64,000 nucleotides of DNA from Ulota crispa (lineage: Eukaryota > Streptophyta > Bryopsida > Orthotrichales > Orthotrichaceae), in assembly GCA_963920765.1 (NCBI GenBank), contig OY987248.1, forward strand, positions 4,498,539-4,562,538, read 5' to 3'. A program made the position numbers and the translations under genes. This document shows, one piece after another, positions 1 through 64,000 of this stretch; the stretch's first letter is position 1, and every line of letters starts with the position of its first letter. Under the pieces are notes generated by a model, which did not search any database, was not told the DNA's origin, and saw nothing but the letters and a program-made list of their open reading frames with translations.

Positions 1-1870
1 TATTGGTTTTCATATACGGTAGTAGTATAATTGTAGTATTTGAAAATCTGCTAAAATGTTGTTGTCATTTTGGCTTTATAATTTGTCATCCTACATTTAA
101 GGCCAATTCTTGATTGCTTTCACCTATTGGATTTTCCAAAATAATTATCAAATTTCTTGTAGAACTGTTTTAGGGTAGCAAAGAAAGTGGGTTTTTTGAC
201 CCTCTTTGTCCACTTAGCTACACCTTGTGATTGCTATTTTTGTCTGTTTTGTGTGAAACTAGTCTTGTTGGAAAGGTGGGAAACCCTGCTTTCTAGAAAT
301 GTAAGGCTCTTCTCAATCAAAGCTTGCATGAAAGGTTAACATTCAAAACTATACAAGAATGAAACACAAGAGTTTTTTTGCATACGGCTCACTCAATCAT
401 TATAATATTTCACCTCCGACAGTAGATCTAACTGAAATTTTGGGGCTTTACAATAAACAAGGTGTACTTCCCATTTGTACGGTTGGATTATTGAAAATGG
501 GTCCATATTTGAGTTAATTCCAAATCTAAGCTTACAGCCCCTGTTTTCAGTGGATTTTGTGAAAATGGGTGTGGTCGTTAAAGGGTTAACCCCTAAATGT
601 CCCATGGGGATCATGGGGATAATAGATATATTGTGGCATAAATGGCATTTGCTATCAATAAAAAGTTTTGATTTGGGATTTCAAATTACTCAATAGATCA
701 CATTGCTATATATTTCAACTCATTTTTTTCATCTCAAATGTAGTAAAGGTTTGGATTCATTCCAAAGAAAAACACCTTATATTTTATTGGTTGCAAAGGT
801 ACTTTCAAACATTTAGGGATTTGGAGGCAAAGAATAAGTAAGAAATGTTTATTTTATCACTCCGATTTTTGAGAAAAGTATATGAGCATGTACTTTTGCT
901 TCAATTATAAGGAGTTTAAAGCGCTGTATAGTCTGCTTTGCCCCCTCAAAAATAAAGATCATGTTTTTTTTGTTTTCAAAAAAAATACACAAATGACTCA
1001 ACAATCCCGTTTTTAGATTTTTAAGCTAAAAAACACATTCATTGCTTAATAGATGGAGCAAAGCTACATGCTTGTATTCTTTTTTTCAAAAGTTGACCAA
1101 AATACGAAGTGACAAAGTCCAGCAATGTGGAACACAAAACCTGGTGAGTGATGCCATAATGTGCTTAGAGCAAACTTCTATGAGCTAGCCAAGTTGGCCA
1201 AGATCCAAGGAGTTTCAAGGATGTTGGTAAAGCATATTCCTTCATTAGCAAACCAAATCTTAGTTAATCACTTTCATGTGAGTAAGGAGGAAACAATTAA
1301 ACTAGTAGGATTGTCTTGTTAACTAAATATGAAATGTGCTTAAATGCATAATGTATTGCCATCTTATCTTCAACAGATCCCACAAGTAAAGTTTAGATCC
1401 AAATTAGTTTAATGATACACTATTAGAAAACTCTTGACAACAATACAGGATTGATACAACTTACAATTCTACAAGATTTTTTCATCTATAATTTCAATCA
1501 ACATTCTTTATTCAAGATTGTTGTAAGCAATATTTAAATGAGAATACTTCAAATACTAAGAGATTCAAGGTTATATCTCTTAGAAAACTAAAACGGTTTG
1601 CAAACTCGCCGATTCAAGCCATATTGTTACAATCTTTTAATCTTAGTATTGTTGAACTCAAGTTTGCAATCATTTGTTTCAAATAGGCAAAATTGGAACT
1701 GTGTTTGCAAAACAAGCTTTATCTTGATTTGCTTCCTTTAAAAAAAAACGTCAATATTCAGCAACTGGGAATTAAAATTGGTTGCATCTTGCAAAATCGT
1801 TTGAAGAACATGTCTAGATTTACTGAGCAACTTACAACAAAATTATCTTGTTCTTTACAATAAAGACTAC
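1..1870. other. AT-rich stretch without a recognisable gene
   Basis: No reading frame here has codon structure or length suggesting a protein; the longest are 73-residue frames on opposite strands over 393-696. The one structured point is at 586-589, a TTAA with GGG on its left and CCCCTAAATG on its right. It looks like the right end of one TTAA-type element touching the left end of another. The partner ends are not visible, so both would be truncated or decayed. Confidence 0.6.
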
Positions 1871-2130
1871 AACACCATATTAATTAAATTAGGGAAAATA
1901 GTACATTTTGGGACTTGTGAAGGATTAAGGTGATCACCTTAATCCAAGCTCCATTGCTTTTTTTTTTGGTACACGTGTCCTCACATGAGAGGAGGAATTT
2001 GGGAGGGAAAAAATCTTAGTGGCTCAGATTGAATTTGATACCTTTGAATCTGATTTAAGATAAATTTTTGAGTGTAAGGTGGAGTACAAAATGAGACCCC
2101 TCTTTTTCCCAATTTAACTAATATGGTGTT
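1871..2130. mobile_element. 260-bp MITE with 4-bp target duplication (AACACCATATT family)
   Basis: The left end AACACCATATTAATTAAAT and the right end ...AATTTAACTAATATGGTGTT are imperfect inverted repeats. CTAC lies directly outside each end (1867-1870 and 2131-2134). Further copies at 56473-56736 and 56763-57869 have different perfect 4-bp duplications, TCTA and AACT; a diverged copy lies at 63481-63745. A perfect 24-bp palindrome sits inside at 1922-1945. There is no coding capacity. I cannot assign a superfamily: the duplication length is that of Sola or piggyBac, but the target is not TTAA. Confidence 0.75.
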
Positions 2131-3099
2131 CTACACTTAGCATCAACATATATGCCAATCTTTGACAATTAGCTTATAGAATCATATGCTGATGAGGAAG
2201 CATTTATGGACTACTTTCAATACAAAATATGAGATTGTGTAAAGGACTTGTTATTATCATTTCCTAATCCGCATAGAATCCTCAAACCAATATGTCTTAA
2301 AGTTTAACAATTACTTGTTTCAATGCACTCAAGACTATGATGTGTGGACAGCCTTGAAACAATGTGATGTTTTGTCACATTCAATACTACCTTGCCTTTG
2401 GAAGCAAAAAAGACACATACATTAACGCAATATGAATTGCTTCTTTTATTGCACCATGGAAGAAAATTAATGAACTAACCCACATTATTTGAAAGAGTAA
2501 GTTTACAAGGAGCACAAAGCAAGTTAAATATAAAGTTGGCTCTAGATTTAGGGCTCCCTCACTTCTTGACTTTCCCTCCCTCCCACTCTTCCTCTCTCTC
2601 TCCTTTCATCATCTCTAGCCAAGCACTAGAAACAATTAGGAGGTGAGTTCTTTTTAGTAAATGCAAGGCCAACATCCATTTACTTGAATTCCTTTTTCCC
2701 TTTTATTTGGACCTAAGATTTAATAGCTCCATATTTTTACTAACAACAAAAATAGTAAAAACATGTCACTATTTTGTGATTGTTCATTTTTGCCTAAACT
2801 AATCCATTGAACTAATTGAGGGTCACTAAATTCAAATATTGATTCAATACTTCCATATTTGGCCTAACTTAATAAATTCCTAATTTTTAACCTTGATCCT
2901 CATTCGTCAGGTAAAAACTCATATTTTTTTCACCAAAGGATCCGCTTGACGATAAAGAAGGGGTCCGCTTGAAGATAAAGAAGGGATTCTAGAAAGATGA
3001 AGTCAAGCGCTGTGTTTTACAAAAAATCTCCTTCCAATTACCCCCAACTTGTTTCAATTGCGTGTCCTCTCCCTCTTTCTAACATATAGGTCTTGAGAC
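2131..3099. other. AT-rich spacer with a polypyrimidine tract
   Basis: No gene is recognisable. A C/T-rich tract at about 2560-2615 (runs of CCCTCCC and CTCTCTCTC) is the only compositional feature. It could be a decayed microsatellite. Confidence 0.5.
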
Positions 3100-4044
3100 A
3101 TGCCTAAGGGACCGTTGTCCCCTCCGGGACAAATGGAATTTCAGGCATGTATCTATGCCTAAACTAATTTGTGTGATTTTTTGAAATTTTTATTGAAGGT
3201 GAGATATTCCAATATCTATGTGAACATTTAATTTTTTTCTTCTTTTCAACATTTACTGAAGAAATTATGCATGAATTTCTGAAAAAATAGGGAGGGTGCG
3301 CAATCCGGGCAACCCAAAAAACTTTTTTAAAATTTTCATTTTTTAAAAATAAAATTCTAGAATTGGTTCTTTAGATTTTTATACATGTGGGAAGTCATTT
3401 GAATCATTCAATTTTGATTGATGAGTGAGAAATTTTAGTTTGCAGTTTAGGTACTTGACTCCCAAACCTCCATTCCTTTTGTCCCTTGTACAATTTGGTG
3501 CTTTACTTTTTTGAGCTCTTTGTGTATTTGTTATTTGACTTCTTTTTTTCCAAGTTGTAGTAGACTAAGATTCCTTGGTTTTCACCATTTGGATCAAAGT
3601 AATTCACATTTCTCAATATTACATAAATCCTCCAACTTTGCCTAGTGTATATGTAAATTTCATGGCCTTACGGCATTGCAAGATTTTACAAAGTATAATC
3701 CACACCTCCAATTTGTTTGAAATTTCTCCCACACTTATGTAGCTTGGTCTTCTACACAAAAAAAAAAACCTTGACTTTGGGTAGAGCAATTTTTTGATAT
3801 AGGAGAGGTCAAAGGCTTCTGAAATTTTTGGGCAATAGGGAATTTTTTTTTCATTTCACATGTCAATATCTCACTCCTCTCCATCTAGAATGAGTTGATT
3901 CTTTTCCCACAAGTACCTCCCAAAGTCTTGGGAAGGATCCTATGGTTTGATTTTCAAAAAAAAAATTGTACCTTACTATTCATTGCCCTAAAAGTGGCAT
4001 TTTATAGTGACTTTTTGCAAAAAAAGGGCTCATTTCTTTAGGGG
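3100..4044. mobile_element. TTAA-type non-autonomous element, subfamily 1a (left end decayed)
   Basis: The right end reads TTCTTTAGGGG followed by TTAA at 4045-4048. The left end has drifted to GCCTAAGGGACCGTTGTCCCC and lost its TTAA. The interior is shared with the copies at 8415-10475 and 41689-42620, for example the stretch TTCATGGCCTTACGGCATTG at about 3660. This copy has no insertion there and so serves as the unoccupied reference for the 8983-9683 insertion. It has no coding capacity. Confidence 0.75.
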
Positions 4045-4048
4045 TTAA

Positions 4049-4843
4049 AAGGGCCCATTAAACTCAAAACAAGTGCTTAGGTGCTTGATTGATTGCATCC
4101 TTGAGACAAGTGTGCGGGAAGATTTTGAGATTCTTTGACAAAAATCTAACATTTCTCATTTTCAATCGGCTTTTTAGTGCATGCAATGAGTAATGCATAT
4201 GCGCTCACAATATAGTTAAATAAAACCAAGAAATTTAGTCGTTTTCTAACCAGTTGATTTAGAATTCAATCAATTTTGCTCACACTTCATTCAGCTGATC
4301 TTCTATTGTTATTCCGGATTTTCCATACATTGCTTGGGACCAGGGCATTTTTTTCCGACAAATCTGTTTTTGCCAGATTCAAAAAGAGCGTACGCGATTG
4401 GGGAATAAATGTAGGGAACAACTTTCATTAGTTGTCTTTGTTGCCAATTGGCTATTTTTTGTCCAAAAAAATGCGTTGCTTGGGACCATGTGCGCTGAAG
4501 TTCTCATTCAAATGGCAAGCATTTTGATGGCCTCATCTCTAAATGTAAATCTACCTTTACATTATGCTGGGGGAATGCTAAATTGTGAGCAGGGATCCGT
4601 GAGCCGTGAGCGTAATTTATTTGTTAAAATATTAAATTTCACCTATAAATGTGTACATAGGACCTTATAATTGCACATTATAAACATTCATATCTTGAAA
4701 ATTTGTTGTTTTTTAAGTTTTTCCACTAATTTTGAGCTCAAAATTGATTCCCGCTCATCAAATCTTGTCTCACCGCTCATGTAGGCTCACCATTCTACGC
4801 TCACAAAATAGCTTACCTCTCTTGTGTAACAGTAGATATACTT
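4049..4843. other. AT-rich spacer, no gene seen
   Basis: A 90-codon open frame (4398-4670, + strand) is the longest. It has no recognisable domain and biased, repeat-like composition, so I do not call it a gene. Confidence 0.5.
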
Positions 4844-5435
4844 CACTAAATATTGCATTTAGGTTGTCCCACACTAATTTCTTGACATCTCAAACTACAT
4901 ATACTTACTAATACTAAAATATTTTTCATCACTAGCTAATACAAAAAAACAAAATTTTAAGAGCGTGACAACAATAATAGCAATACAGAAAAGCAAACTA
5001 TCCGCGTTTTAGCTATAAACCATATGAAATCCTAGGATCTAGAGAGTTTTATGCGCCTCCAAGTGGCCTAGCAATGAGTTATGAGCAAAGATGTTCTTTG
5101 TATTTGTCAATGTAGAGCGACCCACACCCCATTATGCAAGCAAGTAAGGAAAAATGAGCTAAAATTGGAAAGTATGAATTATGTGTGTACGTTTATCCAA
5201 TTTTTTTACTAATATAAGCCACTTTCATCCAAAATTTGACAAATCACGTGTCTGCCCGAGTAGGGGTTTGGCATTTTTAAACCACTTTTTCACCTATTTT
5301 TAGTGTAATGATCACCAGGGATATTTTGAGATAAGATTTAGACCAAAAAAAATGCCTAGAAAAGAACCATGGTGAGATAACTTGCTAGGGTAAAGCAACC
5401 TAATTGTCAAGGCAACATAAATGCAATATTTAGTG
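4844..5435. mobile_element. TIR element, CACTAAATATTGCATTTAGG family
   Basis: The ends are CACTAAATATTGCATTTAGG and its inverse ...AAATGCAATATTTAGTG. Related copies lie at 14773-15442, 20615-21639, 39341-39642 and 53941-54257. Three of the five are flanked by TA on both sides, suggesting a 2-bp TA duplication, although this copy has lost it on the left. Compared with the 302-bp copy at 39341, it carries about 280 extra bases around 5090-5375. It is non-coding. Confidence 0.75.
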
Positions 5436-5459
5436 TAGATCAATAGAGCAGAGGGTCTA

Positions 5460-5784
5460 AGGTAGGAGGCTCATATTTTGCTCAAGCTCAAAATCGGTCC
5501 ACCTTCTCAAATGTATCTCATGTGTACATGCTTTTTTTCATAGGTTTCAAAAATATGCAAGCAATGTACATTTGAGAAGGTGAACCTTTATAGAGCCCTA
5601 TGGCCTTTTCACTTCAAAATTTTATAACTAACTCCACAAAACTCCAAAAAATATGAAACAACTTGGGTTAAACATCAATTCTTCTTGTCTTTCAAGAAAA
5701 ATTTACTGAAAAATAGTTCAAGAAGTTTCACCTCCCAAAATTCAGTTTCAGCCCTTAGATGGTCCATTCATGAGCCTCCTACCT
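5460..5784. mobile_element. TA-flanked MITE, AGGTAGGAGG ends
   Basis: The inverted ends are AGGTAGGAGGCTCAT and ATGAGCCTCCTACCT, with TA outside each. The interior, read on the other strand, matches the larger element at 60890-61697; both share stretches on either side of a GAAACTTCTT/AAGAAGTTTC motif. The TA duplication is that of Tc1/mariner-type MITEs. No coding capacity. Confidence 0.75.
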
Positions 5785-6779
5785 TATAGTTGAAACGACG
5801 GAAGGGAACGTAGACACCGTACTCTGTCTCTGTGCCGTCACCTGGCTTGTGGACTTTGACGGGGAGTCTGGAACCAATGGGGAACCACAGGGGAACCAAA
5901 TGCAGAACCAATAGGGAACCAATGGAGTGGGCTGCACGCTGGTCCCGCCTCTGAAAGAGACGCGAGGTCGTTGCTGCCGCTGCTGCTGCTGCAAGGCTCT
6001 ACAGTGTAGACCGTAGACTATCAAAGCTTCAACAAAGAAGGGCAACGCTAACACTAGGACAGTAGGACTGAGAGAGACTGATGGTTGCGCTTTACACTAG
6101 GAGTCCAGGTCATGAAAAACTTGAGGTCATTTTAATCAAAATTTTAACATTCATTGGTATATGTGTATTATATGGGTCAATTATCTTTATCTTAATTGTA
6201 AAAGTATAAAAAAATACGTTACTAGGAGCAAACTTCAAAAATTTCAAGAGAAAAAGGAATATTCAAGGAGAGTTGTTGAAGTTCTTACCTCATCCTACAA
6301 TGTTGAACATCTCCAAAGAATTTTCTTTAATCAGATGATTGTATATTTTAATAAAGTCTAACAACATTCCCAAGGTTAAGAATTGGCTTTCCTTTCATTT
6401 TGGAGAATCCACTAAATTTGGGGCCGAGTTTGATTTTGCTTTTTAAATACAAAAATTTGTTCTAAAGTTTTGACCTTGACTCCTAATGTAAAGACCCTGA
6501 GATTGTTTTCTGAGAATTAACCAATCAGAACTCAGGATTGAGGATGTAGTCATAGACTCGTAGGGGAAGGGGAGGGAGTCAGAAGCGCAGGGGGGGAGCT
6601 GCAGAGGTGATGCTGCACATAACTTACACGCCTGTCTCATGATCGCCCCCATGCTCATGCATCCATTCACGCCGCACACCATTCTATGCCTGCAGCCCAG
6701 CTGCGCCTGCCCCCCTCCCTGACAACGGGCTAACTTTAGTAAAACCTTCAACCAATCTTTCCATAGCTACAAAAATATA
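5785..6779. other. Mixed spacer with two GC-richer patches
   Basis: Positions 5787-6110 and about 6540-6740 are clearly richer in G+C than their surroundings. The first holds a short GCTGCTGCTGCTGC run (5970-5995). Minus-strand frames of 91 and 102 codons (5779-6054, 6443-6751) span them, but neither shows a domain, homopolymer-free composition or splice context that would support a gene. They could be relics of an exon or promoter. Confidence 0.45.
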
Positions 6780-7187
6780 AGGGAATTAATATAGGGACAC
6801 AAGGGGTTTGTCATATGGACACGGGGGGCGGGATATTATATATATTCACCAGCAACAAGTTGAATTCTAAAAATTTGAATTCAGATTCGAATACAGAGAG
6901 CGTCTTTCAGTCTGAAACTTTCACGAAGGATACAGTTGAATAATGCCTACTGGAAAAGTTTAGTTAGGGGATAGATTATTACATGTATCCTTGTATGAAA
7001 AAAATGAAACTTTTTTGCTAGGCGTTGTTCAATTGTAACCTTCTTCAAAGTTCTAGATTAAATTCAGGTCTCTAAATCCAAATCTGATTTCAAATTTTCA
7101 AAAGCCAACTTATTGATGGTAAATATCTAAAATTTACCCCCGTGTCCATATAGCAAAATCCACGGTGTGCCCATATCAATTCTCTAA
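6780..7187. mobile_element. Inverted-repeat element with GTGTCCATATGG-like ends (copy 1)
   Basis: The outer 45 or so bases on each side are imperfect inverted repeats, with left motif TATGGACACGGGGG and right motif CCCCCGTGTCCATATAG. A related element at 38652-39050 has the same plan: paired GGGGTTTGT and GTGTCC/GTACAC motifs, and an internal stretch ending in CAATTGTA. Target duplication is unclear. Non-coding. Confidence 0.65.
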
Positions 7188-7281
7188 AATAAAGCTCATA
7201 ATAAAATACAATGAATTACCACAATGTTGACTATTGAGTTGAGTTTTGTAAAGGAGGAAAAACCACATCATTGAGTGTTAA

Positions 7282-7515
7282 CCCTTGAATGACCGAGCAG
7301 CCATTTGCAACCAATACAATACAAGATGTTTTTCTTGTATTTGGAGTGCATTTACACCTTTATTACATTTGAGATCAACAAAGAAGTTAGAATATTGATC
7401 AATGTTGTTCTAGTGCGATAGTCAAGATCCCAAATTAAAAAAAATTGTTGGTGACAAATGCCAATTATATAGCAGCGTATATACTATGTATTATAGTAGC
7501 TTGGTTGTTCAAGGG
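7282..7515. mobile_element. TTAA-type MITE, 234-bp family, copy 1
   Basis: It is bounded by TTAA (7278-7281) plus CCCTTGAATGACC, and GGTTGTTCAAGGG plus TTAA (7516-7519). Two other copies are almost the same length: 7707-7940 (234 bp) and 63058-63290 (233 bp). The internal ACTATGTATTATAGTAGC motif is shared. The constant length and ends make it a well-defined family. Confidence 0.85.
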
Positions 7516-7706
7516 TTAAACATGTGGCACATTTAGTAGGGCTAGGCATGTATATACTGAACACATCAATTTGTGGATCAAGGGTGGAAAAAGCTCAAAT
7601 TTCTCACTTTGAGAAAATTGTAGGCGCCTAGAGTAGGGTTGCCTTGTTGTCAACAAAAATCTGAAATATGCTTGAGATTCACAATTGACAAAAGTCAAAT
7701 CTTTAA

Positions 7707-7940
7707 CCGTTAAAGGACAAAGCTACTAAAATACATACTATGTATGTTGTTGTATAACTAGCATTTGTTACCAACAAAAAGTTTTAATTTGCAATCTTAA
7801 CTACCTCACTAGAACAACATTGATCAATAATTTAACTTCTTTGTTAATCTCAAATGTAATAAAGGTGTAGATGCACTCCAAATACAAGAAAAATACCCCA
7901 TATTGTATTGGTCAAAAAGAGCTGCCTTGTCCTTTAAGGG
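7707..7940. mobile_element. TTAA-type MITE, 234-bp family, copy 2 (inverted)
   Basis: It lies in the opposite orientation to the neighbour at 7282-7515, 191 bp away. The left boundary is TTAA (7703-7706) plus CCGTTAAAGGAC. The right is GTCCTTTAAGGG followed by TTGA, a one-base decay of TTAA. It has the same length as copy 1. Confidence 0.85.
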
Positions 7941-8982
7941 TTGATAGAGTCTCACAAGAGAATTTTCTTCACTCAAATTACATACACTATATACCTTTAA
8001 TAAAACTCTCAACAACGCATTTCCAATAGCATGTTACTTCTTCCATTTGGAGCAAAACTACTATTGTTAGTACCTTAATTACATGTCAAATAATTGTGGT
8101 GACCTTTTCCTTTCCAAATTTAGTAATTCTCATAATCAACCAAAACTTTTGAAAACTATGCTTCCTCCTTTGAGCAAGCAAGGTTGACCAATTCTTCATT
8201 TGCAAAGAAGCCACACTTCGGTCTTAATCCACTATTTGTCATTTGTGAACTTTGTCAAAATTATTCTCAAATGGCAACTTGCCCAAATAATACTAAATTT
8301 AGAAATTTGCAACTCGTATTTGAATCCAAAGACCGTGAATTAGTTGAGTACATGAAAAGAGACGGAATAGCTCAACTCAAAATCTAATATATTTGTATTT
8401 TTGTGTAGACTTAACTCCTAAAGGCCCATCTGTCCCCTTGGGGGACAAATGGATTTTGGGCATGTACGTATAACTAAACTAGTTTGTGTGATTTTTTAAA
8501 ATTTTTATTGAAGGTGCGGACTTTCAAAATTTACGCAGGCATCTTTTCTTTTTTTCATTCCAACATTTATTGAAGAAGTTATGCATGAATTCTTGAAAAA
8601 TTGGGGAGGATGAGCAATCTAAGAAGCCCAAAAAACTTCTTTAAAATTTTCATTTTTTAAATATAAATTTCTGGAATTGGTTCTCTAGATTTTTATACAT
8701 GTGGGAAGTTTTGAATCATTCAATTTTGATTGATGAATGAGAAGTTTTAACTTGCGGTCTATGTATTGGAGTCCTAAACCTCCATTCCTTTTGCCCCTTG
8801 TACAATTTGGTGCTTTACTTTTTTGAGCTCCTTGTGTATTTGCTTTTTGACTTCTTTTTCTCCAAGTTGTAGCAAAATAAGATTCCCTTGTTTTCACCAT
8901 TTGGATTATAGTAATTTACATTTCTGAATTTTACATAAATCCTCCAATTTTGCCTAGTGTATATGCAAATTTCATGGCCTTA

Positions 8983-9683
8983 TGTAGCCCTATTAATTTC
9001 ATTTTTTGTTTATATCTTTACTTGCCAAAAACATGGGTTGTAGGTTGATTTTTTTGCAACCCACCTTGAATTTTATGAGTGGGCAAGTTGCAATACTTTC
9101 TTGTTTAGTTTAGTATTTTGTTTGTAAACTTTTTTTTGTCTAATAATTTCTAGCTACATGCATGGCTGCTTATTAGGTTATAAATGGGAACTTTTAAGAT
9201 AACTTCATATATTCTTCAGTTATGTGAATTAGTGATGTCTAACATCAATCTTCAATAGTTGTTTTATTTTGTTTGTTGTAATGCTAAACTTGGACATTTG
9301 CAAAGTGTACACTAACAATTTTGTCAAGAAGCAGCTAAAAGACTTTTTAGTACATTTGTACAAGCGCCAAACCTTGCCATGACACAATAACTATAAGCAG
9401 TCGTCTCAGGGAGGGCATGTAAATATAAAGCGCATTTACACTTTGCATTATAGCTAGGTGGGGGGAAATCAAATATGATTGATGGCTACTCAAGTTGTCT
9501 TAATATGAGGTCCCATCCGCGACAAGGTAGCATGTCAAATTGTACCTCACCTCAAAGAGCAGTTTTGCATCTTGAGACTTTGGCTACTTTTTGAATTTTT
9601 CTCTTTGTTTTAACAAAATAATTTTAGCACAACCAAATTTGAGATAGAGATTTTGCAAAATTTAGCTAGATTTATTACCATTA
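8983..9683 (-). mobile_element. 701-bp insertion with 6-bp target duplication, no inverted repeats (copy 1)
   Basis: The subfamily 1a host reads ...CATGGCCTTACGGCATTGC at 3660 and 42220. Here that site is split, with GCCTTA repeated on both sides (8977-8982, 9684-9689). The insert begins TGTAGCCCTATTAA and ends TTATTACCATTA. A reverse-complement copy of 703 bp lies at 20911-21613, flanked by GGGCAA on both sides. There are no terminal inverted repeats and no long frame. A solo LTR is possible, since 6-bp duplications occur, but the TG...CA ends are not kept. Confidence 0.85.
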
Positions 9684-9950
9684 GCCTTACAACATTGCAA
9701 GATTTTACTAAGTATGATTCACACATCCAGTTCATTGAAAATTCTGCCACATTTACCTAGCTTGGTCTTCTACATGGAAAAAGTAACCTCACTTTGTGTT
9801 GAGCAATTTTTTGATATAGAAGAGGTCAAAGGCTTTTGAAATTTTTGGGTAGCAAGGAAAAGTTACTTTTTTTTGCACTTTAGATGTCAATATCTCACTC
9901 CTCTACATTTAGAACGAGCTGATCTTTTTTCCCACATGTACCTCCCATAA

Positions 9951-10349
9951 GGTGGAAGCACCCATAGCTGATAATACCCCATTCCCAACTAGTAGGGGGT
10001 GCTATTTCCACCATGAGCAAGGATAGGTGCTTTGGAATGTGTATTTCTTACTTTTTCAAAGTTGGAGCCACTTAAGTCATGCCACATGTCCCAAAGTGAG
10101 GTAGGAAATAATTAACTAAAATTAGTTTGGTTAGTATTGGAATTGCATATATCTAGACGTTGGCAATGGGTGTGGAACACTTTTTGACTCCCAAAGTTCA
10201 TAGTAATTTTAGTTTTGCAAATAAAATTATGAAAAACTTGCAATCCCAATATTTCTTATCTTCCTACATGGGAAAAATATTTTTTGCCTCAAACTCTTTG
10301 TATTTTTCTGCAAAATTGCTTAAGTTATTGGTTATGGGTGCTTCCACCT
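9951..10349. mobile_element. TA-flanked MITE nested in the TTAA element
   Basis: The inverted ends are AGGTGGAAGCACCCATAGC and GGTTATGGGTGCTTCCACCT, with TA on both sides. The host sequence CCTCCCATA...GTTTAGAATAGG is continuous in the sister copies (for example CCTCCCATAGTCTAGG at 42490). The ends resemble the AGGTAGCNGCACCCATAAGC family found at 22986, 29029 and 36913. A 65-codon frame inside is not supported as a gene. Confidence 0.75.
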
Positions 10350-10674
10350 TAGTTTAGAATAGGATTCTATGGTTGGATTCCCTAAGAAACTTTTTTCCCT
10401 ACCTTTCTACTCATTCCCTCAAAAGTGACAGTTTGCAATGACTTTCACACAAAAAAGGGCTTGGGCCTTTAGGGGTTAAGTGGGGCTATCTTATATACAA
10501 AATTTGTTTGTTCAATTTTATCCTATCTCCACTATTCTTCAAAGAAAAAAATTACTATTACTTATACATATATAGTATACACCATGAAACCAATAATAAG
10601 CATATAAATTAGGGAGTGACTAAGTGAACACCCCCCAATTGCTACATGGACACCCCCATAGCCAAATCTATTAA

Positions 10675-12620
10675 CTCCTAAAATTCTTTTGTGTTTAGAG
10701 GCCCAAAAGTGCTTCAAAATACTAGTCCCCAAACTAGGGTCAAAATCTTCATTGAAACTTACTTTTTAACAAATCCAACCATAGGATCCTTTGGTTGACT
10801 TGCACAAGTACATTGTCCCAAAATTTCAAAATGAACATTCCCACCAATTGCAAGATCGATGTGCCTAAACTTCAAAATGTAGGCTTTTCTAGTCCTACCA
10901 AAAGGTGAAGTTTTGTTTTTCAAACTTTTTAGAGAAAAACTCGTATGTTGTATTTCTTGTGCAGTTTTTGCAATATGTTGGAGAATGGGTTAAAAGAATA
11001 TATAAAAAAAATTAACCTAACAAATTTTTTGGATTCATTTTTACAAAAATTGTAAAGTGAAAGGTATTGATGAATGAAAGATATAGCTGATATGCTAATA
11101 AATTTTGGAAGAATTTGAAAATTGTTAATCCCAATGGTAAGAATGCTCTAACAGACAATTAGTAACTTTCATTTTCATTTTCATTTTCATTTGAAAATTT
11201 TCAAAATTGAGAGTAAAAGATAACTTTATATGTTTTTTCTACCCTCCTCCTACCTTCATTGCCCGCAAAATCAAACTCCTTTTAACTCTTACCTCATTAT
11301 TTGGAATTGAATGGTTGGATTTTTTTTGAGTAGGAATCGATCTATAAAGTTCTAAAAACATTTATAAAAAAAAAAAACATAAAAAAAAAACATAAAATAA
11401 CATAAAATAATAATAATAATAATAAATAAAATAATAAAATAATAAAATAATAAAATAATAAAATAATAAAATAATAAAATAATAAAATAATAAAATAATA
11501 AAATAATAAAATAATAAAATAATAAAATAATAAAATAATAAAATAATAAAATAATAAAATAATAAAATAATAAAATAATAAAATAATAAAATAATAAAAT
11601 AATAAAATAATAAAATAATAAAATAATAAAATAATAAAATAATAAAATAATAAAATAATAAAATAATAAAATAATAAAATAATAAAATAATAAAATAATA
11701 AAATAATAAAATAATAAAATAATAAAATAATAAAATAATAAAATAATAAAATAATAAAATAATAAAATAATAAAATAATAAAATAATAAAATAATAAAAT
11801 AATAAAATAATAAAATAATAAAATAATAAAATAATAAAATAATAAAATAATAAAATAATAAAATAATAAAATAATAAAATAATAAAATAATAAAATAATA
11901 AAATAATAAAATAATAAAATAATAAAATAATAAAATAATAAAATAATAAAATAATAAAATAATAAAATAATAAAATAATAAAATAATAAAATAATAAAAT
12001 AATAAAATAATAAAATAATAAAATAATAAAATAATAAAATAATAAAATAATAAAATAATAAAATAATAAAATAATAAAATAATAAAATAATAAAATAATA
12101 AAATAATAAAATAATATAATAATATAATAATATAATAATATAATAATATAATAATATAATAATATAATAATATAATAATATAATAATATAAAAATCTAAA
12201 AATCTAAAAATCTAAAAATATAAAAATATAAAAATATAAAAATATATAAATATATAAATATATAAAACAATGTAAAAAATATAAAATATATAAAATATAT
12301 AAAATATATGAAAAATATAAAATATATAAAATATATAAACAATATAAAAAATATTAAAAAAATATTAAAAATATAAAAAATATAAAAATAAAATAAAAAA
12401 TTTAGATTATATTTTTTGCTGCCCGATTTGACATTGAAATTGAAAAAATATTATAACTTTTGCATTACTTATCAGAATGACATGAAATAAAGCTTCCCTT
12501 CTAGAGTGTGACGAGTAGCATCCATCCTAAAAATTCATGAAAAATTTCCAAATTATGAAATCAATAGAGCATGCCCGAGTTCTCATAAAGCCCAAAGTGG
12601 GCTCCTTGGGCCTTTAGGGG
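10675..12620. mobile_element. TTAA-type element nested in the 8-bp-duplication element
   Basis: It lies between TTAA at 10671-10674 and TTAA at 12621-12624, and reads CTCCTAAAATTC... to ...GGGCCTTTAGGGG. The opposite arm of the host keeps the unoccupied site, a single TTAA at 12903-12906 between the same flanks. It is about 1 kb longer than its relatives because of the A/T-only repeat at 11370-12400. Confidence 0.85.
11370..12400 (+). repeat. A/T-only 8-bp microsatellite array of about 1 kb
   Basis: From about 11428 to 12112 the unit TAATAAAA repeats about 86 times with almost no errors. It changes to TAATAATA (to about 12190), then TAAAAATC, TAAAAATA and TATAAATA blocks. A short 9-bp TAAAATATA phase follows before the array decays into AT-rich sequence. 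The sharp block changes show successive spread of point variants by slippage or unequal exchange. Confidence 0.95.
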
Positions 12621-13330
12621 TTAAATTTGAGATTATTATTACGCTTGAAATATGAAACAAATCAAAGCAATACTTTACCATACATCTGTATCTACAAGTG
12701 TTGCAAATAGACAACAAACTTGCCTCATTTGCGACACCGTTTGTAGTTAAACCCGTTGCTCCCTTCATTTACTGGTTTAACTCTTAACCGTGTAACAAAT
12801 GAGGCATATTTATGGTATGTTTGGAGCGCTTGTAAATGAAAATGTATGCTATAGTATTGCTTTGATTTTTTTTCATATTTCAACATAATAACAATCTCAA
12901 ATTTAATAGGTTAAGCTATGGGGGGTGTCCGCATAGCAACTAGGGGGTGTCTGCCTAATCACTCCCATAAATTAAAGGGTTATTTGCGCAAGTGGAAACT
13001 TTTATTACCAAATTTTTAAAAATTCTTGATTCTTTGCCATGTATTTAAAACAATCTAACATGGAGAGCAACAAGCAACACTAGAAATTTTCACAACCCAT
13101 ATTTGTCAAGGCTAATTCATTAATAAAAACTCCTACTTAATTTTTTTTACATACATGAATTTATGTATACTAAAATATATATTATTTCATGAACCCTATA
13201 ATAGCTCTACATATTATACGAATTTTTTGTTCTTTGAATTAAACAAAGTGTGTATTTTAGCTCACGTAATTTCTAAAACGTGGGCTTGATCTCCCCAAGG
13301 CATGTGCTCATATTGAAAAGCTTGCATTCC

Positions 13331-14770
13331 TTCCAAAAAATTGGAACTAAATAATTTTTGAATGAGACATGGTACCATATGTGATCTAGGTGTCAACACG
13401 TGTATTCCTAAAAAAATTCAAAAACAAAGAGTTTGGGAAGGTGTTGCCCACAAAGTGTTCAATAGCACTTTACTATGGCTTGGTCAATGGGCAAAATTTG
13501 CAGTTAACCCTCCTTGACTATAATAACTTCTATTTTAGTTTTTATTTTTTGAAAAAATTCCTTTGACAAGTACTCCATATGATGTTCTAGGTTTACAATA
13601 TATGGATTTGTAATTGAGATTTATGACTATGAGAATCTCTTCAGTGAAGTTTTCTTAGTGTAATGACAATTTCAACAAAGTAGTTCTAGCTTCCAATTTC
13701 TTTCCACTATGTTTTAAGCATTGGATGATCATGAAATTTGTGAAGCATATAGCCAACTTCATGCTCTACAATAAACTCAAATTGCACAAGAAATTCATAA
13801 GGTGGAAGATATCATTTTGGATGACCAATGATCAAAATTGACATTTTAGAAAAGTTTCAAAAAAGTTTTGATCCTACTTTGAATGTTATCATTTAATGAC
13901 ATATGCCCTTAAAAAGTTTGAAACTTTGAGAGGGTGTATATAAGTAAGCAAAAAAATAAATCTTATTTGAATTATTGAAAAAAAATCAAAATTTGATCCA
14001 CTAATCATTTTATTGAGAGAGGTCATTTTCAAGCCATTTGAGCATGTCAACACAAAGGAATTTTAGGGATTAAGAATGGCCAATAATTTGTAAAATTATT
14101 AGCAAGTGAAACTGCAGAAACTGAAGGATGTCAAATTGCCAAATATTTATTGAGAAATTATAATCATACGCAATACCTTGTGCATGCCGTGGTGCATGCA
14201 CATGAGAAGGTTGGTGAAAATAGGGAAAATGAAAAAATACTAGCCGGAAAAATTCAAAACTTCTTCAAACATTGAACTAGAGCTGATTATGTATTAGAGG
14301 ATAAGTTAAGTTGTGGAATGGTATTCTAGTCATGGAACATAACTCTCTTTGGCAAATTAAATTGAGACCATTCAATTTTGGAAAATTACAACCCTCTCAC
14401 AAAATGAACAAAAGAGGATTATGGCTCTCCATTGTTATTTATTTTCCCATTTGCCATGTGGCAATGAAAGAGACGAGTGAGAATTATGAAACCGCATTGC
14501 GGTTACTACATTGATAATGATATTTAGTATTATGGTACTTGTGTTGTTATTCACCCTATCATTCAACTCACTCTAGGTCTCACATTTTGTTGACAGTCAA
14601 CGTTAATGTCGGATACAATTTTAATGAAGGTTAAATTATTATGGTACTGACTTTCAAAAATTGGTGAATATTCAATTGACAAACTGTGTTTATGTTAAAA
14701 TTTGGTGATGATAACACTAATAGTGTTGTTGACGTTTATAATTCCAATTAGTAATTAATGTTACCAACAC
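13331..14770. other. AT-rich core of the long inverted-repeat structure, no gene seen
   Basis: No frame beyond 67 codons and no recognisable motif. If the surrounding arms belong to one transposon, this should be decayed internal sequence. Confidence 0.45.
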
Positions 14771-14772
14771 TA

Positions 14773-15442
14773 CATTTAATATTGCATTGAATTTAGGTTC
14801 AATTAGGTTGCGTGACCCATGTATAAGGGCCGTTTCACACTATGACCGGTCAAGTCAAGAGGCCCTCAAATTGAGTGGCCAAACTTTGTCGAGAGATCAA
14901 GAAAATGTGTTGAAAGTAGACAATAAAGTTGAAACTGACAATAATAAATGTTGAAACTGATGGCTTCTCACTCATAGTTTGGGTTTCCATTTTTGTTAAA
15001 CCCAAACTTCCCTTTGAGAGACCGTCAACCTTGAATGATAAAATGCTGCCATGTAGGCAAATGGTAAATGACGGCCTTTGGAGTTTGGCCTCTTGTGTGA
15101 AGGCTTGAGCGGCCGGACTCTTGGTTTTGTGCAATTTGATTGGTGCAGACCGACGCCCTCTTGACCTTTGGCCATAGTGTGAAACCACCCTAAGTTACCT
15201 CATGACTTATCACTTGGTTACTTGGAGGCACAAACAACTTCCTACATACTTGAATTTCACATGGTTCACAACCTAAATAGCATCAGTTTGTTTTTTTTGC
15301 AATTTCATTGTTGCTGCTAGGTCCCTGTAAATTTATTTTTTGCAATAATTTTGATGAAAATTAATGTATCTGACGTTAATGTTTATATAGTGTAAAATGT
15401 GAAGAAATTAATGTGGGGGCAACCTAAACGCAATATTCAGTG
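14773..15442. mobile_element. CACTAAATATTGC-family element carrying a nested PIF/Harbinger-like MITE
   Basis: TA at 14771 and 15443 flank ends CATTTAATATTGCATTGAATTTAGG and GCAACCTAAACGCAATATTCAGTG. The body matches 20615-20910 around TTACCTCATGACT... and is split at 14827-15190 by a 364-bp MITE. Confidence 0.75.
14827..15190. mobile_element. PIF/Harbinger-type MITE (Tourist-like), 364 bp
   Basis: The TAA duplication at 14824-14826 and 15191-15193 flanks inverted ends GGGCCGTTTCACACTATG and CATAGTGTGAAACCACCC. A TWA duplication with G-rich ends is the PIF/Harbinger pattern. A 112-codon minus-strand frame spans the element but mirrors its inverted structure and is not a gene. A similar 366-bp element lies at 61902-62267. 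Confidence 0.85.
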
Positions 15443-15783
15443 TAAACATCATTATTACTGTACTGTTTGGTCTGTCTCTTGTACTCCCCCAGTCCCCCCT
15501 TTTCAGAATAGATTGAGGCTCTAGCTAGTCAAAGAATGTTGACCGTCAGGCACGGCAGACGGCACTTGACAAGAATCTGACTCTACTTCCTTTTTTACTT
15601 CTACCGAAGGGCCTATTACACCAAAAGTTATTTTCGCCCTGTCACTAAAAAAATTGCATGTAATTTCAAATCTCAAAATCTAATTCTTCGTGTTTCTAAT
15701 TTATCTACTGTTTTTGCTTGTGGGGTCCGATGGTCCATACTTCTCATTAAAAATTTCTTTAAAATTATCATTGTTTTTCTTTA
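15443..15783. other. Short spacer, no gene seen
   Basis: Slightly GC-richer sequence with no coding or RNA-gene structure that I can recognise. Confidence 0.5.
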
Positions 15784-16242
15784 GGGGAAATTACAAATAG
15801 GTGCATGAAAATGAAATATATTACAAATAGGGGCATAGTTTCAAATAATTACAAATAGGGGCGTAGTTTCAAAATATTTTGTAAATTTTTGTAATTTTTT
15901 TTGGTTTGGACATTAATTGATTTAGATACATCACATTAAATGTTAGTTAACTTTCAAAAACTTAAAAGTCTCTCTAAAAACTACCATCCTCTTTATTGAA
16001 ATTTCTTTAGACTTGATTTGGAGAGACCTTTAAGTTTCTTGAAAGTTAACTAACATTTAATGTGATGTATCTAAATCTGCTAATGTCAAAACCAAAAAAA
16101 ACTACAAAAAATTACAATTTTTTTTGAAATTGTGCCCCTATTTGTAATTATTTTGAAATTGTGCCCCTATTTGTAATTATTTTGAAACTATGCCCCTATC
16201 TGTAGTAATTTTCATTTTCATGCCCATTTTTGTAATTTCCCC
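15784..16242. mobile_element. Mutator-like MITE with 9-bp duplication (GGGGAAATTACAAATAGG family)
   Basis: TTTTCTTTA occurs at 15775-15783 and 16243-16251. The ends GGGGAAATTACAAATAGG and the inverse ...TTTGTAATTTCCCC surround arms that are almost wholly palindromic. Near each end are two to three degenerate 22-bp repeats containing ATTACAAATAGGGGC. A second copy is at 23760-24230. A 9-bp duplication is the Mutator signature. Confidence 0.9.
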
Positions 16243-16251
16243 TTTTCTTTA

Positions 16252-17220
16252 TCTCTTTTACTAATAGATGAAAGGGACCAAGTGCATGAATATAAGATCA
16301 AGTGCATGGTTATAAGCCCATGCGCAAAATACCAATTTTTGAGCTTAAATTACTCTTAATTTGAGGAATGGCATCCTTGTATGCAATTTTACCTTCATTA
16401 GTGAAGAGGTAGTTAAGTAGGGCCTAGGCACCAAAGCAATTGCTTGGTTGTTGATTTACTTCTCCTTGTCAGAATAAGCCAAGTACAAATGTTGAAGGTC
16501 ATGAATTATACCCATGGTTTTTACCTCAAATTCTAAGTAAACTTCTTGCTCATGAAAATCTACAAGGATCATATCTTGTTCCATGAAATTAATTACTATT
16601 GGCCTTTTGGCTTTTAATAGATGAAATTTCTTGATTAGTTGGACTAAAATCCTTTGAAGATTGGTGTAGATTGGCCCTAACATTGGTTGCACAAAATGCT
16701 TGTAGTTTAAAATGCATTTAGAGTTCCTTTTGTTTGTTTGTTTATTTATTTTGCAATCTTTTGAAGTAGAGCAATTTGTAATCTTTATTAGGGTGATGAT
16801 TTACATATATGAAGGTGCAACTCATGGATGATGCATCTTGCATCCATTCAAAAAGTATATGCACATCTTGGATTTGGTACAATACTAATGTTTGTGCCAT
16901 TTTCACAAAAATTGCATTTGGTGAAAGGTTTGTGCTCCCTCTATACAAAATGTGAATTGTAATGAAGTTATTATAGCATTAAACAAGTCTTGTAAACCTA
17001 TTTACCAAGGTAAATGAAGGCCTTCCTAAAAAAATAGACTTCAATCAAAACTAAAAAATTTAACTTCAATCAAAAGCAGCAATATAGTAGAAAAGCAACA
17101 ATACAATGATGTACTACTCTAATCATTATTTGCAATAATGCTTTAACACATACCATTGTTGCCGTTTGTTGATTTTCTGTTGTATCAAGCTCCATTGCTT
17201 CATGATTCATGATATTGGTA
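16252..17220. other. AT-rich region with two short minus-strand frames of unknown status
   Basis: Minus-strand frames of 78 (16456-16692) and 68 codons (16742-16948) lie close together and look less repeat-like than most, with charged and aromatic residues spread evenly. I recognise no domain. They might be remnants of a transposase of the surrounding long inverted-repeat element, but nothing in the sequence proves it. Confidence 0.3.
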
Positions 17221-17490
17221 CTATTGTGGGAGAGACGAAGCCTCGACTAACATTAGTTACGTGGGAGATATAAATTGAAGCGAACGGTTAGGTTGTGGGA
17301 GAGGCAAAGCCTCATTGGCAACATCAATTACATGGGAGAGAGAAATTGAAGCTAACCGTTAGGTTTTGGAAGAAAGGAAGCCTCAACGAACATGATAAAC
17401 CTAACTGCCTAGCATGATAAACCTAACCACCTAACATCGGTTACGCGGGAGAGAGGAATTGAAGCCTAAGCTCCTAACATCGGTTACAAA
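17221..17490 (+). repeat. Degenerate minisatellite, about 70-85 bp units
   Basis: Three to four imperfect repeats share GGGAGAG, AAGCCTC, CATCGGTTAC or variants, GAATTGAAGC and TAACCGTTAGGTT. Unit length varies by small deletions and by a short internal duplication of CATGATAAACCTAAC. Confidence 0.75.
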
Positions 17491-18511
17491 CTATTTTAAC
17501 AAGTAAACCGGTCACTCAACAACTATACAGACAGATCACCAATGTGAGTTTTTTTATTAATTGTAGATGAGCAAGTATTTTTTAAGTTTTTAACACATGC
17601 TACACTTGATGATTGCCCTCTTATCTTGATTTTTGTAGGAAAATATGTTATCCACTATATTTGTGACCTCAATCTTTGCTTCTTTCAGCAATTTAAGGGC
17701 AAATTAGGCAAATTAGCAATTATAGATTATGCACTACATAGTAGATTAATTAACCAAATTGACACTAGAAGAAAACCATGTTTTAAACAACTAGTTCATA
17801 ATAATTCCAAATATCCTACACGATTATATAATGACTCAATTATAGTAAAATTGGGTCATTTAGGACATTTGCAATCATCGTGAACCAATTGTTTAGGACA
17901 ATATCTCTTCTAATGTGAGGTGCAAAAGTGTTTCATAGTAAACTCAATTAATATTGTGTTCTTAAAGTATATCCCACAAGGATTGTGTTCTTAAAGTATA
18001 TCCCACAAGGATTGTGTCTTCTTGCATGGCCCACCATACATGATTGTATTTTTGAAATCAATAACGATAACACTAATAAGCAGTAAATGAGAGGATGCCA
18101 CTTGAACTTATGGTACTTGAAAATTCATCAATTGGTGGCATTCAATTAGATGACTCATCTCATCACAGTCCACCCAAATAACACAAGAAGAATGTAAAAT
18201 TTCCACTACTCTTAACCTAAAGTTCTTTTACCATGTTTCACCAAAAATCATTTAGAATGATTCGTTTTGGTAGAAAAGGCAAAGGCAAAAAAATTGAAAA
18301 TGAAATGTTGGTGCAATCTATCATAAGATTTAGTAGTAGACTACTTCATTATGTTATAATAAAAAGATGAAAAGTATTTGCTATGTAAATTGTGAGATTA
18401 TAGAGTTTGAAGTGAGAAATAGTTTTTTTGGGGGTCATTCCAATTTTGGGCAGCTCTCATGTGAGGAGACTTTTGCACCAATTCATTTCACTTCTTTGTT
18501 TGAACTCTTTT
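17491..18511. other. AT-rich region with a 29-bp tandem duplication and one short frame
   Basis: At about 17955-18012 the 29-bp unit ATTGTGTTCTTAAAGTATAT... (ending CCCACAAGG) is repeated twice exactly, with the start of a third. An 85-codon plus-strand frame (17626-17883) has no domain that I recognise; it may be transposon remnant. A 72-codon frame at 18367-18585 runs into the CACTA MITE and is not a gene. Confidence 0.5.
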
Positions 18512-18799
18512 CACTACAAGAAAAAGGGCCATTTTTTATTAAGGATTTTGACTACCAAAACACTAAGACAACTACACTTTCGTGACTAGTATTTATGACC
18601 ACATGTAATCATAAATAATTTAATTTATGACTACGTGTAGTCACAAATAAAACTATTTATGACTAAATGAATATATTCAATCATAAATTCATTATTTATG
18701 ACTACACGTGGTCATAAATACTAGTCACAAAAGTGTAGTCATCTTAGTCTTTTCTGTAGTCAAAATCCTTAGTAAAAAATGGTTCTTTTTCTTGTAGTG
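18512..18799. mobile_element. CACTA (En/Spm) MITE, 288 bp
   Basis: The ends CACTACAAGAAAAAGGGCC and ...CTTTTTCTTGTAGTG are the classic plant CACTA termini. The 3-bp duplication TTT is intact at 18509-18511 and 18800-18802. The inside is nearly palindromic, with subterminal TTTATGACTAC/GTAGTCATAAA motifs repeated on both strands, as expected for transposase-binding sites. Confidence 0.95.
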
Positions 18800-19365
18800 T
18801 TTACAATGATTTTTGTAATAGAACTGGTCATATGCAGTAAACGTTCATAACATTTTGAATTGAAGAACACACTCTAAAAGCTTTGAATCTTATGGAGATT
18901 ACTAGCCCATGTTTTAGAAATTACATAAGTTAAAAATTAAGGTTTATTTAATTCAAAGAATTAAAAAAATAAAAATGTAGAGCTACTATAGGGTTTATAA
19001 AATACCATGTGTTTTAGTGTATATAAATTAGGGTATGTAAAAACATTAGGTAGTAGGAAGTTTACTAATAATTTAGCTTTGACAACTAGGGGTTGTGAAA
19101 AAATTATAGTGTTGCTTGTTGCTCTCCATGTTAAATTGTTATGAATACATGCCATAGAATTGAGAAATGCCTAAAAATTATAACAAAAATTGCCACTTGG
19201 GCCTTTGAGTTCATATGCTACTTATTGGTTTCATGGTGTATACTATATGTGGAAATGTAATAGAAAATAAGGTTTTTTTTTCTAAGAATAGTGGGGATGG
19301 GATAAAATTGGACAAATTATACATAAAATAATCCCGATTAAAAACCAAAAGAGCACATTTACAAA

Positions 19366-19369
<4 letters not shown>

Positions 19370-19420
<51 letters not shown>
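19370..19420 (+). repeat. (TA)n microsatellite
   Basis: About 50 bases of pure TA just outside the right arm of the long inverted-repeat structure. Confidence 0.95.
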
Positions 19421-19421
<1 letters not shown>

Positions 19422-20171
19422 CAATAATATTTCATGCGTAGCTTTTTATATAAAAATATGGTCCTTTTAAATACCACATTTTAGATAAATAGGCCTACAT
19501 CAAATACCCTCTTAAACCAAGTGTATACCATAAAATTTCAAGGGGTGATCTCCTTGAGTTTAGAATAGGAAATTAGCTTTAAGAAAAATCTCATACAAAG
19601 CCATTTTTTCAACAATTTTTAGCTCCCACGTCCAATAATCTTTTCAAAGTGTGAACCATGGAGGTTTATTTTTTTATAAGCTTCAAGAAGAAGGGAAAAA
19701 AGTAAAAGAAATGGCCAATTTTTTTGGCTTTGACAAGCTTGATCAATATATGATCACTTCCAACAAAGGTGAAACAAAGGACAATAAGCAAAAACAGTTG
19801 TCTTCATGGAATGAGATTAAATTAAGGTCACACATATGAAATAGCTTTGCCTCACAAGCTTTGGGCAAGATCTTGAAATTTAGCTGCAATATAAATAAAT
19901 GTGCTCATGCTGCTTTGCGAGCAAAGAAAAGTACATATTCAATCATGACTTTTTTTTTCTTCTTCAAATTGAAATGGTTTGAAAATTGTTGCAGTGGAAA
20001 TATACTCTTGCGGGACACATTTTCCAATCTTTTTTTGTGAAAATGTTTATTATTAGTATTTTATAAATACTAGTTTGCCCAAAATTGCTACATCACCAAA
20101 AAATAGTGTTTGTTCCTTTAGGGGTTAAAACATCGAGGAAATTGTCATCAAAGATATAGAAGATGTCACTA
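19421..20171. other. AT-rich spacer with one unpaired TTAA-type end
   Basis: TTCCTTTAGGGG-TTAA at 20113-20128 is a right end of the TTAA group, preceded by the GCCCAAAATTGCTA motif seen near other right ends (46733, 60607). I cannot find its left partner, so the element is truncated or the partner has decayed. No gene is seen. Confidence 0.6.
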
Positions 20172-20520
20172 AAATGCTTCCCATGTCCCATCTCTACAAG
20201 TCCCACCTCAATGTGGGATCCCAACTTAATTAGATTATTAAGGGCAAAACGGAGTACTAAAGAAATCAATGAATACTTTATACAAAAATATTGGTGGGAC
20301 TTGGGCTAGAAGTTAGGTTTAGCAAAATGATTAACCCAAAGTTTGAGTGAAATCTCACTTTTTTTGGGGCCAAAACTTCCAAAAAGCCATGTAAGCATTT
20401 GAGATGAGGGACTTGGGATGTAGTGTGAAGCGCCAATTCCCAACTTTTGACTCTACACCCATCAAACTCTCAAATTTTAGTGGGATGGGGGATGTGGGTT
20501 GTTGTAGTATGAACCACCCC
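20172..20520. mobile_element. Diverged relative of the 61902-62267 MITE
   Basis: The interior matches 61920-62260, for example AAGTCCCACCTCA and GCGCCAATTCCCAACTTTTGA. The right end GTATGAACCACCCC resembles PIF-like ends, but the left end and the duplication have decayed. Confidence 0.6.
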
Positions 20521-20614
20521 TATGATTAAAAGCTTAACATTTGCAAAACATTATACCACTAGTAACTTGCTAAAAAATGAGAAAGAAAAATAAGTGGTAT
20601 CCAAAACTTCTACA

Positions 20615-21639
20615 TTAATTATTGCATTTAGGTTGCCTTGACTATAAGGTTGCCTTGACTATAAGGTTGCTTGACCTTGGAAAGTTACCTTGTGACTCAT
20701 CATTTGACCACTTAGAAGGGCATGCAACCCTCTAAATACTAGGATTCATATGGTTTACAGTATGGACTCTCCTAATTTGTTTCCCTTGCAACCTTGTTGT
20801 TATTGCCAGGACCTTTACAAATTATTTATTACAGTAATTCTTGATGGTAATAAATATAGTATAAGCAAATATTTATACAGTGTAAAATGTTAATATTTTT
20901 GTGCGGGCAACAATGGTAATAAATATGGCTAAATTTTGCAAAATCTCTATCTCAAATTTGGTTAAGCTAAAATTATTTTGTTAAAACAAAGAGAAAAATT
21001 CAAAAAGTAGCCAAAGTCTCAAGATGCAAAACTGCTCTTTGAGGTGAGGTGCAATTTGACGTGCTGCTTTGTCGCTCGTGGAACCTCAAATTTAAGACAA
21101 CTTGAGTAGCCATCAATCATATTTGATTTCCCCCCACCTAGCTATAATGCAAAGTGTAAATGCGCTTTATATTTACATGCTCTCCCTGAGACGACTGCTT
21201 ATAGTTATTATGTCATGGCAAGGTTTGGCGCTTGTACAAATGTACTAAAAAGTCTTTTAGCTGCTTCTTGACAAAATTGTTAGTGTACACTTTGCAAATG
21301 TCCAAGTTTAGCATTACAACAAACAAAATAAAACAACTATTGAAGATTGATGTTAGACATCACTAATTCACATAACTGAAGAATATATGAAGTTATCTTA
21401 AAAGTTCCCATTTATAACCTAATAAGCAGCCATGCATGTAGCTAGAAATTATTAGACAAAAAAAAGTTTACAAACAAAATACTAAACTAAACAAGAAAGT
21501 ATTGCAACTTGCCCACTCATAAAATTCAAGGTGGGTTGCAAAAAAATCAACCTACAACCCATGTTTTTGGCAAGTAAAGATATAAACAAAAAATGAAAGT
21601 AATAGGGCTGACTGGGCAATCTAAAAGCATTATTCAGAG
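20615..21639. mobile_element. CACTAAATATTGC-family element split by the 703-bp insertion
   Basis: TA flanks both sides (20613, 21640). The left part has the family end and a short tandem duplication of TTGCCTTGACTATAAGG. The right end, GCAATCTAAAAGCATTATTCAGAG, resumes after the insertion. Confidence 0.75.
20911..21613 (+). mobile_element. 703-bp insertion with 6-bp target duplication (copy 2)
   Basis: GGGCAA at 20905-20910 and 21614-21619 flanks it. It begins CAATGGTAATAAAT and ends AATAGGGCTGACT. It is nearly identical in reverse complement to 8983-9683, differing by scattered substitutions and 2 bp in length. The two host elements are unrelated, so both boundaries are fixed independently. 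Confidence 0.85.
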
Positions 21640-22343
21640 TAGGATACTGCAAATAACTAGCCATACTGAAGAAAGTCAGAGTGCCTCTTTTTTAATTCCA
21701 ACTTTTCCAAACATGAACACGGAGCCAGGATTAGGAATAATAAGCTTCTTGAGCAATTGCCTTTGCAATTATATTTTTACCTATTGTCGAGTTTTTTTTT
21801 GTGCAAAGTAGTTGTGGCTAATTGAAGTCTGACGCGGATCCCGAAAATCTATCTAAATTTTGCACCGCCCCAGATGCAAATCCTCGGAAAGCTTACAATT
21901 ATGGAAAATGATAATGATGTGAAATATATAAAAATAGAATTAGCTAATTGGAACCAAGACAGGAATAAAGAGACAAATAATGATAGAAGTTGCTACAAGA
22001 GATTTGATGATGGGCTAAATTGGGAAATTGGAATAGACATCCGGCCTCACCAGCTTTTGTGGGAAAATTCATCCACGTTTGCAAAATGGGTATATTATTC
22101 AAATTATGTAATAACCAAGTTTTGTTTGCAAAACAACCTGTAATCGTGAAAAAATAAAAGTAAAACCCGTTTGAGGTATATTTCTTTAGGTCCCAGGAGG
22201 CCCCGCTTACACTATATTATTATAATTTATCCTCGTCGTGCATGTGACACTAAAGGGCGGTTCACACTGTGTTCCAAGTCCAAGCCCAATTGAAGTCTTA
22301 GAATCTCATTAGGTCACTGGCTATGCTACCCATTCACCATTAT
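21640..22343. other. AT-rich spacer with a truncated PIF-like end
   Basis: At 22252-22275 TAAAGGGCGGTTCACACTGTG resembles the left end of the 14827-15190 type of MITE, but no right end follows. An 89-codon frame (21874-22143) has no recognised domain. Confidence 0.45.
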
Positions 22344-22743
22344 ACTGTAGGTTGATAGCAGATTGGGGATAAAATAATTTCTTAAAATTTTGCATAATAA
22401 TTCTATAAATTATTCTCTAAAAGTGTTCAATGTCAAACAAATCAAAAAAATTGAAATGTCAAATATTATAAAAGTCATTAAGCTTACTAACAATGAAAGG
22501 TCAAGGTTGATTCCAAGAGGGCTCAATCTACTACAAATTTTTTACCAAGGGTTAATTTTAGAAAGTGGAAAATGCTTAGAAAAAGGCTTAACTCTATTAA
22601 AAAAATTGATTGAATGCCAAATAATAACAACTTTTTTTAAAAGTGCCTAGTCTTGTTTAATTATGAAATCAGATGCCTAATTGGGTTCTCTCAAAAAATA
22701 ATTGATCTGGCAGAGACCGGCCAGATCTGCTCCCAACTTATAG
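22344..22743. mobile_element. TIR element with ACTGTAGGTTG...GCAGAT ends (copy 1)
   Basis: The ends ACTGTAGGTTGATAGCAGAT and ATCTGCTCCCAACTTATAGT are imperfect inverted repeats. A second 400-bp copy at 58990-59389 has the same interior, including AATGTCAAACAAATCAAA and GGGCTCAATCTACTACAAAT. Target duplication is not clear. Non-coding; an 86-codon frame here is fortuitous. Confidence 0.75.
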
Positions 22744-22985
22744 TAATAATGTTAGGATTTTCATGTGTTAGATACAATGCAAAGCAAAGGTCTTAGTAAG
22801 TCTTGGAGATGTGATATTACAGAGGTCATTGTGATTTTAGTAGTATGATTGGTTGGGAGTTGAAATTCAAGACCCAACAATTTGCACTACACTCCAAGTG
22901 TTGGTTCACTTCAAAATGTTTACATGCCATCACTTTTTGGTGGTTTTGATGTCAAAAAAATGGGACTTTGCTCAAGTGTTGAGTA

Positions 22986-23571
22986 AGGTAGCAACACCCA
23001 TCTTTGTCATGTTCCCATGGGTGTCACTAGACAGTGTTAAGGACCCACAAATATAAATCAAATGGTTATGGGTGACAAAGTGATGGTTGTAGGTGACATA
23101 GTAATGGTTATGAGTGATGAAGTGATGGTTATGAGTGATGAAGTGATGGTTATGAGTGATGAAGTGATGATTATGAGTGATGAAGTGATGGTTATGAGTG
23201 ATGAAGTGATGGTTATGAGTGATGAAGTGATGGTTATGAGTGATGAAGTGATGGTTATGGGTGATGAAGTGATGGTTATGGATAACAAAGTGGTGATTTT
23301 GGATGACTAAAATGATAATTTTAAGTGCCCCTTCTCACTATTTAAGAACCACTAAGCATTGTTTTTAGAATCTGTTACACACAACTATATAATTTTAATG
23401 ATTTTGAATTTTGTAAAATCTTTGTGAACAAATACTTGCAATTGAAATTTTAAAATTGATGCCAATATTTTTGATTTCCTCTTCCTAATTTGACAATAAT
23501 ATTTTCAAAGTTCATCAATTGACTTTCCTACTCCAAAATCCTTAGTTTGCTGCTTATGGGTGCTGCTACCT
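22986..23571. mobile_element. TA-flanked MITE (AGGTAGCNGCACCCATAAGC family) with an expanded internal minisatellite
   Basis: The ends are AGGTAGCAACACCCATC and ATGGGTGCTGCTACCT with TA outside each. The sister copies at 29029-29428 and 36913-37304 share the block CTCACTATTTAAGAACCA and the GTGATGGTTATGGGTGAC unit. They carry only two to three units, whereas this copy has about eleven. Confidence 0.85.
23062..23300 (+). repeat. 21-bp minisatellite
   Basis: The unit is close to GTGATGGTTATGAGTGATGA plus A, repeated about eleven times with higher variation at both ends and near-identity in the middle. Because 21 is a multiple of three, both strands are open (82 and 76 codons). The repetitive peptides are a by-product, not a gene. 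Confidence 0.95.
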
Positions 23572-23759
23572 TACATGCAAAAACAAAAATTCAACTTCAA
23601 CGTAATAAACCTACTGACTTGTTTACTTTGCTTAGAATATTTCCAAGATTATTCAAGACTTTCTATAGAAATTATTTATGTCCTTTATAACACAACCAGG
23701 TTAGGATTTGGTGTTGAGCTGGACGTGAAGAGTTAGGAAAAATTGCATCTAACATACTA

Positions 23760-24230
23760 GGGAAATTACAAAGAGGGGCACAAAAATGAAAAATATTATT
23801 TGTAGGGTACAATATCAAAATAATTACAAATAATTACAAATAGGAGCATAAATTCAAAATAATTACAAATAGAAGCATAAATTCAAAATAATTTGTAATT
23901 TTTCATATTTTTTTCGTTTGGACATCACACTACATGTTAGTTAGCTTTCAAAAAACTTAAAGGCCCCTCCAAACCAAGCCTAAATAAGGAAATTTTTATA
24001 AAGAGATCCTTACAATTATTGTCCCTTTTACTAAACTTTTCTTATTTAGGCTTGATTTGGAGAGGCCTTTACTTTTTTTGGAAGTTAGCTAACACTTAAT
24101 GTGATGTCCAAACTAAGAGTTATGAACAATTACAAATTATTTTGAAACTGTGTCCCTATTTGTAATTTTTTTTTAAATGCGCCTTACATGTAATATTCTT
24201 CATTTTTGTGCCCCTATATGTAATTTCCCC
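23760..24230. mobile_element. Mutator-like MITE, GGGAAATTACAAA family (copy 2)
   Basis: The ends and the ATTACAAATAGGNGCA repeats match 15784-16242. The flanking 9-mers AACATACTA and AATATAGTA agree at seven of nine positions, consistent with an aged 9-bp duplication. Confidence 0.75.
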
Positions 24231-24341
24231 AATATAGTAATAGTGCTATGTTGGAAAATCTATACAAAATTAAAAAATAAAATCAAGAAAGAAATCATTG
24301 CTAAATTGATGTCAATTTTGAACCCTTACCAATAGGATAAA

Positions 24342-25252
24342 GGGATTTGATAAGTATACCTAAAGTTTTGCAATATTTGTACAAATGCCCTTGGTTTTCC
24401 AAAAATTGCGTAGATACCCTAAAACCATTAGTTTAGGTATTTATTTTATTGTGCACATCTACTTCCTTCTCCCTTTTTGCGCAAGGTGTTTTGTTTCCAT
24501 TTGTTGCACTCCTTGTTGCAACAACCACCTTCATAACACGTTGACGGAGCACTTGCATTAAAGAAAAATGCTAGCTAACTTGAAAAGGAACTTTCATAAG
24601 GGCATCTCCACCGATTGGCACGAGATGCTGAAACAACGTGTCTAGAAGGGACTATTCACCGTTGCAATCTCCATTGGTGACACTTAGAGAGCCAAATTTT
24701 GAGTGGCCTTGCCGACGTGGCTACGAGGACGATGAGTTGCTAGGGTTTGGAGAATTCTCAGAGCGCTTGAAATTCGGACCTCAAACAGATCATGAATGTT
24801 GCCCTCCACTAAGAACCTGCTAGCAAGCCATCCATTGCTACCATGTCTTGAGACCCACACGCGTACCTCGATTGTTGTGGAAATGCATGGCACTGGACAA
24901 CCAAATTTAACCCAACGATTTTCTGGCAAGTCGAAAGTGCGGGGATGGGTGGAGATCCCTGGCACTCATGTTTTGCAGGGGCTCTTAACCACATCTGACG
25001 CGTTTTTGAAAGTGCCAACCGGTGGAGATGCCCTAAGAACAAGCACAAAGATTTGATGTGCTTGTGTGAGACTTGTTATGATCAATGTTGAAGCAAGAAT
25101 TGCAACCAAACTGAAAAGAAGTAGCATGCACACAAAGGGGAAAAAAGTGGCGTGCACAACGTAACAATTGCCTAATATTTGTGCAATTTCTGAAAAACTA
25201 AGGATGTTTATACAAATATCGCAAACTCTAAGGGCATCCATCAAAATTTCCG
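24342..25252. mobile_element. Mutator-like MITE with 9-bp duplication, host of a PIF MITE
   Basis: TAGGATAAA is present at 24333-24341 and 25253-25261. The ends GGGATTTGATAAGTATACC and ...ATCCATCAAAATTTCCG are inverted, with paired internal TGCAATATTTGTACAAATG-like blocks. Without the nested 434-bp MITE it is about 475 bp. The ends resemble those of 40841-41146. Confidence 0.85.
24600..25033. mobile_element. PIF/Harbinger-type MITE, 434 bp, GC-rich
   Basis: The TAA duplication (24597-24599, 25034-25036) flanks GGGCATCTCCACCGATTGGC and GCCAACCGGTGGAGATGCCC. It is far richer in G+C than its host, which produces four overlapping open frames of 60-93 codons on both strands. These are composition effects; no transposase motif is visible. 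Confidence 0.9.
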
Positions 25253-25261
25253 TAGGATAAA

Positions 25262-25645
25262 TCATTGTCAAATTTCAATAGGATTTCCCATTTTCTATTA
25301 CTTAAAATTTCAGTATTTTTCATTGTGAGTCCGGCTGAATAGTGGCAAATGCTCATTGCTACTCCAATCCTCCTTGGAAGAGAATCAACTACTTGTCTCC
25401 GTAGTTTTAACAAAACCGCATTAAAATTTGGTGATCAAACCCGAAATGAATACTCAGGAATATATGAAAGATACGTGAGGTGGTGACGCAAGAATACCGG
25501 TGTTCCCTACACGCCGGAGATTTCGATAAACTTACCTTTGGCAATTTTTGCTTTCGAATGAAGTTTTCACTTCCTAACGCTGTGAACCCACTTTCACCAA
25601 AAAAGCCTTCATTATCACCTTCTCCACTTCCAGCACTCTTCAATA
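25262..25645. other. Spacer, no gene seen
   Basis: Overlapping short frames on both strands (25228-25701) have no recognised domain. No intact element ends were found. Confidence 0.45.
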
Positions 25646-25970
25646 GGGGGCTTCAAACATCAACTTTTTTCGGTGACTCACGTCGCGATTCAGTTCTGTG
25701 AATTCACTAGTGAATCTTGCCGTGACTCATTTTTGGACTTCATTCCTAACAAGTTGCATGTGAGGAGTGAATTTTAGAAACTTATTTTTGTGGCTTCTTG
25801 GGGCTTATGCACCTGCGTCCTCAAACCTTGAAATTTTTTTTGCAAAAATTTCCTCAAATTCACAGGTGTCTCAAACTTTGCGCGTGAGAGGGAATGAAAA
25901 CATTTCACTAGCAAGCGGAGATCTTGTGAGGTGAGAAGTTTGAAGGGAAGATTTTATGTTTGAAGCCCCC
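25646..25970. mobile_element. Inverted-repeat MITE with GGGGGCTTCAAACAT ends
   Basis: The ends GGGGGCTTCAAACATCAA and ATGTTTGAAGCCCCC pair over about 16 bases, and further inverted blocks inside include CGTGACTCA. The flanks are ATA and TAA, so the duplication is unresolved. One copy in the window. Confidence 0.65.
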
Positions 25971-26112
25971 TAATATCATATTTTGAATTATTCTTAGCAT
26001 ACACGTGTGCACGCATGATTGGAAAATTTTCACATACTATCTTTTGAACATACATGATATGATGTGATACATGTTTTTTTATTAAGACATATCCTTCCAA
26101 ATGTAACGTTAA

Positions 26113-26743
26113 CCCCTCACCGCCCAAAGGGCCCAAATCGGGCCTCTCTGAAAAATTTAGAGGTATCGGACTTTTTTTTAAGATTTTTTTTGTGATTATT
26201 ATTATTTTTAAATTCTTATTGAAATCTAAGTTCAACATTAGGAGTTTGATCTTGAAAATGAATTAAAGTGATTTGTCTATTCAAGATTTTGTGTAAAGGT
26301 GTCCATTGCAAATCTTCACTTTCTAGTATTGAAGGATCTTGGAAACAAGCCTCAAGTACACTAGAACTTGGAGACAAAACCACATTAAAAATTCAATTAA
26401 AAAAATTTTGAGACGCCGTTAATTGATTGGGGTTGTGCATGTTATACTTTACATACTCATATTTTTTTGGTACCCTCAATTTTAGGTTTGAGATACAAAA
26501 AGAGGATTGAAAGACTTCAAATCACTTTTGCGGTTTTAGCACCCTCACGATCAAACATTATAATCTTTCAATCCATAAGTGATATTGTTGTGATTTCTTT
26601 TCCTATGTGACGAATAACATGTTTGTTTTGAATTTGTATGGTTGCGCTTGAGAGAAAATTGATGAGATTGATAAAAAAGCCGACATTTTGTTCACTTTCA
26701 AGCAAATTCTGAGATACTCAAAATCACCATGGGCGGTGAGGGG
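26113..26743. mobile_element. TTAA-type element, CCCCTCACCGCCC family (copy 1)
   Basis: TTAA (26109-26112) precedes CCCCTCACCGCCCAAAGG and TTAA (26744-26747) follows CCATGGGCGGTGAGGGG. It is near-identical over most of its length to 38027-38644 (618 bp), which suggests fairly recent movement. The interior is unrelated to the CCCCTAAAGG families. Non-coding. Confidence 0.9.
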
Positions 26744-26817
26744 TTAAAGATTAAAAAAAAGAAGATGATTAGAATAGCATCTCCAACCTTCAAACCAATT
26801 GATTTTTTTTTCTTTAA

Positions 26818-28562
26818 CCCCTAAAGGACCGTTGTCCCTACGAGGGACAAATGGAAATTTGGGCAGGTACCTACGGCCTCAATTTTTGTCTTCCTTTTTT
26901 GAAACTTTTTTTGAAGATAGAAAAACACATTAGCTTTTGGGGAATATGAATTTATTCCAAATGATGCTAGGGAGCAAAAGTTATGCCCAAATAAACACAA
27001 ATTTGGGGAATTTGGGCAGCAATTTTTTCACAAAAAACTTGAAATATTTTTAAATTTGTTTTTCTCATAGATTGTATCTTTGTCTACTACATCTAAGGCT
27101 TTGATTCATTCCATTTGGACTAGTTATGAGAAAGTTATGGACAATCTTGTTTTTTGGGCAATTCAAGCATCTTCTTGAATTTTTTTTTATAAACTTCATT
27201 TTTGAATGCAAGTTTAACATTTTTTCAAAAGAAATTGTTGGAGAGGCTGAAGTTTGCTATCTAGAACAATCTTACAGTTGGAATTATTGCGTTTCAATTC
27301 CATTGCTTGGTTATTGACAATTTAAGTGTTTGTTCAATTTCATACCTTCTTCTAACTAATGTCTTTTTTTAAGAATGAAAATCAAGTTTCTTTTTTTTTG
27401 AATTTTTTTCCAAGATTCCCAACTCAACTTCCCACCAAAAAAAAAAAAAGTTCCAAACTCTAGGGTGCAAAAAAATTAAGTTAGAGAAGTTCAAAGTCAC
27501 CTAATCTAGTCATGCAAGGTCTCGGGGGGGGGGGGGGGTCACACCTCTTTACAATTAGATACCACCTGCGATAATAGGGTAATTAAATGGGGGGTATTTA
27601 TATTTTTAAGGTAAAATTTTCCTCCCTTCCATTAGATAAAAAGCTACTTTAGTACATTTTAAGGTAACCAATGCTTATTTCTAAATGGTTATATGACCTA
27701 ATTTTTCAAACCCTATTTTTTTTACAAACACAAAAGTATCATAAGAAAAAAATATGTGCATACAATGGGTTTATAAAAGGCTTTGGCCCTTACAAGCATT
27801 TGACTTACAAAAAAACACATTTGAAAGAAAAAACGCAGCAAACAACTTGAAGCTAAAGCAAACAACCAATCAGTCGTATGCCACACACAATCTTATGCAG
27901 ACAACCAATTACACTCCCCTACCACACATAAGCTTAAGCAAAGAACCTATCTCAAGTCTCAACTCCAAATCACACACAAGCTTGCATGCTCCTACCCATC
28001 TGTCTAAATAATTTTGAACAAATTTCCCTCCATTATTTTCAAAACTTGGATAGAATGTACTTAATTTTTCATTCAAACTTGTCAAGTAATAATAATCAAA
28101 CTCATCCTACTAAACACTTTCTAGAAGATCCTATATTTCCTACCCTACTTTTTTCTACTGAATTCTAAAATGAAGGCATTATTCACCACCCTATTTTACA
28201 TATAATGAAGTAAGAGACATATTTTTGATGCTATGGTATTTCTAACAAAAATATAAAATTTACCTCCAATGAATAAAATTGACCCTATTTTTTTATCTCA
28301 TGTAGTTCACTAAAAATTGGAGAGTAACCCCCCAAGTGCAAGGTGCAAAAAACCTTGTTTTTTACACTTTGAATGCAAATCTCTTCCAATTTTTGCGGTC
28401 TAAATTCTTGAGTTTTGCATGACACATTCTCATACTACTCTAGTACAAGATCCTACGATCAAATATGCAATAAGACCAATTTTCAAACTTTTTTACTCTT
28501 TGTCATAAAAGTGGCAGTTTTGAGTGTCTTTTGACAAGATAAAGGCCATGGTCCTTTAGGGG
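26818..28562. mobile_element. TTAA-type element, subfamily 1b, carrying an 816-bp insertion
   Basis: TTAA (26814-26817) precedes CCCCTAAAGGACCGTTGTCCC and TTAA (28563-28566) follows GGTCCTTTAGGGG. The body aligns with 49493-50418 (926 bp). The excess is the 27521-28336 insertion; without it and its duplication this copy is about 920 bp. Confidence 0.9.
27521..28336. mobile_element. 816-bp insertion with 8-bp duplication and a 15-G end
   Basis: TGCAAGGT occurs at 27513-27520 and 28337-28344. The sister copy at about 50195 keeps the uninterrupted ATGCAAGGTGCAAAAA. The ends (CTC, then 15 G, then TCAC... and ...GTAACCCCCCAAG) are weak inverted repeats. An 8-bp duplication suggests a hAT-like element. 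Its 85-, 60- and 63-codon frames have no recognised domain. Confidence 0.8.
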
Positions 28563-28659
28563 TTAAAATGGTTCAATAATCTATGAATCTATGCCTCATT
28601 AACCTAAGAAGTAATTTTGTCAACTTAAATCACAAAATAAGAATAATTGAAAGACCTTG

Positions 28660-28810
28660 CACTACTAGAAATTGTGTCCTAATTGACATGTCTAAATTGA
28701 CTATATGTGTTCAAAACGACAAAAAGATTATCAAATTGGACAATTTTTGTAGAAGTAGCCATGTTGATTTGGACATGTTCTTGTCATTTTGGACAGGTTC
28801 CCTTGTAGTG
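28660..28810. mobile_element. CACTA-type mini-MITE, 151 bp
   Basis: The ends CACTACTAGAAATTGTGTCC and ...CTTGTAGTG have an intact TTG duplication (28657-28659, 28811-28813). Internally there are repeated AATTGACATG/TGTCATTTTGGAC motifs. A piece of the same interior recurs at about 45740-45815 without CACTA ends. Confidence 0.85.
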
Positions 28811-29028
28811 TTGGGGTTGTTTAGGGATGTTCCTAAGTTTTATTTTGCCTTCATGGGCTTTTTTAAATTTTATTAACCTAAACAATTAAGATTTACGATT
28901 GTTATCACCACTAACATTTGTCTTATGTTTTTATATGTAAGATGGTCATGAGCTCAATTGAGGCCTTGGCAAGGTGCTTTCCTATCACGGTACACCCAAA
29001 TATAATTGGGTCAAATGACCTTATCTTA

Positions 29029-29428
29029 AGGTAGCCGCCCCCATAAGCGTGAGTTTAAGCACTTTAGCATGGTTAGGGTAGTTGAACAAGGGCAAAAATT
29101 ATATCATTAGATTAGAAATAGAGAACAAAAAATATTAGTTTAGTTTGGGAAGTTATCCACATAGTCATGTATGGCGTGGGTATTTTCCAAAGTGCTAAAT
29201 CACTGAAATTGTGAGAACCATGTGTAAGAGATGCTAAAAACAAGGCTTGTTGGTTCTTAAATAGTGAGATGGGTACTCAAAACCGTCATACTAGTCACCC
29301 ACAACCATCACTTTGTCACCCATAACCATCACTTAGTTCACTTGTAAGCATTTGCTCTTTTAATTATGATGTCAATGACGTCCATGGGGATCGTCAGGGG
29401 ACGTCACTGCTGATGGGTGCGACTACCT
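29029..29428. mobile_element. TA-flanked MITE, AGGTAGCNGCACCC family (copy 2)
   Basis: The ends AGGTAGCCGCCCCCATAAGCG and TGATGGGTGCGACTACCT have TA on both sides. It carries about three units of the 21-bp GTGATGGTTATGGGTGAC-type repeat (read on the minus strand at about 29290-29340). Confidence 0.85.
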
Positions 29429-29430
29429 TA

Positions 29431-30951
29431 ATGCTTACAAGGTTTAGATACATTGCCAAAAAAAAACATTTCATTCATGGCAATCTTTGAGACCAAAACT
29501 AACTTTCTAATACCTTAATGCCAATGACAAAGTTGGACATGGCATTCTCTAAAATACTTTTTGCAATATCCAAGGAAATGGTCATGCATGGTTCAAAACT
29601 CATTGTCCGTTTTAATATCACATTCAAGTGTGACCCTAGGGACTGAATGTGATAAAAAGGAATTCAGCACGCGCAGAGAGAGAAAGTCCTTCGTTGTCCC
29701 ATTTTGCTTGCCCAAAAGTACCCAAAAGTAAATATTACAAAACAATGTGCACAAATAGGGTTTAGCGTTTTTTTTCTGGTAAAAATTTGCCTAATTCTTA
29801 CCTCAAATGGTCACTAGCTACCGTACCAATGCAAAAATTCAATCAAAATATGGATGAAATTACCAAATTCCTCCCCAAACAAACTCCAAATTCACCAGAT
29901 TTTGGATGAGGTTTACTTGTGGTAGAGTTTATGGATGAACGTGTACATGTTATCCACTTCTGTCCATTTTTTTCTTAACTGCTTGCATTGTTGGGTGCGG
30001 GTCGCTCTACCAACGAAAAAACAAAAAAAAACCCTGCATTGGGTGCCTAGGCTATGACACCAAAGAGATGTGGAACCCCTTTCCGAGGAAGTCATGAGAG
30101 AGACCCCGCCAGCCCGCAAAGGCTGTGGAAATTCATGTACAATCTGAAGCAGCGCAGGGAAAGTTGAGTGCCAGATTGCTTGTATTTATAGAAGATGAAA
30201 GGGGCTAGAATTTACCGAGTACCAGATTTGACCAGAAAGACTCGAATGGAGCGGCGTAGTACCGGGACCAGTCGTCGAAAAGTCACAGAAGCGCAGTACG
30301 CTCGTGTGACACGAAATCAATACCAGGAGACATGAACTCATGAATGAAGCCATCAAGGATGGCGATGATGAGATCGGTCGGACCGTCGGACGGAGCTGCC
30401 GGGGTAAAAACACAAGGAAAGCAAAGGAAAAGGGATTCAAGGGAAGGAGTTTAGATGAGAGGGCAACTGGGAGGGCAACAAGATCCAAGGGGCGTGATGG
30501 ACGTCACGGACGCCGCTGTCCCCGCAACGGGCAATCCTCGCCCGCAAAGTCAGTAACTCCGCGCAATGCGCTTGGAAAGGTTCCATGGCGGCTGCCGAGG
30601 TATCGCTCGCCCGTTCGCGGGAATCGTTCCTCGCAGTCGAGGACGCGAATTCCCACATCCCGAGGCCACACAGCAACAGCAACAGCAACAGCAATACTTG
30701 CTGTACTTCGGAGAAAGCTGGACTGCTGGACGACTACGACGCGACGGTAACTACTTACGGAACAAGTCTTCGGCACTCTGACACTACTACTAGTCTACTA
30801 CGCACTTGCTGCTGTATCACTCCACTTCTCGACAAGCGCGCCCCTGGCTGCCCCCTCAGGTCAGTCAGTGTGAGTCAGTGGTGGTAGCAGTCAAAAGCAG
30901 GAATCCACCAAAAATATAGAAAAGAATGGCGAAGTTTTGTCCCTGCGCTTC
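29431..30951. promoter_or_regulatory. Upstream region of the dioxygenase gene
   Basis: G+C content rises from about 29.9 kb toward the gene. No element ends are visible between 29431 and the TATA box, so this looks like preserved single-copy promoter sequence. It includes an AACAGC hexamer run (about 30669-30695). Open frames of up to 136 codons on both strands (30186-30887) come from the GC-rich composition; the 136-residue one is basic and low in hydrophobics and has no domain. No individual regulatory site can be named with confidence. Confidence 0.5.
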
Positions 30952-30959
30952 TATATAAA
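30952..30959 (+). promoter_or_regulatory. TATA box of the dioxygenase gene
   Basis: TATATAAA preceded by GCTTC and followed by G, a standard plant TATA box. With usual plant spacing, transcription would begin at about 30985-30995, giving a leader near 570 bases. Inferred from sequence only. Confidence 0.65.
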
Positions 30960-30984
30960 GCCTCTGGAAGCACGCACTCTCAGT

Positions 30985-31557
30985 TTGCAGCTCATGCACG
31001 CACCGTTCGTGATCACTGGAGCGCGGAAGGAAGGAGTTGCATGGAAGGCTTTTGCTACACTGGCTCCTTCGTTCGTTCGTTGTGGACTTCAGCTAGCGTC
31101 GGTTTGTTTGACAGCAATTGTCATCCGATCGTCGACGGCTGTTTGGTTTGGTTTGGTTGTAGTAAGTTAGTAGTCGGGAATGAGTCTCTTGACCTGGCGG
31201 GACTACCTTACCTACCCGTGCTTCTAGTTGAAGCTTGTCTATTAAAGTTGTGACAGTCAGTCCCCTTTTGCTATTCACGGTGATGCTTGCTTGATTGATT
31301 GCGGCTTACGTTGATGCCACTGCCGACGACGTGCGGGATATACCACTGTAGCGTATGCGAGAAGCAATGCACTGGGACAGCATGACTTCGTCTCGGGATC
31401 CTTCTTCTCTCGCGTCTTCTGCTTCTCCTCCTCTGTCATACTAGTGTATGGAGCCGGAACGACTGTAGTAGCCATTGTTGGTTTTTTGTTGTTGTGTGGG
31501 TTGGGAATATTTTGGGAGTGGTTTTTTGTGATTGGGGAGTGGACTGATTCGGCGTAG
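30985..31557 (+). other. Probable 5' leader with upstream AUGs and a possible leader intron
   Basis: If the TATA box is used, the leader contains several AUGs before the start codon, for example at 30994 (frame ending 31170) and 31041 (70 codons, ending 31253). Such uORFs would reduce translation. A good splice donor, GTAAGT, lies at 31162-31167, and a possible acceptor (CGTAG) lies directly before the start codon at 31553-31557. A leader intron would remove part of both uORFs. Neither possibility is proven. Confidence 0.45.
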
Positions 31558-32789
31558 ATGGCCGCGCACCCCATCGCGTCGTCCCAAGCGCGCAATGCAG
31601 CCGATCTGGGCGCGGTTCTGACGCACGCCAACACGGCGCTTCGCAACGCGAGTCTGCTGTCGGCGCTCGTGCACAACTCGCGCCAGCTGCCCGCCATGTT
31701 CGTCGAGGCGGAGGATCAACGCCCCGTGATAGAGGTCGACGTGCCCGCGAGGCATGCAATTCCTGTGGTGGACATGGCGAGCCCGCGCTCCACGCTGGTG
31801 ACCGACGTCGCGGCGGCCTGTTCGCAATTCGGGTTCTTCCAGGTGACGAACCACGGCGTGGACGCGGCGCTCATCCAGCGCTGCGAGGCGGAGGCTCATA
31901 AGATGTTCGAGCTGCCGCTGGAAGTGAAGGAGCGCGTGCACCGCCCACCCGGGACGTCGTTCGGCTATGGAGCCAACACGTGGGTGAACCAGACGGTGAT
32001 GCACTGGGCCGAGAGCTTCCACATGCAGCTGCACCCGCAGTCCAACATCCGGGACTTCTCCGCCAAGCTCTTCGCCGACCGCGACGACCCCGCCCAATTC
32101 AGCTCCACCGTCGAGGCGTACATGGCGCAAATCGAGAAGCTTGCGCGCGCGCTCTTGGAGCTCCTCACGGAAGGATTGGGGCTGGAGCCCACGCGGTTCA
32201 ACCATTACGTCGACCAGGAGCGGATGATGTCAATGCGGTTCAACCTTTACCCGCCATGTCCGCAACCCGAGCTCGCAATTGGGTTGCGCGCGCATACCGA
32301 CCCCCACCTCCTCACAATTCTCCACCAGGACGACGTTGCAGGCCTGCAAGTGCACATTGACGACCAGTGGATCACCGTCAAGCCCCGCACCGACTGCTTC
32401 GTCGTCAATGTCGGCGACCTCTTCCAGGTATCATACACCGTCCTCGATCTCGACGCTGGAAATGCTTGCTCAGATGCTACAGCCAGAGCGAATGCTGACA
32501 ATACCATCATCGGCTTGTTGCGCTTGTGTGATTGCAGGTGTTGAGCAATACCCGGTACAAGAGCGTGCTGCATCGAGCCGCGGTGAACGGGACGTCGAAG
32601 CGGCTGTCGCTTGCGTGTTTTCTGAACCCCCCGCTGAGCGCCACCGTGGAAGCGCCGCCGGAGCTCGTCACGGAGGCGCACCCGCAGGTGTATCGCCCCT
32701 TCACGTGGGGGGAGTATCTCACCAATGCTTACAAGTTCCACCCCGCCACTGGCGGCGAACGTCACGAACGCTTCTTCCTGGAGAGATAA
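31558..32789 (+). CDS. 2-oxoglutarate/Fe(II)-dependent dioxygenase, gibberellin-oxidase-like (exons 31558-32427 and 32538-32789)
   Basis: The spliced product is 373 residues, normal for plant DOXC-class dioxygenases, which are soluble enzymes that oxidise small molecules using Fe(II), O2 and 2-oxoglutarate. The N-terminal non-haem dioxygenase domain runs from about residue 68 (IPVVDM) through FGFFQVTNHGV (91-101). The catalytic jelly roll holds NLYPPCPQPE (229-238), the iron ligands H246 and D248 in RAHTDPHLLTILHQDD, H302 in YKSVLHR, and the 2-oxoglutarate-binding R312-x-S314. MHWAESF (148-154), LLTILHQDDVAGLQV and the C-terminal FTWGEYL recall GA3- and GA20-oxidases, so gibberellin metabolism is the best guess. 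The substrate cannot be read from sequence, and other DOXC enzymes remain possible. The start is chosen because an in-frame TAG directly precedes the ATG and the N-terminus has the family length. The exons are strongly G/C-ending in codon position three, unlike the flanks. No signal peptide or membrane segment is seen. Confidence 0.9.
32428..32537 (+). other. Intron of the dioxygenase gene, 110 bp, phase 0
   Basis: The donor is CAG|GTATCA and the acceptor TTGCAG|GT, with a CTGAC branch-point candidate at 32495-32499, about 40 bases before the acceptor. It splits the coding sequence between GDLFQ and VLSN. Many plant DOXC genes have an intron at this position, which supports the model. If retained, the frame stops at 32542-32544, giving 328 residues that lack H302 and the RxS motif, an inactive protein. 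Confidence 0.9.
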
Positions 32790-33917
32790 GCTGGTGCACA
32801 ACGCCACAAACACCAGCTCGCGTTTTTCACAGTCTGGGGTGACGTGGATCCAGAGCTCGTTCACTCCACACCAAAGCCCACAGAAACATTCGGAGCGAGC
32901 ACATTCTGAGCGAGTACAGGAACGGTAACTGGCAACTCCACGAAGCTTAGTGCACAAACTTGGACGTTTGCAAGACAGAAACGTTGCCAACGGCATTGCA
33001 AGCCAGAATTGGACTGATCCAGGAACAAGAGCTGCTGCTGCTGCTGCCGAGTGAAAGCATTTTGTAAATACTTGAACAGAGGATGTGTAGATTGGAGTAG
33101 GAATTATTAACTAACTTTACTTAGTGCGACGCCTGTGTGGCAATTTTGCTTTGAAATCATCACAATTGAATCAGTGCAGGTGCAGGTTTGACAAGGAGAA
33201 ACTTTCGTTTTAACCAACTAGTCGACTGGAAATGTTGTATAATAGTTAGCGTTTACATTGAGGCCATGCCTGGGGGCGTACATGAAATCTGAAAACATCT
33301 CATCTTTTTTTCTGTTTTCCAAAAGCTAGTGTGGTGCCATTTTCAGATATGTCAAAGGGCTTTGAGGGATGATATGCTTGAGAGCAACTGCTTGGAGTGA
33401 GCGGCGTAGCTGCAGTAGCTCAATGCTGTATTTTATGAAGGTTTTGGGGCATCTGCAAATGGAGGTCCACCAGTTGAGATGTGGGGGCTGTTGGGGATTC
33501 CTGTGCAAGGAAGGGCACATGGAGGGGAGTGCTTTTATATGTCTATAAATAAATAAACAAAATAAAACTATAATGCCTTCGGAGAGACAAGGCCATATTG
33601 ATAGTATGCTTCCAAGCAGGAGAATCATCCGTGAAGCCGACGTGAGTGCCTTGTTTGTCGGCCTCTGGAATCCATGGTTTTGTGGCGCTCTAGGTGCCTG
33701 CTCATTAATGCATGTATATCTGGTGGTGTTTCCCAGTTTGAGGCCCTTGCAAATTGGCCCACCCTACTCGTCCTTTCAATGGCCAAACAACCCATTCCAA
33801 AACCGGTGAAAACATTGCAAGGACAGCATGTTCAACTGGTGGCTATAAATTGTGTTATAAAGAAGTACAAAAAGAAATGGGTGGTTTTATCTCTCTGAGC
33901 TCTAAATATGGCGGATT
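32790..33917 (+). other. 3' region of the dioxygenase gene and spacer
   Basis: A 3' UTR should begin at 32790. Candidate polyadenylation signals are TTGTAAAT at about 33062 and the AATAAA-like cluster at about 33546-33567. A CTG run lies at 33031-33047. G+C content falls to background after about 33.1 kb. No second gene is visible; frames of up to 100 codons in 33326-33898 have no domain. Confidence 0.5.
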
Positions 33918-33921
33918 TTAA

Positions 33922-35084
33922 CCCGTGAGCGCGGAGAGTTATTTTAAGATTTAGGAGAAAATGTGGGGTTTAATGGCCACCATAGCTTGGAAAATTACAT
34001 TTAGAAAAATTGATCGCAAGATTTGAAAAAAAACTACCATCTTTGCTGATGGGGACCAACAATGATTGTTTTCACCGTACAAGTTAACCCTTAAAGGACC
34101 AAGCTTGTTTTTTGAGAAAAGATCCTAGAAATTGTTAATTTTTAGTGCATTGCCCAAAATAAAAAATAAAAATCTTTTTTCTCAATTTCAATCGTACAAA
34201 AGTTTATAAAACCAATAATCCAACGTGTGCAAAAAAATTCAGCCCATTTGACTGCATGGTTTGTAAGATTATAACGTTTGAAGTGAGAAAAACAACTTTT
34301 TTTTATTCTTGCAAAACAAGGTCAACAGACTTTGAACCTTCATAGAGTAAAATTTTTGGTCAACACAAATTTGAGCTTTTTGGCCATTCACAAGTGTATG
34401 ATGTTAGGTTCACTCATGAAAATTTTCAAATGCAAATATAGAGTTTAGCTTATTCTAAATCACCCTCCAATGCAAGGAGGTTTAGTGAATTGGCAATACA
34501 CTAGTCATTCTTTCATGATTTCTTGTGCAATGTGGAAGTCTTTTATTTGAAATTTGAATGGTGAAAAGTTGGAGAAAAACATTTGGAATATGTGAAAAGA
34601 AGTTTCAAGTGCTTTGGGTTTATAGATAATAGGGCTTGAAGTTGGAGGATTTTTTTTTTCTTGAAACGGCCTGAACATAGTTAACAAAGTTTGACTCCCG
34701 AGCTCAAGTTCTTTTTTTTTTTGACAATTGTATATTATGTTTTTTTAGTAACATACTTGCCAAATTTCAAAAGTTGACGAAAGTTTTAGCATAAGATTCT
34801 CCAAAGATGCTCAAACTGCCCGAATTGCCCAATTTCTTTTGGGCAACATAACTTTTGAACTGGACATCCAATTGGGGAAAAAATTAGATCTCCACTTGAG
34901 GAATACATATTTGCACCTTGTGTATCAATTTTGAGAACATCCAATAAAAATTAACTCCTTTACAACCTTACCCGAGTTCTTGAGTGGCTGTTGAACAGCC
35001 AGTTGATCCTTTGGGGGTTAAGAGAAAAAATGAGATACACTTTGTGGGCCCATCACAGTATAATGGCGACTGGGCGCTCAGGGG
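33922..35084. mobile_element. TTAA-type element split by a second TTAA-type element
   Basis: TTAA (33918-33921) precedes CCCGTGAGCGC and TTAA (35085-35088) follows GGGCGCTCAGGGG. Its body matches the uninterrupted 228-bp copy at 60918-61145: GGGGTTTAAT, CCACCA, GGAAAATTAC and TTTTCACCGTACAA appear in the same order. The insertion at 34088-35017 falls just after CACCGTACAAG. Confidence 0.85.
34088..35017. mobile_element. TTAA-type element nested in another TTAA-type element
   Basis: TTAA (34084-34087) precedes CCCTTAAAGGACCAAGC and TTAA (35018-35021) follows TTGATCCTTTGGGGG. It is 930 bp, the typical length of subfamilies 1a-1c, but the interior is only distantly like them. Non-coding. Confidence 0.8.
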
Positions 35085-35088
35085 TTAA

Positions 35089-35935
35089 TAAAGACAGGAT
35101 AGCTGTAGGTTGTATTAAAATTATCATGGCAAGTCTTCTGAGCTCACTTGAGGTTTCGGGTGGTTATGGGGGGCTCCACATTCGTGTTTGTGGGGCCAGG
35201 ATGGAAAGGCTCCGATTTTTCACCCGCTATGAAAATTTTAGATATTTACCATGAATTTGGACTTTACGTTTGGATTTAGCGACCCTGGTTAAGTCTATAA
35301 CCACGGAGGGAGGGGTGAAATTGATAAACTCCAACACGATTCAATTTATTGCACATATGTCCATGTGGGGTCGAAGGTGGAGAAGCTCAGCATTTCTTAC
35401 AAACAAGGGTAAAAGTAACAATTTGTTTCTTTTTTGGCATTGTTCAATGGTTTCTTCTGTCAAGGTACTAAACTAAACTCGGGTCTTTGAATCCAAATGT
35501 GAATTCAGAATTTCCAAATTCAATCTGTTGATGATAAATGTATAAATTCTTACATTCTTGTGGGGGTGAAGAAGCAAAATCTTTCCACCTTGACCTCACA
35601 TTGACCTAAGTTATATACAATAAACCAAGCCCTCCAACATAGAGGGCATATTATTACTTTTACCCTTGTTTGTAAAAAGAGTTAAAAAAATTTCCACGTT
35701 TAGCTCCCACAAACACTTATGTAGAGTACACCAAACCGGTGTGGAAGTGGAACTATTGATTGAGCCAATGGTATGAAGCTGCTTTGAAGGTGTTGAATTG
35801 TAGTCAACAACAATATGAAACCCCAAACTCTTTCTTCTAGTTGTAAGATCTTGTGTAAATCTATTGTTGTTGATCTCAACTCAATCTTAGATGAGTTGAG
35901 CAAATCTCAAGATTTTAAAATATGTAAGGACTATT
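35089..35935. other. Repeat-derived spacer
   Basis: Pieces resemble the interior of the 6780-7187 and 38652-39050 elements, such as ATTTAGCGACC, ACAAACAAGGGTAAAAGTAAC and GATGATAAATGTATAAATT. No clean ends were found. No gene is supported. Confidence 0.5.
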
Positions 35936-35939
35936 TTAA

Positions 35940-36649
35940 CCCCTAAAGGACCAAGCCCAATTTTGGGGGACAAATGGGATTTTGGGCATATACCTATGGT
36001 TAAACTACTTTGCGTGATTTTTTGAAAATTTTATGGATGATGGGGAATTTAAAGACTTGCGTAGGCATCTAATTTTTTCTTCATTTTGACGTTTATTGAA
36101 GAAGTTAAAAATGAATTTCCAAAAATGGGCAAGATTGGGCAGTCCAAAAATTTCTTTAAAAATTGCATTTAAAAAAAATAAACATATGCAATAGGTTCTT
36201 TTGACTTATATGTACATAGGGAGCTTTGAATCATTCAATTTTCATTAATGAGATGAAAGTTATGAGAAATTTTTGTTTGCATGTAGATGTGATTTCTCTC
36301 AAAACCACACCTACCTGCAAATGAAAACTTCTCATAACTTTCATCTCATCAATCAAACTTGAATGATTCAAAGCTCCCTATGTATATATAAGTCAAAAGA
36401 ACCTATTGCATATTTTTATTTTTTTAAATGCAATTTTTAAATAAGTTTTTGGACTGCTCAGTCTCGCTTTTTTTTGGAAATTCATTTTTTATTTTTTCAA
36501 TAAATGTCAGAATGAAGAAAAAATCTGATGCCCACTTAAATTTTTGAATTCCACACCTTCAAAAAAAATTTCAAAAAATCACATATATTAATTGTAGATA
36601 TATGCCCGAAATCCATTTGTCTCCGAGGGGACAGTTGGTCCTTTAGGGG
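35940..36649. mobile_element. TTAA-type foldback element, near-complete palindrome
   Basis: TTAA (35936-35939) precedes CCCCTAAAGGACC and TTAA (36650-36653) follows GGTCCTTTAGGGG. The two halves, about 340 bp each, are inverted copies meeting at about 36290. Paired landmarks are GGGACAAATGGGATTT/AATCCATTTGTC and CTCATAACTTTCATCTCAT in both orientations. The arms match the left portion of subfamily 1a elements, so this is a derived inverted-duplication form. Confidence 0.9.
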
Positions 36650-36653
36650 TTAA

Positions 36654-36912
36654 ATCGAACCCCTACCGATGATGCAATGAAATAGTCGTTCATGTTCCCA
36701 AGCTGAAGTGGTCGTTCATGTTCCTGAACTAATAATAAATCTTTGACGTGAAAAGGTTTCAAATAGAGCAATTTTTAGTTTGAAGATAATGAACAGGTGC
36801 ATAAAGCAGGTGACCATTGAGGAAAATATAGTTGCATTTATATGAGAGGAGGATAATTAGCAGGGGAACTTGGAAAACTCTCCGAACTCTGGTTCCTTTT
36901 TACCATGACTTA
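36654..36912. other. Short spacer with a small tandem repeat
   Basis: GTCGTTCATGTTCC occurs twice, 31 bp apart (36683 and 36712). Nothing else is recognised. Confidence 0.6.
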
Positions 36913-37304
36913 AGGTAGGCGCACCCACAAGCGTGGAAATAAGGGTTTTGGATTAGGTAAAACAATTGACTAACTTTGAAAAAAATACTGAGTTAGGAAA
37001 TGGAAACCAAAAATATTGGCATCAATTTCAAGGTTCCAACTGCATGCATTTGTTCACAAAGATTTTTCAAAGTCCAAAATCACTGAAATTGTAAGAACCG
37101 CGTGTAAGAGATGCTAAAAACAAGGCTTGTTGGTTCTTAAATAGTGAGATGGATACTCCAAACCTCATGCTAATCACCCACAACCATCACTTTGATACCC
37201 ATAGCCATCACTCAGTCACCCACAACCATTTGTTTTTTTATTGATTAGCCCTGTCACTGTGAGGTGACGAGCATGGGACGCAACGCTGATGGATGCTGCT
37301 ACCT
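36913..37304. mobile_element. TA-flanked MITE, AGGTAGGCGCACCC family (copy 3)
   Basis: The ends AGGTAGGCGCACCCACAAGCG and GATGGATGCTGCTACCT have TA outside each. It shares AGATGCTAAAAACAAGGCTT and GGTTCTTAAATAGTGAGATG with 29029-29428. It has about three minisatellite units. Confidence 0.85.
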
Positions 37305-37306
37305 TA

Positions 37307-38022
37307 CTTCATATACTTACCATAAAAATTCAAATTCAATCAATGTGGTATTCTCATAAACTTTGCTAAATGTGCTCAAATTCAATTTCTAACACTAAGG
37401 TAGCAGTGGTAGCCACATTTTGTACCAATAATTCTAAGGGGGACGAGCTTTAGTTAAATTTAGCCACACTTGTGAAGGCTGCCACGTCAGCCCCGGGGAA
37501 CTGGTCCAACACCACATCACATTAAGGTGGGCTTCTTGGACTTTGAGAGGTGCACTTTCTCGTTGCCCAAGATCCATGGTTACAAACTTACAATGCTGGC
37601 ACTCTATTATTGCTCGCAGACGGTTGTAGCCTTGTAGGGAAAAGATTTCAGGCAATGCCTTTAAAACAAAACTTTTTTTTTAGTTTATCAAGCACTAGAT
37701 AGGCGACACGTACTCCGGAGTGCATGCAGGTAAGGAAAAACAAATGGGTAGAATCAGCCATGTATGCACGTCCTTCCATACAATCAGCTATTGTTAGAGA
37801 ACTCCGTTCAATTGTTGGCGAGCCTCATGGGTTTGGTGATACCATCCAAAATTTTATTTACTTGTTTATTTTTGTACTTGTTAAGTAGCAAGTGGGAAAA
37901 TGAGGTAAAAGTTTAAACTACCTGAGCCCCAAAAAAGTGGACATCTACCATGTGAGGCTAGTTCCCCATTCACTGACTGCTTGCCATGTGACATTCCTTT
38001 GGGTACAGCCATGTCATGAGGC
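37307..38022. other. Spacer without a recognisable gene
   Basis: Moderate G+C at 37440-37650 gives a 73-codon minus-strand frame with no domain. No element ends paired. Confidence 0.5.
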
Positions 38023-38026
38023 TTAA

Positions 38027-38644
38027 CCCCTCACCGCCCAAACTGGGCCCCAATGTGCAACTTTTTTTCAAGTTTTTTTTAGTGATTCTTGTTATTTTTA
38101 AATTCTTATTGAAGCCTATTTTTAGCATCAAGAGTCTGATTTTGAAGATGAATTAAAGTGATATGTCTACTCAAGATTTTGTGCAAGGGTGTCCATTGCA
38201 AATCTTCACTTTCTAGTATTGAAGGTTCTTGGAAATGAGCCTCAAGTACACTAGAACTTGGAGAAAAAACCACATTAAAAATTCAATTAAAAAAATTGTA
38301 GAATAGATTTTGAGACGCCTTTAATTGATTGGGGTTATGTATGTTATACTTTACATACTCATATTTTTTTCATACCCTTGATTTTAGGTTTGAGATGCAA
38401 AAAAAGGATTGAAAAACTTCAAATCACTTTTGCAATTTTAACACCCTCATGATCAAACATTATAATCTTTCAATCCATAAGTGATATTGTTGTGATTTCT
38501 TTTCCTATGTGACGAATAACATGTTTGTTTTGAATTTGTATGGTTGCGCTTGAGAGAAAATTGATAAGATTGATAAAAAAGCCAGCATTTTGTTCACTTT
38601 CAAGCAAATTCTGAGATACTCAAAATCACCATGGGCGGTGAGGG
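38027..38644. mobile_element. TTAA-type element, CCCCTCACCGCCC family (copy 2)
   Basis: TTAA (38023-38026) and TTAA (38645-38648) bound it. It is near-identical to 26113-26743 apart from small indels near the left end and at about 38300. Confidence 0.9.
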
Positions 38645-38651
38645 GTTAATG

Positions 38652-39050
38652 AAGGGATTTGATATACACACACCAGGGGTTTGTATTATGTACACCCGGA
38701 GAGGTAAATCTATAAAAAAATCATCACCCAGAAAATTTGATTTCAAGTTTGGATTTAGAGATAGTGATTTTGTCTGGAACCACAAAAGAGGATACAATTG
38801 AACAACACCTAGTGGAAAAGTTTAACTTTTTTTTACAAACAAAGGTAAAAGTAACAATTTGCACCTAGCTAAGCTTTTTCATTGAAAATGTTCAATTGTA
38901 TCCTCCTTTATGGTTCCAGACAAAATCACTATCTCTAAATCCAAATCCAAATGTGAATTCAAATTTTCAAATTTCAACTTCTTGATGATAAATATCTCAA
39001 ATCCCCCGTGTACATATAACAAACCCCGGTGTGCATATATCAAATCCCTT
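38652..39050. mobile_element. Inverted-repeat element with GGGATTTGATATA ends (copy 2)
   Basis: The ends AAGGGATTTGATATACACA and the inverse ...TATATCAAATCCCTT pair over about 50 bases, including GGGGTTTGT/ACAAACCCC. A second inverted pair lies inside (AGTGATTTTGTCTGGAACCA with TGGTTCCAGACAAAATCACT), so the element could fold into a long hairpin. It is related to 6780-7187. Confidence 0.75.
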
Positions 39051-39340
39051 AAATAACATATTGTTCTTTACTTTAGGGCTTTAGGGCCATAAAGTGCTGT
39101 TATCTTGTGTACACGACGCCCTTGAGTTGAGAGAGCGTCACATAATTTAAGGGTGTGGTTTATCCTTGAGCAAGAGACCATTCAAATTTAATGGTCACCC
39201 ACTTTGTTGCATGTGATCATGGGAAAGTGACCTAAAACTAAAATGTGTTGTGGCATTTTGTAAGGATTATTTGCGGACCGGCAAAGAACATGTTTGCCCA
39301 GAAATGTTTTGAAAATAGGTGATGAAACTATTAGAAAGCA

Positions 39341-39642
39341 CACTGCATCTTGCATTTAGATTGCCCCACACTAATTTCTTGACATTTTACACCATATAAA
39401 AATTCACTGATGCTACAGGGAGTTTCATCAAAAATTACTTTAGCAATTCTTTTTGAAAGGACCCAGCAACAACTACAGAGATACAGAATAACAAATTAGT
39501 GGCGTCCAAATCGTAAACCATGTGAAACCCATGTGTTTAGAGAGTTGCATGCGCCTCCAAGTGACCAAGTGATGAGTCACAAGGTAACTTCCCAAAGTAA
39601 GGCAACTTAATTGTTAAGGCAACCTAAATGCAATATTTAGTG
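39341..39642. mobile_element. CACTAAATATTGC-family element, 302 bp
   Basis: The left end CACTGCATCTTGCATTTAG and right end AAATGCAATATTTAGTG pair. The body includes GCGCCTCCAAGTGACCAAG and GATGAGTCACAAGGTAAC, shared with the other copies. Confidence 0.75.
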
Positions 39643-40821
39643 TAATTGTTTGATTTCAAGAGAATGTCAAAATGGTGAATCCAATAATTTGAAAAACGTT
39701 GCTTATTTGGCTTAGATGTGGTGAAGGTGCTGTAAATCTCAAAAAAACGTGTACAAGATGATTTTTTTAATCTAGTTATTTTCTAAATCATATAATTTGT
39801 ATTAGTAGAAATAAGGTCCTAGGGCACCAAATGCCCAAACAAGCACAAGTTACCAAGTTCTAACACTGTAGCTTGGTGCTTCGTGACCTTATTTTTACAA
39901 GTGGTGAATTACAAGATCGATCAATCTTTACAACTTTGGAGACCAATTGCAAGGCATTTTTTGATTTTGGGCTAGCCTTCTAGTTGTCATTTGTTGGATT
40001 TGTTTAACTTATCCCATTTACTTTGAAAACGTGTCTTTTACTAGCTAAATGTATGGTAAATTTTTAATTAAAAATATTCTTCCAAAGATAAACCTCAATT
40101 GGCGCCCTTTATGAACTAGAAGCTTTTTAAGCAACCATGATAAAATGGTCTAATTTGTCTATGAATTCAATCGCAATTCCTTTGCTCTTATGTAACCTAA
40201 ACTTAAAAGGAAAAAGGCATACAAGCAAAAGATTTAGAGATAGAAGCTTTTGAGGTAAGCTTCTTTCTTTGGACAATGCCTAGGATATTTTAAGCTTAAT
40301 TTCAATAGCTTTTAAGTCCAGAATTTTTTCCTGCAAGTTTTATAATTCTTAAAATTTTACTACATCAAAGTGGTGAGTGAATGTGTGAAAATTTTCAAAC
40401 CAATTGGACCTTTTTATAAGGATTCCATAAATTATCCCTAGTTAAATAATGTCATTTAAAGATAAGTTTTTAATTACAATTCAAATTGTTATAAAGCTTA
40501 CCATGCATTGCTTGACATTATTTATTTCAATTAGTGCTAAGTTTTGAATAGTACAAGCTCCTTTCACACTAATTTGAGTGAATTTTGCCTAATTAGTATG
40601 AAATTGTGGCTTGTATTGTGTTCCTTATTCTTTAAGTAGGATTTTGGCCCTAACCTTTGGCCACCCCCAGAATAACAGCTTGGTGGTGCAACCTTAGAAA
40701 TAAAACATCATTTACACACTCTATTTGAAACATGTGCTCCCAAAAACTCCTCAAAACTTTGACCACTCAATTAATTCACACTGTTTGAGATAATATTGGG
40801 ACCCAAATTATATTGAATTAA
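39643..40821. other. AT-rich spacer, nothing recognised
   Basis: No frame above 60 codons, no paired element ends and no RNA-gene structure that I can see. Confidence 0.55.
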
Positions 40822-40840
40822 CCTCTAGTATTATAATTTA

Positions 40841-41146
40841 GGGAAAATTTCATGGATACCCCTTGCAATATTTTCATGAATACCCTTACTTTTTCAGAAA
40901 TTTCACAAATACCCTTGAACCAAAATTTTCCAGCATTTTTTTATTGCATGCATGTCAATTCCCTTCTTCCTTTGTGTGCACGCATAACAAAAAAGAAGTA
41001 GTGTAGACACAAATGGAAAAGGAAGCAACATACACAACAAAATAAATGCCTAATTTTTTTGGTCCAAGAGTATTTGTGAAATTTCTGAAAAATTAGGGAT
41101 ATCCATGAAAATATTACAAACTTCAGGGGTATCACAAATTTTTCCC
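40841..41146. mobile_element. Mutator-like MITE, 306 bp, 9-bp duplication
   Basis: TATAATTTA at 40832-40840 and 41147-41155 flanks GGGAAAATTTCATGGATACC and ...ATCACAAATTTTTCCC. The halves pair through TTTCAGAAATTTCACAAATA and its inverse. Confidence 0.9.
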
Positions 41147-41155
41147 TATAATTTA

Positions 41156-41684
41156 TCTTACAAGTGCGCCTTGCAATTTAATTCATTTGTTGAATTAATG
41201 TGGGTTCGCGTTATTGGTGCAAAGGGCAGTAATTGGAATAACTAGTGTAGTATATAAAAGACAAGTTCAGTAACAAATATTTCAAGAATTCAACAGATAT
41301 AACACTCCTATGAGGGCCTAAACGGCATGACATTGCTCTTCAAGGTTATTGGAGTCAAATAATCTACAGATGAGATGTTAGCCCTCATGGACTCTTAAAA
41401 TTTTTAGTAGGCCTATGCCAGAGAGGTTGGAGAGAAAAATGGTCTTTGAAACCTAAATAACATTAACTACTTTGACCAAGTTGGATTGAGAGTGTATGTA
41501 TGGTTTGTTGTACTTGAAATTCACACTACATTGAGGTTTTTTGTTAACCAAAATTTTAAAAGTTATTTTTGAAAGAATAATAGCAAAGAGATTGTAAGTT
41601 TGTAGTTTTATTAACAACAACAAATATTTGAAAAAAAAATCAAATCTCTCTTAGCTATTGCACTTTACAGGATGATGTGTTTAT
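41156..41684. other. Spacer, probably part of an older TTAA-type host element
   Basis: Around 41640-41684 and again after 42621 the sequence parallels 59390-59737 (AGCTATTGCA, GATGTGTTTAT, then TTGCTTTGG). A right end GGTCCTCAGAGG-TTAA lies at 42925-42940. The host therefore continues across 41689-42620. Its left end may be TTAA-CCTCTAG at 40818, which would also enclose the 40841 MITE, but that is uncertain. Confidence 0.45.
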
Positions 41685-41688
41685 TTAA

Positions 41689-42620
41689 CCCCTAAAGGAC
41701 TAATTGTCCCCTCGGGAGACAAATGGACCTCAGGCATGTACCTTTGACTAAATTAATTTTTATAATCTTTTGAAATTTTTGAGGTTGGTGGCGAATTCGA
41801 AGATGTGTGTGCACATCTAATTTTTTCTTCATTTTGACAATTATTGAAGAAGTTATGCATGAATTTCTAAGTAACGAGGGAGGGCGGGCAATCTGAGCAG
41901 TCCAAAAAACTTCTTTAAAAATTGCATTTAAAAAATAATAATTTGAAATTGATTCTTTAAGTTTTTATATATGTGGAAAGCTTTGAATCATTCAAGTTTG
42001 ATTGATCAGTGAGAAGTTTTAGTTTGCGGGCAGGTATGGAACTCCCAAACCTCCATTCCTTTTGCCCCTTGTTTAATTTGGTGCTTTAATTTGTTTTTTG
42101 ACTTATTTTTTTTCCAAGTTGTAGTAAACTAAGATTCCTTGGTTTTCACCATTTGGATCAAAATAACTAATATTTCTCAATTTTACATAAATCCTCCAAT
42201 CTTGCCCAGTGTATATGCAAATTTCATGGCCTTACGGCATTGCAAGATTTTAAAAAGCATGATCCACGCCTCCAATTTATTCAAAAATTCTCCCACACAT
42301 ACCTAACTTGGTCTTCAACATGGAAAAAATAAACTTCAACTTTGTGTAAAGCAAATTTTTTGATATTGGAGCAATCAAAGGCTTCTGAAATGTTTGGGCA
42401 ACAGGGGAAGAAAACTTTTTTTTGCACTTTGGATGTCAATATCTCACTTCTCTACCTCTAGAATGAGCTGATTTTTTTTCCACAAGTACCTCCCATAGTC
42501 TAGGACAAGATCCTATGGATGAATTTTCAAAAAAACATTTTTCCTACCTTTGTACTCATTCTCCCAAAAGTTACTGTTTTCAATGATTTTCACAGAAAAA
42601 TGGACTTGGTCCTGTAGGGG
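41689..42620. mobile_element. TTAA-type element, subfamily 1a, uninterrupted, 932 bp
   Basis: TTAA (41685-41688) precedes CCCCTAAAGGACTAATTGTC and TTAA (42621-42624) follows GGTCCTGTAGGGG. It is the cleanest 1a copy, with TTCATGGCCTTACGGCATTG and CCTCCCATAGTCTAGG both uninterrupted. It is inserted in the host that ends at 42936. Confidence 0.9.
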
Positions 42621-42936
42621 TTAATAAAATAATACATTTGCCTAGTGCATTATTGCTTTGGTCATGCACTAATGAAGAATTGTGCCTTAGTTGGTTGTTA
42701 TTGGGAGATGTTACAGAAGATTTGCATGCTCAACCTAACCCTCAAATTAAAACATTCCTAAAGTCCCCCATAACTTTTGTACTCTAAATTCAATTTCAAT
42801 GAAAAATTATATCCGTGTCTAACCCTTGCAAAACTCTATTTTAGAAAAAAACTAAAAAAAATTGGTCACAATTTCCAACAGTATAAATGTGCCTAAATTC
42901 TTTTTTGCATGTTGTCTGGACTTTGGTCCTCAGAGG
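42621..42936. mobile_element. Right part of a TTAA-type host element
   Basis: It parallels 59440-59737 (CTTTTGTACTC/CTTTTGAACAA, AACCCTTGCAAAACTCTATTTTAGA) and ends GGTCCTCAGAGG before TTAA at 42937-42940. Confidence 0.65.
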
Positions 42937-42994
42937 TTAATACATACGGTAACATAAATTAGGCACAACAACTTCTACTCAAAACTGCCTAGAA

Positions 42995-44126
42995 GGTAGG
43001 TATACTCATTCCCAATCATTGGACTTAATGCCATCACTATGTACACAAGGTATTCATTTAAGATCTTAACCCCTAAGCAGACCCTCATTTTTTAGCAATA
43101 TATTGATTTTAGTAGGTACATGTGACTGGAGCTTTTCATATTTTAGACTACAATTTTTATAAATTGGGGGAACAAGGTTTATCTTTCATATGCATTAGGT
43201 TTTGTGGCATTTGGAATTATGAGTAAAAAGTTATGGCCTAATATGTTGTTTTTTTCACTTGGCAATCAATTTGGGCAAAATTTAAAAAATCATTTTTTCC
43301 AAAATCAAAAATTTGAAATTGGTTTAGGAGATTTATGTGAATGTGAGAAGCTTTGAATCATTCCATTTTGATAAATGAGATGAAAGTTATGACAATTTGT
43401 TGTTTGCTAACAGTTATAGATTCTCTACCCTAAAATAATCCTTGAAGTCCTTTGTTTTACTCAATTTTCAACATTTTGGAAAAAAAAAACAAAACTAAAA
43501 GATGTGAATAGTTTATTACAACATTATAACCGTTGGGATTGGTATTTTTCATTTCCATAGTAAAATTCTTAACAATTTAGTATTTTGAATCATTCTCTAC
43601 TTCTTTTTACTTACTAATTTTTTTCCATATGTTGTACAATTCCAAATGATTTGAAACTTTTTTGACAAGTACTTTACTTAGGTGGGATAAGGAATTTAGA
43701 GAAGCGCCACCCACTTAGCCCATTTTCCTTAGAAATTTCACCTTTTGAACAATAGCTGCCCAATTTTCCACAAGACATTTTTGAATATTCAAATCATTCT
43801 AACTTCCAATCTACGCGGTGGAAAACTGTGAATTTTTTTCCACATCTTCCCAAACTATTCTTCTACAAGATCCTATGGTCACATATGCATAAAAAAAATT
43901 TTGTTTTCAAATTTGATTGATGCTCTAAATATGACAGTTTTGGAAAGATTTTGGTGAAAACTTTGCATAATCCTTTGAAGGTTAAATCTAAATATTCCAT
44001 AGATAATTTATCTTTTGTGGCCACATAAGATAAGCTATATATGGCATACTTAAACTTAAGATCTTAAATGAACACCTTGTGTACATAACGAGGGCATTTA
44101 CTTCGATAGGGATGGGTATACCTACC
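42995..44126. mobile_element. Inverted-repeat element with GGTAGGTATAC ends, host of a TTAA-type element
   Basis: GGTAGGTATACTCATTCCC pairs with GGGATGGGTATACCTACC. Inside, GTACACAAGGTATTCATTTA pairs with TAAATGAACACCTTGTGTAC. The 43070-43981 element sits between. Target duplication is unresolved. Confidence 0.7.
43070..43981 (-). mobile_element. TTAA-type element, subfamily 1c, 912 bp
   Basis: TTAA (43066-43069) and TTAA (43982-43985) flank it. It is in reverse orientation to the copies at 45867-46780 and 59742-60659: TTTTCAAATTTGATTGATGC here is TTTAGAGCATCAATCAAATT there. Confidence 0.85.
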
Positions 44127-44868
44127 GTCATTGAAAGTTTTTCCAACTTCCACAGTTTTTTCTCAGAAAATGCATTCTCTTTCTAATGCCTCGTAGAATT
44201 TTTCAATAAATGAAGTTCCAAGTGCACCTCTTCACTAATCATTCAAGGTGGAATCAACTCCACATAATAGGGGCCTCCAATGTAGAGAAGTTTATCACCC
44301 ATGACATGCATGATTCAGCACAAATTTCATCTTGATAAAAACAGTTCCTGGCGTGAAAATTTCACTATATTGCGAGATTTTTTTTCATTTATTGTAATGA
44401 GGAAATCTTGATAATGACTTTAGGTCAAAGTGTTGTGGTATTCTATCACTTGATAAGCAATAAATTTGCTTGATAAAAATTTGCATAAGATACCAATTTT
44501 TTATCCTAAGTTTGAAAGCCCCTAATACTCATATGAGCTAGAAAGGGCTAAAACCTAGAGATTGCAAACTGATGCCAAGGCATACAAGTCGAAACATCCG
44601 ATCTGGAATAGATGAAAACGTAAATTGATTTTTAAAAAATTTGGGAGACAAGTCAGACAACCACTTTGCTCAAGGTTCCATGCATAGTTTTATTAAAAAT
44701 AACCTCTACACCATTTAAGGGCAAGAGATTGGAGATAACAATTTGTGAAGACCAAAATTGTTGATTTTCAACAAACCAGAAAGTTGATTGTAAGAATTCA
44801 AAAAAAATCACAAAGAAGCAAATGCTGTCACTTGTTTTTTACCAAATATCTATTTATTTTGGTGTGGC
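44127..44868. other. AT-rich spacer with older repeat pieces
   Basis: ACCTCTACACCATTTAAGGGC at about 44702 recurs at about 60670, and TTATTTTGGTGTGGCT at 44853 recurs at 48779, so an older repeat family underlies this stretch. No gene seen. Confidence 0.5.
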
Positions 44869-44872
44869 TTAA

Positions 44873-45724
44873 CTCTTTAAAGTCCATCCATCCAAACAAT
44901 GGGTGCGCCTTGGTCAACCCTAATTGTAATCTTCAAAATATCAATTTTTGGTACATGGTTCAAATTAAGAAAATGAAGCTTCACAAGTTTTCTTCCTATT
45001 CTGTTTAATTTTTTTGAAAAATGTCAAAAACTAAAAGAGTTATTGCCACTGTAAGCTCCAAGCTGTAGAATCCAAATAACATTGTGGTGTGTTTTTCATT
45101 CATAATTTCTACTCTTTAAACGCATTTTAAATGTAAACTACAAAAATATGTTTCTCAATCTGCCATTCATTTATAGTAGGAATTATAGATTTTTTTAATA
45201 AATATTTTAATTGGTATGATTTTATTTCCACTTTTAGCTTTTAAAAATTACAATAATTCAAGTTTCCCATCAAATTTATTGGAAAAAATAAAACAAATAG
45301 AAAATGAATGTGTCTTCTAGCTGAAAATATCAAAAATTTATAGATTAATTAAACATAAGGATAAACTTGGTTTGATAGTCAAATTTGACTTTAAATTTTT
45401 TGTTTTGGATGTTTTGGGTGTAAAGTGTAAAATAACCAATTGAATTTTTTTCACTCTAATCTTTAATACTTGCTTGTACCTCTTGAAAGAAATTCAAATA
45501 ATTTGGATTTTTTTGCTATATTCACATATTTATGTTTTTTTTTTGAATTTTTTTATAACAACTACAAATTTTCATTTAACAAACTGAATTTTCTTGCAGT
45601 GATATATCATTCCTAGTTTCAAGCAATAGAAACATAAAGTAGTTGTTTGAAAACACTTTAAAAGGAAAAATTTAGCTTAGACATGAAATTTGACCGTTTC
45701 AAAATGGATCAAATCCTTTAGGGG
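44873..45724. mobile_element. TTAA-type element, 852 bp
   Basis: TTAA (44869-44872) precedes CTCTTTAAAGTCC and TTAA (45725-45728) follows ATCCTTTAGGGG. The interior shares no obvious stretch with the other subfamilies. Its left and right flanks (GGTGTGGC and GCCACA) do not themselves look like a repeat pair. Confidence 0.7.
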
Positions 45725-45866
45725 TTAAGCCACAAGGTAACATTGTCAACTTGAAATGTTTTTGTCAATTTGAACACATTTAGTCAATTTATATGTGTCA
45801 CTAAGGACAATTTTTCAAGGCTAATATTAGCTTTCAGGGCTCAGGCATCTAGAGAAAATCTATTAA

Positions 45867-46780
45867 CCCCTAAAGGACCAAGCAAAGTTTTCACCAAAAA
45901 CTCTTCAAAATTGCCATTTTTAGAGCATCAATCAAATTTGAAAACAAAAACATTTTTATGCATATGTGACCATAGGATCTTGTAGAAGAATGGTTTTAGA
46001 AGATGTGGAAAAAATCTCAGAGTTTTCCACCTTGTGGATTGGAAGTTAGAATGGTTTGAATATTCAAAAATGTCTTGTGAAAAATTCGGGCAGCTACCCT
46101 TCAGAAGGTGAAATTCCTAAGGAAAAAAGGCCATGTGGGTGGTGCTTCTCTAAATTCCTTATTCCACCTAAGTAAAGTACTTGTCAAAAAAGTTTCAAAT
46201 CATTTGGAATTGTATAACATATGATAAAAAATTAGTAAGTAAAAAGAAGTAGAGAATGATTCAAAATACTAAATTGTTAAGAATTTTACTATGGAAATGA
46301 AAAATACCAATCCCAACGGTTATAATGTTGTAATAAACAATTCACATCTTTTAGTTTTGTTTTTTTTCCAAAATGTTGAAAATTGAGTAAAATAAAGGAC
46401 TTCAAAGTTTATTTTGGAGTAGAGAATCCATAACTGCTCGTAAACAAAAAATCCTCATAACTTTCATCTCGTTGATCCAAATGGAATGGTTCAAAGCTTC
46501 CTACATTCACATGAATCTCCTAAACCCATTTAAAAAATTTGTTTTTGAAAAAGTAAATTTTAGAAATCTGCCCAAGCTGCCCGCCAAACGTAAAAAGCAA
46601 CATATTAGGCCATAGCTTTTTACTCATAACTCCAAATGTCATGAAATTTATTGCATATGAAAGATAAACCTTGTCCCCACATTTTCTAAAAATTTCAGCC
46701 TAAAATATGAGAAGCTCCAATCACAGGTACTTGCCCAAAATTGCTATGTTTCTAAAAAAGGGAGTCTAGTCCTTCAGGGG
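45867..46780 (+). mobile_element. TTAA-type element, subfamily 1c, 914 bp
   Basis: TTAA (45863-45866) precedes CCCCTAAAGGACCAAGC and TTAA (46781-46784) follows TAGTCCTTCAGGGG. It closely matches 59742-60659 and the inverse of 43070-43981. Confidence 0.9.
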
Positions 46781-46903
46781 TTAAGCTTATGACTGGCAAA
46801 GCTGGGGTTTCACCCTTGGGGTTTGATTTTTACCCAAACCTCCCCTTTTGGTTTGCTCCTTGGCCAATACTCAAGAGCAGCGGTCCCAAATGATATTTCT
46901 TAA

Positions 46904-47882
46904 CCCCTCATTGCCTAAGGGGACAATTTCAGTCCTCTAGCAATCCATCTTTGCTACTGGAATTGCTGTGACTTTTGCGCTGATTGTCCAAATTTAGTAG
47001 AATTTGTTGGCAAAGTTGCGCATACTAGTCTAGTTTCTATGGATAAATTTCCAGATCCATCTAATTCATATTGAGTTTTTGAAAGCCATTCAAAGTTTAC
47101 AGGGTCAATTTGAGTTCACCACATTGCATTGTGATGGCTACAACTTTGGAGGCTTGTATCTTTTTCATCATATGTTCGTTTTCAATAAAGTTTGTTGGGT
47201 TTTGTTCCCTTAAATTCCAATAATTGTGGTAATATTTTCACTTCAATCCAAGTTTTCTTGAATGTTTGGGAGCAAATCAAAGTTCAAAATCCACACATTT
47301 TTGCATTGTAGTGAACTTTGGGAGCTTATAACTTCTTTATATGAACTTTTTTTTCAATCTTTGTTATCAAAAAAGTTGCGCATACTAGTCTAGCTATTGT
47401 GGTTAAAATTTCATATCAATCCAAGTAGCTATGAGTGAATGAGAAGCATTTTAGTAGAGGGAGGTTTAGCCATAGATGTGATTTTTGCTACTTTTTTCAT
47501 TGTTTTTTGACATTTCAAAACTATTTTGCACACAAAATGAGTATATTGATTGATGTTTTCTTTCACCAATGTGTTTGTATATTGGTTTGAATCACTTTAC
47601 ATTTTAATTTTTTTCATTTGAGTAGGTTCAAAAATGAAACTTCACCTCCAAATGTATTTTTAGGAAAATTTCAGCATCATTTATTAGCACTAAAACATTA
47701 TAATCTTCCAATCTATGTGGTCAAATGACCTCAAATTTGATTCACGTCATATATAACATGCACACTACAAGATTGTACTGTTGAGATTTTCATACTCCAC
47801 GAGATTTTCATACTCCACTAACATTGAGACTTACAACACTTGAAAAATGCTCTAAACCCTCTTGGGCCTAGGCGATGAGGGG
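46904..47882 (+). mobile_element. TTAA-type element, CCCCTCATTGCC family (copy 1), 979 bp
   Basis: TTAA (46900-46903) precedes CCCCTCATTGCCTAAGGGG. The right end CCTAGGCGATGAGGGG is followed by TTCA, one base from TTAA. Over about 47130-47780 it is nearly identical to 57070-57740, so both copies are young or have been homogenised. Confidence 0.9.
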
Positions 47883-49488
47883 TTCATGAGCTCAAGTTGC
47901 TAAAAAAAACCACGGGTAAATATTCCACAATTTTCAAATTGAACACCTTGGAATTCATGTTATTTTGGTTAGTATATTAGAAGAGTTTTTCTTGGGCAGA
48001 AGTTTTTCTAAATTTAGCCCCAGTTCTGCCCGTGAGGAAAGTGATCAGTGCAAAGATAAGGGTGCCCAGATCCCTAGGAAACCAACTGCAAAAGCACTAT
48101 TGAAGAAGACATACTTGTGTATTAAATAATAATGGCCTCTTTTTTGGAAAAAAATATTGCTTGCTACAACGAAGGTTTACCACCGTATAATTGTTATTTT
48201 CTTCTTCACAGGTGGGCACTCTCTCTTTACAATATCATTGCATTCATGGCATGCACGTGGTGGACGCTTTAGAGCATCTTCACCCTTACGTGGTAACTGT
48301 ATGACATTTGCCATACTAGGATGATAAGTGCCTCAGATCCCTCAAAGTATTCTCATGCCACTTAATCCTAGCATGTCAAGTAATGACTTTTCAAAATTTT
48401 ATTCATCTTAAGTTTAGTGAGCTTAATCTTATATTTCACTTAGTGCTTGATCATTTGATTATTTATAGAATACGTTTGGTGATGCTAAGGCCACATAGGT
48501 CAAAACAATCGGTTTGAAATAGATGAAGAAGTAACTTGTATTTTTGGAAAGTTGGAGAACAATCACTTTTTCAAGGTTTGATCTACTGTTCTATCTTAGA
48601 TATCTTCACCATTCTACAGTAGGAGGTTTCAAATGCCGGTTTGTGAACACTCAAAACTATTGGTTTATAAGAGAGTGACCAAAAAAGTGGGTGTAAAAAA
48701 TCAAAGAAAATACTTTTATACAAAGTAGTAAAAGGTTGCCACATGTTTTTCACAAAATGTTGTTTTCAGACGCTAGTTTATTTTGGTGTGGCTCAGCCTT
48801 GAGCAAGGGTGGAGGACAAGAATTTTGAGGGCTCATAAACAATAGATTCAAGATTTTAGCTCGGCAAATTTGGCAAGTAAGGGTGGAGATGCTCTTAGGA
48901 GCTAAACAAGAGAACATCTATGATCCCTTGAGTCTTCACTTTATAACTTGATAAAATTATTGTTGTGGTTAGGATCTCTATTTGACCTCAAAAACTTCCC
49001 TACTGAGAAACTTAGTGTTTCTTGTTTCTAGTGTTGACCACTTGATTTCCTCATCCATTCATTTAGGTGATTTATTGTTCAACCAGTAACAAGTCTCCTT
49101 GTTTGCAAATCTAATAAATCTCCAGCCTATTTTTCTAGAAGATAATGTAGTATTTGAAAAAATTGGTGGTAAAAAAATTGTAGTTTTTGCCCTGCCAAGG
49201 AGAACATTTGACAAGTTCATACACTTATAATAAATTGCTACCCTCTTCCTCCAAAAGTCTTTCAAAGGCCCGTTGTTTCTTGTATGGTGGACATGCTATT
49301 ACAAGCATTACGAATAGGTTTTTGATTTGGAAGGCCATCCTAGCAATCCCTAGAGCATAAGAGACTATTAGGAAACTTGAACATGCCTTTTTTGAGAAAT
49401 CAATTTTCTTATTTGGATCATCAAACTTGATTGGCTGAAGATGTTCCTCTTATTCAGAGCCTACAAGAACTATAAAAAGTTACAAGCA
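47883..49488. other. AT-rich spacer, no gene seen
   Basis: Contains older repeat pieces (TTATTTTGGTGTGGCTC at 48779) and a 68-codon minus-strand frame (49059-49265) with no recognised domain. No intact element ends. Confidence 0.5.
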
Positions 49489-49492
49489 TTAA

Positions 49493-50418
49493 TCCCTAAA
49501 TTCCTAAGTGTCCCCTTGGGGGACAAATGGGATTTCGAGCATGTACCTACAACCTCAATTTTTGTTCTAATTTTTTGATTTTTTTTTGAGGATAGGAAAA
49601 CACATTAACTTTTGGGAAATCTAAATTTTATTCCAATCAATGCCCAAAAGCAAAAGATATGCTTAGATAAGCAAAAATTTATGCAAATTGGGCTGCAAAA
49701 AAAATTTACAAAAACTTGAATTTTTTTATTTTTTGTTTTTATTGTCATAGATTATAGTTTTGTCTACATCTAAAGCTTTGATCCATTCCATTTGGACTAC
49801 TTATGAGAAAGTTATGGACAATCTTGTTTTTTGGGCACCTCAAGCATCTTCTTGAAAAAAGAACTTATAAACTTCATTTTTGAATGTAAGTTTAACATTT
49901 TTTCAAAAAAAATTATTGGAGAGGGGGAAGTTTGCTTGCTAGAACAATCTCACCATCAAGATTATTGAGTTTCAATTCCATTGCAAGGTTATTAACAATT
50001 TAAGTTTTTGTTCAATCTCATACCTTCTTTCTACCTAACGTTTTTTTTAAGAATGAAAATTAAGTATTTTTTGTTTTGATTTTTTTCCAAAGGTTCTCAA
50101 CTCAATTTCCCACCATACAAAAATAAACCTCAAAACTTTGTGGTACAAAAATTTTAAGTTAAAAAAGTTCAAAGCCAAATAGTCTAGTCATGCAAGGTGC
50201 AAAAAATTCTGTTTTTTACACTTTGAATGCAAATATCTTGCTATCTATGCAATCAAAGTTTTTGAATTTTTGTTTCCACATTTTTATACTAGTCTAGTAC
50301 AAGATCCTACGATTAGATATGCAAAAAGACCAATTTATTAAAAAAAAAATACTCTTTGCAATAGAAATAGAAATTTTGAGTGTCTTTTGACAAAATAAAG
50401 GCCCTAGGGATTTAGGGG
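49493..50418. mobile_element. TTAA-type element, subfamily 1b, uninterrupted, 926 bp
   Basis: TTAA (49489-49492) precedes TCCCTAAATTCCTAAGTGTC and TTAA (50419-50422) follows GGGATTTAGGGG. It shares the 26818-28562 interior, including ATGAGAAAGTTATGGACAAT and CTAGTCATGCAAGGTGCAAA, the unoccupied site of the 27521 insertion. Confidence 0.85.
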
Positions 50419-50422
50419 TTAA

Positions 50423-50946
50423 GCAGTTTTGACATAAAAAGGCTTTATTGTCAACAACATCCAAGTTTTAATTGGTGCTTACAAAGTTGACTATCTTTTA
50501 TTTGGGAAATTACAAAAATATAACACTCCAAAATAATTACAAATATGGGCACAATTTAAAAGTTGTTACAGTAAGAGGCACAATTACAATATGTTTATTG
50601 TCTTGTGAAAGTTAGTCATCAAACTTTGAGTCTCCTAGGAAAATTGTAGTGGGTAATTAAGTGCAGAGGAAAAAGTGTAACATGAAGGTCACAACAATAG
50701 GACATGCAAGAAGTCAGTGAGAGGTTTTTGGAAGTATTAGAAGCCAAGTGATGAGCAACAAGCAATTGGTAGTTGGCAAATAGTAATTAGAATACGTGCT
50801 AGAATAGCAATGGATGATGAACTATTACAATGGCACTAATATAGTTATGCCCCTCTTTATGATTGTTTATGATTTTGTACCTTTATTTGTAAATTCTTCA
50901 AAAAATTATACCTACAATAAGGTAAATATCACAACAATAAATTCAA
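50423..50946. other. Spacer with a partial GGGAAATTACAAA-type repeat
   Basis: About 50500-50560 resembles the left arm of the 15784 MITE family (GGGAAATTACAAAAATA, ATTACAAATATGGGCACA). No right end was located. No gene seen. Confidence 0.45.
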
Positions 50947-52021
50947 GGGAAATTTTGAAAACTATCCTTGTAATTTGCTATATTTTGTACATTACCTTTG
51001 CAATTATAAAAATTCCAAAAATAGCCTTAAAAGAGTTTTGCACTACTACAGTGCAATTGTATTGTAGCTAGTAAAAAGTACATGACCACTTGGGCACTTA
51101 TCTATGCATGATACAAAGTAAACCTAAATATCTCTCTTCAATTCATCACCACACAAGTTCAGCGCTAAATTGTAAACATAATAGCTTAATTCCTAAAGCC
51201 ATGAACAACGTGTTTTGGTAACACAAAAAATTTGGGCAGCTCACTATAAATGGATTTTTCATTTTTTTCTTCTTTGAAATTTTCACATATGACGTGTACA
51301 AGGTTTAGCTTTAAGGTCCAACAATTTTCATAACTTTTGAATTCATGGTTCATTTTAATCCATGAGATGAAAGGTATTAGGAGTTTTAGTTTGCAAGTAT
51401 ATATGGATTCTCTCAAAATCATACCTACTTGCAAACTAAAACTCTTCATGACTTTTGTCTAATTAATTAGAATTAAATGATTCAAAGCTCCCCATGTATA
51501 TATAAATATAAGACCTAGTTTCAAAAAAATTGAAAATTTATAATTTTAAAGAAGTTTTTTGAGTTGTTTGGGTTGCCCATCAAGCAAAGAAAACTACATG
51601 ACTTGCTATAATTTTTGAACCATGAAGTCAAAAGTTATGAAAATTGATGAGCCTTAAAGCTGCTCCTTGGACACATCATGTGTGAAAATTTCAAAGAAAA
51701 AAAAAAAGAAAAACCCATTTGTTATGAGTTACCCAAAATTGCTATGTTGCCAAAAAATGTTGCTCAGGGCTTTAAGGGTTAATAAACTTGCATATTTGCA
51801 TATTCATTTTCACAACTATAACATTTATTTTTGATGAAAAAAGTGTTAACTTTGCAAAATTGGGCGTGGAAGCATTGCCTTGAGCGAGCATGTGGCTTAA
51901 TGTATCATTGCAATGTAAGTTCTTTATAAAGCCATGACAAGGGTATTTTTTCAATTTTGAAAATTACAAAAGTGATTATCAAAAATACAGCAAATCATAG
52001 GGATATTTTCCAAATTTTCCC
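50947..52021. mobile_element. Mutator-like MITE host (GGGAAATTTTG ends) with a nested TTAA foldback
   Basis: The ends GGGAAATTTTGAAAACTATCC and ...GGATATTTTCCAAATTTTCCC are inverted. The flanking 9-mers TAAATTCAA and TATATTTAT agree at six of nine positions, a probable aged 9-bp duplication. Removing 51190-51778 and its duplication leaves about 480 bp. Confidence 0.65.
51190..51778. mobile_element. TTAA-type foldback element, 589 bp
   Basis: TTAA (51186-51189) and TTAA (51779-51782) bound it, with ends TTCCTAAAGCC and GGGCTTTAAGGG. The halves are inverted copies meeting near 51410, where TTTAGTTTGCAAGTA and TACTTGCAAACTAAA face each other. This is the same architecture as 35940-36649, built from a different subfamily. 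Confidence 0.85.
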
Positions 52022-52906
52022 TATATTTATATTACTAACAAATTTATTGCTATATTCAACCACAGAGGCTATTTATGAAAATCACTTGTGGGATCATTAG
52101 ACACAAGTCACACAATTTGTAACAACAACTCAAGTCTTATAATATTGACTATACAAGGAAGTGCACTGCATTATTTAGAACACTATATTCATTAAAATGG
52201 GAGATTGGGCACCTCCCAAAATAATCAAGTGAGACATAAAAATTTCAATTTTATGTTAGTTTTGAAAGGTTTTATTGCAATTTAGCTCAAATTAAGCTAA
52301 ATTGCAATAAAACTTTCTAATTTCAGGTCAAATTTGAAAGGTTTTATTTCAATTCAACTCAAATTGAGTTGGATTGACATAAAACCTTTTGTCAAATTTT
52401 CTTTACACTCCCTCTCATTTCAATGGAAAACTCCCATTTTAATGAAATTTCCTAATAGGAAGTTCTCAAGCTGCTCCGGCCTACAATACACCAAGTGTTC
52501 CTCAATTGTCAACTCTTTTATTCTTTTTAACACTTCAATGTCAAATGTTATCCATAAAGTCACCATTTGTGAGTATATTACAAGTTGTCTGATCTTTAAG
52601 GGTTAACTCCAAAACAATTTTTTTTGTTAAATCATTTTGTGTCAGCTCATTATCGTTTTCCCATGTTTGTCACATTGGACCAATTGTCCATCCACTTGCC
52701 CATAGATTCTGCCAAGTGCATTTGATTGAGCTCTTGCTAGTTTGATGTAGTTAACTCATAATTAACTTCAATTTTTTTTTTCTTACTTTTATAAGTCAAA
52801 AATTAAAATGCAACACTAGACCAAACTGTCTGTCTATGCAGTTCATACCTCTTGCCTCCTTATTTTGTTCTCTGTTCAAAATTTGCCCACAATGACAAAC
52901 ATGCTT
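52022..52906. other. AT-rich spacer with inverted-repeat pieces
   Basis: CACTATATTCATTAAAATGG (52181) and CCCATTTTAATGAAATTTCC (52434) are inverted and recall the AACACCATATT family. Between them CTCAAATTAAGCTAAATTGC and GAAAGGTTTTATT repeat in both directions. An unpaired TTAA-type right end (TCTTTAAGGG-TTAA) ends at 52605. No gene is seen. Confidence 0.5.
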
Positions 52907-52910
52907 TTAA

Positions 52911-53016
52911 CCCTTAAGGGCTGGGGTGGGTCACCATGTGTACACAAGGCCACTGTAGGTACACGGAGCCCCGTGTATACCTAGGAACAATTTTTGTCCC
53001 CATCAATGCTTAAGAG
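52911..53016. mobile_element. Smallest TTAA-type element, 106 bp
   Basis: TTAA (52907-52910) precedes CCCTTAAGGGCTGGGG and TTAA (53017-53020) follows CAATGCTTAAGAG. A GTGTACAC / GTGTATAC pair lies inside. It is short enough that chance pairing of two TTAAs cannot be excluded, but both ends carry the expected CCCTTAA / CTTAAG core. Confidence 0.6.
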
Positions 53017-53020
53017 TTAA

Positions 53021-53938
53021 CTAAAATTTGTATGAGTTTCATTCCTCTCGTGCTATAAATCTCTTAAAAAAAACTTAATGTACTCATTTTGTTACATTCT
53101 TAGCAATAATTGAATGTGACATATCCCTGCTCCCTACTCCACATGAAGGTCTAGGGTCCTCTGACTACTCTGAGTCCTCTCCACTCGTTCGACATTGAGT
53201 TGAAATCGACAATAAAAAGTTTGCACTTTGCTCAAGCCAAAGTAAAATAACATTCAAGTCCTGGATTATATACACTATTGTTTGATACCATTCATTTGGG
53301 TTATCTTATAGCCTTGCATCCATTTCACGCCTTGAATAAGCTCCAAGTTTCTTCAATTGTAATTCTTTGTGGAACCTACTAAAATCTACTAAGATCTAGC
53401 CTTGTTGAAGGATGCAACTATGCAAGGCTGCCATAATTATTCCCTATTTGGAGCTAAAGAAGCTAAAGGACCTTCCATTCATTCCTCTCACCCTTTGGTT
53501 TCTTGATCCTTTCAAATTGTCCGCCAATACCAATTCCTTCGCTTCAACAAATCTAATTAAAAATCTAGTCATATTCAGACGTTCACTTCCTATTAGGTAA
53601 AAAATCGCTACTTCAGTAATGGTGAAATGCGCAAATGTCATACAAATTTCAAGTTTTCTTTGACAAACAAATAAGTAGCAAAAATCTGCTCCAACTTTGT
53701 AAAACAGATATTTTGGTTTTAATTCGTCCCCAAAAAACACTATTAGGTTTTTTGGAATCCAGTTCCAAATTGAAACTTCTCAAAATTTCAAACATGTTCT
53801 TCTACTTTTACTATATAGTATATAACTATATATGTGTCAACTATCCACGATCAGATTTGTCTAATGACAAAATAGTCGTTTTTCACACAAACTGCAGCGA
53901 TTTTACTTTGGACCACAGTATCACACACACCTAGACCT
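53021..53938. other. Spacer with short frames of unknown status
   Basis: Overlapping frames of 62-99 codons on both strands (53412-53934) are less repetitive than most. The 98-codon minus-strand one (53444-53740) has mixed charged and hydrophobic residues. I recognise no domain and see no promoter. Confidence 0.35.
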
Positions 53939-53940
53939 TA

Positions 53941-54257
53941 CACTAAATATTGCATCTAGGTTGTCTTAACAATTAGATTACTTTATCTTGAAAATTTATC
54001 TCACAACTCACCCCTTGGCCCTTGGCTACCTAGAGGCGCATGCAATTTTCTAGATATTATAGTAATTACTGTAAAATGTGTATTGCATAACACCTAGTTT
54101 TGTCCAGGGTTCCACATCCTCTCACCTTGCCCCCTCCTTGACTTTGGCATTTGATAATGAAAATTATTATAGAATCAGTAAGTATTTATGTAGTGTAAAA
54201 TGTCAATTGAGAAATTAATCTGGGGCAACCTAAACGCAATATTAGCAATGCTTAGTG
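53941..54257. mobile_element. CACTAAATATTGC-family element, 317 bp
   Basis: TA at 53939 and 54258. The ends are CACTAAATATTGCATCTAGG and GCAACCTAAACGCAATATT...CTTAGTG. A small duplication sits near the right end (GCAATATTAGCAATGC). Confidence 0.8.
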
Positions 54258-54259
54258 TA

Positions 54260-56468
54260 GGCTGTAGAACAAGTGTGAGGCCAATCATTGACTGGTGTTT
54301 AATATGGAACTAGGCATTTAGTATGTGTGCTATGCGACCGATCATTGGCATGTGAACGGTAGCAGCCTAGCAGGGCGTGAATTCCTATGCTTGCCTCAAA
54401 GACTCAAAACAACCGGAGCTGCACATTTCTAGTATGACCAGTATCTGGAGCGAGCGCCACTGAGGCAACGGAAACTCGGCACTGCAGCAGTGAAACAAAC
54501 CAGTGTCAGTTTGGTCTCGCTAGCTCACGACCAAACGAGCTCATATCACAGGCATGCAGAGCCTCATCAATGAAAACGTTTTGTGCTAATTATCGCTTGT
54601 TTGCTACACCGATTTGGTTAATTGTTCTATAGTATTTTTTGAAAAAATATAAAATATGTAGCCAACTTTTATACATGGGTTTGGGAGTAGGAGCCTGGAT
54701 TTGAGGGTTCCACATGATGTTGCTTCATCCTATTAGTGCAATATTCTAATTCTCACAAAACCTTCATGAATTTAGCTTTGATAAAAGGTTGAAAGCATCC
54801 AACTTTACATCTGTAAGAAAAATGTAACCATCCTTGCTACTCAACCATTTTTTGGTTAGAAAAAAAACTAAGGCCACGCATCCAAAATATTTTCAGTGAG
54901 CCTCATGAGTCATGACAAACTGCGCTTGCTCTTTCTAAAGTTTTCTAATAATTTATGGTCCAGCAATGCATGCAGAGATGGGGGCTGCGAAAAGGCGTAA
55001 TCCTTTTAGGTTGAATCAGCCGATGAGTGACAGGCCAATGCAGACAAAGAACAACGGTTCCTATCGATCTCCTCCACGCAGCACTGAGCTTACTGCACTT
55101 CTGCAGTACTACTGCAGTGGTGCACCAGTGCAGCACCATCGATCCTTGAGCTCCGTCCCCTGCAGTCCTCAATGAGGAACGCATGTTGTACTTCATCTCT
55201 TGCAGTTCCTTCACTTGTATCGAAAACCACGAGACAGTCATGCCGCAGTGAGCGCAGCCAGCCAGCCAGCCAGGGGTGCTTCACAGTAACTGGTGTATCC
55301 CAAATCCCAAGTCTCACCGAGTTTCATTCTCTGATTGGTATAGAGACTGAGATTTGGGACTTACTACCAGCTTCATGTCATTGTCCAAATTCTCTTCGAA
55401 AATTTTATAATTTATAAATGATTAAAATGTTGAAAGTTTGGATAATTAGACTTGTTTTTAAGTCCGAGATCACTTGAAAATGAATTTGTTTGTAAGGCAG
55501 CATTTTTCGGGATCTTTGGCGGTAAGAAACGGGACTGTTGTTCTGAGAATTGGATCCAGGAGGAAATAGGAATCCAATCCTAACAATCTTTTGGTGTGAA
55601 ACGGTAAAACGTTTTTTCCCTTTATTTTGTCAATTTTTGTAATGCTCTAAAATTGAAATCTTTGGGATTTGTGGAGTTGGGGTGTGGTCATGTGAGACAT
55701 AATGTCCCACATAATGTGCACCATGGTTGTTACTTTGAGCAAGATTTGGCTGTTGGACAGCACAAGTGACCACACAAAACGAACATGTTTGTCCACTCTA
55801 GCATTTTTAGGATATTTATAGGGTTTTTGACTTGAAAAGGGAAGAACCAAATTACTATTTTTCATTTTTATTACGTGATATGATTGTAAATCCATGTTTT
55901 GACTTCATATTGACAACAATGAAAGTCACAAGCATGTACAAAATTTAAAGAATTATCAATTTTTATCATTTAAAAAAAATAACTATGAGTTGACTACAAT
56001 GCACAAACATGACCTCAATTGAACACTTTGGATGGACAGGCAAGCGGAAGGACGGTCCAATGAGTGACAACCATAGTGTGCACTGTGCACTGCTTGTGTG
56101 CCTCCCTCATCACCTCATGTGCTCGATGTCAATACATCCAATGTGCAAGTTGTACTTGCTACACGTTTAAAAGATCCTAATGGCCTCAAGATCCACTTTT
56201 TGAAACAATGATCAAATAATGCATTTTTTTGCTCATCAAAATGTTCTTTGGTTCTTGTGCTTGTACTTTGTATCGTAATACTTGAACAAAATAAATTCTC
56301 ATAAATCACATTTCTGTAGTATTTTGTAAATTGAAGACTAAGGATATGTCGAGTCCAAATTTTTAATTAGTTCAAAGGTTACTTAATCCAAAAAAAGCGT
56401 TCAGAACACAAGCATTAAAGATTGATATTTCGAGTTTACAAACAAATGTTGAAAAGAATGTTGAGAGT
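54260..56468. other. Spacer with two GC-richer patches, no gene supported
   Basis: Patches at about 54350-54560 and 54960-55320 stand out in composition. The second has an (AGCC)n run at 55254-55272 and the local palindrome ACTGCAGTACTACTGCAGT at about 55099-55117. Frames of up to 98 codons occur on both strands, with no domain and no splice or TATA context. They might be remnants of a gene or promoter. The rest is AT-rich. Confidence 0.4.
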
Positions 56469-56472
56469 TCTA

Positions 56473-56736
56473 AACACCATATTAGGTAAATTGGGGAAAA
56501 CAATACACCCCGGCACTTTTACTATTTCTGTCATTTTGTATAATTTAGCATATTACAAAAAAACAAGTGTGCACTTTCTTGTACAATGGTGAAGTCTCAG
56601 TGATTGCCTTCAAGAAATTCAAATAATTACAACCTTGAGCTATAGGCTATAGCTATGTCTACATTTATTATAAATAAGATTGAGGTGGAGTACAAAATGG
56701 TCCCTTTATTTTTCCTGATTTACATAATACAGTGTT
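56473..56736. mobile_element. AACACCATATT-family MITE, 4-bp duplication TCTA
   Basis: TCTA at 56469-56472 and 56737-56740. The ends AACACCATATTAGGTAAATT and ...AATACAGTGTT pair. It is 264 bp, close to the 260 bp of 1871-2130. Confidence 0.8.
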
Positions 56737-56762
56737 TCTACAATTGCAAATATATTGCAACT

Positions 56763-57869
56763 AACGCCATATTCATTAAATTGGGAAAACTAGATTCCCA
56801 AGTTGTACTCTCACCTTACAACTAGAGCTTGGTTTAAGGTGGTCACTGTAACCCCTCATTGCCTAAGGAGACAATTTCTGTCCTCCAACAAACCGTCTTT
56901 GCAACTTGAAGTGCTAAATTTTTTTTGTTGATTGTCCAAATCTAGTAAAACTTGTTGGCAAAATTGTGCATACTAATATAATCTTTGTGATAGAATTTTC
57001 AGATCAATCTAAGACATATTGAGTTTGTGAAAATCATTCAAAGATCACAAGGTCAATTTGAGTTCACCACATTGCATTGTGATGGCTACAACTTTGGAGG
57101 CTTGTATCTTTTTCATCATATGTTCGTTTTCAATAAAATTTGTTGGGTTTTGTTCCCTTAAATTCCAATAATTGTGGTAAGATCTTCACTTCAATCCAAG
57201 TTTTCTTGAATGTTTGGGAGCAAATCAAAGTTCAAAATCCACACATTTTTGCATTGTAGTGAACTTTGGTGGCTTATAACTTCTTTACATGAACTTTTTT
57301 TTCAATCTTTGTTATCAAAAAAGTTGCGCATACTAGTCTAGCTATTGTGGTTAAAATTTCATATCAATCCAAGTAGTTATGAGTGAATGAGAAGCATTTT
57401 AGTAGAGGGAGGTTTAGCCATAGATGTGATTTTTGCTACTTTTTTCATTGTTTTTTGACATTTCAAAACTATTTCGCACACAAAATGAGTATATTGATTG
57501 ATGTTTTCTTTCACCAATGTGTTTGTATATTGGTTTGAATCACTTTACATTTTAATTTTTTTCATTTGAGTAGGTTCAAAAATGAAACTTCACCTCCAAA
57601 TGTATTTTTAGGAAAATTTCAGCATCATTTATTAGCACTAAAACATTATAATCTTCCAATCTATGTGGTCAAATGACCTCAAATTTGATCCACGTCATAT
57701 ATAACATGCACACTACAAGATTGTACGGTTGAGATTTTCATACTCCACTAACATTGAGACTTACAACACTTGAAAAGCAAGGGTGCCCTAAACCCTTGTT
57801 AGGCCTTAGGCGATGAGGGGTTAAACTCCCAAAATCAAGGTTTCTTCCCAAAGTAACAAATATAGTGTT
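56763..57869. mobile_element. AACACCATATT-family MITE split by a TTAA-type element
   Basis: AACT at 56759-56762 and 57870-57873. The ends are AACGCCATATTCATTAAATT and ...ACAAATATAGTGTT. The family's central palindrome (GGTTTAAGGTGGTCAC...) is broken at its own TTAA by 56852-57820. Confidence 0.8.
56852..57820 (+). mobile_element. TTAA-type element, CCCCTCATTGCC family (copy 2), 969 bp
   Basis: The left flank is GTAA (one base from TTAA, 56848-56851) and the right flank TTAA (57821-57824). The ends are CCCCTCATTGCCTAAGGAG and CCTTAGGCGATGAGGGG. It is near-identical to 46904-47882 over its central 600 bp. Confidence 0.9.
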
Positions 57870-57993
57870 AACTTGTTTTACTAGAAAGTTTCTAGAATGT
57901 TTAGGGTGAAGTTTTTTGAGAAGGAATTATACATTTAGACTTTTAAATTTTATTCACAAATATTGGAGTTTTGGGAGTTTGGGTGTACATTAA

Positions 57994-59737
57994 CCCCTCA
58001 AATCCCAAGCCCATTTTTTTCACAAAAAACACTCAAAATTGCCATTTTCACTCATTTGATCCCAAGAGTAGTTTTTTTTCTTTTCTCAACAATTCTAATC
58101 ATAGAATACTACATCAAACACTTGTAATGAACCATGGCAAAAATTTCATGACATTTGACATTTTGACTATATAGATTGAGAGATATGAACATTTGAAGTA
58201 AAAGGAAGAATTTTATTTAACCTTTGCACAAATTTTTTTGACCTTTCTGAGTCTTGATTGCATGTTGTGAGCATTGTTTGCAAAGTGAATGTTGTAGAGA
58301 GTTGTTCAACATGCTCTAAATTGTGTTAAGCATATTTCCACAAATTTTCAAGGCTAATAGAGAAACGAAACTCACCCTACATGCCCATGCATTGCAAACA
58401 GGTGCTTGAAATTCTCATTACATTGGGGATTTAGGGAAAATTTGAACCCTCCAAGAGCCCCCTAGTGTTTGACAAACCAAGCTATTATTTGGCTAGCATG
58501 AGTACAAGAAAAGGGCACTTATACCTATTGCTACCTTGTATGAAGGACCTTAGCCACATGCATATTTTAAAACAATAAAAAAGGCATTGCACTCATAAAA
58601 AAAGTAAATGTACTCACTAGTCATTATCCAAGTACTTCACTCATCTATTCTAGTAGAGTAAAATAGAATTTATGGTCATATCGTACATTTGTTCCCATTG
58701 TTTTTGTCTAATTGGAATAACATACTAATGTAGTTTTCATGATTGCATTGAGTTCAAAGGGTGAGCAAAAAGAGGGGATTAGTAATTTGTTTGTTGTAGT
58801 AAGTACATACCCTAAGACCCTTTTAGAGACTTTGGAGGGGACCTTTGGAGGGCTTGATTTTTTCCTAAACTTTTTTGCAAACCAAATTTATGAGGGCCAT
58901 TTTCAAATTTTAGAAATCCAAATGGTAAATTGAGAGACTTTACCTTTATTGACGAAAACAATTTTATTTTTGAAAAAAACCAAGTCACTACTATAGGTTG
59001 TTAGCAGATTTGGCATAAAACAATTCCCCAAGATTTTGCCTAACTATTCTATAAATTATTCTCCAAAAATGCCCAATGTCAAACAAATCAAAATTTGAAA
59101 TGCCAAATATCATAAAGGTCATTAAGCTTAACTAACAATGAAAGGTCAAGGTTGAGTCTAAGAGGGCTCAATCTACTACAAATTTTTTACCAAGGGCTAA
59201 TTTTAGAAAGTGGAAGATGCTTAGGAAAAGGTTTAATTCTACTATTTTTTTGATTGAATGCCAAATAATAACAACTTTTTTTAAAAGTGCCTAATCTTGT
59301 TTAATTATACGATTTGATGCCAAATTGAGTTTCTCTAGAAAAATAATTAATTTGGCATGGAACAGCCAAATCTGCTCCCCACCTACAGTAGTAGCTATTG
59401 CATTTCAAATGCTACTACATTTGTCATAATTTATGATGTGTTTATCAAGTACATTGTTGCTTTGGATGTACTCCAATGAAGGGTCATGCCTTTGTTGGTT
59501 GCCTTTGGGAGAAGTCAATGAAAATTGATTTGTCCAAATTGCCCCTTGAACAAAAAAAAAGCCATAAAACACTAATAACTTTTGAACAATAAATCCAATT
59601 TTTAAAAAAATTATACATTGCATAGCCCTTGCAATACACTATTTTAGATGAAAAATTCAAAAAAATTGATCAAAAATCCCAACAAAATAAGCATGCCCAA
59701 AATCCATTCCCTCATAGGAACAATGGGCTTTTAGGGG
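57994..59737. mobile_element. TTAA-type element carrying a nested TIR element
   Basis: TTAA (57990-57993) precedes CCCCTCAAATCCCAAGC and TTAA (59738-59741) follows CAATGGGCTTTTAGGGG. The last 300 bases match the host remnant at 42625-42936. A 400-bp TIR element sits at 58990-59389. The two ends differ more than in other copies, so a composite is possible. Confidence 0.6.
58990..59389. mobile_element. TIR element with ACTATAGGTTG...GCAGATTTGG ends (copy 2)
   Basis: The ends ACTATAGGTTGTTAGCAGAT and ATCTGCTCCCCACCTACAGT pair. The interior matches 22344-22743, apart from short indels. Confidence 0.75.
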
Positions 59738-59741
59738 TTAA

Positions 59742-60659
59742 CCCCTAAAGGATCAAGCAGCATTTTCACTAAAAATGCTGCAAAATTGCCATTTTTAGAG
59801 CATCAACCAAATTTGAGCAAAACATTTCTATGCACATGTATTTGTAGGATCTTGTAATAGGATAGTTTTAGAAGATTTGGACAAAATTTTAGAATTTTCC
59901 ATTGCATGGATTGGAAGATAGTATGGTTTGAGTATTTGGATACTTCTTGTCAAAAACCAAGCAACTACCCTTCATAAGGTGAAGTTCATGAGGAAAAAAG
60001 GTAGTGTGGGTGGTTCTTCTCTAGGTTAATTTTTCCACCTAAGTAGGGTACATGTCAAAAAAGTTTCGAATCATTTGGAATTATACAACATATGGGATAA
60101 AAATAGTAAGTGAAAAGAAGTAGAGAATGCGTCATAACACTAAATTGTTAAGAATTTAGTTATGGAAATGAAAAATGCAAATCCCAACCGTTGTAATGTT
60201 GTAATAAACAATCTACTTCCTTTGGTTCATTTTTTTTTCCAAAATATTGAAAATTGAGTAAAATAAAGGACTTCAAAGTTTATTTTGGAATAAAGAATCC
60301 ATAGCTGCCTACAAACAAAAACTCCTCATAACTTTCATTTCATTGATCAAAACAAAATCATGATTCAAAGCTTTCTACATTCGCATATTTCTCCTTAACC
60401 AATTTCAAAATTTTATTTATGAAAATAGTGATTTTTAAAAATTTGCCCAAGCTGCCCGCAAATGGGAAAAACAACATATTAGGCCATATCTTCTTATTTA
60501 TACTTCCAAATGTCATGAAATCTAATGCATATGAAAGGTAAACCTCATTCCCACATTCTATCATAATTTTAGTCTAAAATATGTAAATCTCCAATCACAA
60601 GTACTTGCCCAAAATTGTTAATATGTTGCTCAAAAAAGGGGACTTGGTCCTTTAGGGGG
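59742..60659 (+). mobile_element. TTAA-type element, subfamily 1c, abutting its neighbour at one TTAA
   Basis: It starts CCCCTAAAGGATCAAGC directly after the TTAA that also ends the 57994-59737 element, and finishes GGTCCTTTAGGGGG before TTAA (60660-60663). It is 918 bp, against 912 and 914 bp for its two sister copies. Confidence 0.9.
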
Positions 60660-60663
60660 TTAA

Positions 60664-60889
60664 AGATGACCTCTGCACCATTTAAGGCCAAGAGTTTGAA
60701 AATGGTAATTTTTGGTTTTACAGATTGAACACTACCGATTTCAAATGAAATGTAAACCTTAAGTGTAAAAGTTCAAGAAAGCTACTTTTACACAAAAGTG
60801 TAGCCAGCGGCTTGTTTATTACAAAATGCCGTTTTGTAACAGCCTAGGTGTGGCCTCGCCATGAGAGTGCAAAGTTGTGGTGTACTAAG
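60664..60889. other. Old repeat remnant
   Basis: GACCTCTGCACCATTTAAGG and AGGTGTGGCC match the pieces at 44700-44870 and 48600-48800, so a decayed older family lies beneath. No ends are defined. Confidence 0.45.
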
Positions 60890-61697
60890 AGTAGGAGGTT
60901 CTCAAACTGAGCGTTAACCTCTGAGTGCCTGGAGTTGTGTTAGGATTTAGGAAAAAATGGGGTTTAATAGCCACCACAGTTTGGAAAATTACTTTCAGAA
61001 AAAGTGATTGTAGGATTTGAAAAAGGATTACCTTTTTTGCTAATGCGGACCAGCCACATCTGTTTTCACCGTACAAATCAAGAGAAAAAGTGAGATCAAG
61101 CTGTGATCCCCAACGACAGGATCCAGTTGCTAGGGTGCTTAAGGGTTAAGGACTCAAATTGAATTTTGTGGAGGTGAAACTTCTTAGAATATTTTTTAGT
61201 AAATTTTCCTTGAAAGACAAGTGGAAGTGGCATCTAACCCAAGATGTTTCTTAGTTTATGGAGCTTTGTGGAATTGGTTATGAAATTTTGAATTGGAAAG
61301 GCCATAGGTCTCTAAAGTGGTGCATCTCCTCAAATGTACCCCAACCTACAACTGAACTTTGTTCACTCTACAATTAACCAGCGTCACATTAAGTATTCCA
61401 ATTCCTCTAATTATTGCAAGCAGTTGCCCATACCATGCAAAAAAAATTGACCTTAGGAGAGTTTATACATTTATGGTGACCAGGTAAAGATATTAACTTA
61501 TACACAAAAGTCAATTGTAGGTTCCATGTTGCATTATCGTAAAATGAACAAAGTTAAGTTGTAGTTTGCAATACATTACTTGTACAATGTTGAAGGGCTA
61601 TGAAAAATAACATGTACAAATTGAATACTTTTGAAAAGGTACACCATTTTAGAACATGCACATTTTTAGAACATGCACCATTTTAGAACCTCCTACC
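60890..61697. mobile_element. AGGAGGTTCTC-ended element, host of a short TTAA-type element
   Basis: GTAGGAGGTTCTCAAA and TTTTAGAACCTCCTAC are inverted. The interior, read in reverse, matches 5460-5784 (AAACTTCTT..., GGAGCTTTGTGGA, GGCCATAGG). The TA flanks are decayed here. Confidence 0.65.
60918..61145. mobile_element. TTAA-type MITE, 228 bp, uninterrupted relative of 33922-35084
   Basis: TTAA (60914-60917) precedes CTCTGAGTGCCTGG and TTAA (61146-61149) follows GGGTGCTTAAGGG. CACCGTACAAATCAAGAG here marks the unoccupied form of the site filled at 34084 in the sister copy. Confidence 0.85.
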
Positions 61698-61901
61698 TCT
61701 TAAACTTATGTGCCTGTCTGTGCAGCCTAGCCCCAGCACACAAAAAAACTACAAAATCTGCACCAACCAGCTCTGGCTTTTGTTTAATTTAAGTGTAGCA
61801 AATTGCTCACACATTCCATACTCTGTACGACTCATGTCTGTCATGCATGTGCTCTTTTGTTGGACTCTCACTTCACGAAAAAACAATAAACACCATATTT
61901 A

Positions 61902-62267
61902 GGAGCGCTTCACACAAAGTCCCAAGTCCCACCTCAGCAAGTTCCACCTCAAAATAAGATTCCAGTTTCATTGGGCTATTGAGGGTAAAAAAGAGTACTA
62001 AAGAAAAATTATGAACATTTTATGCAAAAATATTGGTAGAATTTGGGCTAAACATTAGGTTTAGCAAAATAGTCAATCCAAATCTTGAGTAAAGTCCAAT
62101 TTTCTTTGACACCAAATCTCCCCAAAAATATGACTATATAAGTAAAATGCAATGAACGGAAATGTGCAACTTGTGCAAAGCGCCAATTCCCAACTTTTGA
62201 CACTACACCAATTAAATTCTGAAATATCAGGGGAATGTGGTGCGTGGGACATAATATGAAGTGCCAT
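61902..62267. mobile_element. PIF/Harbinger-like MITE, 366 bp
   Basis: TTA at 61899-61901 and 62268-62270. The ends GGAGCGCTTCACACAAAGTCC and ...GGACATAATATGAAGTGCCAT are imperfect inverted repeats. It is related in its interior to 20172-20520, and in length and end style to 14827-15190. Confidence 0.7.
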
Positions 62268-62270
62268 TTA

Positions 62271-63053
62271 TATGGAACGCAATTCGGACTTTAATTTTTA
62301 GTGAGCTATTGTAATTGATTAATCCGGCCTTCAAAACAAAATTAGTTCTGGCAGAGGATTGAGGGTTTCTTAGTGAATTCGAATTTCAGTGGCGGGTGAA
62401 TTTTTCAAGGGACAATCTTTGTTGATTATATCTCGCAAACACAATACCATCCAAAGTTTGCGATACGTGACATTTTTGCATCTCAATTCGATTAGTAAGT
62501 TTTTCAGGGGAGAAAAATCTCAATTTTGAAGGGAAAATAAAGTAAACATGTCGTCACTTGCACACTTTTGTTTATTGCACTAACTAAGTAGCCAATAGTT
62601 GTTAGAAATCTTTGTTGGTATTGTAAGAAGATTGATTTCCTTTCTGTGAATACATGTCCCACGTTACCATTGATTATAGAATTGCAAGAAACTTTCTTGT
62701 ATGAACAACTTTTACTCTTTATTCTTACTGTGATAAACACAATATTCACTAATTTGGAGAAAAAACTTGATTTTATGACTTTTAGATTTACGTTCTTGAT
62801 AAAGTACTCAATAATTACTCTTTTGAGAATATAAAAACTCAAATGTCCCAAAATTGGATTCTTCCCAAATTAATGAATATTGAGTTAATAACTATAAGTG
62901 GTGGGTAAGGGAAAGCACTTTCTTTTTAGTAAAATTTAACAAATCCATCTTTGAATGTATTGCAAAATGCAAACCACAAGACATACACATTTCTTGGCCT
63001 TTTTTTGGGTTTCCTTGAATTTTTTTAACTCAATCATTTAACATTTCAAATCA
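62271..63053. other. AT-rich spacer, no gene supported
   Basis: A 115-codon minus-strand frame (62504-62851) is the longest. It is rich in Ile, Phe, Lys and Ser, as AT-rich non-coding DNA translates, with no domain. Confidence 0.5.
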
Positions 63054-63057
63054 TTAA

Positions 63058-63290
63058 CCCTTAAACAACCAAGCAACCCTTTGCAACAAGTACAATACGG
63101 GTATTTTTTTTGTATTTGGAGTGCATCCACACTTTTACTACATTTGAGATTAACAAAAAAGTTAGAATATAGATCAATGGTGTTCTAGTGAGGTAATAAA
63201 GACCCCAAATTAAAACTTTTTGTTGGTAGCATATGCCAACTATACAACAATGTACATGCTATGTATTATAGTAGCTTGATTCTTTACGGG
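63058..63290. mobile_element. TTAA-type MITE, 234-bp family, copy 3 (233 bp)
   Basis: TTAA (63054-63057) precedes CCCTTAAACAACC and TTAA (63291-63294) follows TTCTTTACGGG. It aligns throughout with 7282-7515. Confidence 0.9.
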
Positions 63291-63306
63291 TTAAACACAT
63301 ATTTAA

Positions 63307-63815
63307 CCCTAGAGTGTCCCAGGGGTGATTATATTGCCTTTGGTTTTGAAAAATGTCCACGTTTGACTCTTATCCTCTTTTTAATGATACAGTCAAAGGA
63401 CTTGTACTTTTTCATGTACCTTCAAGTGTGTGTCTACTACCACTCAAAAAAAATTCAAGCTATTTGACTGTACCTAAGTAAACGCCATATTTGTTAATTT
63501 GGGAACTATGTTTGAATTTGGGACTTCTGAAGGTTTAAGGTGATCACCTTAAACCCATCTTTAGGTTTAAGCAACGTTTTTTTGGTACACGTGTCCTCAC
63601 CTAAGAGGAGGAATTTGCAAGAGAAGAAATCTTTGTGACTCAAACTGAATCTGACACCTTTGAATTTAATTTAAGATAACTTTTTGGATTTAAGATGAAG
63701 TTCAATTTGGGAATTGCATTTCCCAATATAATGAATTTTGATGTTGGTAATAGTTTTATTGGATTAAATACAAAAAGGTATGAATTTGAGTGAATATGGC
63801 CTGGGCGCCCAGGGG
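63307..63815. mobile_element. TTAA-type element containing an AACGCCATATT-family MITE
   Basis: TTAA (63303-63306) precedes CCCTAGAGTGTCCC and TTAA (63816-63819) follows CTGGGCGCCCAGGGG. Inside, 63481-63745 is a diverged copy of the 1871-2130 family, with the 24-bp palindrome at 63532-63555. Confidence 0.65.
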
Positions 63816-63819
63816 TTAA

Positions 63820-64000
63820 AACTTGCCTAGCCACTAGAAACTTGAGGGATGAGGCGAGGGATTACTCAATACTGTATGCCACCAAAGGTACACGTCAGAA
63901 TATGAAACGATGGCAAAGACGGAGCGAATGAAGCGATGCCACGTGGATGCAAGTGACGTCGAAACAACCGTACTCGCTCCGCAAAATGAGTGGCAAACCC
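63820..64000. other. Right-edge GC-richer sequence
   Basis: Composition rises toward the edge (GGCAAAGACGGAGCGAATG and similar). It could be the start of another gene island like that at 30 kb, but nothing can be called within 180 bases. Confidence 0.3.

Follow-up and report, generated by a model that had tools for sequence, protein, structure and literature searches.

TTAA-flanked elements in the window

The 64-kb window, by which we mean the whole stretch of Ulota crispa DNA analysed here, is populated by short elements lying between TTAA tetranucleotides (Table 1). Where the original prediction had counted about 25 paired copies, the elements proved real but number 23, 18 of them with TTAA on both sides and five with one side altered (TTTG, GACA, TTGA, TTCA and GTAA); for several, starting at 590, 3101, 7707, 43070 and 51190, the boundaries were set by visual inspection of alignments together with a decayed or weak end. 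Their union likewise makes up a large share of the window, although at 18,424 bp (28.8%, including the foreign DNA nested in elements 8415-10475 and 26818-28562) it falls slightly short of the third proposed earlier. The constant lengths reported within groups (912, 914 and 918 bp; 234, 234 and 233 bp) were identical upon re-measurement.

Table 1. TTAA-flanked elements delimited in the 64-kb window.
Positions	Strand	Element	Flanks and other features
590..819		230-bp element, 234-bp family	left TTAA (586-589) common with the element ending at 585; right flank altered
3101..4044	+	CCCCTAAAGG 0.93-kb family	left flank altered (GACA), right TTAA; 3' arm in common with transposase loci L024, L031, L034 and L035
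7282..7515		234-bp family	TTAA both sides
7707..7940		234-bp family, inverted copy	right flank altered (TTGA)
8415..10475	+	0.93-kb family	TTAA both sides; larger because two foreign insertions are nested in it, at about 8986-9682 and 9949-10361
26113..26743		CCCCTCACCGCCC 0.63-kb family	TTAA both sides; exact ends genome-wide 635
26818..28562		CCCCTAAAGG element	nested insertion of ~0.8 kb with 8-bp duplication TGCAAGGT
33922..35084		CCCCTGAGCGCCC-type element	hosts nested element 34088-35017
34088..35017		CCCTTAAAGG element, 930 bp	nested in 33922-35084; empty site seen in relative 60918-61145
35940..36649		CCCCTAAAGGACC element, 710 bp	TTAA both sides; partly fold-back
38027..38645		CCCCTCACCGCCC 0.63-kb family	TTAA both sides
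41689..42620	+	CCCCTAAAGG element, 932 bp	right 515-589 bp homologous to 3' arms of L024, L031 and L035
43070..43981	-	912-bp member, 914-bp family	inverted relative to 45867-46780
45867..46780	+	914-bp family	TTAA both sides
46904..47882	+	CCCCTCATTGCC family, 979 bp	right flank altered (TTCA); end type as in transposase-bearing L009/L018
49493..50418		926-bp relative of 26818-28562	TTAA both sides
51190..51778		fold-back element, 589 bp	TTAA both sides; weak ends TTCCTAAAGCC / CCCTTAAAGCC
56852..57820	+	CCCCTCATTGCC family, 969 bp	left flank altered (GTAA); 92% to 46904-47882
57994..59737		1744-bp element	right TTAA common with next element (59742..60659)
59742..60659	+	918-bp member, 914-bp family	right end with one extra C
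60918..61145		228-bp relative of 33922-35084	shows the empty site (near 61076) of the insertion nested there
63058..63290		233-bp member, 234-bp family	TTAA both sides
63307..63815		509-bp element	ends CCCTAGAGTG / CCCCTGGGCG; TTAA both sides

The terminal inverted repeats of the elements begin with CCC or CCY, as in piggyBac, and their placement just inside TTAA, a central observation of the original prediction, was borne out: CCC-type ends adjoin 46 of the 946 TTAA sites compared to 0-8 of the 517-3186 sites of each of 17 control 4-mers, a comparison somewhat biased toward TTAA by end consensuses taken from TTAA-adjacent ends. The window contains 14 pairs of TTAA-CC ends (100-3000 bp apart, with at most 3 of 14 mismatches), whereas 60 first-order Markov simulations yielded 0.18 on average and never more than 2. 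Seven reading frames of the window were scanned, one of which yielded a Pfam match; scans of the window for tandem repeats, tRNAs and Rfam families returned no result relevant to the TTAA elements.

TTAA target site and empty sites

The association with TTAA extends to the whole genome (274.8 Mb), in which 7,555 of the 8,876 exact copies of the 14-base end CCCCTAAAGGACCA, and 570 of the 635 exact CCCCTCACCGCCCA ends, are preceded by this tetranucleotide. Sites lacking the insertion and holding a single TTAA were found for four elements, one of which bears a transposase (one site reads TCAA); these sites are paralogous rather than allelic, and the L017 and L009 sequences compared are only 73% alike. 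None of these four thus speaks against a TTAA duplication, which would have contradicted the original prediction, and both the end counts and the empty sites are as expected of piggyBac, whose TTAA target is duplicated upon insertion. The empty sites come from nine junction alignments, of which five, covering the four elements, were kept and four dropped. Rejected as empty-site cases were window 57990-59741 and L025 2319-9310 and 2701-9310, in which mis-paired ends matched their own left flank, and L028 8562-9478, which aligned poorly at the junction. The insertions nested at 8986-9682, 9949-10361 and 27521-28337 were also set aside, their duplications looking like ~6 bp, TA and 8 bp, respectively.

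piggyBac transposases in the host genome

A profile search of the 275-Mb genome, whose plastid is closest to that of mosses, with the piggyBac transposase domain PF13843 returned 120 matches (best 1.3e-73), while none of 14 control genomes gave any. The genome holds many piggyBac transposase genes, most of them broken. Twenty-five of about 116 loci were fetched, consisting of the 13 best-scoring ones and 12 picked further down the list. TTAA followed by CCC-type ends was recognised on both sides of 11 of these 25 loci, on the 3' side only of five, and on neither side of nine (L015, L016, L019-L023, L026 and L028, by our own reading of the alignments). TTAA-bracketed end pairs occurred at 13 of the 25 loci compared to a mean of 0.47 over 256 4-mers and five for the next best 4-mer, although among these 13 the pairs at L009 and L010 each combine ends that belong to adjacent elements, while the L023 and L026 pairs look like chance.

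Full-length copies with a DDE_Tnp_1_7 (DDD) transposase between ends of the same class, the finding proposed earlier as the check on a piggyBac origin, are present in the host genome. L009 and L018 are alike over 5,029 bp (90.5%) and L025 and L027 over 5.2-5.3 kb (89-93%), the likeness in both pairs ending no more than one base from TTAA-type flanks with CCCCTCATYGCC and CCCCTTGAGG ends. The left flank of L018 reads TTCA. The open frame of L026 matched the structures of piggyBac (6x67, 4.1e-20) and piggyBat (9c0f, 5.8e-17) with two catalytic-Asp motifs aligned, and loose patterns for the DE, DN and GVDxxDQ-type motifs were found in 15, 13 and 15 of 22 loci, respectively.

Relationship of the short families to transposase-bearing copies

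The dominant 0.93-kb family of the window has its 3' arm in common with four transposase loci. Compared with window 41689-42620 or 3101-4044, the arms are 69% identical over 589 bp in L024, 74% over 558 bp in L031, 77% over 515 bp in L035, and 73% over 315 bp plus shorter pieces in L034; all four matches extend as far as the TTAACCCCTAAA[GA]G terminus, and the arm starts 1.12-1.18 kb from the transposase match in L024, L031 and L035. The 5' ends of these four loci and of L011 were not recognised; a candidate 5' end of L011 at 1317 belongs, by our own reading, to a separate 0.93-kb element. Comparison of the left arms of the short elements with the DNA upstream of the five transposases gave only weak or chance-level matches (best 1.5e-4, 109 bp, 62%), and CCCCTAAAGGACC was not found at both ends of any of the 25 fetched loci. 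The piggyBac reading of the original prediction is supported, with the reservation that the CCCCTAAAGG family is tied to the transposase loci by its 3' end and arm only. The tie of the CCCCTCACCG and CCCCTCATTGCC short families to transposase copies is through their ends only, with no internal homology seen to the L009, L014 and L018 elements.

Other transposons with similar flanks

Elements of the Tc1/mariner or Stowaway type that duplicate TA, start with A and favour TTAA sites, an alternative raised in the original prediction, would leave empty sites of identical appearance, and a TA-flanked foreign element is indeed present in the window at 9949-10361. However, at the 8,876 CCCCTAAAGGACCA ends the outer T was lost 305 times (VTAA) and the inner A 257 times (TTAB), such similar losses indicating that the four bases of TTAA act as one unit. 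Given also that the transposases in copies with this end class are piggyBac, we regard a TA-duplicating origin as very improbable. PIF/Harbinger (Tourist-like) elements, which duplicate TTA and had been suggested as another source of the flanks, fare slightly worse still. Tourist MITEs of plants likewise combine an AT-rich target with abundant short derivatives, and DDE_Tnp_4 (PIF/Harbinger) genes are abundant in the genome, with 150 matches. Yet Tourist MITEs differ in their TTA duplication and in their ends, whereas the elements studied here carry TTAA on both sides with outer and inner bases similarly kept, at odds with a 3-bp TTA or TAA duplication. Neither TTAACCC nor GGGTTAA, and hence no CCC ends around a DDE_Tnp_4 transposase, occurred in any of four Harbinger loci sampled from the 150 matches (3.5 kb each, with 1.5-kb flanks), a small sample in which the only locus with recognisable ends (L036) shows TTA followed by C[AG]GTGTTTTCACAC.

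Kolobok and Sola3 elements also use TTAA, so that the target sequence itself is identical to theirs; the transposase in full-length copies with this end class is, however, PF13843, which makes such an origin about as improbable as a Harbinger one.

Discussion

The window elements are almost certainly non-autonomous members of several piggyBac families, moved by the DDD transposase of larger relatives. This transposase, encoded elsewhere in the genome by relatives of 5-6 kb, would recognise the common CCC-type inverted ends and excise the element, which would then insert at a TTAA that becomes duplicated; the short elements were probably moved by the transposases described above. Because most of the transposase genes are broken, most copies are likely to be inactive nowadays.

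TTAA elements of this kind are known; their host and scale are unusual. We scaled the 22 outer elements of the 64-kb window to the genome and divided by about 2.3, the factor by which the window, with 4 TTAA-preceded CCCCTAAAGGACCA ends, exceeds the genome-wide density of these ends (7,555 in 274.8 Mb). This extrapolation leads to a picture, to which we give even chances, in which piggyBac and its short derivatives are one of the main DNA-transposon loads of the moss: several families existing side by side would number tens of thousands of TTAA-flanked copies, make up perhaps a tenth of the genome and have been spread by a radiation of divergent transposases.

In our view, short plant repeats flanked by TTA or TTAA are easily classed as Tourist/Harbinger MITEs. 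To our knowledge, piggyBac-type elements have mainly been studied in animals, with few reports from land plants. No comparable amplification was found described in the parts of the literature on endogenous piggyBac in mosses and land plants that were available to us. The word piggyBac is absent from the portion consulted of a 2022 review of land-plant elements, which names six TIR superfamilies (PMC9033089), and the excerpts of repeat tables at hand list PiggyBac in traces, with 1,230 copies in C-fern and 60 in Stellaria. A Niphotrichum moss paper was discarded as a piggyBac report, both occurrences of the term being "piggybacking". More than 100 piggyBac transposase matches and thousands of derivative ends in a moss show that the superfamily can thrive in a land plant. 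The end sequences can now be used to re-annotate further bryophyte genomes, and vertical descent versus horizontal arrival of piggyBac becomes testable across mosses.

The moss elements resemble the piggyBac superfamily, as represented by T. ni piggyBac (6x67) and piggyBat (9c0f), in their TTAA target, CCC-starting ends, PF13843 domain and aligned catalytic motifs, and differ in their moss host, several end types and thousands of short derivatives. Insect piggyBac-type MITEs are likewise short, TTAA-flanked, devoid of transposase and constant in length within a family, but belong to another host lineage. The transposase-bearing copies found here measure 5-6 kb, whereas T. ni piggyBac is about 2.5 kb long.

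Results and Discussion

The TTAA-flanked elements of the window are non-autonomous piggyBac families in an apparent moss. The original prediction had proposed piggyBac from the sequence of the elements, and it is borne out by transposase-bearing copies with ends of this class and by the pattern of TTAA decay. The elements are of a known kind, but their host and scale are unexpected: extrapolation from the window and from exact-end counts suggests tens of thousands of copies and about a tenth of the genome. Six TIR superfamilies are listed in one review of the transposable elements of land plants, where the word piggyBac does not occur (PMC9033089); the introduction of another review counts PiggyBac among plant superfamilies (PMC10794571), and fern and Stellaria repeat tables contain PiggyBac traces (PMC6890710, PMC13180808). 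Literature searches brought up, among the open-access matches listed, no account of a moss with a piggyBac expansion.

TTAA-bracketed elements in the window

A scan for two TTAA sites enclosing a 14-base inverted repeat (one end after the first TTAA, its reverse complement before the second) yielded 39 pairs, including chance ones. When single ends were scored against six end consensuses, 46 adjoined the 946 TTAA sites, versus 0-8 for each of 17 control 4-mers (517-3186 occurrences each); the window has 14 pairs where 60 runs of first-order Markov sequences gave 0.18 on average and never more than 2. End scan, self-alignment and the individual ends together delimited 23 elements, 18 with TTAA on both sides and five with one side altered; their union occupies 18,424 bp, or 28.8% of the 64 kb. 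The constant lengths first reported (912, 914 and 918 bp; 234, 234 and 233 bp) were recovered on rechecking. In each of two pairs of neighbouring elements (585/590 and 59737/59742) a single TTAA serves both members, as would be expected if the TTAA created by one insertion is the target of the next.

Transposase loci and their boundaries

A profile search with DDE_Tnp_1_7 (PF13843) identified at least 120 matching places in the host assembly (best E 1.3e-73); these 120 rows count as about 116 loci, and 110 of the 120 rows have internal stops, a part of them perhaps due to read-through of introns. The stop-free 476-aa frame of locus L026 (203 bits for PF13843) matches T. ni piggyBac (6x67, 4.1e-20) and piggyBat (9c0f, 5.8e-17), with VDEC aligned on TIDEQ and TCDNYFT on TCDNWFT. 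In three-frame translations of 22 loci (L033-L035 left out), loose DE, DN and GVDxxDQ-type patterns, which we take to be the three catalytic aspartates, match in 15, 13 and 15, the last total including one poor match in L018. A frame on contig C1 stands out from the broken majority as a candidate piggyBac gene, either domesticated or intact (see table).

Twenty-five loci were examined with wider flanks (13 best-scoring, 7 from further down the list and 5 added later). L009 1863-6890 and L018 1897-6923 are alike over 5,029 bp (90.5%), and L025 2701-8008 and L027 2695-7924 over two stretches, 89% and 93% identical. For each pair the likeness stops at most 1 base from the TTAA-type and CCC ends of the end scan, which settles the element boundaries. 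The window family at 46904 and 56852 has the same ends as L009/L018, CCCCTCATYGCC / CCCTTCATTGCC. Bracketing ends were also found in L012, L014, L017, L032 and L033, with weaker ones in L010 and L013. By our reading, 11 of the 25 loci have ends on both sides, five (L011, L024, L031, L034, L035) a 3' end only, and nine neither. When the same criteria were applied throughout, 13 of the 25 loci were bracketed by TTAA, compared with an average of 0.47 for all 256 4-mers and 5 for the runner-up; the pairs so obtained come from adjacent elements in L009 and L010 and look like chance in L023 and L026.

The dominant 0.93-kb elements have their right part in common with DNA lying downstream of the transposase, continuously in L024 (69%, 589 bp), L031 (74%, 558 bp) and L035 (77%, 515 bp) and piecewise in L034 (73% over the terminal 315 bp), the shared arm ending in TTAACCCCTAAAGGATT (L024, L034), TTAACCCCTAAAAGACC (L031) or TTAACCCCTAAAGGACC (L035). 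Because it starts 1.12-1.18 kb beyond the transposase match in L024, L031 and L035, this arm appears to belong, colinearly, to a single element and not to be a chance neighbour. Counter to this reading, a search for 5' ends in the five loci with a 3' end only found none, and the left arms of the short elements have no convincing match upstream of these transposases. This leaves two possibilities for the short elements: they arose by deletion and differ in their left part, or they are related to autonomous copies outside the sample. L034 also carries, between its transposase gene and the shared 3' arm, what is apparently a short element inserted into an autonomous relative.

Features located in the window and in fetched loci (coordinates without a locus or contig handle are those of the window)
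Feature	Location	Empty site or related copy	Remarks
0.93-kb elements	3101-4044, 8415-10475, 41689-42620		CCCCTAAAGG
Element	34084-35021	60998-61096	GTACAAG-TTAA-GAG occupied, GTACAAATCAAGAG empty
Element	L009 8902-9554	22499-22670, 59144-59308
Element	L017 514-1452	L009 8501-8617	only 73% alike
Transposase-bearing element	L025 2701-8008	L022 418-285
0.92-kb element	L034 1488-2408	45863-46784	89%
PF13843 frame	G000:C1:1180709-1181995 (+)		two stretches, 108 and 90 bits; stop-free, 563 aa
~698-bp repeat	8986-9682	20912-21609 (inverted)	97.6% identical
TA-flanked element	9949-10361	empty in 3101 and 41689; copy L015 1403-1807 (82%)	ends AGGTGGAAGCACCCATA; nested in 8415-10475
~0.8-kb insertion	27521-28337		8-bp duplication TGCAAGGT, G/C-run ends; nested in 26818-28562
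Oxygenase frame	31558-32544 (+)		DIOX_N 4.5e-22, 2OG-FeII_Oxy 2.3e-21
Tandem array	11364-12401		8-base unit ATAAAATA, about 129 copies

Target duplication and alternative assignments

Elements duplicating TA or TTA had been left open as sources of the same flanks. Joined flanks of candidate elements, sought in the fetched DNA, revealed paralogous empty sites for four elements (see table), each with one TTAA-equivalent site. Since empty sites look alike for TTAA and for TA followed by an element-borne A, decay was counted genome-wide. If the A lay in the element and the T were a mere preference, loss of the outer T should far exceed that of the inner A. The 8,876 exact copies of CCCCTAAAGGACCA (reversed control, 0) are preceded by TTAA in 7,555 cases, VTAA in 305 and TTAB in 257; a set of 60 ends taken from several families in 262 kb, which includes chance matches, retains T at -4 in 53 cases and A at -1 in 55, position -5 being T in 22, C in 17, G in 11 and A in 10. 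A second family, CCCCTCACCGCCCA, shows the same behaviour, with 635 exact copies, 570 of them with TTAA in front (reversed control, 2). PIF/Harbinger, the usual plant assignment, was tested because its genes are plentiful (150 matches in the genome). Four of these loci, a small sample of the 150, contain neither TTAACCC nor GGGTTAA in the 3.5 kb taken from each; L036, the only one whose ends could be recognised, shows a duplicated TTA and CAGTGTTTTCACAC / CGGTGTTTTCACAC.

Host genome

The assembly comprises 274.8 Mb in 157 contigs, with the window on C7 and intact psaA and psaB frames on C157. The solved structures with the highest PsaB scores are 8htu, 6l35 and 7ksq/7kux (1714-1710 bits), 8htu and 7ksq being presumably from the moss Physcomitrella patens; 9lut (1676 bits) and 7wfd (1632 bits), the latter of which we take to be an angiosperm structure, score lower, and PsaA gives the same order. 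Judged by this ranking, the host looks like a moss or a plant closest to mosses. 6L35 comes from a study of photosystem I in P. patens (PMC7884438). The psaA/psaB-family matches off the plastid contig (46/48), on nuclear contigs, are mostly short pieces and resemble plastid DNA insertions.

Other repeats and genes in the window

The two ~698-bp repeats, one of them inside element 8415-10475, resemble each other more closely than the TTAA elements do; the flanks of the repeats suggest a duplication of ~6 bp (GCCTTA), and obvious inverted ends were not seen in them. The insertion at 27521 is suggestive of a hAT-like element by duplication length only. The 2-oxoglutarate/Fe(II) oxygenase frame has 63% G+C versus 34% for the window.
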